Source of the DNA: Cliona cf. orientalis
Lineage: Eukaryota; Porifera; Demospongiae; Clionaida; Clionaidae
Length of the DNA: 64,000 nt
Assembly: GCA_963930775.1 (NCBI GenBank)
Contig: OZ005695.1
Span: 6,262,001-6,326,000 of the forward strand
Direction: 5' to 3'
In this document: positions 1 to 64,000 of the stretch, piece after piece
How positions within the stretch are numbered: position 1 is the stretch's first letter
How the letters are laid out: each line of letters starts with the position of its first letter
Notes under the pieces: model-generated
The model's database searches: none
Told to the model about the DNA's origin: nothing
The model's input: the letters and a program-made list of their open reading frames with translations, nothing else
Position numbers and translations under genes: made by a program

Positions 1-720
1 GAATTCAGCATTAAAATTTGTATCTTACTCTATAATGAAGATATATTATTATTATTAAATTTTTATTATTATTGAGGAAAAACTCAGCTGCCTCCCCCCC
101 CCCCCCCCCCCCCCCTTAAAAAGGGTCCAAGTTAGATACTACCTATAGAATTGCATATCATGCAAAACCTGTGAATGATCACTATGGTAATGCGAGTTAC
201 ATGACCGGTTGCTGTGGAAACCCCAGTGCATGCACATGCAAATGTGTACCGGGCCCTTTGTCCTCTTGAAGGGCCTGGGTACGAGCCTATCTGTACATAT
301 TATGCGCAAGCATAAATCATGAATATTTTATTGTTAAAATATTTTCGGTCAGCCTGGGTTGTGCAAAAATTAAACGTACGAAATACATGCGCAATATTAA
401 CGATAATGCGGTACAGGGTCGTTTGTCCGAAAATTATTAACGTGAAAATTTATCACGTATTTTAAACACGAAATATTCGCTATTTACGGTAATCGATTTG
501 TCGTCATCATCAGCACAAGTTGGCATAATATCTTGATATTTAGGAATCTGAGCGATTCGTAAGCATAACAATAATTATGTCAAAAACTGGATTCATTATG
601 CTTTGAATCATTTGGTAAGGTCCCACACCTAATATGTTTATAACTGGCTCTAGAGAGCCATTGTTGTATACTGTATAGTTTATGCTGTATATACCCTAGG
701 TGGTTCATGTTAGTTCCAAG
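1..720. other. Upstream region with no exon recognised
   Basis: No exon was found here. The stretch holds a 22-base poly(C) run at 94-115 and one arm of a short dispersed palindrome (GGCCTGGGTACGAGCC) near 270-287. The ENDOV gene that follows must have upstream exons, because its N-terminal catalytic part is missing, but none could be read here; they may lie before the window. Confidence 0.5.
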
Positions 721-2699
721 GAGGTTACCATGACTGAGCCATACATCCCTGGATTTTTGGCATTTCGTGAAGTGAATTTCTTGTTGGAGAGATTAGAGAC
801 TGTCAAAACTGAGTGCCCACAATTCCTCCCACAGGTACACATACTGGAAACTAATCTCTAGTCTTAATTAAAAGTGTACTTATTCATGTGCAGGCTATAC
901 TTGTGGATGGCAATGGAGTTCTACATCCTCGAGGTATTGCATAGTAATCATTGTAGCTGTATTTTCAGTGTGCACTACTGGAAGCTGGCCTGGGGACAAG
1001 GCTTAGCTGCTACATGCATAATGATCATCCTATCTAAAAGTAGCAGAATTATTTATACGTGACATTATATTAATTTTCTTCTAAAAATTTGGCACCTCTA
1101 ATTATTCGATACCCTTTACCAAATTACCATAGTTGGGTCGAGCCAGAGCGAGCCCCACATAAACGGAGGTATATAATAATATATATCATGGTACGTCGGT
1201 CCTTAGTTACGCCTGCCCAACATCTGTCATTCTGTATATATATGCTGTTCTAATTCAGCGACTTGCAAATTTTCATTTGTGTCTTAGTACGTGTGCTAGA
1301 CCTACTGCTATGAATGCTGAACAAAAGCATAAACATTGTCTCAATTGGTTATCATACATAACTTTATAAGGAATAAAACGCATGCTTAAATGTTAACTAT
1401 TTGCATGTTTGCCTCCAAATTTGAGCAAAGCTCAAGCATCATCAATTTCTGTGCCGAATTTTTGGAAGAAATAATGGTATTCTTGGGGATAACAATAGCA
1501 TTTATACAATGTCAAAAAATTTATTATAGAGTTTGGTTTGGCTTGCCAGCTTGGAGTGCTGGCTGGTATCCCATGTATTGGAGTGGGAAAGAAGCTTTAT
1601 TTTGTTGATGGGCTCACAAAGGGACCACTCCATAAGGAAAAGGTGCATTGTGTAGTTAACATCCTTATGATCGATGTCATCAAATCTACGCATCCACAGG
1701 TTAACACTACCTTGCACAAGAAAGGTGACTATTTTGATTTAACTGGGGAGTCTGGCCGAGTGTGGGGTGTGGTAAGTACATCATAAGGTGCACTACTCCT
1801 AAGTACAGTGAAACCTACTCCTTTGATCAGTACGCCCTTGAATCTATATCCTGATTCACACTTTAGGCATGCTGTATAGCTGGAAAATTTTGCGGGGTCC
1901 AATTGTAGCGGAAGGCTGGTCTTCAAAAATTTTGCACTTTTGCACAATCATGGCGTACTATTGTACTATCCGTAAAAACCACAAAAATTGGACCCTTAAA
2001 AATTTACAAGCAACCTCTACCAGACAGACCTTTTGGGAGGGGGGGGGGGGTGGTGAAGCTTGGGGCCTGGGATGGAGAATATTTTACATGGCTTTAGGAG
2101 TATTCGTGAGACCAAGTTTAGATCTGGCAACTCTAGCCCCTTAAAAATATAATCGTCTTTGAAGATGCATGTAATTTTTACAGGCTCTTCGGACATCTGA
2201 TGATGCACTTAATCCTGTCTATGTTTCTGTGGGACACAAAATCTCACTGGAAACTGCCCGTCAGCTGGTGATAGCATGCTCAATAAAACGAGTTCCAGAA
2301 CCAATACGACAGGTATGTATCGCATAGCCAGGTATATTGGTAGGAATTAAATTGGCGTTTGGGTTGCAAATTACAACTGCAAATGTATTATGCAAGAAAG
2401 CAATTTTGGTGGATTATAATAAAGCACAAAATTTTTTATATTATAGCTGGTTTAGGCATACCTGAATGTTTCCATGGATGTGTGGGGGTTTGTGATGTAA
2501 ATCATGAATATGAATATTTAAGTTGCTCTGAGTTATTAGCGTTTTTGTAATGTATTACATTATGGCATATCCGGGCCATCCCTACTAAGACTCTATGATA
2601 CAGCTAACAATCAAACTTGACATTGCCTGTACATTCACATACATTCACATACAGGCAGACATCCAGTCTAGAGAGTGGCTAAGGACCCGAAAATCATGA
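721..2699 (+). CDS. ENDOV: Endonuclease V, 5'-partial
   Basis: This is an inosine-directed nuclease that cuts one phosphodiester 3' to inosine; animal members act mainly on RNA. Visible exons are about 721-834, 894-933, 1530-1642, 1700-1771, 2184-2312 and 2655-2699. Diagnostic strings are [10 protein letters not shown], the metal-binding VDGNG (its Asp is one of the three family catalytic acids), [16 protein letters not shown] and the tail [14 protein letters not shown]. The first two catalytic acids belong to N-terminal exons not found in the window, so the gene is partial at its 5' end. The third exon uses an acceptor at 1528-1529, giving R-E-F-G where many relatives have R-G-F-G. The stop is only 62 bases from the convergent RIOK1 stop. 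Family assignment is firm; the first exon boundary is approximate. Confidence 0.93.
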
Positions 2700-2761
2700 A
2701 ATATCAAGCTTAATAATTAATATTATCTGCAGATTGTGATATTGCAAGCAGATAGTTTTTA

Positions 2762-5700
2762 CTATTTTCCATGCCTTTGTTTAATGACCTTTTCTTTTCT
2801 CTTTTTCATATGTTTTGGAAGTTTGTTCTTTCTCTTTTCTCGTTTCTCTTCCTTCACTGCTTGCTTATGAGCTTTTTTCAACTCGGCCATTTCTGGATCT
2901 ATGCAAGCATAATAATATCATACAGAAAAAAATAGATTCAGACTGGAACAGTGATAAGGCCTTGGTATAATCAATCATAGTAATTTTCATGGGGTGCTTA
3001 TTTTCGTGGTTGACTTGGCAATGAGAAAATTTCCACCCAGGAAAATTAATGCCTTGACAGCTACAATGGAGTTTAATATGAAGAATTAAACGTAGTTAAT
3101 GGAGGGAGGTCCTCAGCGCAGGACAGTCAGGTTGATGCATGTGCAAACATTATATCGCATGGTAATTCTGCGTAGCCAGAGCACCCTCTCTCATCCGCCC
3201 TCACAGACTCCTTGGTGCGAGGGCTGGTTTATAGTCATTGCATTCTCTGTTCTTTAAGTGGGTATTAGTAGTATAGGGTCTTCTTTGCTTAATAACACAG
3301 AATGGAATAACTTGATAGTTTCTCATTAATTTTAGCCTATGTACTGCTATAGACTACAAAAATAGATGTCGGTGATACAGAGTCCAAGGGATCTACGGTT
3401 GGATTTTAGCTTATGAAATCAAAACATCATAGCAACACTGTTCACGAAAGTATGTTAGGCACTATATTTTCTGATAAGGCCACTTCAACTTAACGTTGAA
3501 ACCAAACTTGAATCTTGATTTGGGTACTCTGACCCTCCATTCATATAAAATGCTTGTACCTTGGCTGAAACATTCTGGTTGGGTCTCGAGCTACACTTAG
3601 TTCAGGCCTCCAGCCCTCAGTGGTGTACAATGGATAGAGATCTTCACCTCGGTGTGTAACTTGTATATTATAATCACACAAGCTATATACAGATACGTAC
3701 CTCCCTTGTCTTTTCCTTTTGGATGAACATACTGTGTCTTTAATTGTTTTCTTGATTCATCCTCTTCATCACAACTAGGCTCCTTGTCTGATTCGCAGCA
3801 AGCGTCTTCACTAGAAGAGTCACTGACTGCTTCTACAAGAATCAAATGCATGCACCTCATCATATTTACATTATACACAGTGCACAAGTATGCTACATTT
3901 TTCTCACTTTGCTCTGTCTTGTGCAACAGTTGCGGTTGAACTTGGGGTCCGCTTAAGTCTGGCTTTAGTCCTGTGATGGTAGGATACAGAATATCCCCTC
4001 CTCTCCCCTCTTGCATATCAATGAAGTCTTTCTCGTACGTTGCTACTTCATTCAGAGTTCTTGGTATGAAAACCTTTTGAAATACAGCTTCCGAGATCTC
4101 CTCTTCAACGCTCCTCTCTCCAATAGGTCTGGACTGAGCGCGAGCTTGAGCTTTTTCCAGGTACTCTTCCATGTTACCTTCAGTGATAGTGATATCGGTA
4201 ACAAAATCAAAGAGCTCCTTAACTGTCATCACACACACTTTGCATTTTCTGAAGAACTCGGTCATATTGGTGCAGTCCTTGCGAAGGAATTCCAATGCCT
4301 GTGGATGATTGTGCTCAACAGCTTGCGATACGTCAATGATACATAAATGGCCTTCATGAAGCAGGATGTTATACTCACTCAAATCAGCGTGGACAAGCTT
4401 GCAAGTGTGATAGAGTTTCCACATTATCAACACGCACTCCAAATAGAGCTCTCTTGCCCTGCTCTCTGACACCTGTACATCCTTGAGCTTTGGTGATGGC
4501 CAGCCATCTTTGCCCATAAACTCCATGACTAGCACATGGCTACGCAGGAGAACAGGCTTGGGGCACAGTATTCCATTTGTGTAGAGTCGGGTCAGATTGC
4601 GCATCTCCTTCTCTGCCCAGAGACGGACCATCTTCCGAGGGTTGTGTCTCGAGTAGCCATGCCTGAAACGAAACTCTCCAGTCACATACTTGTCACGATC
4701 CTTGAACACCAAGATGGAAGTCTTGTAGATTTTGATGGCACAGTCCATCTTAGGGCTGGTAGCAAAGTATACATTAGCCTCTTTGCCAGTGCTGACACAG
4801 CCACTTATCTCGGTGATGAGACCACGGCTCAGTAGCTTGAAGAGGATCATGCGTGTGCGAGGGTCCAGCACCTGCTCTACTGTGGCACGGTCAGCCTTAT
4901 CCTTTGTGCGGTAGCGAGAGCTCTCCTTGGAGATCTCCAGCAGGGAGTGGGTGGCAGACGAAGAGACCTGACGACCGGCTTCAATCAGTCCCAAGTTGAT
5001 CTTGTTCTCAAACCGCTAAATATAAACAATGAGAATTCGTTAAGTGTAGTGTACCAACCTAGACTGATACTACTATAACAAGTACATGTATAAAAATAAT
5101 TGAATAAAATTGAAGGATGAAGTAGGGATAGCAGGTCAAAAAGTACACAAACAAGATTTGTAGAGATAATCACATCCACTATACATCCCTACACTTGCTT
5201 TTCATGCACCTATTAATGTCGACGTGTTTGTTGATCATGAGTGCGTCATGTGGGGACATTCAGGTTATTTTGATGGCTTGGGAGAGTCAGTTTTGATTCA
5301 GTCATATTTACATTATTACTGGTCATTTTCTTTCTTTGTACCCCTCAAAAAGCAAGCATAGGGATGTAATCTAGAATGAGTATCTGCTAAATGCGCTATT
5401 TCCGAAATCTACTAAAATTTGTACCCGCAAATAATCATTGCCCTAAGGTACCTTGTCCGTATGTGTCCGACCACGTGGTAGTGACAATATCTGGCGAATT
5501 TATAAGCTTATACTGGAAAATGCTCCATAAACCTCATGCACGCATATAATAGTGTGTTCAGGCCCTTCCTCCTCCTCCTCAAAGGGCCTGGGTACGAGGC
5601 TAGGTACAGGATGAATCACCAGCACTTTTGCATAAAAGATCTGTTGTCTCCTGAAGTTGGGGATCCCTAGCCCTAGCCCTCAGGCCCGTGCAATTATTAT

Positions 5701-6066
5701 CTCAAGACTCAAATTTATGATGACATTAATATTATTAACCTGAATGGACTTTGGAAGTTGCATTGCCGAACCAGTCTTGTCGAGGGGGGCTCCCTTCTTA
5801 TTCCCTTGCCCTGATGGAAACCCCCCTGCTCCTCGAGCGGCGTTCAGCTTCTTTGTGAAATCCCTTGTCTCTTCTTCAAAATCAGCATAGAGATCGTCAT
5901 CGCCATAGAGCATGTCCCACTCCTCGTCTTCTTCTGAATCCAGCGACTCGCTTTCTTCACTTGGTCCACCAGAAGGAGCAGCCCCGAGGCCTTCATTGGT
6001 CACCACACCACTAATAGCGCTAGCAGGAGCATCAGCGTCCTCAAACTGTGTTTCGCAATCATTCAT
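2762..6066 (-). CDS. RIOK1: Serine/threonine-protein kinase RIO1
   Basis: RIO1 is an atypical kinase/ATPase needed for late cytoplasmic maturation of the 40S ribosomal subunit. Three exons read 6066-5740, 5015-3701 and 2898-2762, giving about 592 aa; phases close (0, then 1). The N-terminus is acidic. The kinase core shows the P-loop [11 protein letters not shown], the catalytic loop HADLSEYN and the metal-binding IIDVSQAV. The last exon encodes a very basic tail ([14 protein letters not shown]), as in other RIO1 proteins. An in-frame segment near 3835-3900 ([14 protein letters not shown]) looks intron-like, but removing it between the visible GT and AG sites breaks the frame, so I kept it as coding. 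SF3B5 lies upstream on the same strand, and the 3' end faces ENDOV. Confidence 0.95.
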
Positions 6067-6287
6067 GGTACATGTATACTACTATACTGTATGTACAATT
6101 TGAAACACGTGTATTATGCTAGTCTGGCGGGCAAGGGGTCGGCCCGCCATCAAAATGCGAAGGCGTGGCATCTTTTATGCTGGCAGCATCTCGGTCGTAG
6201 TTCATGATCACATTAAATGAAATGAAACAAGAAATTGTAAAGAAACAGAGAACAGTACACATGCATACAAGCACTGAAGAGTAGAGT

Positions 6288-6506
6288 TCAATCCTCTTCT
6301 GCCTTGACTGGAGGAAGACCACATGGCTGAAGCATCTTTTGCAGAAAGTTGAACTTGACTCTTGCTTTGCTTTCGTTCTCAGCGATGGCAAAGAACTCCA
6401 TCAGATTGTGGTGTCCAACATATGAGGCAAGGCTGTCCCGGTGCTGGTTCACTGCCCACTCACTGCAAGTTAACAAATTTTAAGAATTTGATATTATGTT
6501 TTCACT

Positions 6507-6542
<36 letters not shown>

Positions 6543-9153
6543 AAATAACGTATAAAGTGGGAAGGAGAAAAGCAAGATCCCACTTTCTGCATAGTGTACA
6601 GTGTAGTTGGTTATGTGCACAGTCAAATGGACTATAATAATTATAACAATAAGGCCAGACCAATTAAATAAGTTGTTGCACGGATTTGCTTGCTCCAATT
6701 TTTGGGCAAACAGAAAAAAAAATTTAATTAAGTTGGGTGGAGCTTATGTACAGTAGAGTGGTTTTTGTATTCTATCTTGATTTCCTGGTCCTAGATAGTC
6801 ACATTAGTCTGTCTTAATTAGATTGTGGTCTATAACCACACCCAATTAATTGCTTTTTTTTCTTTTTTTTTTCGATCGCTCGCTCCAATTTTTACCTCAC
6901 AATATCTGAGCAACAATAAATTAAATTGGTCTGGCCTAATAATGAAACGATTACCACATCAGGGTTTATTTCGGGGGAGGGGGGAGGCCAATGGGTTCTT
7001 TCGCCCCCCCCCCCCCCGGGATTGATTTGCACCCCCAAGAATTACCTTTCCCAATAATCATAATTATGGGGTTGCCCCCACCCTTGGATTTGTACCCCCC
7101 CCCCAATCGACATTCCCTCTTTAATGAAATCATGACATACATGTGTACCTTCAACCATGAAAGTGATGCACGCAAGTGGCCGTGCATGGTGGGCACCAGG
7201 CAGGTATGGTCCAGTACCACGGGAACTGTTACTATTTTAAGAACAAGTCACACCCACCACTATGACAGGTAGTTCTATTTTTAGAACTAGGCAGATATGC
7301 AAAAGTATGATAGTAGAAGCTGATATAACTTGGGTGGAGCTAGCTGCATGTAGAATCTAAAAATAGCACACGGATCTATTTTTAGAACTACAGGTATGAC
7401 CTATGCCAGACAGGCTAAAGGAAACAGTCCACACAACAATACTTAGGCCACTCACAATTTGGTAATATCAGCATGCCCTGTTCCTACATACTTGGATTGC
7501 ACTGCAGAGAGAGAGAGAGAGAGAGATAGAAAAATAATGATAAAAGGGAGCATGTACGATATTATATGCCATACATGTTGTGTACCAGGATCGAATGTCC
7601 ATACAGGAAATAGTTAGCAATAGCACATCATTAGAATTAAGAAGAATTACTGGTCTCATTTACGAGAACACAGCCCTGGGATATCTCCCTTCCCACACAA
7701 AAATCGTAATATGTTCTATAGTAACTATGCAATACTAATACGTCAAATATGTTGCCGTCTAAGCCCCTACTGCTATCACTCCAATGATTTCACATGTACA
7801 GCAGCAAGAAAGTTTTTGAGAAATTTTTACCATCTGCCGTTCTTTATTACATAGAAGATGTGATGTACAATAACATATCATGGTGAAAATATATATCGCA
7901 AAATGTTTCTGCAACACAAAAGTAGCTAGCTCAGTCTTCTTATGAAGCTAATTCAGCTAAACAGTGAGATTTGATTACATTCAGTTTAATATAATATGAC
8001 CAAGGGCTTAATCGAGCCGCTGTATGACCCCAGTCATCCAACTCCTGACCCGATAGTGTGCCTGGCTGTCTTAAACACAAAAAATTGGCTAACAGTAACA
8101 AAATTAGCAAACCATGACTCCTGGCAAGGGTTTACATGATATCTTATAATATTATACCCGCCACATTATTACTAACATCAACTTTTAGAGAGATTTAAAT
8201 ATCTCAATCATGAATGAATCAAGATATTACCCTACACAATTTTGACATGCATAAAGGGTGAAATGATTGGTATGTCCAACTGTTGTTGTTCATAATTTAT
8301 AAAACACCAGATCTTGAGGTATAGGCTTTTTTATTACTGTCAAGATATTGACTGTATAAAAGCAATGAATCTTGGCTTCTAATATCTTGACAACGATTAT
8401 GAGTGCTATCAACCAAACCTGCTCAAATTAATCGTTCATGCATTAAATATGATTGTACATGCTTAAGCTCAGTATGGGTTGGTTAATGGCCAACTACACT
8501 GCATAATTATGCAGGCTGTACTTAAATAATTTTAAAGCAGTTTGCGAGGGAAAAGAGCCCTTCAAGAGTCTTTGACATAGCCGTTAGTTAAATACACTCA
8601 ATTTCCAGTAATGGGTGTGATACGAACCTGGACAGGAACTTCCTTAGAGGGCATATGCATTCAATATCACTAGCACATCATAAAAAAACCATTCACAAGG
8701 ACTAGACTAAGGCAGTACAGGTTCTGTTAAACCCTTATCCCTGCACTATAGTATTCTCACTAAAAATCTGGTACTGAGTCCGAGTCTGAGGTATAAATAT
8801 GAGGAGAGAACTCTGCACATGTATTTACAGACGTCCCCCAGATGCACCAGTGGAATGAAATGTATAATTAACACATGTATCTTCATATGCAATAATTTAA
8901 GGTACTGGCTCTGTGAATTTAAGACCAGGTGTACTTAATATGTTGACTTACAGTGCTCCAGTTGACTATGAATGTTGTATCTTTCTGCCTGTGTTTGGAG
9001 TATGTGTGTTTAAAAGAGCACATGATTCAGGTAAGAAGTAGATGGGCACTAATTAGAAAAAAAAACATACAGCTGAGATGCAAAATCGGATGGCATCCGA
9101 GATCAATGCCTTACAGTTTCATATCACCGTACACATCAGTAGCAGCTCACCAT
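6288..9153 (-). CDS. SF3B5: Splicing factor 3B subunit 5
   Basis: This small subunit of the SF3b part of the U2 snRNP takes part in branch-site recognition. Four exons were read: 9153-9151, 8988-8952, 7501-7456 and 6462-6288. They join to exactly 86 aa, the length of the human protein. The product begins M-AERYNIHSQLEH, continues QSKYVGTGHADITK and ends with VNQHRDS, FAIAENESKARV and KMLQPCG. The start codon is the last codon of its exon and is followed at once by GTGAGC, so exon 1 contributes only the initiator Met. Three of the exons are too short to be seen in ORF scans. The gene is divergent from Rac (start codons about 250 bp apart). Its introns hold a poly(G) run of 34 and an inverted-repeat element. 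Confidence 0.95.
6507..6540. repeat. Poly(G) tract, 34 bases
   Basis: An uninterrupted run of G on the + strand lies in the last SF3B5 intron, just upstream of its final exon. The SF3B5 transcript would carry it as poly(C). Confidence 0.97.
6652..6936. mobile_element. MITE-like inverted-repeat element, copy 1
   Basis: The element is bounded by AGGCCAGACCAATTAA and its inverse TTAAATTGGTCTGGCCT. The interior has no coding capacity. A near-identical copy with the same internal landmarks (TCTATCTTGATT, CCTGGTCCTAGATAGTCACATT) lies at about 57694-57980. It sits inside an SF3B5 intron. Confidence 0.85.
7502..8951. other. SF3B5 intron with no further features
   Basis: A short (GA)n run sits at 7506-7525 next to an exon acceptor, where it serves as the polypyrimidine tract on the minus strand. 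Nothing else could be supported. Confidence 0.5.
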
Positions 9154-9404
9154 TGTTTATGGGTGTAGAGAAAGCGACTCACTGCAATGACACGACACCA
9201 GCTTGGGTGGAGTGTGAATGTTCTAAAAATAGCATCACCTAAGTTTGGTTTCTACCTTATACGGCAAAAGGCGGGGTAGCTATTTATATCCAGCCAGGTC
9301 GGCCGTTTGGGCTTCAAGCGAACTGCACTGGTGGGCAGCAAACAACTTTCTTCTTGTATTTGAGCAGCAAGTAAAGATAATTTTTAACCCCTCGCTCAGT
9401 GAAG
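9154..9404. promoter_or_regulatory. Candidate bidirectional promoter SF3B5/Rac
   Basis: About 250 bp separate the SF3B5 start codon (minus) from the Rac start codon (plus). The interval must hold both 5' UTRs and transcription starts. No TATA box was recognised. The call rests on spacing and orientation only. Confidence 0.5.
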
Positions 9405-14886
<5,482 letters not shown>

Positions 14887-16292
14887 ACTGTCATTGTGTT
14901 TACTGCATAGTAAGTATTGTGGAACACCCTAGAAAGAACACCTCTTACACATGTAAATGAACCTTAACTTATTTGTTGAAGATTATAATTATAGCGTAAT
15001 CTATTATAAGTAGTCATTGTTTGATTTCCTTTTTGTAATACACCTTCACAAAGACACCAATATGACACAATAATTATTATTATTATACTGTGCATGGTTA
15101 TGACGTGTACAGAAATTATAGCAGATATAATATTATTCTCTCTTTGACTCTTTCTGTGTAACTAATATTATTTCGTGTATTGTATGTTTGCTATTGTTAT
15201 TTTAAAACTAGGCTGAGTATTAAACATCTTTGAACAGTGGCATAAGATATTTGAGTTGGGGATGGGCGCCCGGGGTTGAGAATCTGCAATCAAGTAACTA
15301 TATATCATGCCACAATTGAGGGGGTGTATGCTCCCCCAGGAAATTTTAGATTTTCACATCTTAGAACAATTTTGGTGTATTCAGAGTAGAATAATTATTA
15401 TAATGTGACCTGCTATAGCTAGAGAAAAGGGACGGTAAAAATTAATTATTATGGTAGTATGAAACGAGGTCTATTAATTTTTGTTATGACAATGTCCAAC
15501 TTGCTTTCTACAAAATTTAATGTAGTAGTGAGTATACTTGTATCAGTTTTGCATAATATTATAGACACCAACATAGAGCAGATACACCTATAATACATTA
15601 TACACAACAAACACAAACTTTTCTTACAGCTGGTCACAAAATTAAATTATAACATTATGTTTTTTTGTACCGCTGTGCTGGGGTATATAGCTGTAACAAG
15701 CTCTAAAATTTAATGTAATAGCCTAACCACCCAATTGCAAAATACCATAGTGATGCAGCCATATTGCAGAACGTGGATATAGTGTAAAGGACTGTGTGCT
15801 GGCAAATGCTCATAATAGCTACTGGCAAACTATCTTTAATTCATCATTCATTGATAATCATCGAAGCTTTTCAGCTAATGGTAAGCCTTATCAGGACAGT
15901 AGAATGAAAAAGAAAGAAAAAACCTAGAAAATATGGCTTTATAGAGATAGACAATAAGGGCCAAGAAAACAGTAAACAGACTCAGTGAATGAAACAATTA
16001 GGGCTATGAATGTAAAAAAAAACCCGACTATAATATAGGGCTATCTAGTCATCATTATCTGATCATATCCCAGTATTTCTAACGGAGAGTATAGCCTGGG
16101 GATGAGGCACTGTTTCACTGTAGAGAGCCATAATATTATACAGCAGACTAAAGTATGAGCGCACAAGTATATAGACAACTGAGTCTGAGAAATTGACACT
16201 TTCCTTGCTTTCTCAAGAGCCTAGCATTATTGTGAGATTGAGATACATTATTAAAAATTCTTGTTACAACTGATCAACACATACCAGAGCTC
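14887..16292. other. Convergent intergenic region, Rac to CBM21 gene
   Basis: This holds the 3' UTRs of two convergent genes. An ATTAAA hexamer at 15219-15224 is a possible Rac polyadenylation signal. No exon or repeat family was recognised in the rest. Confidence 0.45.
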
Positions 16293-17079
16293 TCAGCTTT
16301 CATGGTCCAACTGTCTTATGCATAACTGATAGTTCTCTCTATTATTGTTGTCCCAAGCTTCTATGTTGGCAACTTGATATGAAATAGCAAACTCCATATT
16401 ACAGGACCAATCAGCATTCTTGGCTGCTCCACCTCCTTCACAAATGCTAAAGGGAAGCTTGAACTGAAACAGGTCAAAAGGAGTGCCATCACTTGTGAAA
16501 TGTGAGGACACATACTGAGCAGTGGTGTCAGTGAAGCTGTCCCAGCCGTTGCTGGTATGACGCACAAATATGTTTGTTATCTGATCCATGTTAGCCACTG
16601 CAATGTCTCCTTCAACAGCGTGGCCGTCTCTCTCACACTTGAGTTGACATTTCTCCAGTAAAACCATCCTAGACCGAAGAAGCTGTTCAAATGCACCATC
16701 CTCTTCCATCAAGGTTGAGTGTGGTTCATCAAATTGCCAATTCATATAAATGTTGTGATGGCAGTGATTAGTATCAATCTGCGAGATAAACATTATTGTG
16801 ACTAGGTCTACTATTGCCAGCAATGTACGAACTTACCTGAGAATTTTTCGATGGATTTGGTTCCAAAGGCACTTGTCTTGTGGAGGACGAGTGCCTGAGC
16901 AGTCCCCTGAGAGCTGCCCCCACTGGGTTGTTAGCCTGCTCTAGCTGTTTATCATCTTCCGGAAACCACGCCCTTCTCATAAAGAGTAGCACAGGCAGCA
17001 CAAGAACTAATCCAATCGTACAACTCCACAATAATATTATCATGTTCTCCACGACACCTTGAGCCATAATTTCGATCAA
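16293..17079 (-). CDS. Membrane-anchored CBM21 glycogen-binding protein
   Basis: Two exons (17079-16837 and 16778-16293) give about 242 aa. Residues about 13-34 form a single hydrophobic helix followed by RR, so it is likely an N-terminal membrane anchor with the rest in the cytosol. From about residue 120 to the end is a CBM21 (glycogen-targeting) domain: LEKCQLK, IFVRHTSNGWDSFTD, DLFQFKLPF, EFAISY and the signature WDNNNRENY. Animal CBM21 proteins are usually PP1 glycogen-targeting subunits (PPP1R3 family), but I see no RVxF PP1-docking motif. Residues 106-114 (EEDGAFEQL) fit an LC3-interacting motif with acids in front of F-x-x-L. A second in-frame Met five codons in could also be the start. 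The CBM21 call is strong; a role in glycophagy is inference. Confidence 0.88.
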
Positions 17080-17316
17080 CCAGCTAGCAGAATCTTAGTT
17101 AGGTTCGAGGCTAGATGCTAGCCGAAGGCGAAGGCCTGGCACCTATACCAGAATCAGCGCTGTGGGTACCGGGTATAGGTACTAGGTCGATACGCGTACG
17201 CGCGCGTCTTCTACGCGCATGCGCAAAATCGGCGTTCCCAAAGCATTCATTATATATACCACGGCACCAACATGCAAAAATTAATAATTACATCGCGTAA
17301 ATAATTGTTATTAAAA

Positions 17317-20300
17317 TTATAATATTATATCCCCCTTCCCACTTGCAGATGTACCAAAGGAAAAACTATGAGTAGAATTGTTACTGTTTAAGCCTCTGAA
17401 TACTGAGCCTCTTAGTTGCTGTAGGTCTTGGTTGAACTGATGTTCCCTTAACAGACTACGATACTGTTTGTCTAGTTTCTTCTTCTGTATCTGTAGGTCA
17501 CTGGTTGCATCAATAATCTGCTGGAGTTCACTCCTCAGGTGCTGGTTCTCTAACTTGATTTCATGAGTGTGCTTCCTCAGACACTCTGATGCTTGCTGTG
17601 AATAGAGATAAGAGTGACTATAAAGTAGACTAGTTTTCAGAGTCCTATTAACCCACCTAACTAGTTCAGTTTACAATAATGTTAATCTCTATTATATCGG
17701 GGGTATCTCTAGTAAAGTTACATTCAATGGGTGGCAGTTTGGTGTTGAGCTATAAAGTACCACTAATTATAGAAATGTTTCCTTACTCCTTGAGCTTTAA
17801 ATAATGAGAATACACATGTACCTAAGCATTAGATTGCCACTAACCTATGCACTTGGGATGCACGAGTTGACCCCCACCCACACTGATGTAGTAGCTAACT
17901 CCACTAGAAGGAGATTCTGTTAAGGGTGCTTCATCTAACAACCACCTGAACAGTGGCTGGGTAGCCTCATTCCCAGACCCTCTCTCGATCTTGCACACAA
18001 AAAATGCTTTTGCGTGCAACATTAAAAGCTGGGAGATTAAGAGAAGGCCTGGGGACGAGGCTAGTGGCTAGGATAGTTCCCCTTGGTTTGGGAATGGTTG
18101 CAAAAGGCAGACCTATTGAATTTTCGTGCAATGTCCCAGGTAAGTGCCCATGGGCACTCCATATACCACAGCTTAATTTTGCAAGCTAGCTGTCTACTAT
18201 GCCTTGGCTTTGTGCAGCTACATTCAATGGCACAATGCATGATATTATTACGGGCACTTACCCGCACTCTCCATTCATGTAGCTAATTATAAAGCAAGCA
18301 CATGGGCGCTTACGCTGGACACTATGGTAATTACCTTATTTGCTGAGTCAGCCATGGCCCTGATACGCGCTTCTGTAGCCTCCTCAAATTCCTTTTTCTC
18401 TTTGAGAAACTTTGTCTTCATTCCTCTTATCTTGTCCTCGTGCTGGAACCTGTGTTCCTCAAGCTCCTCCTCGAGGCACCGAATCTCCTGCTCCTGGTCT
18501 TGCTGTAGTATCTAATAGTGAGTCAAGAGCAGTCAAAAATAGACCAGGAATAGCAGTCTCGTGCCCAGCCTCTTTATCGCACGCAGAAAAAGAGTCTGGT
18601 GAAACGCGTATTCAATTTTGGTTCCATACGTACGTGACGTATTATGACACAGCACAATGAATGCCATTATAAGCCATGGCGCAATTACTAATAATGTTCG
18701 CGCTAAGTGTTTGAAAAGCACCTACTGTAGGCTATGGCACCAGCGGGACCCTTGGATAGTGGAGTCCGAGTGCTATGCTAGTTTCGTTGCCTAATTTGTA
18801 CCCAAAAGGATGGTCAAACACCGGTGGTAAGCGTTGAAAAACAGGAAGATATTTCCTGGTAGAGATTAAGACAGATAAACACGTCCTTGCCGGCTACAAT
18901 GTAGCTTACCGCCTTCGCCTGAACTTCACAGACACTAGCATAACTCAAATACTGGGTAGCTTCGATGCTCGCTTGCTGAATGACAGTCCTGCTTTCCAAC
19001 GACTACATGTAGCCATCTCCTATTAAATAGTACAGTGCAAAGTGCACGGTGGAGCATCGCAATCTTTTCTTGATGATGTGGCACCGTTCTGCAATCTGAT
19101 TGGACGCGGTTGAATACGCGTTTCACCAGACTCTTTTTCCGCGTGCGATAAAGAGGCTGGGCACGAGACTACAGGAATAGCACTCTTGAATCTACCTACC
19201 TTATATGGCTCCAAGACTTTTAACTCTTTTTGAATCTTAGACAGTTCGCTTTCTTTCTCTAGTAGAGTAGCGCTTAGCCCTGTGAGAAATCAAAATTAGT
19301 GTTTATCAATACATGTGCAGTGTAAGTGTGATGCTACATTGAAAAGAGTTGGAGTATACTCTTCACCTGCCCTTTTTTCTTCAAAGTCTTTAATTAGTTC
19401 CTCCTTTTCCATCTGGATCTTCCTCAGCTCCTGCTGGTTGTGATCACTCAGAGATACAATCAACGACTGACGTTTCTGAGCCTTGCGTGACACATATGTT
19501 TGATAATCTTGCTACATAACAGAAAATATAGAAGTACTGTCACACCCATGGATGATTGAGAACACAATCTATTAGTCAGTACTATGGGGAGCTTTAAGGT
19601 GTCTTGATAATAATTACCCCGCGCACATGCACAAGGGGTAAAGCAATCAGTTTGTCTATCTCTTGTGGTCATTGTTGTCATCGGCATGAAAATTGCCAGA
19701 TCTAAAGTTCTAGGCATCTACCCATGCTGTAAGCATAACCGATATCGGTGAAAAACTGTGCTTCAAATTACTGAAAATGGCTTACTAGCACTACAAATCG
19801 TGCATTTTCTGTTCTGCATACCTGTGATTTATTGACCGAACCCACTCTACTGGCATGTATATGTACTGTTACGACTGCACATGCTCAAGCTCAGTGTAGG
19901 AAAGGGTCATCAAGTCAACAACGGCCCTATTGCAATATTACACTACAGTGGCTACAGAGTGTGCGGGGTATGTGCTTTAGGGAGCTCTAGTTATTAATAA
20001 CTGCAGGGCCACGTGCCACTTACATATGGTTTGAGCACTATACTATGGAGTGGGTGTAAACCACAGTTTACAAGTTTGATGTTTGTAAAAACTGCTGTTT
20101 ATGTTACATGGTCTATGCTTGTAATTTTCCTTGCTTCATAACACTACTGTTTTTATATTTGAGTAGGCTGTTTATATAAATAGTGAGAAGAAATGCTGAC
20201 CTAGACAGTATGTAATGCTGTGCTGTGTTCTACACTTACACTTTCCTCTTTGGTTCTTTCAGCTTCCTTCTGAAGCCACTCATTTTCTGTACGACTGAAA

Positions 20301-21411
20301 GTTCACAGTTAAGGAAATATGTCGTGCCTACACAAATCCATACAATGTGCTTCCTTTTGGATGACAGATGGGCACAGGGAGGGAAGGTCATTCCCCTTCC
20401 AATCCTAAGCCCAATCACATCCTCTCAACACGATCAACACCACATCTGAATTGGTGAACCTTCATAACATTTGGATTTGCCTCTAATTGATCTGGCTCTG
20501 TAATGCACTCATGCTCATATCAAAAGCATCACAGCTAGGTGCCATGCTGCACAATCATGGGGTCAGTAATTATTATAGTCAGTTTCAAGGTTATAATAAT
20601 ATTGTGCTTCAAGAGCTCTCAAGTCCATACACAACCCAGATTACTTTCTGCAAAAACAGCGATTCTTGTAATTAACCACTTTGTTGACAATTTAGGCCTT
20701 TTCTCTCCCTTATCATAATAAAATAGCCCATAAAGCAAGCAGAAAAATTTGGCAAGGTTATTAATCTGGTAATTTGGCAAATTGGGTAAAGATCACTACC
20801 CGGTAACTAAAGTAAAACCTCCAATTAAGGTAACTCCCTTGCTAAAAATATTTCACCTCTATCAAAAAAATTATGCTTGTAACTTGGAATTATTGTTTGG
20901 TGTCACATTAATAGGGGTGAGTCAAGCAGTCGGTACTAAAGAGGTAGGCTAAGGAAGCAATCAGCAGTTTCTCCAAGCAGTGCATCCCAGAGTTGTTTTT
21001 ATACATGATATCTATGAATAGCAAAGCTGCATATGTAGTGACTATCTTCAGCTTCGGCCAAAACGGTTGAAATAATTGGTGACATCCACAGGACCGCCAT
21101 AGGTTACAGATTTTACGGTAGCTAGCCGTCATTGCACTGTCAGTAGCAGGTGTGGATACAGATCACTGACTTGCTTCTTAAGAGTATCCAGTTCATTATC
21201 CAATTCCAGCAATCTGAATACGTTGTTTAATTATTGTTGGTGCGCATTATATAGAATTAGTTGTTTTCTTTACATACTCAGTTCGTAGAGCAATTTCTTT
21301 TTCTGAAGCTGCGGGAGGTTCGTATGGTTTATTATCGATCTCTTTCTCCTTGGCCTCCCCGCTCTCTGATTGCCCGCCTTTCTTCTTACCGCCCTTCTTT
21401 TTCTTCGGCAT
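17317..21411 (-). CDS. CCDC166: CCDC166-like coiled-coil protein
   Basis: Seven exons were read: 21411-21278, 21213-21160, 20294-20240, 19511-19367, 19279-19200, 18511-18335 and 17595-17317. They close to 307 aa. The product starts with a Lys/Gly-rich MPKKKKGGKKKGG and is almost entirely heptad-rich coiled coil. Resemblance to CCDC166 of vertebrates runs in order: an EN-W/F-L-xKEA block, TYVSRKAQKR (human SYVSARAQR), LEPYKILQQDQ (human LQPYKVLQLEQ), then the KTKFLKEKKEFEEATEARI block. The function of this family is not established to my knowledge; relatives with this coiled-coil domain are linked to cilia. An inverted-repeat transposon (18554-19171) sits in its fifth intron. Its start is about 240 bp from adaptor 1 on the other strand. 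Confidence 0.82.
18131..18325. mobile_element. Short MITE with splice-donor-like ends
   Basis: The left end ATGTCCCAGGTAAGTGCCCA and the right end TGGGCGCTTACGCTGGACACT are inverted relatives. Related copies lie at about 30818-30972 and 56727-56850. The end sequence contains CAG|GTAAGT, a perfect 5' splice-site consensus. Confidence 0.65.
18554..19171. mobile_element. Long-TIR DNA element flanked by a 9-bp direct repeat
   Basis: The terminal inverted repeats run about 60 bases from AGTCTCGTGCCCAGCCTCTT with one internal mismatch. CAGGAATAG occurs directly on both sides (18545-18553 and 19172-19180), as expected for a target-site duplication. Long TIRs plus a 9-bp duplication suggest a Mutator-like (MULE) non-autonomous element. 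It lies in an intron of the CCDC166-like gene. Confidence 0.85.
19614..19995. repeat. Dispersed repeat, GGGGTAAAG family, copy 1
   Basis: It begins TTACCCCGCGCACATGCACA followed by AGGGGTAAAGCAATC and ends near GTATGTGCTTTAGGGAGCTC. Related copies lie at about 37420-37815, 59970-60300 (reverse), 62529-62965 and 63000-63470. No ORF is present. Confidence 0.7.
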
Positions 21412-21648
21412 GGTTATCTGTTGCTATGGAAACGTGCAGAGGCGGCGCGGCATGGGCATCGATCGCACTTATGACGTGACGTAATGGTAGAAGATCATGG
21501 CCTAATAATAAATTAATTATTTTGGAACCGCGGAACCGGATCTGCGGTATAATGATATGATGGGCGTGGCTGTATTGTCAACATGAGATGCTTCGCTGAA
21601 TGAAAACTAGTCTACAGTTGTACTAGCTAATAGATTGCTACAAGGCAG
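21412..21648. promoter_or_regulatory. Candidate bidirectional promoter CCDC166-like/adaptor 1
   Basis: About 237 bp lie between two divergent start codons. The sequence contains TGACGTGACGTAA (21474-21486), which resembles overlapping CRE/ATF sites (TGACGTNA). The promoter role is inferred from spacing and that motif. Confidence 0.5.
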
Positions 21649-24600
21649 ATGGCGTCCAACCACAAAATCTATGGGAGCACTGTACCTGCGCTGATCATCC
21701 CTGATCATTTCTTTTGCAATGTAAGTTCAGTGCTTGTGATACGTACCTGCAATACTCCAGTGTACCACTGACCAAAACTTCATGGGAAGCGGTTTGATTG
21801 TTAGTGGGTGTGCAGGGTCTGAGATTACATTTGGCAGCAGATTATTACTACAGGGCACCTTTATCTGCAACCTTCCTTGTTCCCTAAGTAGTTTCGTCCC
21901 TTCTATTAAACTTGGTTATGCTTGGAGGCTGATCGATGTTTTGAGGCAAATAAGGTGCAAAATGTATGTCCCTACACTGTTACTCCTTCATAAGAAGACA
22001 GAGGGGGAGGGGGTGGCAATAATTACGTGGTGGGTGGGCAGGAGATATTACAAAATTCTCCTGTTACTATTACTTGCACCAGAGTCTTCTAATTGATCAA
22101 GAGCAAATGAAGCTCTTATTTTTACTGTCACTTTAATAGCTTCTCTTTTAGCTTAGCGCATGAGGTAGTCAAGACTACATGCATGCACATAACCTTAGCC
22201 CATAAGTGAGTGAGTCTTGGTTACTGAGGGGTGATCATGGATTAAATCCTCCTTTATTGTATATTGATTCTTTTTTTAGCAAAGCTCTAAGCTTGTTGTG
22301 ATATATGATGATCCGATTGGTGAAGAGGATGATGTAATCACACTAATGTTCCCTGGTGACGTGAGTGGTAGCTCCCCCAAGAGGGTTGTCCCGGAGAGGG
22401 TGGGAACAAGGACACTTGTCTTTGATACTCCAGGTAAATACTTTAACCCCATATTAACCATAATATTTTTTCCAGTATGTCCTGAGTATACTCAGGACGT
22501 TTTCCCCAGGCTATCTCTCCCAGTTCTTAATATTGTGCACAAAACTGGGAGAGAAGGCCTGGGGATGAAGGCATTTTCAGCTTGAAATTTGGAACAAAAT
22601 GAAATGGGTGTCAAAGTTAATACGTAGCCACTGGTTATTAGGCCCAGCTTGCTGTTAAGTGCATACTATATAGTGCACTGGTGCAAAATTTCATGGAATT
22701 GCTAATCCTTCAGAAGATATTTTCGTGGTTTTAGTTTTCACGCCTATGTTGATCGATTGTGCAGTACATATACAGCAATATTATGTATGACATCATGCTT
22801 TCTCCACCCATTTAGAATTTCTTGGCTTTTATTTTCTCAACTCCCTACTTTCATAGTTTTTATGCAGCCCTTACATCCTTAGGTGCTTAGATTTGTAGAG
22901 CGAATAAGTTTGTTTGGATGATAACAACGAGTTAGCAGACAACAAAACAGATCATTTTGTACCTATTACCGTATACTTTCTAATATAGGCGCCACCAAAA
23001 ATTAATTACAGATCGCGCAGGCGCCTCCAATTAGAACTGAAAAATTCACGAGCAGGTCAAAGGGCGCCTAAATTAGGGAGGCACCTAAGAGCTGCAATTA
23101 GAACGGTTCTGGAAGTTTTGCCAGAGCACAAACGCGATCACTAATCGGTCCTATTTAGTGGCAGTCAATATGATAGTGGCGAGAACAACAAAAATATGGT
23201 TCTAGTTTCAGTTCTTTTTCTGATCGCTGAATCATTCTCGAGTTGTCGGTACCGTAGCCATCAGAACGATTTTCTCTAACTCTAGAAAGACTCATCAAAG
23301 TAATCGGTAAGTGCCCATATAAATGTATGAGAGAGCTTAGTTTGACATCTAAACTACTAGCTCCGATAAATCAATTGCTGGTATCGCGGTATTGCCATAT
23401 ATGCATATGGCACGTGGCAATACGTTCCAATTAAATAGGCGCCGCCTAAAAATAATTGATCTCCGGAAAGGCGCCTTAAATTAGAACCGAAAAAATTGCG
23501 CAGGTCTCAAAGGGCGCCTAAATTAGGGTGGCGCCTATATTAGAACATATACGGTACCCCCCTTTGCGTGTACATGTATATGGTCGGGTGCATGTTCCAA
23601 GGGGTGGTTACTAATTGCAATTAAATATAACGTACTGGCACCCGCTACTGCAATCAAGGTTTTTGATCACACCTAATGATTGAGGTTTGAAATTGCGGTT
23701 GACCAAAGTACTAATTTACAGAGGTGAACACCAACATTTATAGCATAGAGAGGGGGGCGGGATCAAAAGTACCAGTCACACGTGTCACTACAGCAGATAC
23801 GGTATAGTGACCAACCCTTGGTGTTCATTTTGAAGTGTGAATGAATTATACTTGCAGCATAAGATTCAGTTTCATTTAAACATTTTGTGTACGTATGTGT
23901 ACCAGAGCTTTCTAACATTGTGCAGTGTCTACATTTTTTTCCTTAAGCACACATGATAAAATAACAGTGATTGAGCTCCATAATGATTTAACTGATGTAT
24001 ACACTAGCCTTCTAACTGTGATGTTTGTATTTGAGTACATGATTTTCCTTCATTACGATCATGTTATAGAAACAGCTCATTTTCCACCTACATAATCATT
24101 CTACACTAATCCCACGAGTATGCGTAACTATGAGAATATTATATTATGCTGTGTGTGTAGTTTTTGCATTCTGCATCTAAAGTTAGCTGACCTGATATTG
24201 GTTGGGGGTCAGAAGTGTGGCTATAAGTATTCCCTTTGAAGCCACCTGACATTGGCTTTATGTTCTGTTCTGTAGTATACTCCTCCTGTCGTGGTCTGGT
24301 TGAGGTTTTGCCACTGCTAAATCTCCAAAGTGGTGAGGTAGCCCAACTGGCGCACTTTAAGCTCACCCTCAAGCACCCTATAAGGAATGTCATGGAGCTC
24401 TGCCTTAACCTCTCCACCAATAACGCCATCTTACCCGTCCTTCTCTCTCTCATGGTGCACTGCCAAGGGGACAACTACAGGGAACACTTCCAGGTGACCC
24501 TTTACTGAAGAATATTATGGCTTCTTAGTCCCAGGCCCCCCCTCCCCCCCAATAGTTAACAGAAATAATAATATGATTGTGTAATACTACATTAAAGAAA

Positions 24601-27600
24601 AAGTGCCCTGTGCAATCTTGTATACCTACGTTTCTGCACTGAGTTATATTATAATACCATGTGTTATCTTCAACCTCAGACTTCCTTTTGGAGGGAGGGG
24701 GGCTGCACCCTTTGTAGTGGACAAAAGGGGAACCTGGGGGTTTGGATGGGAAGTGTATACAATGTACACTGTAGGTGCTAATGAATTTACACTGTGCTTT
24801 CTAGCGTTGAGAAATTCCCTGCTACTGTTTACACTCATAATATTGATGCAATATTATAGTCATTGTAGAGTTACAGTGTCACTGAAGGATACTTGAAGCC
24901 TTATATGACGTTTCACTATCAATGGAAGCGCTATACATGTTAAGCCAAGACTACAGGAAAGGGAGAGGGGGAGAGAGGGAAAAAGAGAAGAGAAAGGGGG
25001 TGGGGGGTGGGGAGGGAGGGGGGAGAGAGAGAGAGAGTAAGAAGGAAAGGAATAGAGCCTAGCCATTAACGTTGATTGAAGTTGTCCAATAACTCTGTGA
25101 GTTATCTATAGACTGTTTAAACAAGCTGTAAGTTGGTGTCTATTGCTTGCATACTCTCAGGAGAGCGAGCATCAACAAATCGTGTATCCGTTATGTAAAC
25201 AGTGGGTAACATTTAGCTGTTGTTGTTGAACGATTATTGCAGGATCCCCACATAGATCGAGTGATGGCTACACTGGTTGGCAGCAGGACTCCAGGGGACA
25301 GCACTTGCATTCAGGACATCATTTTGCCGAGTAAGCAAATTTATGGTATAGAACTATCTGTGCTGATACTAAACTGTGTTTATTATTGATCACTGTGTAG
25401 GTAGGAAGTGGCGACGAATGAATTTAACTGAATTTTCTCGTCTCTTTAACCTGGCAGAAATGGAAAAGCAGGCTTATGTTTTAAATAAAGTAAGAGGCAT
25501 TTTCCTCACCTTAATTGTGTTAGTATTATAATTGAATGGCTATTGGTTACTATAGCAACGTTCAAAGTGGGCATCAAAAGCATCAAAAAGAAGTAAGTAA
25601 TGCAGATGATAAAGAATATGAGAAAGGCGCCTAGGAATACAACAATTAGTTTGTTGTTGCATTTCTGTCAAAGACTAAAAGTGGCTAGCTGCAGGGTCTT
25701 GGGATGGGGTTTCAATATGTCTCCATTTGAGTGGTAGGTTTCCTCCAAGTATTATGTTGCATATCCACTTGGAAGCATGGTATGTGATTGTGTCCAGGCA
25801 AAACTATCGTGCACTCTCAGACGACTGATGGTGAGAGTGTTGATGTGGATGAGGAGGATGAAGAAGGTGAGGGTCAGCTGCGGCCGCACCTGTCCAGCTC
25901 CACTCCGGACATCCACACCATTCATACAACAGACAAGCAAGAGGGCAGGGACAGCGGGCTCAGTGATGACTCAGACGTCGTACAGAAGTTTGTGAGAGGT
26001 GCAAAGTTTGTTTGTCGAGTAATTGAGGACTTCATACCTACCAATGATCAGCCATCCTGCATTCCTCTCAGGGTCAGTAGCAGGCACTATCATTACTGAC
26101 ACCACCAAGATTTGACAATAATTATTTTTGAGAGGGAATGATACATCAATCAGTTGATTTACATCCCTACTTGTTTAATCTTTTTAGATGAATCAAGAGG
26201 TTCATATAGTTCAGGAGTCCAACTCGGATTGGTGGTATGGTGTGAGTGAAGACAGATGTGGCTACTTTCCTCCCACCTGTGTCCAGGCGATCAGGGGGCC
26301 CAGTAAGGTAAGCCAGCCTTGAATTGTAGTGAAGTCTCATTGCCTAGTGCTCTGACTACCATCTCGATCATGTCATGCTGCATACAAACATTATGTGATA
26401 CTATGATGTAAAAATTATATGTGCAATTATTGACCATGTGTTTTCCATTGATGCAGATGAGAAGTACAACCGTTTCAGAGCCTTCAACACGTTTATTTCA
26501 TCCACGGCCTGATCTCTCAACCAGCTTCCGTGAGGATCTTTCCTCTCACATCAAGAGTTCTCTACGTGGACAAACTCTAACAGAGTCTGGGGTAAGGATA
26601 ATTGCTGCACATGATTGTTATACCACGATTTCGTCTTCGAGCATGACCAATGTTCTGTGGGCTGATAATGAAACACTTCAATGCAGCAGTCTGTAGGTGT
26701 CATTATCAATAAATGCTAAAATTCAACAGCTGCTGCATGCTTAATGACTGCTTCCCAAAGCATTTGCGCATGTGTATACCTAATAATTGTAATATACACA
26801 CATAATATTATTATAAGTCCCATTACTGCAAGTATGCATGTAGTGTATGTTCCAATTAAGGTAGTGAAGTACAATGCATACACACATACATGTACCAATA
26901 CGTGCAGAGAAGTGATATTAGCCAACCAGAGTCCCCTAGTCGAGATCGGCGGAGGACTAACCCGAGTCGGTTGGTGGTGGGAGCAGGAGTGAAGAGGAGA
27001 GAAGATGGGATCCAGTCAGACAGTGGACTGCCAACTGCAGAGGAACCAAGGGTTACAGTAAGTTATCTTACAAGACTACATGGTACATTATGAAGGATAA
27101 TGTTTTTGTAGCATGAGAGAGCTACTGAAACTGCTAATGTTTTTGTGTGGGAGTTGTGTACGATATTTGGGTATACTGGGTATCTAAAAGCAATTAGTTT
27201 ATATTCAGCTGTTACTTAGTTTAAATTTCCATTATAAAAATGTTTGTGTAGTCTATGGCAGCTACGAAAATTAAAGAATATCCACACTATAATTTTAATG
27301 TGGTATAGATCCTTGAACACAAAAATTGTTTACAATATGAAAATTTCTGGATCTACAGTAGATTATGTTTGCGACTGTGTCACCATGAAAACACTATACT
27401 GTAATAGTGGAACCTCTCTATTATGGATACATGAAGTGTCCTTATTTCAGGGGTTGTTTTGTATATACTTCTCTCTGAAGCTGGGACAACGGACAGTGTC
27501 CAGATTAGAGAGTTGTACTGGGCCTCAGTAGGGAGGCTCCACTGCATGCGCATGTATATCGTATCAAAAATAATCTTATGCTTATCCGATATCTGCCTTG

Positions 27601-29444
27601 TCTGCAGGCTCGAAAGCCACCCACGCCATACACAAAGCAGCAACTGCTACAGAAAGTGACTCCCATACTGCCCCCTGCCTCATACAAGTCCCACCGGTCT
27701 CATCCACCCACCTCTCCCGGCCACGCTGACAGTGTGGAGAGCTCAGACTTCGAAGGCTACGAGGATGTGATGTCAGATGAGGAAGAGGGAGCAGTGGTGA
27801 AGAGCCAGTGGACCACTGGAGCCACACCCACCACAGCACCAGCTGAGGTAAGCTGTTCGGCAGCTATCCAAAGTCTACCTATTGCTGAGCACACTAGCAA
27901 AAGGCAGCTAATCCTGCTTTTTGTTGTGTCTATGTATATGTATGTATGTCTGTCATGCTTTGGTAGTTTTATAACTGTGCACAAAAGAAAGGTTATTATA
28001 CTCGCTTGCATGCACACATGTTGACATGTTATGGTATCACACGTGCACACACACATATTCTTCATAGCAAATGGAGGTGAAGACACCATTTGTTCCCCCA
28101 TTCATGCGAGATAAGATCTTACCTGCTGTACCAGATCAATGGTCACCGCCTCAAAAGCAAGATGCTAGGTTGCCAAGTGATAGCAACTATGAGGATGTGA
28201 TTGTGCCAACTGCTGACTACGAGAACATAACACTGGATGCGTTTGAGATTGTGGACGATCACATCTATGACCGTGCCGATAAGGTCCTCAACAAGCACTC
28301 ATCAATATACAAGATAACTGCCAGTAGTGCTCACATGCAGGCTGTGACTCAGTTGGCACTCAAGAAGCAAGGAGCACAAGGCGATCATCAGAGGACAGAA
28401 AATGACCCGATAGATCAAAAGTTTGGAAGGCTACGGCAGCATTCAATTAAGGACGCTGATGATCCACCACTGTCCATGAGTCCAAGAACTGCTGCATTTG
28501 TACCTCCTCGTGATGTTCCTAGACCACACCCATCTCCGGTACACTATTTGAATACATCCCCCTTAGTGGATAGCACAGGCACCCCGGCAGGATGGAAAGG
28601 CACTATTTCCCCTCCACACTCTGGGTCCCCTACAGTGGCCTCCAAGGTACAGGAGTCACCCATATTGCCACCAAAAACCTTTGCTTTCCCGACTATGCCA
28701 CCAAAAGATTCGGATGCACCTATATTGCCGTCAAAAGTAGCTCCAGCACCCCCTCCCAAAACTGGAGCTTCACCAAAGAAAGCACCTATTCCTCCCCCAA
28801 AGATGATATCTGAGGCTCCTATTCCTCCAGCAAAAGTTGCACCAGAGGTTCCATTTGTACATCCAAAAACTACAACAGCAGCTCCATTTCCACCCCCAAG
28901 GAGTGAATCTGAGGCACCAATTCCACCCCCAAGGAGTTTGAGTGAGTCTGAGGCACCTATTCCACCCCCAAGGAGTGGGCCCGAGGTGCCAGTTTTACCT
29001 CCAAAGACACCACATTCTGCATCTGAGGCTCCAATTCCACCCTGGAGATCAGAAGCTCCAGCTCCACCCAGAAGGTCGTCAGAGCCAAGGTCAGAGACAC
29101 CAAGTCTCACTTTACCACCAAAGGTACCATCTAGTCAGTCAAATTCACCAGCGGTTCATCCAAAGCCTTTGAAGCGACCTACAGGGGCAACAGCGCCAGT
29201 GCCCATCCCTCCACCCAAGCCAGTAAAGCAAGAGCCTCCACCACCACCACCCAAGACTGGAAACTCATACTTGAACAAATTCAATGAAAGTGGAGATCAT
29301 GGGAAGAGAGGCCTGGGAGGGAACAACACTTTTCCTCAGCCTGCAGTAAGAATGCTACCAGTCAATGAAATTGCACAACGTGCAGCAGCTCTACAGCAAA
29401 GTGGTGTCCTGACTGCTAGTAAGAGATATTATAAGCCTTCTTGA
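21649..29444 (+). CDS. SH3 adaptor 1: beta/helical N-terminal module, SH3, Tyr motifs, Pro-rich tail
   Basis: Twelve exons were read: 21649-21720, 22280-22433, 24276-24493, 25243-25330, 25401-25489, 25556-25592, 25798-26072, 26188-26307, 26457-26591, 26908-27057, 27608-27847 and 28068-29444. They close to 984 aa. An N-terminal module (about 1-180) reads as beta strands (KLVVIYDD, ITLMFPGD, TRTLVFDTP) followed by helices. An SH3 domain at about 288-345 has the expected SDWWYG and CGYFPPTCVQAI. Tyrosine motifs GYEDV, NYEDV, DYENI and IYDRA (about 497-592) look like SH2 ligands. Residues about 750-925 are repeats such as EAPIPPPRS and PILPPK, typical SH3 ligands. I do not recognise an orthologue by name. 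It matches adaptor 2 in layout and intron phases. A cytoplasmic signalling scaffold is inferred. Confidence 0.85.
22967..23556. mobile_element. TACCGTAT-ended inverted-repeat element, 590 bp
   Basis: Left TIR TACCGTATACTTTCTAATAT and its inverted partner ATATTAGAACATATACGGTA extend about 31 bases with a few mismatches. The interior carries repeated GGCGCCT/AAATTAG blocks and no ORF. It lies in the second intron of adaptor 1. Confidence 0.85.
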
Positions 29445-29743
29445 CCATCACTGTTAATTATTTTGTGGCAAATCAACATACTTAATAATTATTAAAGATA
29501 ATATTATTATTATAGCAGTGGCATACCACTTGTGAAACTAGAGCATATCTCCCTTGCCATCCTGCACCTATCTGCACAGAGATGAGTGCTGCCTATTTAT
29601 GAATTGATCAGGTATATATATATATAGCACAATCACCAAGTGACATCAAGAGTACCACCTTGTACATGTACTTGTATGTGTACCTCAATCATCAACCAGT
29701 ATCATTGTATACGAGTTAAATAACATTGCCTGATGTACCCTTG

Positions 29744-29749
29744 AATAAA
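29744..29749 (+). promoter_or_regulatory. Possible polyadenylation signal AATAAA
   Basis: A canonical hexamer 300 bases after the adaptor 1 stop codon and before the convergent TMLHE stop. No cleavage site can be seen from sequence. Confidence 0.4.
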
Positions 29750-29838
29750 AATGCATGGCTGAACATAATAAATAAATGAGTTGACTCATACAGCAGATTT
29801 GATCATCCATGTGTGACTCCAGGGCTGCTTAGTATAAG

Positions 29839-31896
29839 TTAATGATTCAGTTTGTTCCTGGTGACCATTACCCTACTCCTCCAGTCCTCCCTGTTCACAT
29901 AGCCTCCACACAGCCGCCTCCTATCAGTGAACGCAGTGCGGGCATGGAGAACTCGGTGATTATCAAAGATCAACGCCCTTCCTGGCTTCAAGTGAAATCG
30001 ATACTGGTACTCTCTCTCCCTCATGGTCTTCATGAAGGTCTGAATAGCTCCATATACATCAGCAATGGAGCCAGTTGGCTTCACCCTGTGCAGGGCTTGT
30101 AGTGTCCTGGTACTGATGGGGGAGCGGTCACAGTTGTTGAAGTGTACTTGCGAGATGCACCCTGTAGCTGGATTTAGAGTGAAGGGGACATAGGAGTTGA
30201 GGTAGTGGTTGTCCTTATCCTTATAACAGTAGTCAAGGGGAACCGTTGAGAGGATGTGGTAGTGTTCGGGATTAGCCTCTTTGATGACTTGAGCAAGTTT
30301 GAAGCCATCCACCAGAACACTTTCACCACCAGTGCCCTTAAAGTAGGTCACATGCAGCATTTGTAGACCTGGAGATTAATAATCCATTAATATTGTTGCT
30401 AGTACCCTGCAGCTGAATAAGTAAGTATATACTGTGCCAATGAAAGCACTGCAATACAAATATTATTTTCAATCCCTGATAAAAGAAATCGACGAGGAAA
30501 AGTACACGTATATCTTGTGGATACACACCCATGAGGGCTAGCTGAAAATCGAACCAGCTCAAGACGTGGTTAATAAAATTATCATACAGTTACTTTCATT
30601 TTTATCATTTCCAGGTATATAGTTGGGGCTGGCAAAAATGCAAGAATATTTTGGCTACAATACTATAGTTCTGAGCACAACAAACAAGTACAAAATTGTG
30701 GCTAATGCTCACCTGGTGCATCAAGGAAATAGTTTCCATCAGTATGGGAGTCTATTCCCATCGCAGTGTATGCAGTGTCTCTGAAATTAATAATACCGGT
30801 ATTATTTATTATACCACAGTGTCCCAGGCAAGTACCCACTCCCAGGTAAGCGTCCATGTACCACATTTCAAGGCATTAGTGTAGCAGCTTCTATACAAAT
30901 GTTATATCCTGGTGTGGGCCAAAACTGCAAGTTATGTTTCAGTGCCCATGGGCGTTTGCCCGGGACACTATATACAGTAATAATCAAAGTGAATAATGAC
31001 AAGTAAATTACATAAGGCCATTAAAAGTTATTACTTGTTCCCATCCCAATCTATACATGTATTCTGCCTCTATGATGCTGTCGTATACCCAATGACCATC
31101 CTTTACCAAATATCTCACAAAATTTTAATGGTGCTTGGAAATGATTCTTAGTTGTTTTTTTTTACATAGGTGCATACCCATGTTCCATATCATCAGCAGG
31201 CCTTGCAGTCACCTCAATATCCCAAAAGTCCCCATAGAACGTATTACGCAACACTCCTACTCTTTCTAATACTCTCCTAGAGAAGTGTGGTTCAAGAGGA
31301 ATTCCATCAATGAAGCAGAAGCCTCGTTGATCCACTTTATCTGACCACTCCAACCAGGCTCGCTCATCCTTTATGAATCTGCCATAGTCCACAACTGGAG
31401 GTGCACAGCTGATCTCCCTACCCCAAGTAGCAACTCCACTTGAGTCAAGCTCAATGACACTCTCTGGTCGCTGCCCTTCTCCTTGGCTTTCATATTCATA
31501 GGAGTGAGCCTTCAACCATGCCAGTGGGTAATTGGACTGGTGCCCATCCTCCCACTCAACTGCCAAGCTATCGTGGTGTATGGATCCACTGTTTTCACGT
31601 AGCTGCACTGATCTTGGTCTGAGGTCAGCACTGATGGTGAGGGTGTCCAGCAGTCTTTGCTGAGTCTGAGGGTGGTAGCACTCACTACACTGACAGTTGT
31701 CTCTCAGCCAGATGTGGTGAAACTTGCTCCAGAAGCTGGGTACACTGTCGTCTCTTCTCTTCCATTTGATCTCAACTGAATCCGTACTTTGTTTGAGGCT
31801 GACTCCAGCCTTGTTAAGTTGTGTACTCAAGAGTCGTGAATTTCGTATGGAGAAGTGGCTACGAGCATATGCATACGCGGTTAATAACCCTCGCAT
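29839..31896 (-). CDS. TMLHE: Trimethyllysine dioxygenase, mitochondrial
   Basis: This Fe(II)/2-oxoglutarate oxygenase performs the first step of carnitine synthesis, hydroxylating N6-trimethyllysine. Three exons (31896-31178, 30780-30713, 30368-29839) close to 438 aa; the human protein is 421. The N-terminus is basic and amphipathic (SHFSIRNSRLLS), fitting a mitochondrial presequence. The small zinc-binding domain shows WLRDNCQCSECYHP. The catalytic part has DTAYT, the iron ligands HTD in DSHTDGNYF, GTGGESVLVDGF, and the distal FDNHRVLHAR with the third His and the 2-oxoglutarate Arg close by. The spacing GDTAYT...HTD...GTGG favours TMLHE over gamma-butyrobetaine dioxygenase. The middle exon is only 68 bases. 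The gene is convergent with adaptor 1. Confidence 0.9.
30818..30972. mobile_element. MITE with splice-donor-like ends, second copy
   Basis: Ends AGTGTCCCAGGCAAGTACCC and GGGCGTTTGCCCGGGACACT are inverted relatives of the 18131 and 56727 copies. It lies in the first TMLHE intron. Confidence 0.65.
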
Positions 31897-32676
31897 CTCG
31901 ATTATCGTAAGTGGGTGTGGTTCGAGGGTGTGGCCTCACCTAGACACGTGATTACCGATCGATCGAGGTTTTTGTACGGTTTCTTTGCGAGCTTCTAAAA
32001 CTTCGTTCTTGCTTGCTAGAGGGAGTCCAGCTCCATCGCCGGCTCCAAGGATGTCAAACAGAGTGACCTACTTTGAGGGCAGCCACAAGTCCACGGTCGT
32101 CCCGGACTCCCGGACTCCATGACCCACCAAGTAAATTTTTGCGTCGACCTTAAATAGTCGCTCTTCTTGGTGAACACCGACACTGAATTCTTTTCGGTAG
32201 CAGCAGGCGTCAAACATGGTTTTCTATCTTCTGGATCTTTCATAGCTGCCACATGGCTGTAGTATCGCCGAAGTCCAATCGCCCGATGAACAAATTTTCG
32301 CGACGCCTAAAATCTTCGCCCATTCTGGGCTTAATAGCCTGCCTGGTCCTTTGCTTTGACCAGCTGTGGCAAAAGTTGATCGCTATGCACTAGCTAACTC
32401 TTAGTCTTAACTCTATCGCCAGTGTCTGTTAATCAAAACATTTGTAGAACCTTAGCCTCGAACCCAGGCTCCCCGAAAGTGAGCCTGGATTCGAGGCTAG
32501 TAGAACCTATGCATGCCTGCAATAGTTTCTGTACTGACTTGACTCACATGGTCAATGGCAAGGGAAAGTCCCGTTTGGTCACGTGGTCTAATTGTGCATG
32601 CGCACAGAGCTAGAGCTGAGCGAGGAACCCTACACTTCAGTGTATCGCTAGTAATCACAGGTAATAGCGCCTTAGC
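31897..32676. other. Divergent intergenic region TMLHE/TRIM-NHL
   Basis: It holds both promoters. A near-perfect palindrome at about 32454-32500 (arms TAGCCTCGAACCCAGGCT and AGCCTGGATTCGAGGCTA) belongs to a short dispersed family. A GC-richer block at 32020-32130 contains a short ATG frame at 32051-32122 (MSNRVTYFEGSHKS...) of 23 codons, which I cannot assign. Confidence 0.5.
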
Positions 32677-34890
32677 ATGGAAGAAGAGGTTCAAGTTTCA
32701 ACTAAGGAAGCACTAGATAAGCTCAATGCTAAGCTGGAGTGTGCTATTTGCTTTGATACATACCAGGATCCTAAACTGCTACCATGTTTTCACGTGTTCT
32801 GCAAGCAGTGTCTAGATAAACTTGTGGTAGAAGATGGTTCCTCTCTCAGCTGCCCTACCTGCCGCCATGTGACACCGTTACCCAAGGGGGTGGCTGGTTT
32901 GCAGACTGACTTTCACGTTGAGCACATGTTTGAAATCCGTGATGCATTCAAGAAGGCTACCAAGTTTACACAAGAAAGTTTATGTGACAAATGCAAGCAA
33001 GAGGATGCTGTAGTTTTCTGCTCAAACTGCAACCAGTTCATCTGTGATAAATGCAAGAACATGCACCAGCTCTTTTCTGAGCTAAAGATCCACCAGATAG
33101 TGTCACTGGACAGAGTTAGAGAAGATGCCACCAATATGGTCCGCACTAGCAAGCAGACTCTGCACTGCCCTAAGCATCCCAGTGAGATATTGAAGCTCTA
33201 CTGCGAGACATGCGTTGAGCTGATCTGCCCCGACTGTATTGTCAAGCTCCACAAGGATCACGACTATGATCTGGTGGTGGATGTCTTCACCAAGCACAAG
33301 GAGGAGATCGTTGCACAGGTCCAACCCTTGAAACAGCAACTGGAAGAGACTGATAAAAGTCTTCTCAAGTTTAATGCTAGAGAGAAAGAGATCACAGAAC
33401 AGAATGAAACCGCTAAAGAGAAACTCCATGAAGAATTCGATGAGCTCCATAGGATTTTGGAACAGAGGAGAGCTGAGCTTGGGGCTAAGCTGGATCAACT
33501 TGCACAAAAGAAGCTGAAGAAGTTGGCAGCCCAAAAGGATCATGTAGAAATGCTTCAAGCTCAGTTGAGTAGCTGCTTAGAGCATGCTGAGGGAGGGCTG
33601 AGGACAGGTACTGAGGCTCAGGTGCTAGCAATGAAGAAGCCAGTGCTCCAACGAATCAAACAGATCACCACTGAAGTTCAGACCTGCTTAGAGCCGGAAG
33701 AGGAAGCAAACATTGCCATTGTTGTAACCATGAAAGAAACTCTTCACAAGTCCTGCGCTCAGTTTGTTGACATTATTGAGAATCCTGGCAATAGTGGCCA
33801 GAAAGAGGTACTTCAACGTACACATGTTGGCAAGCGATCCAGTTTCATAGTCCATGTTGGCGGTGATAAGGAAGCTACTCACCTCACTGCTGAGTTAACT
33901 CATGAGACATCTACCAACTGTACAATCGTGAGGCAGTCCAAGGGACAGTATGAGGTGTGCTATCGGCCTATCAGGGTAGGGAAACATGAACTGCACATCA
34001 AAGCTGGTGGACATGATGTCCTAGGGAGCCCGTTTACCATTGTGGTATCGCCATCAAAGAAACACCTTCGTAAACCATCTGTAGTTCTGAATGAAATAGA
34101 AGGGCCAATTGCTCTCGCAGTAAACCATGATTGTGATATTATTGTGACAGAGAGTAATTCAAATTTGATAACGGTTGCAGTTCTGTCCCAGGATGGAAAA
34201 AGAAGGCAGACTCTTGAGCTCGTTAGTGAAGGAAAATTTAAAAATCCTCATGGAGTGACCATGGACTCTAGAGGGAATGTGTATGTTACTGACCGTGATG
34301 CCAGTTGTGTCTACATGTTCACACCACAGCACACCTTGATCCAATCAGTAGGATCAAGAGGCAGTGGAAACTTACAGTTTTTTCATCCAATTGGAATTTC
34401 GTTCAACCCTAAAGGAAACAAATTTTATGTATGCGACGAAGATAATCATCGAGTGCAAGTGTTGAGAAATGACTTGTCATATGACTATTGTTTTGGCAGG
34501 AAAGGGACAGAGGCTGGAGAATTCACCAACCCTCTCTATGCAGCGTTCGATAGCAAAGGAGATGTTTACATCACCGACTGCTACAATAACCGTGTACAGG
34601 TGTTCACTCCTGGTGGTCAGTTTATACGATCTATCCAGGACAAGTCTCGTGGTCAGAAATTGGAGCATCCTTATGCAATTGCTATTGATAGTGTTGACAA
34701 TGTATACGTCAGTGAGAGGGACAGACACTGTATCACTATATTCAACTCGGACGGTCAGTATGTGTCGTCCTTTGATGGGGAAAGTCAATTCCATGGTATC
34801 TATGGATTATACTATGATGATTTCTGTGGTTCCCTTTTTGTGTCTGACCATTTCAATAACTGTATCCTTAAATTTGATATGTCCCAGTGA
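32677..34890 (+). CDS. TRIM-NHL protein, intronless
   Basis: This is a probable RING-type E3 ubiquitin ligase of the TRIM2/TRIM3/TRIM71 type, 737 aa in one exon. Domains in order: RING at about 22-62 (CAICFDTYQDP, CFHVFCKQC, CPTCR); two B-boxes at about 103-145 and 163-200; a coiled coil at about 205-310; a filamin/Ig-like domain at about 385-457 ending GSPFTIVV; and an NHL beta-propeller from about 480 to the end (PHGVTMDSRGNVYVTD, HPIGISFNPKGNKFYVCD, NPLYAAFDSKGDVYITD, HPYAIAIDSVDNVYVSE). All RING zinc ligands are present. NHL propellers in this family bind RNA or protein partners. The lack of introns contrasts with every neighbour and suggests a retrocopy origin or an expanded lineage. The exact vertebrate orthologue is not clear. 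Confidence 0.95.
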   Translation: MEEEVQVSTKEALDKLNAKLECAICFDTYQDPKLLPCFHVFCKQCLDKLVVEDGSSLSCPTCRHVTPLPKGVAGLQTDFHVEHMFEIRDAFKKATKFTQESLCDKCKQEDAVVFCSNCNQFICDKCKNMHQLFSELKIHQIVSLDRVREDATNMVRTSKQTLHCPKHPSEILKLYCETCVELICPDCIVKLHKDHDYDLVVDVFTKHKEEIVAQVQPLKQQLEETDKSLLKFNAREKEITEQNETAKEKLHEEFDELHRILEQRRAELGAKLDQLAQKKLKKLAAQKDHVEMLQAQLSSCLEHAEGGLRTGTEAQVLAMKKPVLQRIKQITTEVQTCLEPEEEANIAIVVTMKETLHKSCAQFVDIIENPGNSGQKEVLQRTHVGKRSSFIVHVGGDKEATHLTAELTHETSTNCTIVRQSKGQYEVCYRPIRVGKHELHIKAGGHDVLGSPFTIVVSPSKKHLRKPSVVLNEIEGPIALAVNHDCDIIVTESNSNLITVAVLSQDGKRRQTLELVSEGKFKNPHGVTMDSRGNVYVTDRDASCVYMFTPQHTLIQSVGSRGSGNLQFFHPIGISFNPKGNKFYVCDEDNHRVQVLRNDLSYDYCFGRKGTEAGEFTNPLYAAFDSKGDVYITDCYNNRVQVFTPGGQFIRSIQDKSRGQKLEHPYAIAIDSVDNVYVSERDRHCITIFNSDGQYVSSFDGESQFHGIYGLYYDDFCGSLFVSDHFNNCILKFDMSQ

Positions 34891-34893
34891 TTA

Positions 34894-35742
34894 ACACCAC
34901 AAACTCTTATTCTTGATTGTCATATGACATTGTTGATCGTTGCTCAGTGTATAATATTATATTAGTTATTGCCTTGATCCTGAACCAGGCCCTGCCCTCA
35001 CATGAATCATTATTTACATGAAAGTACGGTGGCCGAGAGGGACACTGCCGCGGCGGCTCGAGCCGCGCAAAGGCCGCCTTTGGCCGCTGCAGCAGTGTCC
35101 TTCTTGGCCACCGTATGAAAGAGTTCACCCATCCATTATACACTCTGTGGGGTATTATGATTATTTATCAAGTGGCATAACTTGAAAATGAAAACAGATG
35201 ACAAACTTTTAAATATTTCTAGAATCATTTTCCATATTCACCTGTATCTCTGCCAAATTTCACGATTCAATACCCTAGCTATAGCTTACCATTTGATACG
35301 TACCTTTACTGTTTCAGAAAAGTAAATTTCTGCTAGGGATGTAATTACTATCATGTTGGCTGATCTGCCTTTAGTCTCTGCACTTGCACTGCACCATATT
35401 ATTATCATATGTACCTAGCCATGCATGGCTAAGCAGAGCAGGTTGCAATTGATTGAGTGCATGTATCGAGAGCCATACTTCAATAATAATAATCGTGCAT
35501 GCAGGATAGATTTCAAGATCAAACATAAACTTAATTTCAGAACAATATTATTATTACTGCATAATGTGCACTGAATAACATATACACGAAAATTGATGAT
35601 ACTCGACATTGTAATAATAATTACATCGCACAGATACATAAATACATGAATGTCAAAGATTGTGCAACAAGAGGAGGAAAAGATGAAAGTGATAAGCTTC
35701 AGAGATGTGTGACTGAATAGAGGAAAGAATCGTTAGGGTGGG
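34894..35742. other. Convergent intergenic region TRIM-NHL to ARMC1
   Basis: No exon was recognised. It contains the CpG-rich palindromic element listed separately and AT-rich sequence expected of 3' UTRs. Confidence 0.5.
35025..35115. mobile_element. 91-bp CpG-rich palindromic element
   Basis: It starts TACGGTGGCCGAGAGGGACA and ends TGTCCTTCTTGGCCACCGTA, inverted copies that can fold into a near-complete hairpin. The centre is unusually GC-rich (CCGCGGCGGCTCGAGCCGCG) for this AT-rich neighbourhood. Confidence 0.8.
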
Positions 35743-38700
35743 TCACCAGTAAAAGTTGTTGGCTAGAAAACTGCTGACACTGCTAAACCATCCACCTCCT
35801 CCGCCCGCTGCCCCACTCTTCTCAACCGCCTGTAGAACGTGTGATAACAGTCATGCCAGCAGTGACATAATAATTATTGCAATAACGTAATCTTGTATGT
35901 ACCCAGTATGGTGTGTGTACGTACACCATATTGATTGTGTGTGTTTGTCTTCGCCTAGCTGACACGCAAGGTATACAAATGGTAAAATTAATGGTATCAC
36001 CGTAAGGTGTGTGCATACAAGAACATGAATTACTAAGCTACATGTACATGACATTGTATGTATACTCACAGTGTCACTATCGATTTCTACGTGAGGGTCA
36101 TGTTCTGGAAGATAGTCTGGAAGCTGTTTATATTGAAGCAGAATAATGTAAACCTTGTTACAGACTACAGCAATGACTGGTATATACATGTATATACCTT
36201 GGCTGGTTTAGTGTTTTCCTTCTCATCTTGAACTGGTGCTTCTGGTGATGGACCATAGGACAGAAGCACCTGCATGTATAACACCCCAGCCAAGGGTAGG
36301 AATGGCCAAATATAATATTATTACACAAACCTCTTCTCCATTCTCATTCTTGATGACATGCTTGACTGTGAGTTCTCGAGTGGCGTCCAGAGCCCTGCAT
36401 GGCACCTCGGGCCTCATGTCTGTTCGCACTCTCAGAATGCAGCGCTTCTGGGGCATGTTGAAGGTAAAGCTGATGACTCCCTTCACTCCAAGCAGCGTAT
36501 CTTCCACTAGCTTCCTTGACTCCTGAAGAGATGACAAATAATAATATAAAGAACTGTACACATCCCATTCCATATTACAGTATGTGCATGTATATTTAAT
36601 TGCCATCCCGCTCACCCACCTGATCCTTGAGGTTTTCAATCTGTAGTACGATCAATTTAGCTCTCTTATTCGATGCTCCCAGGAAGACATTACTGCCTCT
36701 TACTGATGAACGAGACTGGGAGAGTGGTCTGTAAATGACAATATTATTATTATGCTGCTCTATCATGAATTTAGCAGCATAGGAGTAGTAAGGTTACAGT
36801 GCACCTGTACATGTGGGGACACAGTATGACAACTCTCTACAGAGACACTGTTTGAGGTCCCTCCCTTCCCTAGTGTTATAGTGTACTGAAAAACCCAGGA
36901 TAAAACAGCTAGACATTGTCCTCAGGAAATCCTTTCCATAGGAGAGTTCAAGCCCTATTGAGTTACATGTAGTAAGCCATGGCAATGTGTATGAATGGCA
37001 GGGGCACAGACACAGGGGCCAGCAAGGTGCACATTCATTTAGTGGATATCGATGATTTCAGCTGAGCAGCATAATGAGAACACTGGCAGTGTGACAGTAC
37101 AGTACTCTTTACCTACAGTACCTTGTAGTGCCAGCTGGAGGAATGAGAAGGTCATGTACCCGCTGAGCCGAGGCTTTCACGTCAGGACGAGAGTGTTGTC
37201 TAAAGATCAAAGGAAAGCACAACAAAGGCATTATGTCAAATTACAGTACATGTATCAGCAAAGGAACCTGACTCTTAGTCGTAAGTTACAAGAAGCAATA
37301 ATAGTACAGGATATCTTGGGGTATGGTGACTGGCAAACTACTCAGCTACACAATACAAATATGTGTAAGTGTGGGCCACAAATTTTCATCACTCACCCCC
37401 TCCCCCCAAGCTGTAATTTATTACCCTGCATACATGCACAAGGGGTAAAGTAATCGGTTGTGGCATTGTCGTTAGCATAAAAATCGCCTTATCTTGAGAT
37501 ATAGGCATCTAAACAACTCGTAAACACAACAAATCATGACTGGTAAAGATCGTCAAAATGTTCTGAATTAAGAAGCCCAATGGAACCAAATTAATCAACA
37601 AAATAATATTAATATAGGTAGTATCAGTTCATATTTTCTTCGCCTAGGTCTGGTACAGAGAGTGCTTTTTGTCATTGGGACCACCTGGTACAACTAAGCA
37701 GCGTTTCCACTATTATTTGAAATTCTCACAAAATTATAGCCATGCAAAAAAAAATAAATCTATAGATATCGATTGTGCAATGTGCAGGTGGTGTATGTGC
37801 TCTACAGAGCTCTAGTTTTTCTATAGTTATTTAACTGCTGCAATCATGTCATTATTGGAATAATAGATGGTAGGAACATACCTGCTGATGATGCGTCTGA
37901 TGCTGATGAGCAAACCCACTTCACTCTTCATCAGTGGTCGGTTGGATGGTACTTGAGCGAGGTAATGCAGAGCCTGCACATGCATGGAGTGTATACAAAA
38001 TAAGGGTAAATTTGTGCCCAAGGTGTGTACCATGCCCATTTGCTGCTTTGAAGACCTGCTACATGCACATAATTATTATCATTTGCCAAGCAGTCCAAGA
38101 AATGTGCCAAGATCTCATGCTTAACTTAACATTCACCTCACTACGTACAGGGATATGCTCATATTGCTACATGTACAGTAGGAGACAGAAAAACTATGAA
38201 GTTTTTGTTCTGATTTTGCCGATATTATACAAAATTAGGAGCCAGCTCATTCACTCGCCAAAAGAGCAGTAGTAGCATACTGTCTCAAGAGTCTTTGGAG
38301 ACTGTGGTACATGTAGTTAGTATGTTCTGTGATCATGGCTTGTTCTGGGATCAAAGTTAGCTATTGATGATCAATTGAGCTCGTGTTGCCAATCGACCCC
38401 AATCACTTCCAGATGCAACCGCTCAGCCAAAATTTCGGCTTGCTTAGACCGCTCATGTGGCTTACCGTATAGCCGGAAATATTGGCGGGCATTAAATTTG
38501 GCGATTGAGCCCAAAATCACTATTGAAAGAATACTGGCTGATTTAAATTTGGCGGTTCGGTACGGGATCGCCATACGTATATATGCGAGTAGGAAATTTT
38601 GGCGGATTTTAATTTGGCGGTTGTAATAATAGACCGCCAAACCGCCAAATTTAATTCCCCGCCAAATTTTCCGGCTATACGGTATTTGAGTTAGCTATAA

Positions 38701-40083
38701 TCAGGATAATGGGCCATTTTCTGTCACTGCACTCCAGTTACTATTTTTCTGTGCATGGGATAGGTACTCGTTCGGAACAGAAACATCACTTTTTTTTTTA
38801 CTCTTACTGTATATGTGACTGGGGAATCTTATCTTATAGAGTTTCTAAAGTACGAATCAGTACATATACATGCATGTCCAGTATGGTAGAGTAAGGGGCC
38901 AGAATTAGTTCATATCAGAGTTGTTATCCCAACAGCCAACTCACACTTCCAAGGTAATAATGTACCCTATGACCATATTCCAGAGGCCATGCGTTTGGTG
39001 GTGCCATGGTAACAGTTATATTATTAGAATGCACTGCTCCTATAAGCATCTTGGCCTGGCATACCACAGTTGTTTATATTGCAAGCAGAAGCAAAAAATT
39101 ACTAGAAAATGTGCCCTTGTGAATGGGACCTTTATTATGTTGACTATTGGTTAAACAATGCTGAACTATTTACCTCCAATGCTGTGAGAACCACTTGTGG
39201 ATTGTCATTATCCAGGAAAATTACCAGACCTGGCAGACACCCCTGGTCCTGAGAGGAGAGGGGAAGGAGGTGGGAGAGAGAGAATATACACTGAATACCA
39301 GTCTTTATTAAACACAGAACAGCATGTAGTACATGCCCACACATTTGAATCATGGTACATAACTTAGTAATGGGATTAATTCCACCGACATGAACATGAC
39401 AATGTATGAACAAATCTCGAGGAAATAATGCACAGGTGCAGCAGATATGAGTACATGTACATTCATTGTATACGTGTAATTGTGCTAACACTTTACAAGA
39501 TTGGTGAGGACTACTGCAAATTGGAGTGTGCTACAGCTTAAGAGATTAGGTAATACACACTCCTTTTCACATCACATTTACAAGCAACACTCTATTCACA
39601 CACACACACATCAGTGATATTTTACAATAGCTGACATCATAGCAGGTATTTGATACTGACACATCTGGATGTTCACAAAATAGGAGCCCTACATCAGGGT
39701 TGCATACAGGATTTTTTTCTGGGGGGGGGGGGGGGGGGGGGGGAGGGGCGATCTCACGGACGACTTATGTATGTATATGCGCCGCTGCCATGCGTATATG
39801 CTAGTAAATAAATCACACAACAATGCTGTGATAACAAACGATTGGTTTTTGCTTATGTATGTCATCATATTATTTGTGCTGTATATATTACATGTATATT
39901 ATTATGGAATCCTGGGGGGGGGGGGGGGGAGATCCCAGTGCGCCCCCCCCCCCCCCCTCTGTATGCAACCCTGTACATGTAGCCACATGTATACTAGCCA
40001 CAACTTACCCTGACAATAGTAGCTCGGTTCTGTGGGTCTGCTGCTAGGTCCCTCAGCTGCTGAACAACTTTCAAAACGTCCAT
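35743..40083 (-). CDS. ARMC1: Armadillo repeat-containing protein 1
   Basis: Nine short exons were read: 40083-40009, 39248-39174, 37973-37882, 37199-37122, 36728-36620, 36522-36331, 36269-36198, 36123-36070 and 35829-35743. They close to 277 aa; human ARMC1 is 282. The start MDVLKVVQQLRDLAADPQNR and DQGCLPGLVIFLDNDNPQVV form the armadillo part. FLGASNKRAK, GVISFTFNMPQKRC and KHVIKNENGEE form the ferredoxin/HMA-like domain. The tail GWFSSVSSFLANNFYW matches the family C-terminus. ARMC1 is known as a cytosolic and mitochondrial outer-membrane protein that influences mitochondrial distribution with the MICOS/MIB machinery. It is divergent from the MTFR1-like gene. Introns carry two repeats (37420-37815, 38463-38684) and a poly(G) element. 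Confidence 0.93.
37420..37815. repeat. Dispersed repeat, GGGGTAAAG family, copy 2
   Basis: It begins TTACCCTGCATACATGCACA followed by AGGGGTAAAGTAATC and ends GTATGTGCTCTACAGAGCTC. Internal landmarks (CATGACTGGTAAAGATC, GGTAGTATCAGTTCATAT, AAATCTATAGAT) are shared with the 59970 and 63236 copies. Confidence 0.75.
38463..38684. mobile_element. TACCGTAT-ended inverted-repeat element, 222 bp
   Basis: Ends TACCGTATAGCCGGAAATAT and TTTTCCGGCTATACGGTA are inverted copies. The interior is built from alternating TTTGGCGG/CCGCCAAA blocks. It lies in an ARMC1 intron. Confidence 0.88.
39695..39973. mobile_element. Poly(G)-bearing inverted-repeat element, 279 bp
   Basis: The 15-base TIRs CAGGGTTGCATACAG (39695-39709) and CTGTATGCAACCCTG (39959-39973) are perfect. 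A 23-G run follows the left arm closely and a 15-C run precedes the right arm; a 16-G run lies at 39914-39929. A related element is at 52638-52886. It lies in the first ARMC1 intron. Confidence 0.8.
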
Positions 40084-40632
40084 TTGCTCATAATACAGGG
40101 AGACCCCACTGCATGGTGAAGAGCAGGCACATACGTGTAACATTACAAGGCTCCATGTTTGAAATTTATAAACTCAGGTTCATGGCTTCTTACAAGTGAA
40201 CTTTGTTGTTTTCTCCTAGCTCTATTGGTACAGCTACAGTCTCTCCCTAGGCCCTCGCTTGGATTTAGTATACGTCACAGAAGATAAGAGAGTAGCAGAG
40301 AAATGGAGCAATGAAGAGGCACTCTGGATCATGGAACAGCGACTTCAAAAGCTAGCTCTGCAAAATTACTTGGAGCACGTGATAAACGATAATCCTGCTC
40401 GCTGATTGGCTACGTTTAAATTTGAACATGCATGCATACCTTCAACGTGTAATTAGAGAAGATCCCAGTGCCAAGGAGAATTAGAAGAGTACCTCCTTCT
40501 CAAGTGGCTGTTTATTTATTCTGGATCCCGTTCCTCAACGCTCTAGGGTTGGGTGAGAGAACAGTATCGACCTGGAATTCGAACTGTAAGACAGTGAAGG
40601 CAAAGCTGTGGATATTCTAATTATAGAGCACC
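40084..40632. promoter_or_regulatory. Divergent region ARMC1/MTFR1-like
   Basis: About 550 bp lie between the two start codons. It contains an inverted CCAAT box (GATTGGCT at 40404-40411). It also contains an unassigned exon-like frame, listed separately. The shared promoter is inferred. Confidence 0.45.
40220..40405 (+). other. Unassigned exon-like open frame
   Basis: Directly after an acceptor-like TTTTCTCCTAG, a frame of 61 sense codons runs to TGA: it starts LYWYSYSLSLGPRLDLVYVT and continues with EDKRVAEKWSNEEALWIMEQ. It has no ATG at its start, so it would be a terminal exon of a plus-strand gene whose other exons I could not find. The amino-acid composition looks protein-like. I do not recognise the family. 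It may be chance or an old gene remnant. Confidence 0.35.
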
Positions 40633-43600
40633 ATGAGCACTGGTTGCACTTGCCGGAAAAAGGTAAGATCTTACAACTTGTATGAATGATAAGTGATGTT
40701 AATTTTTGCTACTATCATAGCATCTTCATGGTGCGTCTCGGAGTCTGGTTCGTAGAATAGGGAGCTCCCTACCCATTAGCACAGGACGAAGACTCTACAT
40801 TCAGGTAACAAATTTGTACTGTCAAAGTGGGGGTGATGGAGGAATAGATACAGTGAAACCTCTATTAATAGCCTCTGAAATAAGAACTTATTTGAAGTTC
40901 TCTAATCAGGACACTTCTAGTGGTAGAGAGATTCCACATTGTGTACTTGATACTACCGTATAGCGGGAAATTTTCGAGGGTAGCAATTTTCGCGGATGTG
41001 GGATTTTGAACCTTTTCGCGTTTTAATTTTCGAGGATCAGCCCTGAGACAAAGCCACACCCCCAAATTGGATGCAATGAAAACCACGCCCCTCTTCTTTC
41101 ACACGCGCTTGCAAATAATATTTAATATGCATAGCAGATAGTGTTAAACACGAGCTAACTATGTCTGAACTACGAAGCTGTGTTGTGGAGGCGATGATCC
41201 GTGGCTACCACGAGTATCAAAGCATTTGGGAGGCTGAAGTTGGAGAAAATCTGACGTGTATCCGAGAACCCGGCAACGTCCGTGACCCCTACGTTCCTCG
41301 TTCAAGGTGTAGAGAAGCAAAACGTGTCACGAGACGGCGTTTACTTGCACGTGACGTTACTGACGTAGACAGCGCTGGCTTGCTATGTGTCGTAAGTTTA
41401 ATTTTGAGGTATAAAATTTCGCGGATTCACCCTGATCCGCGAAAACAGCAAAAATTAATACCCTCGAAAATGTCCCGCTATACAGTATGAGCATAATTGC
41501 ACATGACTTTGTGTATTAGCCCACAGTTTTGTCCTACTGTAATCGTTTTAGTGACTTTGGGCCTGGTGTTGTCATTTGCACTCCTACCAAATACACACAT
41601 GTGCAAGAGCCTTGTGTAGAAAGATTGTGTTGACTTTGCCAATTAGAGATTCCATGGGCTGTGTGTTTTACCAGTAGTACATGATTTCATGTATACTTTG
41701 CACACACATTCCACATAATAATTATAAACACATGTACATGTACACATGCAGTTGCCGTCAGTGGAGAGCCCTCGATCTGAACACAGTGGATTTCGCTACG
41801 AAGCAACTGGTCAGATCTATAGGTCCTCCTCCTCACAACAACAGGGCTTGACCCTGGCCAGCCACATGAAGGACTCCCAGCCCAACCTGCTAGACTCCAT
41901 AGCTGAGGAGGGAGGGATGGCCGTCCAGGGAGAGGTCTTCTGTGATGAGGAGGGTGAGGGAGTGTTAGTGGAGGAGGGAGAGGAAGACATAATGATGCCA
42001 GAGGAACACCATAGAACCAGCAGCACTGGAAGCATCACCTCTGATGAACAGAAACAAGGTGGGTAAAGGGATGCTCGCTTGTAGTGGTACCCTCTCTTAA
42101 CATGTGTTATCTGTGATCTATTGGTGTTGATCTCTCCCTGTTTCTCTTCTCTCTCTCATGTTGAAAGCACCGGGATACCGTAAAGTCTGGTTAATAAGCG
42201 CACATGCTTATTAAGTGCATATTTTTTAATAAGCGCATGCTTCCTTCCTGTTATTAAGCATTGTCTAATAAGCGCATGGGCCCAATAAAGACGACAGTAA
42301 TATTCACCATTTGATCAAGAGTGTTCCATGGAAGAAGTATTTTACCAACCTATTTTCGGATAGCCAGCTGCACGAGATCGGCTATACTCAACACTGCGAT
42401 GTTCCACTGAGACGGGTTCGGACTCTTGACCTCGATTTCAAAGCAAGTCTTGCCAAAGAAGTCGGCTATTTTTCCACGGTTTTCTTCCAGCGATGGCTTC
42501 CGATCATACTCCCATGAACTATTACGGAGCTTATTCCAAGAATCGCTGTGTTCATAACTTGTGACTGAGCGCTCGAACGTGCTGGCAGTGGGCGGGGCCA
42601 AAACTTTACTCTCTATTAAGCGCACATTGTCTAATAGGCGCATGTTTCCTTACCACCGAGAGTGATAAGCGCATGCGCTTATTAACCAGACTTTACGGTA
42701 GTTGGGGGAAAAATACTGTGTGGTGGTGTCTGGATATCAGTATGCATATGTACATGTACATGTACATGTACATGTACATGTACATGTACATGTACATGTA
42801 CATGTACATGTAACTGCAAATGGAGTTTACAGATAGTTTAACAAGTTTGCTTTTTGAAATGATTTGATTATTTGTCGGCACTAATTGACTGGGTATCTTA
42901 TCAGGGTTTCACTTTGGTTATTTTGTTGGTTCTTGCAAGTGATCATGAGAAGCACTGTGGTGTGTATGGCATGCAACCCCCCTAGTTCTCAAGGCTTGGT
43001 ACGTGTACAGTATCTAAGTGGCTCTGCCTTCTGCTGGATGATTGCCCTTTTAAGGTTTGAGATTGGTTATACATGTAGAATATAAACCTACTGAACCTTA
43101 TGTACACACATAGCTGGCCTATCTGGGATTCTGGGAGCATGCTCCTCCAGAAAATTTTCTATAGTCACTTAATGATCAGCGTCTGTTGCTGTGATATGGT
43201 TAAGATGTTGTCAAAACAGTTCCTAACGCACATAACTATCTATCGAGTAAACATTGTGGCAAAAGTTTTCTGACATTACTCTGCCTGGGGGCTGCCAGTC
43301 TAAGTCTGTTGTGGGCGCAATTTAACCATGGACATAATATTATTATTGTTTCCTTGATATTTCCCATGCAGATGCCCTCCACAAGATCTCGGCCCTTGAG
43401 GGAGAGCTGGCCAGACTGAAGGCTCAGATTGCTGTCTATGCTCTGAGTGAGTCTGTCCCCCCACCTCCACCCCCACCCCCACCAATGGCACAGGTATGAA
43501 CACACCCAGGCATCTCGGAGTACAGTGGAACTTCTGTATTCTGGACACCCTTGGGGCAAATTAATGTTTCCTAATTAAAGGAGGTATCCTCATTTCAGGA

Positions 43601-45615
43601 GTAGTTTTATCCATGGTTTCTGTATAGCTGGGACCATGCTTGGTGCCCTGATTAAACGAGATGTCTTTGTAGAGCGGTTCCACTGTAGTAATACCTTGCA
43701 TGTACCCTGAGCTTTCTCTTGTAAGTGTGTACCAAATATCTGCTTCCTGTTTGTGCTGACTGTTCAAAACACGATCTTAGCATTGTGTTATAATTGCTTC
43801 TTAATCAGCTCATTAGCTCAAGAATATCGATTATAGTGGGTATGGGCAGTGTGGGCACACCCAGTATAGTGGTAGAGTCCACAGAAGTACATGGAGATCA
43901 AATGCAGATGCAGCACATAGACTTTTGATAGTAGAACTGGAATGCCTGTAATCTTTGGTTACAGACAACTGAAACATAAGAATACTGATAATAAAGTGTC
44001 TAGAGACTCCACAATGCATGCTTAGAAAATGGAACATCCAGCAGAGTGAGCAACAGCAGGCAAATTTGAATGCACACACAAATTTATCAGCCATCCACCC
44101 CACCCAGTGTTCATTACCGTGTGGGAATGTGCAGCTTCAACTAGTACATGTAGGTCATCAATGCTTGCAGCACGACACAATGCCTTCAAGTTATGTACAT
44201 GTATATTATGCACCAGCATATACACGTGTGCTGCATTCACTTACACCGTACATGTACATTATTAATATAGATGGGTATGGGTGTACAGTCATCTGACAGC
44301 GCTGGTGCTGGTGGTGAGGTAAGGGAGCCTGTCCCCCAGCTCAGAGCTGCTCCTCAAGCTACAGACCAGGACTTTAAGACGCCGGCTAAACCCAGCATGT
44401 CTGAGATGCTCAAGGATATTGGCAGTGTCAAGTTACGGACTATCGATGCAGTCAGGTGAGGCTAAACAGGATTACCTATTTGGCATACGTTTATGAGGGT
44501 AGGCCACCTCTTAGTTTGACTTATAGATTATCGTATAACTGGAAATATTGGTGGTCACTTAGTTTGGCAGTTTGGCTCCAAACCGGGCATTTAAAAATAT
44601 TGGCGGAATTTAAAATTGGTGGTTGGTCCAGCCAAGGCTAATAATGTGCTTTGTGCGTGCACACGGCTGGCTGGCGGAACTTAAATTGGTGGTTTTAGCA
44701 TGGACCACCAAACTGCCAATATTTCCAACTATACGGTATAAGGAAAAGGTGGAGTACTTGAAATGCTCTTGCAATATCATTGTTTGAAGTTGAGGAATTC
44801 CCAAGGCTAATTACTGCTGAAATCGTGGTTTGCATGCCACAGTTTACTCCCCACACACTTTTCAAGCATCTCCTATGCTTTTATGAGTTACCTGAGTAAA
44901 CACTGGGATAGAGCCGTGTGAATGCACTGTCAGCATAATAGCTACTGGAGCCTCCTACCTGTTCAGTGTTCACAGGTAGCATTAATTGAATTGTTTTTGC
45001 ATTCCCAGGTCACCTGGTGGGACTCCACTGCGCCCTAAGCACCACAACCAGGACGCTGCCAGCAATGATCCCGGGGCCATCATAGCACAGGCACTTAGGA
45101 GAAAGTTTGCACACCAAGTATTTCAAGATTCACCTGGTAAAATCACAATACCATGTACACGTAGCAAAAGTGTTTTTTGTCAAGTTCAGCTACCTTTGTA
45201 TTACAATAGAACTTGTGGATTAAGTTTTCATTAATACCGTAGAGGTTATCATACGTATCTGCTGTGTAATTTAGCATTGGAGGAAATCCTGGAAACTTGA
45301 CATGCATGATTGACCTATTGTTTCCTGCTACTATATAGATAAAGAAAATCTGAACCGCTCAGATGCATCACAATCAGGATTTGACAGCCCAAATGTGAAA
45401 TTGGTGAGTGTTGCTCAAGAGAACTCAATTTTACATGACATACAAGTCTATAAGTGAGTGAATGTTAACTTGATCAGTGAAAAGAATAGATACACATGCA
45501 CTAGTTTGATCATGCTGGTGCAACTAGATTCTTCCGAGATAAATAGTCCCTATAACAATGGTATCCTGTCCAGGTGGAGGGGCTGGTACCCCAGACTAGT
45601 TTAGGTGCACAATAG
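40633..45615 (+). CDS. MTFR1: Mitochondrial fission regulator, MTFR1 family
   Basis: Exons were read at 40633-40662, 40721-40804, 41752-42058, 43372-43493, 44271-44455, 45009-45136, 45339-45403 and, tentatively, 45574-45615. They give about 320 aa. N-terminal HGASRSLVRRIGSSLPI matches the family HGAARSVVRRIG motif. ALHKISALEGELARLKAQI is the short coiled coil, followed by a run of prolines (VPPPPPPPPPP). MSEMLKDIGSVKLRTI and DPGAIIAQALRRKFA are the conserved C-terminal blocks. The family promotes mitochondrial fission. The last exon (VEGLVPQTSLGAQ) is uncertain: the real one may be hidden by the 200-N gap or lie beyond it. Introns hold three inverted-repeat elements and a TACATG microsatellite. 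It pairs head to head with ARMC1. Confidence 0.85.
40954..41487. mobile_element. TACCGTAT-ended element carrying an ORF
   Basis: Ends TACCGTATAGCGGGAAATTT and AATGTCCCGCTATACAGTA are inverted copies. Further subterminal CGCGGAT and CCTCGAAAA blocks are also inverted. Unlike its relatives, it contains a 109-codon ORF. It lies in the second intron of the MTFR1-like gene. Confidence 0.88.
41161..41490 (+). CDS. Element-borne ORF with HIRAN-like motif
   Basis: The 109-aa frame begins MSELRSCVVEAMIRGYHEYQ and continues to GENLTCIREPGNVRDPY. The pattern G-Y-H-x-Y ... G-x-x-L-x-x-x-R-E-x-x-N-x-x-D-P-Y resembles the core of HIRAN-type DNA-end-binding domains. After that the frame becomes Arg-rich and then runs into the right terminal repeat, so the 3' part is not a normal protein. 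It is probably a captured or decayed gene fragment inside a non-autonomous transposon. Whether it is expressed is unknown. Confidence 0.45.
   Translation: MSELRSCVVEAMIRGYHEYQSIWEAEVGENLTCIREPGNVRDPYVPRSRCREAKRVTRRRLLARDVTDVDSAGLLCVVSLILRYKISRIHPDPRKQQKLIPSKMSRYTV
42176..42700. mobile_element. TACCGTAAAG-ended inverted-repeat element, 525 bp
   Basis: Ends TACCGTAAAGTCTGGTTAAT and ATTAACCAGACTTTACGGTA are perfect inverted copies. Internal AAGCGCATGCGCTTATT blocks repeat. A minus-strand open frame inside (42643-42350) ends DLVQLAIRK and may be a transposase remnant, but I cannot assign it. Confidence 0.9.
42744..42813. repeat. (TACATG)n microsatellite
   Basis: About eleven near-perfect copies of the self-complementary hexamer TACATG/CATGTA lie in an MTFR1-like intron. 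The same hexamer recurs singly throughout the window. Confidence 0.95.
44529..44738. mobile_element. TATCGTAT/ACGGTA-ended inverted-repeat element, 210 bp
   Basis: Ends TATCGTATAACTGGAAATAT and ATATTTCCAACTATACGGTA are inverted copies. TTGGCGG/TTGGTGG blocks inside mark it as a relative of the element at 38463. Confidence 0.85.
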
Positions 45616-47587
45616 TCAAATCCAACTTAATGTCAGTAACATGCTTACAAGTGTTGTTTGAATACTTTAGATACCCCTCTTGCGCAGCTGCGATTAAACA
45701 CAGATAGCTACATGCCTGAACTCCTGAATTTTGCCATGTTGCTTGCTATTGATTTAATATTATGGTAGCAACACAGGGGTTCCCAAAGCCATAAAAATAT
45801 TGTAGCCAAATTGGCTACTAGAATATTTCTTTATAGCTAAATTTCATACGCAATAGCCACAGTATAATATTATTATTGTACATGTTACATTGCACAAATG
45901 AGAGAGAGAGANNNNNNNNNNNNNNNNNNNNNNNNNNNNNNNNNNNNNNNNNNNNNNNNNNNNNNNNNNNNNNNNNNNNNNNNNNNNNNNNNNNNNNNNN
46001 NNNNNNNNNNNNNNNNNNNNNNNNNNNNNNNNNNNNNNNNNNNNNNNNNNNNNNNNNNNNNNNNNNNNNNNNNNNNNNNNNNNNNNNNNNNNNNNNNNNN
46101 NNNNNNNNNNNAATCCAGAGAGGGAGAACGGACCAACGAAGCCTTAATCAACCAGAAATGCGGACTTTTGATTCATTATGAGCAACAACAAAGCCTCGGA
46201 TCTTGCTTATTTGGCAGGGGTTGAATGGGGTTGAAAGGGTGGTTTGTCAAGGCTCACTGAGTTCTTTCCCAACGGCATCCTTCGCGAAGCACAGGAGTGC
46301 ACAACCGCCATACGTTTCTGTACATTAATTTTTATATTGGTGCACGTGACACATTAGTGACATTTGATAACAGCATGTCCAACCTCCGCTGCATTATCTA
46401 CTACATGTACTAGTACTAGTTACACTCCTCCTACTTTTGCCAATTTGGTGATCAACGCGACTCCAATGGTGATTTTGGCAATCCGTCTGGGGATCCACTG
46501 CAACATCCAATGTTGTACTCAATCATGCCACGACAGTCCCCCACAACTTGATTGTGCCTGTCCACTGCGCTGGATATGGTCCCCCAGGACAAACCCTGCT
46601 AGTGAAATCCAGCCCCTGACCCCTCTCGTAAATGGCAGGGGGAGTACCATGGATATAGTCCGGGGGACCACTTAATAGTATGACATTACTCAAAGTGACA
46701 CAATGATAATAATGATGTTGTTATGGGGACTATTTATCTCAAGAAGAATCTTAGTAATTGCACCAGTGTGATCAAACGGGTGCATGTGTGTCTAAGTGCT
46801 ATATTTTTTTATCATTGATCAGTTTAACATTCATTCAGTGTCCAGCAAGAGACTTGGAGTAGTCCATCCCACCTCAAACAGAGACAAATTTCTTAAGGCC
46901 ATTTGGCCATAAAGCCACAAGGCCAAAGGCCATTAGGCCATCTTATTCCATAATCCTTCCCTTTCAGCTTTAGGCTATCTCTCAGTCACACACCCATCCT
47001 CTAGCTGATACCTTTGGTGTAGTTTCCTCTTGGATCATAGTTATAACCATATAGTTCTGTGTATGCCTTTCATTCACGTGGTAATGCTTGGGGGGCTATA
47101 ATATTATATTTGTGAGAAGGGGAGTGTTTGAAGTATTTGGTCATCCTTGTACTGTTTATTCATCCCTTGCAGTTCAACTAGTCCTTCAATCTATGTCTGT
47201 TATTCACATCCTCTCCTAGCTCTCCCACCCACCTATGCCTGACTGTTACGCAAACCCTTACATGACTCATTCACAAAGTCACCCCACTCGTGTGTACAAT
47301 GACTGTGTGATATGCAAACTTTCTTTATTAGGGTTTACATATACAATGTCGTGTGTTTTCATAATGCTTTATGTCAACTGTTTATAATATTTACACATCT
47401 CCATTGAGTTGAAAACAACAAACACATTGATAACATTGATAGTATTCTGTTGCGGTGAACAAAAATAACACCCATGACAATACAGATAGTTCATCGATTC
47501 TTGCACACAGTCTATTTACATTTAATATGACGGTATTTAATAATACATGTGCTTGTGTGAAACTCTTACATGATGTTGTAACATCTT
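45616..47587. other. Convergent intergenic region with assembly gap
   Basis: It contains 200 Ns at 45912-46111. The gap is entered through a (GA)n run, so it probably hides a GA microsatellite. An alternative last exon of the MTFR1-like gene could lie here (for example after the acceptor near 46841). A GGCCAAAGGCCATTAGGCCA cluster at 46895-46942 is locally palindromic. No gene was recognised. Confidence 0.5.
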
Positions 47588-50500
47588 TCAATTTCTCTTT
47601 GGTTTTGGGCTGGTTTTGGGCCCAGAGTGCTCACGGCGGTTGAATGCTGGTCCCGGGCTTGAAGTTGGGGTGTGTTTTGGTTTTCTTGCCACTGGTGGTG
47701 CAGCGGCCTTGGCCTTGCCCTTGAAAAATATTGCATTTTCGTAGGCTACTGTTGTGGGTTCTGGCGAATGCTGTGGACTTTGTCCATGAACTCCTGAGCC
47801 ATTACTTATTTCAAGTCTCTGAGAATCGGATGAGCTTTTTGCTCGTGTTGACCTGAATGCCTTGGGAGATCCTCCATTAGTTTCTTGGCTTTGGTATGTT
47901 GAAGGCGGTGTGGGTGTACTGTCCAGTCCGGTCGTATTGCATGTAGCTGTAGTGTGGGATCGTGATGAACGTACTTGTACTGGGGTACTGCCGCCGGTTG
48001 ACTGAATGTGGCGTCTGGGTTTTGGAATGGGTGGCCTCTCCAATACCTTTGGAGGAGACTTTCCAAATACTGGATTATCAAATCTTTCCGCTGCATTCAT
48101 AGGTTGCTCTTGAGGTGGGAATGGTGCTGCTGGCTTTTCCCAAACTGGCCTTTTTTGTAGCACTAGTGGAGGCTTATCTGGTAGTTCAGGTAGTGGCTTG
48201 TCTGGTAGTAGTGGTGGAGGTCTATCTGGCAGTGGTTGTGATGGCAGCTCTGGTGGAGGCTTTTCAGGTAGTGGTGGTGGTAGCTTATCTGGTAGCTCTG
48301 GTGGAGGCTTTTCTGGTAGCACTGGTACTGGCTTTTCAGGGAGTGCTGGTGCAGGTAAAGGCTTCTCAGGTAGCTCAGGTAGGGGCTTCTCTGGCAATAC
48401 TGGTGGGGGCTGAGGCTTTTCTGGTAAAGCTGGTGGGGACACTTCAGGTTGCAAGTCTGCTAGTGGTTGAGTTTCTGACAGTTGAGGAAGTGATCTTTCT
48501 GGTAATGTTTGAGGAGATGGGTCATTTGAAACCCTTGTTCTCTTAGCTGGTCTAGGCTTTGTAGTGGGTTGGGGTTCACTAACAATGCGTGGCCGGTTGT
48601 GCCTTGGGCTTGGACTTTTCACGGATGTTCCCCTTCGTGGAGAGATGGCATTCCCCACTCCTGCTGACTGCGTTTGGTGACTCACTCGTGGCGGCAGTGA
48701 GTTACTTTTGGTTGTCATGGCAATGGGAGATTGTTCTATGAACACATCAGAACCCTCTGAGCCTTCAGGGGTGACAGTATTCCTGCCATCTTCTAGTTCT
48801 GAGATCTCTGAACTTTGCTCTAACTCATGGTTTGAGGAGCTTGGTGGTGTCTTCCTTTGCATGTGCTGCATGTTTTCACTGTCCATGACTGAGGCCCACA
48901 TGACCTGTTGTTCAGTGCTGTGTGGGGCCATGAGGGAACCCTGCACATCAATGGTTGAGTCTGTGTCGTGAGTGTATGGCACTTGTTTGACGACTGGAGA
49001 TTGCTTAGATGGAACTGCGTCATTGATATCTGCATATTGGAGTTTGCTTGTGGAGTGTGTATTATCCTGGTGGGATGGGATGACTTGGGCACTGGCTGTG
49101 GGCACAGATGGACCGACATCTTTAATCTCAGCGTAGCCCCACCCTGACTGACTAGGCAGTGTTTTCTGATGTTCATCTGCTATCTTTGCAGTATGTGCTG
49201 ATACAGGGATCAGCTGGTCATACTCCGAGCCTTGTTCCTCTGTAATTATGTCGTGAACTGATCGGAGGACTGATGAAGGAACATCGTAGATCCCGTCTGT
49301 GTCCACCTTCTCACTCTCGTCTGGGACATATACTTCCGTCACCCTCTCTTTCTGTTGCTGTTCAGCTCCATTGGTATTGTGCTGTGGGACTGTCCTACTC
49401 ACTGATGTGGTCTCTATCTCTCTCTCTCCTCTCAACTGTTGCTGGTCTATGACAGTTTGTGGAATGGTGCTGCGATCTTTTTCCAGCTGAATATTGTCTG
49501 ACAGTAAGGATTCCAAAATCCGGTTCCTATTTGGGACTTTCATATAGTGCTGTACAGGGATAAGATTTAATAATAGTATTACACCGTAAGTAATTTGCCA
49601 AAATTATTGTGTTCATGAAGCCACTTACCCCCTCAGTGATGAGCTTGTTGAGGACGTCTTCCCTATTAGGAGGTACGTCATAGATATGGTCACTGTCATC
49701 AGAGTCAGAGTCACTGCTGGCAACCCTTGGCTGTATATGGTGTGGTGTGGGGTATATGTCGATATGAGATAATGATCTTCTTGTAAATAAAAGCAAGTCC
49801 CACATGCACATATTATGGATGTAGACGCACATGTACATGTGTGGGTATATCCTGGCTTGTATCTTAGCTCAGTCCCAGCTCTCAGTACAATACCCAAATA
49901 CAGACTGAAAGTTACATGTATTGTTGTAGAGTATAAGTTGGTATGCTGTACATGTAGGCTTGTGTACTCATACCCAAGTTCCCAGACTTTAGTTTCCAAA
50001 CACATGTATATACATCCTCTAATAATTTGTGGTAGGTAAAAACTAAGTGTAGCCCCCCTGTTATATCCCCCTGTTCCTGAGTAACCAGGTGATCCTGTTA
50101 TTCTGCATGCAGCCCTGTTCTTCCTGTGCCAAGGTTTCAGTTTAGAAAAGGAACCACCTTCAACGTGCATGCATAGTAGTAAACACGAAGCCAGGAAAAT
50201 TATCTTTCAGGGTTTAGATAATTGCACTTGCAGGGATTGCACAAACATACGAGGAAATATTCTTTGTTTGCATAATGAAGCTGGACATAAGTAATAATAA
50301 TAGTATTAGTCTGGCTTATTAGCAGGTCAGCATGGTTGTGTATTTTCATTTGAATGTTATGGTGGGAGGCATGATGTCACTGGAGTGGAGTCAGTGAAAC
50401 ATGGAGGGGCAATGGGGGGGGGGGGGGGGGGGGGGAATCCCAGGGTACCCCACCCTCTGTATCAAACTTTTTTACTTGTATACTGTAATGGTAAAATTTT

Positions 50501-53181
50501 GCTTTTATTTATTGTATGCTGTATCTTGTAATGGTAATAGTAATTTTTCTCGCTTACTGATCTTTAGCACTGTGTGTGCCCACTTACCACATTCCTGGGG
50601 ATCTTGTATACTTCATCATCATCATCACTAGCTCCGTTGAAGCTCACTCTGTCATAGTCATGCTCATCCTCCAAATCATCAACCTGCAAAAAATATGTAG
50701 CATACATTATACAGTGTGATTAATTTTAGTAAATTTAGCCAAGTACTTACATCTTCTCCTGACAGAATACACAGTATGGACTTGGGGAATTTGCAGTAGT
50801 GACCATTGCATACCCCAACACACATATTGTCTTCAATCTCCTGAGTCACATACACCTTATCACCAATCTGTGTGTACACATAGGCATTGTCCATAATGAG
50901 CACATGAACTGTAGTGTTACAATAGTAGCTAGCCATGTGGAAAGCCAACTTACTTCCAGCACAAAGTTGATGTTGGTGGAAGCCACCCATCTGTACTGCC
51001 TGACTATCTCTGCCTTGTAGATGGCCTTCTCCTGAAGCTCTGCCACTGCATTGGACACAGCACTGCCATAGCCAGAAGAGAGAGAGGACACAGGCCTCGC
51101 TCGATGCTCTGTGACCTGCAGCTGGCCTGGCACATGCATACTCTCTCTAGTGGAGGGAGGAGGGGTGAGGGGAGGCCGCTCCAGTGGTTTAGGGGAGCCA
51201 GGTATGTGTTTTTCTATTCGAGGCAGTGTGCGGGAAAACCTCCTCTGGTCATAGGTACTTTCATCCTTGCCGGCCATGGAGTAGACTGAACTCACACCGC
51301 TGGTGGGTGGGCCAGGGTCTGCAGGTCCAGGAATGGTGATGGATGCTGTAGAGGCAATGGAATTCCTCTGGCTCTGAGGGAGGGTAGCAGAACGCATGTC
51401 TTCAATGGATTCACCACGTGGAAGCTAGAAAAATGGAACATAACGTTAGGCTGATCAGATATCATCTCTACAATGTAATCAGCATGGATCAATTCATATA
51501 AAAGTGTGGGATGGCAGTATGAATCCTATTGGGTAAATTGTGCATGACACTGCTCATTGTTGCCATACCTCCTCCACTGGGGGCTGCTGGGGAGCTGGGA
51601 TGTTAATCTGCATAGAGTGTACAATAATAGCATTATTTTGACTGGAAAGGGAGCATGCCCACTATGTAATTGAATCACTGCTTCCCCATAGCAGTTATAT
51701 GTACATGTAACAATCAATGGCAACATTTATCTTGCACTACAACCATATTAAATGCATGTAAGCTAGAGTTATTCAATTTCCCTGCTAATTCCCCGTGCTT
51801 TACAAATAGATTGCTATTTGGCTGGCCAGCAGCTGTGCGTTAATGTCAACCAAACAATAGCAATATGTATGCTACCATAGTTGTATTAATCACCGTCATC
51901 AGCCAGATAATCATGCAACTACAGCTCTACACTGTTTACATGTACTGTACTTGGTTTTGATTAAAAAAATAACCTACAAATACTAAGTATACAGGCACAA
52001 ATTGACGGTTGCATGTATGTTATTCTAGTTCCGTACTACTGCACACCTCGATCACTTTGACAGATCACTTCCTAACTGAAGTGAAGCAGGATGGGCCATC
52101 CTGTTTGATGTTGGACTAAGACACAAAAATGGTGGGTGATAGAGTTGTACGCACAGGGAATTCCTAAACTTAAAATGATGCTGAAAATGTGTTGAGAGTG
52201 TAACCTACAAGTCAAGATGAGCAATTATTCATTGCCATATTGATGCTGTACCATGGAGCTTACTTGTATGGTTCACATGATTGTATTGATCACCGGATAA
52301 ATGCCAGCTATGAAGCCACTTTGGTAAACCATTTAAGCCTTGTTATGATAACAGCCAACAAGACTACGTACATGAGATTACTGCTAATGTGCACATCAGC
52401 GATAGTGGAAGGTAATTGACTGTACATATTATTACCTTTTCAGTATGGATCTAACCTCACTGGACTTATTGACAACAACAGCTTAAAAACATCTACATTC
52501 TCTACTGATATTGATAACAGTAGCTACACCCCACAACAACAACAACAGCTACTCAAAAGATTCACAGACAAGGTTAAGTACCTGTCACTAACTCCACTAA
52601 AACATGAAATATCTGGTGTGATTATATAGATGTTGTCACAGGGTTTTATCTGGTCCGAAAATTGGGGGGGGGGGGGGGGGGGGGGGGGGGAATAGGGCGG
52701 TATAGCTAGACTAAAGGGCCACCTTGGTGGCCAAAAGGGGTGGGTGCAGGAGGGAGCACAATAGTGCGGGAAGCCAAAGCATAAAATTAATATTAGTGTT
52801 CCCAAAAAGCCATCTATGCAACATGAATTTTCAATTAAAATTGGGGGGAGGGGGGGGGGGGACAGCTCTATGCAGATAAACCCCTGTGTCAGCTGTCGCT
52901 CTGGATGCAGTGGTAAACTACCCTCAAATTGCTACTAACCTTTTCTCTGGTTTCACTTTTGAACAGCTGTCGAAGCATGCGCTTTGCTCCTTTACCCTAT
53001 ATGTATGACATTGTAGCAGTAATATTAAGGTAGATGTTGTGTATCACCATATCATATAATGTCAAGCCAGTGGTTACCTTTTCCTTCTTCTTATGTGGAG
53101 AAGTTGGACTCTCTGTGGATAAAAAGCTTATTATTCCAAATTTCTACTATAATAATATTTATTATGCGTATGTATGTGTGT

Positions 53182-53221
<40 letters not shown>

Positions 53222-55869
53222 ACATTCTTATGCCACACACAAGCACACATGTATGCAACAGACCCACTCACACACATTCTACCATGCACTCACCTTGAGC
53301 ACAGTAGTGCAAGTTGGAGTCAATGGAAGAGGCTCTGGGGATGTCATGTTTACGGTTAAACTTCTTTTTGGATTTCTAACAAAAAATATATGCATGTAAT
53401 ACATGTAAGTGCCAGTGCACATGCATGCGCTGTCTGAATAATGGTGCTTACCGGTGTTGATAGCTTCATGACACCACTTGCCTGCATAGTGAATGGAAGG
53501 ATCTTACAACAATGAAGAATACCACATAATTATACTACACAAGATTTATTGATAATAATTTTGGTGTGTGGTGGTCCACCCATGCAAGTGGGTTGATGTG
53601 GTCAGAGAGTGTACACTGCTAGCTACTTGAGGTTAGACCACCAAGCACTCCCACCATGCCATGCCTGGCCATAGATTGCCTGCCCGCCTGTTGCCTTACT
53701 AGGAGCTAGTGAGCCAGCACCCAGGAATCACATTGTCAGTATGTAGTTAGCAGGGCTTCAAGTAGGCAGCCCGGAACATGAAAAGTTGTACAGGGACTAT
53801 CATCTACCAACTAAGAAGACATTTCAACTTCCCAATGATGACATTTCTAATGCTTTGATGACTCTTGTTTGACTATTAGATCATATGCATACACAAACAC
53901 CTTTAACACACACACACACACACACACACACACGATCTACGAGACTACTACTATGATTTACTTACAGTTAGCTGCTCTGCTGCTTCAGTCACGGCTACTA
54001 AGCCGTGTTTCTTGGCAATCTCCACGGGTGTTTTGTTATCAGGACCTTTTTGGAGAAGATAGTGAGCTCTCTCCTCAATGAACCATGGCTGAAGGAGAAT
54101 ATCCAGGGACTGAGTCAGCTTGCGGCGAGTGCACATGTGGAGCAGGTTCTCCGCTGGACTGAAATTACCTATGATATTATTGTGTTTAAATTGAGTAAGC
54201 ATGCTCTGCGTGATAAATGCATGGGTAACCCTACAATGGTCATACTCTCTAGCCCCACCATTCCATTGTAAAAGTGGTGTGACATTGAAATAATATCAGG
54301 GGTGAGCCAGGGGACAGTGTTACTCTAGGTTGTATGCTGACTCTTCTACTCTTGGGTGTGCATAGTAATAATTATTACAATAATACGATGATGTTGTGCT
54401 ATCTTGCCGTGTGCATGGAAAATGGCAGGTAGCATAACTCACACCAGCAAATATGTACACAATCACTTTAGAACTTGCAACTTTTCACCTGTAGGCAGTG
54501 AGTGTAGCTAAGCAAATTAGCTGAAGCCCGACTCAGTCACCAGCACCTTAATCGCTAAGCATCCTACAAGCAAGCATTTAGGCAGCACAAAAATTGAAAC
54601 CTCTAAAGTTAATTACGAGTAATAGCAAACTCGTTCATAAACTGCAAGATGTTACGCATGGTGTTTGGTTTTAATTTAGGGTTAGCCATGCTAGAGTGAG
54701 TTTGAAGGTGGTAATATTATGTGGGAGGTGGAGGCCACATCAAGGGCAGCCCTAGTCACTCACCACAGAGAAGCCAGGCCAGTATCCACTCTGGGAGGTC
54801 AGCTGGCTGGATATCTTTGAGGATCTCACTGATCACTTGATCAGCGTTCATGGTGGCTTCTCTGTCCTTGTCATCGCAGTTGGCAAGGTAGGCCACTACA
54901 GCGGCCAGCATGGCTACCTGACTAGACCCACGTTTCGTTGGAAGACTGCTGGCCAGGGCCTCAATTGGACTCTGAACCTTCAGCTGGAACTGTGGGAAGC
55001 AGGAGTCTTCATTACGAGCCAGTAGAACAGTGATATTCACAATGCCTGGCTTGGGAAACACTGTTGATGGTGTGCACATAATGTGTGTGTTTGTGTGTGT
55101 GTGTGTGTAGGGCAAGGATTATGATAGGTTGCCTACATGTGTCCTCGTGTGTATATATACGTTGTATAATTTGAAAAACGTTTATATTAGCCCTGATATT
55201 GACGGCATCCAACAGTTCACTGAAACTGCTGCCCAGCTTACAACTACAAGAGGTCAGTGACCTTGTGAAACCCATGAGTGCAACACTATTGGTATGATTC
55301 AGTTTCTACTATTGATTTTGACTGACCTGGGAACATTGCCCTGACAGTGCGTGGTCCAAGCAGTGCAGTAGGAAGAGTGCCAAACTTGCTACTCTCACCC
55401 TCATAGTAGAGGTCCAGGGTAAGGAACGAGTTCTTGGGGATTTCTCTGCGAAATTCAATCACTACCACCTGCTCCTTCTACAATGTCATGTTAATAATAA
55501 TAATATTATTAAAACTCTGGGCTAACAGTATGTCTGGGATAGCTTTCAGTTTCAATTTTTGAGATACAGTAATGGCACATCTATAGACAATCATGATCAT
55601 CAATGTACAAGAATAATATGTTCGATAATAATAACAATGCAAACGGAGTTCTAGTTTTATGAGATAAATATTCAAATTTTTGCAAACTGTAGAAGACAAG
55701 CTACACATTATTGTGACAAATAAACCACAAGCTACTGCAAGTAAGCTACTAGTCTACTGAGTAGCTAGTGTTAGCGCGATGCCGATCGCATAAGACATGA
55801 TAATTTTGTAGTTGGGCTTACCTCGAGAAGGAGAGAGGGGGGAGTCACAGTGGGAGCTGCAATAGCCAT
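47588..55869 (-). CDS. SH3 adaptor 2: beta/helical module, ankyrin-like segment, divergent SH3, Tyr motifs, PEKP repeats
   Basis: Fourteen exons were read: 55869-55822, 55477-55327, 55045-54764, 54153-53966, 53481-53452, 53375-53294, 53112-53078, 52996-52940, 51607-51569, 51424-50954, 50867-50751, 50683-50588, 49730-49629 and 49549-47588. They close to 1219 aa. Residues about 17-67 are beta-rich (VVVIEFRREI, FLTLDLYYEGE) and 67-160 helical. Residues 161-223 look ankyrin-like (ENLLHMCTRRKLTQSLDILL, TPVEIAKKHGL). An SH3-like fold at about 440-495 lacks the usual Trp. Tyrosine motifs include DYDRV, VYKIP, two IYDVP and YMKVP. Residues about 936-1025 are PEKP-type repeats. The N-terminal order resembles the DBB region of BCAP/BANK/Dof, without TIR. 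A phosphotyrosine signalling scaffold is inferred. Confidence 0.85.
48173..48440 (-). repeat. Coding minisatellite, PEKP proline repeats
   Basis: A degenerate tandem repeat encodes units such as LPEKPLPELPEKP and LPDKPLPELPDKP inside the last exon of adaptor 2. Each unit holds PxxP cores. Copy number would be expected to vary between individuals. Confidence 0.85.
50414..50435. repeat. Poly(G) tract, 22 bases
   Basis: An uninterrupted G run in an adaptor 2 intron, followed by CACCCTCTGTATCAAAC. That tail resembles the right arm of the poly(G)-bearing element at 39695. Confidence 0.9.
52638..52886. mobile_element. Poly(G)-bearing inverted-repeat element, 249 bp
   Basis: Ends ACAGGGTTTTATCTG and CAGATAAACCCCTGT are inverted copies with one mismatch. 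A 27-G run (52664-52690) follows the left arm, and a G-rich run (52843-52861) precedes the right arm. It lies in an adaptor 2 intron. Confidence 0.75.
53185..53225. repeat. (CA)n microsatellite
   Basis: A dinucleotide run in an adaptor 2 intron. Further CA/GT runs lie at 53909-53933 and 55083-55109 in the same gene. Confidence 0.95.
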
Positions 55870-57198
55870 CATTCACCACATCAATTTGCGTACTGCACAC
55901 ACACTCGAAAGATGTGTTTTTCAAGGATGCCCACGCCCACCACAAAAAATATGCGCGCTAGTGACGCACTTTCCAACACAATAATAATGTATTCACTGTC
56001 GTTTCCGGGTACATGCACGTTATTACAAAAATATTCATCTGATTGATTTTATATTCATAAGCATGGCTGTATAATAACATGTATGGCTCAGAGTTGACCA
56101 TGGGCTGATGTCACACTCACAGTCTAGTATGTGCGGTGATCAATAAACTCATGCACAGTGAACCATGCAGCTAAATAATTACCCTGTGCGCACAAGAATC
56201 ATAGTATTAGTCATGCAAGTAATGTTCACTATTAGCGATCATTAACTCTGGGGACCAGGCTGGACATAGTGTGCGTTTAGGTGCATGGAAATATTGAAAC
56301 TGGTTTATTTATTAAAATAATTGATTAACAGCTGTCATAATAACATTGTTGTCACTATAATAATAATAATTATCAAGAGAGTGGGGCTCACTCAGTGATT
56401 AGCCCCAGCAGTGGCATTATTCTTATGCAAGATTATACATTTCTATGACAATATTATGTCTTGATAGACGAGAACGAGAGTTCTTTACTTGCCACATACT
56501 TCATATACATACATAGCCGCTTACTGTTTTCTGCAGCACAAAGAAACAGAATATTAGCAAATTGTGGTGAGCACTATACAGAATTGCAGTTTACCAACGG
56601 GCAACAGCAGTATAATACTATCTGTATTATCAAGGGCTTACAGCGGTCTACACACCCTTGATACTACAATGTCATAATATTTCATGTATTCTGGTGATCA
56701 TGCAGCGAAGATCGCACAATCATACCATAGTGTCCCGGGTAAGCACCCAAACCCAAACCCCAATGTTTACCTGGAATCAAAATTCCACACGTTTGTATAG
56801 AAGCGGTACATGGGCACTTACCTAGGAGTGGGCGCTTGCCTGGTATGGGTGAAGCAAATACTACAATCTGATGGGTCAAGTCAATGCTCCCATACACTGT
56901 AGTGTCCCACCAAACACCAACTCCTGGGTAAGCGCTGCATTTCAAGGGGCCACTAGTATTGTAGCAGCTTCTATATAATATTTTTAGTGTCTGGAAGGTT
57001 CTATGACAGCCGTGGAGGGGGTGTTTACCTAGGAGCTAAGTCATACTGAAACCGGCTACCAGGTTCAGGAAAAGTCCTAGGGAATAGGTATGCTACAGTT
57101 AAAAGGATCAGTGCAACCAAGTTGGTGTTAGAGAGGAGAGGGGGCATATTCTCAGTAGGATATCAATAAAAGGGCACTGATACTTGATATAACAGTCT
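55870..57198. other. Intergenic region between adaptor 2 and the mind bomb-like gene
   Basis: It contains the adaptor 2 promoter side, then two degenerate copies of the TAGTGTCCC element (about 56727-56850 and 56900-56990). No exon was recognised. Confidence 0.5.
56727..56850. mobile_element. MITE with splice-donor-like ends, third copy
   Basis: It starts TAGTGTCCCGGGTAAGCACC and ends GGGCGCTTGCCTGG. It is related to the copies at 18131 and 30818. A further partial copy begins TAGTGTCCCACCAAACACC at about 56901. Confidence 0.6.

Positions 57199-64000
<6,802 letters not shown>

Follow-up and report, generated by a model that had tools for sequence, protein, structure and literature searches.

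Introduction

The window analysed here, 64,000 nucleotides of Cliona cf. orientalis (contig OZ005695.1, positions 6,262,001 to 6,326,000), contains two genes for putative docking scaffolds, called adaptor 1 and adaptor 2 in the following. A first-pass annotation had regarded them as paralogues that define an apparently undescribed adaptor family. This raises the question whether the two are related at all, and whether the N-terminal head in front of their SH3 part is a new invention or a distant form of a known module.

Results and Discussion

Both genes hold up as gene models predicted from the DNA. All introns are of the GT-AG type, the phases are consistent and the frame stays open across 12 and 13 exons (Table 1). 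The two intron-rich loci lie on opposite strands with 18.1 kb between them, in agreement with the roughly 18 kb given at first pass, and in both genes a short first exon ending in phase 0 is followed by a second exon, of 154 and 151 nt, respectively, whose phase 1 end comes directly behind a Pro codon, as had been described. The proposed common order of parts was found for the phases, the helical exon or exons, the basic stretch, the SH3-like segment, the Tyr motifs and the Pro-rich tail. It has to be amended by one extra intron within the helical part of adaptor 1 and by an additional ankyrin-like exon in adaptor 2, unmentioned earlier and with none matching in adaptor 1. For the suggested local inverted duplication, at least a recent one, no trace was found in the DNA, as no repeat of at least 60 nt joins the two loci.

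Table 1. Gene models of the two adaptors and their parts (positions within the window).
Feature	Positions	Strand	Description
Adaptor 1, whole model	21649-29444	+	12 exons, 984 aa
Exon 1	21649..21720	+	MASNHKIYGSTVPALIIPDHFFCN; TIG-like head begins; phase 0 end; Pfam DBB alignment from residue 16
Exon 2	22280..22433	+	TIG-like head, core beta exon, phase 0 to 1
Exon 3	24276..24493	+	final strands, first helices; BLASTP register with adaptor 2 (E 0.28)
Exon 4	25243..25330	+	helix HIDRVMATLVGSRTP, aligned to adaptor 2 ADQVISEILKDIQP
Exon 5	25401..25489	+	short, helical; in place of the adaptor 2 ankyrin-like exon
Exon 6	25556..25592	+	basic linker
Exon 7	25798..26072	+	acidic linker, then SH3 first half
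Exon 8	26188..26307	+	SH3 second half (DWWYG, GYFPPTCV); Pfam SH3_2 E 4.8e-9, STAC SH3 E 1.1e-8
Exons 9-11	26457-26591, 26908-27057, 27608-27847 (span 26457..27847)	+	linker with YEDV
Exon 12	28068..29444	+	YEDV, YENI, DHIYD..VLNK, YLNT, class II PxxP array, YLNK, stop
Adaptor 2, whole model	47588-55869	-	13 exons, 1211 aa
Exon 1	55822..55869	-	MAIAAPTVTPPSLLLE; phase 0 end
Exon 2	55327..55477	-	core beta exon, phase 0 to 1; both boundaries as in the sponge RhoGEF exon
Exon 3	54764..55045	-	final strands, helices including ADQVISEILKDIQP, phase 1 to 1
Exon 4	53966..54168	-	ankyrin-like pair (LLHMCTRRKL ... TPVEIAKKHG)
Exons 5-8	53481-53452, 53375-53294, 53112-53078, 52996-52940 (span 52940..53481)	-	basic linker
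Exon 9	50954..51424	-	Ser/Pro linker, then SH3-like first half
Exon 10	50751..50867	-	SH3-like second half, Trp replaced (DNMCVGV, CKFPKSIL)
Exons 11-12	50683-50588, 49730-49629 (span 49629..50683)	-	YDRV, YKIP, DHIYDVP..VLNK
Exon 13	47588..49549	-	YDVP, YDQL, YAEI, YADI, PELPEKP array, YENA, stop

The SH3 domain of adaptor 1 is clear, in line with the first reading, which had noted a canonical SH3 in one of the two proteins. Its ligand Trp and Pro are present, with DWWYG and GYFPP aligning to STAC, the nearest solved SH3 sequence (E values in Table 1). The SH3 of adaptor 2 is sub-threshold in Pfam (SH3_2, E 0.019), unreported with a longer query, and nearest to that of CIN85 among solved SH3 sequences (E 0.0038); the ligand Trp is missing, the EGWW of CIN85 aligning to DNMC. 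Beyond the SH3, everything in STAC and CIN85 differs from the adaptors. Adaptor 1 carries 16 class II PxxPx[RK] motifs, none of them outside the tail, and adaptor 2 carries 10, nine of which lie in the tail. For neither protein did any of 500 tail shuffles give as many, which bears out the many PxxP ligands noted before. Of the two SH3 parts, only that of adaptor 1 could plausibly take part in a mutual SH3-PxxP network. Adaptor 1 further contains three YxN motifs (as many in 2/500 shuffles) and the adaptor 2 tail five YxxV/I/L motifs (19/500). By motif content, both thus possess a tail of the DBB-adaptor type with SH2 and SH3 docking motifs. YxxM PI3K sites, a feature of BCAP, occur in neither. 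YDVP motifs and PxxP ligands are also common to p130Cas and the other CAS scaffolds; there the SH3 sits at the N-terminus, whereas it is internal in the adaptors. The architectures of CABIT (THEMIS/GAREM), CAS and ADAP were considered as well and dropped for want of a Pfam match or because of the wrong domain order.

The two adaptors are probably ancient paralogues. This is supported by the alignment of the heads, the same intron position in the SH3 and a common tail motif, none of which is overwhelming. Without the ankyrin region the heads align with z 3.9-4.3 (1-3/1000 shuffles), and none of 58 non-ankyrin decoys, which are overlapping segments from 13 sequences including the adaptors' own tails, scores as well. 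The SH3 intron falls at exactly the same place in four of four alignments, with the next intron off by one residue (p 0.002-0.003), and the motif DHIYD...VLNK, present in both tails, was reached in 0/5000 shuffles. That two separate scaffolds converged on like parts appears quite improbable in view of these findings and of the identical order of parts, although several observations would fit it. BLASTP between the two gives an E value of only 0.28, the tails do not align outside the one motif beyond Pro richness, and the coincidence of head introns varies with the alignment. Searches of the own genome with each adaptor returned only the query itself, the other copy being unmatched at E 1. Further, among 83 other segments one ankyrin-protein window (1 of the 25 used as ankyrin decoys for the head alone) outscores adaptor 2 against the adaptor 1 head with z 4-5, so that a z of about 4 is no proof. 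A scan of the genome contigs for stray relatives gave 23 pattern matches, none of which was confirmed.

With regard to the head, we consider it probably a divergent form of the DBB module, which is made up of a TIG fold, helices and ankyrin and is known from Dof, BCAP and BANK1, adaptors through which animals relay receptor signals. Its likeness lies at the edge of detection, and it is likely no new invention. The support is moderate and consists of a sub-threshold Pfam DBB match, an alignment with BANK1 and introns in common with a sponge RhoGEF. The Pfam family DBB (PF14545) aligns in register to residues 16-86 of adaptor 1 (profile positions 2-67 of 139) with E 0.11 among 24,736 models. As PF14545 had been named ahead of any Pfam result, this corresponds to about 4e-6 for a single named model. 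The match recurred with E 0.11-0.13 in four of seven adaptor 1 queries spanning the region, one of them mistyped. DBB was unreported for residues 1-361 and 1-207 of adaptor 1 and in every query with adaptor 2, no DBB match reached the Pfam cut-off, and Ldh_1_C scored as well as DBB. A PF14545 search of the whole genome gave no match and is uninformative, since the controls were silent too.

For adaptor 2 the likeness comes from BANK1, which like ARHGEF28 was compared as a model-supplied sequence. The whole head aligns to it at 1 and 4/1000 shuffles in global mode (0/500 in a further run) and at 21 and 12/1000 in local mode. Using hhalign, BCAP plus BANK1 gave P 0.019 (2/300 shuffles) with helix 3 and the ankyrin part aligned, and a four-sequence profile gave 8/5000, or 32/3000 and 0/58 segments as good when the ankyrin part was left out. 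Adaptor 2 without ankyrin against BCAP was not significant (814 and 805/1000), nor was adaptor 1 against the profile (3547/5000; without ankyrin 1500/3000 and 31/58 segments), against BCAP alone or against BANK1 alone. The joint profile of both adaptors did not recover the BCAP TIG structure 6SWS among PDB sequences. Single-exon structure models were poor (pLDDT 47.7 for exon 3), and the one compared with known folds, that of the ankyrin exon, had no convincing match. Taken with the scores below the curated cut-offs, such null pairwise tests and the unmatched fold would suit a head of unrelated fold that resembles DBB by chance, the adaptors then being paralogous members of an undescribed family. 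We regard this as unlikely, though less so than convergence, given that the family was named beforehand and then matched in register, that BANK1 aligns at 1-4/1000 in global mode, and that intron boundaries are common with the sponge RhoGEF. Of the proposed undescribed family there remains the combination with an SH3 domain, for which the portions of PMC7260276, PMC7128310 and PMC6937578 considered here contain no mention in a Dof/BCAP/BANK1-type protein; the head itself is most likely of the known TIG-helix-ankyrin type.

The ankyrin-like exon of adaptor 2 scored at 15/3000 shuffles, but in an unbiased scan it came only second among 1637 frames, at E 0.7. Its poor single-exon model (pLDDT 68.9) gave one Foldseek match at E 6.3 and thus no fold match. 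Ordinary ankyrin proteins outscore adaptor 2 against BANK1. A first decoy set consisted of ankyrin proteins fetched as BANK1/BCAP matches, and its windows reached z 3.5 so often (12/46 for BANK1, 9/46 for RhoGEF) that it is no test of the ankyrin part. In adaptor 1, Pfam found no ankyrin in the model and the open frames of the locus hold no convincing one, the best (E 0.42) lying almost wholly inside the intron preceding exon 12.

The DBB-type head is perhaps shared with the RhoGEFs AKAP13/ARHGEF28, in which a beta exon, a helix exon and an ankyrin exon follow in the same order. Adaptor 2 and a RhoGEF gene in this genome agree in their first two intron positions and phases. In each of four alignments, RhoGEF introns coincide with both ends of the adaptor 2 beta exon (p 2e-5 to 8e-5); leaving out the first intron gives p 0.008-0.018. 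Compared exon by exon, adaptor 1 exon 2 is similar to its counterpart in adaptor 2 (4/1000 shuffles) and to that in the sponge RhoGEF (6/1000), and shows no likeness to BCAP (598/1000) or BANK1 (261/1000). Both beta exons are nearer to the RhoGEF exon and the model-supplied ARHGEF28 (2-6/1000) than to BCAP/BANK1 (14-598/1000). These data could also indicate that the head stems from the front end of such a RhoGEF instead of from DBB adaptors, a Rho-GEF head being placed on SH3 scaffolds. This origin seems improbable to us: the whole adaptor 1 head gave no match to the RhoGEF (245/500; 95 and 123/1000 without ankyrin), and adaptor 2 is as near to BANK1. Unlike AKAP13/ARHGEF28 with their DH-PH unit, the adaptors showed no DH domain or RhoGEF match in residues 1-361 of adaptor 1, 1-524 of adaptor 2 and the long last exons, residues 362-446 and 525-558, respectively, being outside the scan. 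The case for an entire head common to BCAP and ARHGEF28 was weakened, as the two are unalignable without ankyrin (468 and 450/1000); DBB and RhoGEF heads may or may not form one family.

Returning to the DBB-type head, the adaptors would share the putative TIG-helix head with Dof/stumps, BCAP (PIK3AP1) and BANK1, and adaptor 2 also a candidate ankyrin pair, which is missing from adaptor 1. A long tail that carries PxxP motifs and SH2-ligand tyrosines is likewise common to them. They differ by their own SH3, the lack of the YxxM PI3K motif and a DBB match below the Pfam cut-off. No TIR was found by Pfam in the models, to which further 5' exons may belong; cnidarian Dof is likewise reported without TIR in the part of PMC7260276 considered.

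On balance, we slightly favour ancient paralogues acting as cytoplasmic, Tyr-phosphorylated docking scaffolds that combine a divergent head of the DBB type with an internal SH3 and a tail of SH2 and SH3 ligands, the ankyrin pair presumably having been kept in adaptor 2 and lost or eroded in adaptor 1. For BCAP, the sections of PMC7128310 considered here describe dimerisation through TIG, and together with those of PMC6937578 also SH2/SH3 recruitment. By analogy, we infer that the TIG-helix head would dimerise the scaffold, while the head or the ankyrin part may contact an activated tyrosine-kinase complex. Kinases would then phosphorylate the YxN, YDVP and YAEI/YADI sites, which could serve as docking sites for SH2 proteins of the GRB2, Crk/Nck and Src types. 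The PxxP array may bind SH3 proteins constitutively, and the SH3 of adaptor 1 would reach out to a further partner, for which the Pro arrays of adaptor 2 or its own are candidates.

In a published screen, Dof, BANK and BCAP were not found in the sponge Amphimedon, the ctenophore Mnemiopsis and the placozoan Trichoplax, which was read as fitting a joint rise of Dof with FGFR (PMC7260276, in the part considered). If the adaptors are true DBB scaffolds, this correlation breaks, the scaffold predating FGFR or having worked with different tyrosine kinases. In the present sponge it would then possess its own SH3. As a tentative reading, less probable to us than the scaffold role itself, sponges might possess an SH3-bearing branch of the Dof/BCAP/BANK family. 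DBB would then predate the sponge split, apparently without FGFR, and the SH3 would have been lost in vertebrate BCAP/BANK1 or gained in sponges; the head may be one ancient TIG-helix-ankyrin dimerisation module common to such scaffolds and to the Rho exchange factors AKAP13/ARHGEF28.

As a side observation, the genome contains silicatein and hence belongs to a siliceous sponge.

Gene models and paralogy of the two adaptors

From genomic sequence alone, both genes were read as complete models of 12 exons and 984 residues (adaptor 1) and 13 exons and 1211 residues (adaptor 2), with GT-AG introns, consistent exon-to-exon phases and a frame unbroken throughout. Positions of these and other features are collected in the table.

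Coordinates of the adaptor genes and further features (window positions unless a genome stretch is named)
Feature	Position	Strand	Remarks
Adaptor 1	21649-29444	+	SH3 scaffold gene
Adaptor 1 SH3	residues 291-344	+	Pfam SH3_2, E 4.8e-9
Adaptor 1 DTPVYSSCRGLVEVLPLL stretch	22420-22433 + 24276-24493	+	pairs with ankyrin repeat DTPLFNACRVGSIAVIEKLI of L019
Adaptor 2	47588-55869	-	SH3 scaffold gene
AKAP13/ARHGEF28-like RhoGEF, contig C14	L020:5915 to L021:141 + L022:2-871		best genome match of BCAP is its ankyrin exon
Direct repeat, ~280 nt	6658-6939 / 57696-57982		91-94% identity, 51 kb apart, flanks the gene pair
Inverted repeat	18555-18615 / 19110-19170		61-nt arms, 98% complementary, 494 nt between; putative foldback or MITE-like element
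Gamma-butyrobetaine hydroxylase-like pieces	29842-31935	opposite to adaptor 1	GBBH-like N-terminus, TauD; adjoins adaptor 1 downstream
TRIM-NHL type open frame	32668-34890		740 aa; RING, B-boxes, filamin, NHL repeats; between the adaptors

A BLASTP comparison of the two proteins was not significant (E 0.28). Global alignment of the heads, the N-terminal modules, gave z 3.6 (3/1000 shuffles; local mode 9/1000), and that of the SH3 domains z 3.9 (2/1000; local mode 24/1000). With the ankyrin part removed the heads still aligned at z 3.9 to 4.3 (1 to 3/1000 shuffles), and none of 58 overlapping decoy segments from 13 non-ankyrin sequences matched as well. Against the adaptor 2 head, adaptor 1 was outscored by none of 25 ankyrin-protein windows; against the adaptor 1 head, one of the 25, from the ankyrin-protein sequence L019, reached z 4 to 5 and exceeded the score of adaptor 2. 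This match of the DTPVYSSCRGLVEVLPLL stretch may be due either to chance or to an ankyrin-like reading of the exon.

The SH3 intron lies at the identical residue in all four alignments and the following intron one residue apart (p 0.002-0.003). Coincidence of the head introns is alignment-dependent, with two exact matches in two of four settings, one in another and none in the last. Both tails contain DHIYD-x3/7-VLNK (residues 590 and 538), a pair absent from 5000 shuffles in a test that is partly post hoc, the motif having been spotted by eye beforehand; the remaining tails could not be aligned beyond their common Pro richness. With the head and SH3 alignments and the SH3 intron, the adaptors are probably an old paralogous pair. 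The first-pass annotation had proposed a local inverted duplication followed by divergence. Of this, the paralogy is supported; no repeat of at least 60 nt joining the two loci was found, and nothing shows an origin in place by inversion.

Identity of the head

The DBB module of Dof, BCAP and BANK1 (TIG fold, helices and ankyrin part; PF14545) was named from reading the translations, ahead of any Pfam result. Fragments of adaptor 1 matched PF14545 over residues 16-86 (profile positions 2-67 of 139) with E 0.11-0.13; the model was unreported for adaptor 1 residues 1-361 and 1-207 and for all queries of adaptor 2. Taken blind, the match is noise, since Ldh_1_C scores equally; as a single pre-named model it amounts to ~4e-6, uncorrected for the handful of fragments tried.

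Human BCAP and BANK1 served as control sequences. The BCAP used is identical to PDB 6sws across the solved part, and the two match Pfam DBB at 4.7e-54 and 8.5e-24, respectively. As Pfam ankyrin models barely see the ankyrin parts of these controls (none in BCAP, only E 0.011 in BANK1), the absence of such matches in adaptor 2 says little. The whole head of adaptor 2 aligned with BANK1 globally (1 and 4/1000 shuffles; 0/500 in a further run) and locally (21 and 12/1000), and its comparison with BCAP alone was non-significant (95/1000). In hhalign, BCAP and BANK1 brought helix 3 and the ankyrin pair of adaptor 2 into register (P 0.019, 2/300 shuffles); the result for adaptor 1 was weaker (P 0.089, 23/300).

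Without the ankyrin part, adaptor 2 reached 41 and 32/1000 shuffles against BANK1 and gave no signal against BCAP or ARHGEF28 in the shuffle test; adaptor 1 reached 51 to 55/1000 against BANK1, other comparators being weaker. BCAP and ARHGEF28 themselves give no alignment once the ankyrin part is omitted, so that pairwise sequence comparison has low power at such distance. In a blind scan the ankyrin exon of adaptor 2 ranked second among 1637 frames (E 0.7), and ordinary ankyrin proteins outscore it against BANK1. Structure models from single exons were of poor quality.

Searches of the genome assembly (216.8 Mb, 149 contigs) placed the top match of BCAP on contig C14 (E 4.9e-4), and the same place ranked second for BANK1 (E 0.023). 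The exons upstream of this ankyrin exon resemble ARHGEF28 (z 30) and a RhoGEF domain follows ~10 kb beyond it (3.1e-21), from which we infer a single gene. The DBB head may also be present at the front of this gene; once the ankyrin part was removed, this was not demonstrable. The beta exon, exon 2 of the adaptors, measures 142 nt in the RhoGEF, 154 in adaptor 1 and 151 in adaptor 2, runs from phase 0 to 1 in all three and, read by eye, ends after a Pro in the RhoGEF as in the adaptors. The adaptor 2 introns flanking it coincide exactly with those of the RhoGEF in four of four settings (p 2e-5 to 8e-5, or 0.008 to 0.018 without the first boundary, where the start of the RhoGEF piece favours a match); for adaptor 1 an exact match was obtained in one of four. 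The intron preceding the ankyrin exon has equal phase in adaptor 2 and the RhoGEF and lies 8 or 12 residues apart in the alignments. The adaptor beta exons are closer to the RhoGEF exon and ARHGEF28 (2-6/1000) than to BCAP or BANK1 (14-598/1000), and adaptor 2 without ankyrin reached 18 and 25/1000 shuffles against the RhoGEF. A four-sequence profile found adaptor 2 (8/5000 shuffles) and did not find adaptor 1 (3547/5000). Augmented with adaptor 2 it found adaptor 1 (12/5000), and augmented with adaptor 1 it found adaptor 2 (1/5000), which may restate the paralogy and nothing more.

We regard it as somewhat probable that the heads are of DBB type, a confidence slightly reduced because the L019 ankyrin segment matches the adaptor 1 head better. 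The same match also lowered a little our already tentative proposal of an SH3-bearing Dof/BCAP/BANK branch in sponges. Of the undescribed adaptor family claimed in the first-pass annotation, the SH3 domain of adaptor 1 persists as a new element; the head would belong to the known DBB type (PF14545 match; adaptor 2-BANK1 alignment). According to PMC7260276, Dof occurs in cnidarians and bilaterians and was not found in Amphimedon, Mnemiopsis or Trichoplax; its expression "SH2/SH3 domains" refers, on our reading of the results, to binding sites. Neither a sponge DBB protein nor an SH3-bearing one appeared in the titles and abstract openings of the papers listed from one open-access library.

SH3 domains, tail motifs and proposed working

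The closest sequence to the adaptor 1 SH3 is that of STAC (1.1e-8), and ligand Trp and Pro are both present. In adaptor 2, SH3_2 was matched with E 0.019 in one query and unreported in the 524-residue query. With CIN85 as closest comparison (E 0.0038) and the binding Trp substituted, this SH3 appears degenerate. The Pfam scans covered residues 1-361 and 447-984 of adaptor 1 as well as residues 1-524 and 559-1211 of adaptor 2, and no further domain exceeded the cut-off there.

Adaptor 1 carries two YEDV, three YxN and 16 class II PxxPx[RK] motifs; adaptor 2 two YDVP, one each of YAEI, YADI and YDQL, one YxN and ten class II motifs. In both tails the class II counts are higher than in 500/500 shuffles, and a motif scan of both proteins found no YxxM. 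The SH2 classes of these tyrosines are predictions from consensus motifs.

According to PMC7128310 and PMC6937578, the TIG-helix head of BCAP dimerises the protein, Pro-rich stretches hold SH3 partners, phosphotyrosines recruit SH2 proteins, and GRB2 is bound via its SH3. Judged by their anatomy the adaptors could work likewise, with a dimerising head, SH3 partners on Pro stretches and SH2 proteins on phosphotyrosines. The SH3 of adaptor 1 is an added feature through which a loop to the Pro arrays might be closed. To this extent the mutual SH3-PxxP network envisaged earlier could form; the adaptor 2 SH3 lacks the binding Trp and more likely serves a structural or non-canonical contact.

Silicatein genes in the genome

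The genome also contains silicatein genes, one stretch matching a silicatein sequence at 86%. A copy on contig C12 reads CGASYAFSA, whose Ser presumably stands at the place of the catalytic Cys of cathepsins. These genes mark the source as a siliceous sponge, in all likelihood a demosponge. Many silicatein/cathepsin-like matches were observed on contigs C19 and C16.

Follow-up and report, generated by a model that had tools for sequence, protein, structure and literature searches.

Most bilaterian members of the DBB adaptors, among them BCAP (PIK3AP1), BANK1 and Drosophila Dof (stumps), carry a TIR domain at the N-terminus. In vertebrate BCAP, the sections of PMC9695028 that set out the domain layout name DBB, ankyrin, coiled-coil and proline-rich parts and no SH3 domain, and the DBB domain itself is a TIG dimeriser according to the relevant part of PMC7128310. 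According to part of PMC6937578, the binding of BCAP to SH3 proteins is constitutive, and that to SH2 proteins follows its phosphorylation. The origin of Dof has been tied to FGF receptors in a 2020 survey, whose sections on these adaptors state that cnidarian Dof also has no TIR domain, and that Dof, BCAP and BANK were not found in the sponge Amphimedon, the ctenophore Mnemiopsis and Trichoplax (PMC7260276). The abstract of that survey uses the wording "SH2/SH3 domains" for Dof, where its section 12 speaks of SH2-/SH3-binding consensus sites (PMC7260276). Our literature search turned up no DBB protein clearly stated to bear an SH3 domain of its own, and no link between DBB proteins and RhoGEFs.

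Here we describe two genes, A1 and A2, in a 64,000-nucleotide window of the genome of the sponge Cliona cf. orientalis (contig OZ005695.1, positions 6,262,001 to 6,326,000), to which all coordinates refer unless another contig is named. Judged by sequence, their products look like TIR-less, SH3-bearing and strongly diverged relatives of BCAP, BANK1 and Dof. Like these adaptors, they appear to run from a beta module through helices to an ankyrin-like end, and they have tyrosine motifs, a proline-rich tail and no catalytic domain that we could find. Unlike them, they give no Pfam DBB score, lack TIR and YxxM, and carry an SH3-type domain of their own, a part absent from the descriptions of DBB adaptors in the sections of the papers cited above.

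Results

Rebuilding the genes from the sequence gave open frames of 984 amino acids in 12 exons for A1 (21649..29444, + strand) and of 1229 amino acids in 14 exons for A2 (47588..55869, - strand), with GT-AG boundaries at 11 of 11 and 13 of 13 introns, respectively. The two genes are convergent, tail to tail, and AATAAA lies 300 bases (A1) and 259 bases (A2) downstream of the stop codon. In both, the phase after exon 1 is 0, and exon 2, which is 154 nt long in A1 (phase 0 to 1, ending ...RTLVFDTP) and 151 nt in A2, ends in phase 1 immediately past a proline. These models reproduce the coordinates, the order of parts and the exon phases that a first-pass annotation had given for both adaptors. 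It might be argued that each model joins two genes, one for the N-terminal module and one for an SH3 scaffold; in A2 the join would fall within intron 8, at 1332 nt the longest of that gene, which separates exons 8 and 9. AATAAA also occurs inside both genes (A1 at 25484 and 26708; A2 at 53550, 53163 and 50513). We consider such an artefact very unlikely, since both copies have the identical order of parts, and since the A1 introns between exon 4 and exon 8 measure just 66-205 nt and agree in phase.

Elsewhere in the window, a TRIM protein with RING, B-boxes, a filamin repeat and NHL repeats is encoded in a single frame at 32668-34890 (+), and a gamma-butyrobetaine hydroxylase-like dioxygenase at 29839-31935 (-) has its GBBH N-terminal and TauD parts in separate frames. 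A CBM_21 starch-binding domain, which is also found in regulatory subunits of protein phosphatase 1, is encoded at 16296-16832 (-); a run of 200 N occupies 45912-46111, and a tRNA-Phe (GAA) lies at 63751-63823 (-).

That A1 and A2 are paralogues is well supported at the sequence level, because an intron-blind alignment of their N-terminal modules reaches a score matched in 4 of 2000 shuffles and superposes two introns of identical position and phase. The intron within the SH3 domain coincides as well. The two are likely diverged sister copies; no similarity remains between them at the DNA level, and no third copy was found in the 216.8-Mb genome with A1 residues 1-351 and A2 residues 1-301 as queries. 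The paralogy and common architecture claimed in the first-pass annotation are therefore upheld by the alignment and the shared introns, and the local duplication it had envisaged fits the finding of only two copies; that the duplication was an inverted one is conjectural, with no DNA-level similarity left to trace it.

The SH3 domain of A1 (residues 291-344; 26010..26286, +) is the only one of the two to reach the Pfam cut-off (SH3_2, E = 2.3e-8), and it is split by a phase-0 intron at 26073-26187. At the same site, a phase-0 intron (50868-50953) splits a degenerate SH3 domain in A2 (50760..51025, -), for which the segment alone gives an SH3_2 E value of 0.044, short of the cut-off. The assignment is supported by the intron common to both domains, and the alignment of the A2 domain with that of A1 was equalled in 8 of 1000 shuffles. 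Among the residues of the SH3 pocket, the tryptophan binds the ligand. By eye, it is retained in one of the two domains, that of A1, and lost in A2. In A1, the first tyrosine of ALYDY and the tyrosine of PSNY are replaced, so that the domain earlier described as canonical is not fully so. The combination of an SH3 domain with YDVP motifs in A2 recalls scaffolds of the Cas family (BCAR1/CASS4) or of FYB/ADAP type. Kinship with these seems extremely improbable to us: set against the known architectures of Cas and FYB proteins, the SH3 domain here is internal and not N-terminal, and Pfam searches at E values up to 10 returned no match for whole A2 and, for A1, nothing other than SH3 families and a sub-threshold match to Anophelin (E = 0.16).

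Beyond the SH3 domain, A1 has an acidic, tyrosine-bearing region and a proline-rich tail (27608..29444, +), and A2 has a tyrosine region with two YDVP sites and a proline-rich tail with repeated LP[E/D]KP (47588..49730, -). The many PxxP ligands that had been remarked on in both tails are indeed in excess, with 16 PxxPx[R/K] motifs in A1 beyond residue 350 against 2.5 +- 1.5 in shuffles, and nine in the A2 tail against 1.8 +- 1.4. There are three YxN sites in A1 beyond residue 350, and the YxxM sites by which BCAP offers binding to PI3K p85 number zero in A1 and zero in A2. A DHIYD tyrosine motif followed by VLNK is common to both proteins (A1, 28257..28271, +; A2, where it reads DHIYD(VP), 49677..49691, -), and any such pair appeared in 33 of 3000 shuffles. 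When the two tyrosine regions are aligned as a whole, 1407 of 2000 shuffles equal the score, which thus lacks significance and leaves the DHIYD...VLNK pair as the one conspicuous match.

The N-terminal module, which in our reading consists of a TIG/DBB-like beta part, helices and an ankyrin-like end, spans exons 2-5 in A1 (22280..25489, +) and exons 2-4 in A2 (53966..55477, -); a basic linker follows, in A2 on exons 5-8 (52940..53481, -). Neither the modules nor the whole proteins match the Pfam DBB family (PF14545) at E values up to 10, where the positive controls BCAP, 6sws and BANK1 score 173.9, 132.7 and 84.5 bits. Searches of Pfam and of PDB sequences with the modules gave nothing relevant, and a two-sequence A1+A2 profile matched no PDB entry, the BCAP TIG/IPT structure 6sws included. 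Among 7990 scored candidates for A2 (those sharing the most words with it) and 2785 candidates for A1 residues 1-350, no homologue was found in protein databases by searches that need exact five-residue words and that distant relatives can escape. A PF14545 profile search of the genome gave no match and is uninformative, as its controls were silent too. The beginning of the DBB profile matched the A1 module weakly (16 of 400 shuffles reach the score), and the profile scores of the modules surpassed those of 18 of 18 real-protein controls. An exon-anchored A1+A2 profile that reached DBB at 12 of 200 shuffles over 15 columns was discarded because exon 2 was misaligned.

The ankyrin-like end of A2 reads LLHMCTRRKL...TPVEIAKKHGL and aligns both with the profile and with a RhoGEF gene on contig C14 discussed below; its counterpart in A1 is reduced. 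Pfam Ank does not match A2. Given A2 exon 4 alone, which encodes this part, AlphaFold returned a model of low confidence (pTM 0.32), and a Foldseek search with that model gave no convincing match. Neither protein has a TIR domain, and TIR_3 was not found in the genome by a search that had almost no positive control. A lysine-rich reading frame, MPKKKKGGKKKGG, at window position 21411 and below (-) is possibly a divergent neighbour that has its promoter region in common with A1. By our own reading of that frame, its possible start lies only ~240 bases from the A1 start codon, which would leave scant space for an upstream TIR exon.

The closest detectable relative of A2 lies elsewhere in the same genome. 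The best genomic match of the BCAP DBB-ankyrin segment is a RhoGEF gene at C14:739515-754231 (E = 4.4e-4), presumably of the AKAP13/ARHGEF28 type, in which a BCAP/BANK1-like helix-ankyrin part precedes a DH domain that A1 and A2 do not have. With what we take to be the BANK1 sequence, the best match was C15:3437998 (E = 0.011) and the C14 gene came second (E = 0.023). Aligned over its whole length, the A2 module reaches a score with the C14 module that 8 of 2000 shuffles attain; A2 introns a and b equal C14 module introns in place and phase, and intron c is a near match, lying no more than about one residue from the LLH anchor. No pairwise significance was obtained for A1 with BCAP, BANK1 or C14, or for A2 with BCAP, so that A1 is linked to the TIG/DBB-ankyrin superfamily through A2 only. 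A pairwise score of A2 with BANK1 (27 of 2000 shuffles) was set aside, as the alignment was out of register.

The likeness of the C14 module to BCAP is confined to its helix-ankyrin part, and a control indicates that generic ankyrin matches account for part of that score. Without its ankyrin exon, the module shows no resemblance to BCAP (543 of 1000 shuffles), BANK1 (472 of 1000) or A1 (404 of 1000) and a weak one to A2 (96 of 1000). Because these pre-ankyrin comparisons are not significant, homology of the TIG part is argued from intron positions and pattern instead of scores, and we have lowered its odds accordingly, given that the C14-BCAP similarity does not reach upstream of the helices and ankyrins. 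BCAP itself possibly has the same phase-1 intron past a proline. Among 120 BCAP proteins, the vole fragment P0092 begins MTLFSLAFYQYLLFRLDLSSGNV, where others read ...VKAPNLSSGNV. If this start is intron read-through, it suggests an intron that ends in AG, in phase 1, directly past the proline, equal to intron b. Should another exon have supplied the leading residues, the position would still stand, though not the phase. As one predicted protein, P0092 is weak on its own.

Discussion

We propose, with a probability of about 0.58, that A1 and A2 are sister signalling scaffolds whose N-terminal module is homologous to the TIG/DBB-plus-ankyrin unit of BCAP, BANK1 and Dof, and is followed by a linker, an SH3-type domain, tyrosine motifs and a proline-rich tail. 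The fold would be TIG/IPT, as in BCAP 6sws, a likeness that we infer in spite of the missing sequence-level match, and intron b would be expected in the loop that precedes the G.V.V strand. The module might instead be a lineage-specific domain unrelated to DBB or TIG, which would leave the A1-A2 paralogy and the SH3 domain as the real relationships. The silence of Pfam and PDB, the pairwise scores to BCAP in the noise range and the lack of significant similarity of pre-ankyrin C14 to BCAP or A2 all speak for such a domain. We nevertheless think it rather unlikely, as it does not account for introns a, b and nearly c of A2 recurring in the RhoGEF module, for the whole-module alignment with that gene, or for profile scores above every real-protein control.

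No better placed, in our estimate, is the idea that an SH3 scaffold acquired the module by shuffling from the N-terminus of a RhoGEF of AKAP13/ARHGEF28 type, and did not inherit it from a BCAP/Dof ancestor. Its attraction is that the RhoGEF module, and not BCAP, is nearest to A2. However, the whole protein is of BCAP/Dof-like type in its tyrosine motifs, proline-rich tail and want of a catalytic domain, and two sequences this divergent do not separate the two origins. Homology to the TIG-ankyrin unit remains our preferred reading of the module, which probably does not represent a novel fold family. Because the PF14545 test failed, we leave A1 and A2 outside the DBB family and regard them as probably related to the broader TIG-ankyrin module. 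The suggestion in the first-pass annotation that no named family has this architecture thus needs to be divided: through the C14 gene and BCAP, the N-terminal module is probably a diverged form of a known type, and the scaffold is of a kind already known, while the addition of an SH3 domain remains unusual.

By analogy with BCAP, on which each functional step is modelled, we propose that A1 and A2 act as dimers that scaffold signalling downstream of tyrosine kinases. Two molecules would be joined through the TIG-like part, and the proline-rich tail would pre-bind SH3 adaptors of the Grb2, Nck or Crk type. Tyrosine kinases could then phosphorylate the DHIYD, YDVP and YxN sites, on which SH2 domains would dock. 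The SH3 domain of A1 may engage a proline-rich partner, for which the A1 and A2 tails are candidates, and that of A2, having no tryptophan, might serve as a structural or non-canonical surface. To the mutual network conjectured in the first-pass annotation, only the A1 domain would bring the ligand-binding tryptophan.

More tentatively, and against our own leaning, it could be hypothesized that an early-branching animal lineage holds SH3-fused, TIR-less members of the BCAP/BANK1/Dof group, that this lineage of proteins is older than cnidarians and bilaterians, and that shuffling has distributed the dimerising TIG-ankyrin part, as an exon-conserved unit, among RhoGEFs and phosphotyrosine scaffolds. 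If the homology of the module is true, this type of scaffold would be older than the surveyed origin of Dof, and an early version of it would have included an SH3 domain. Intron evidence also offers a route to diverged members that are invisible to profiles.
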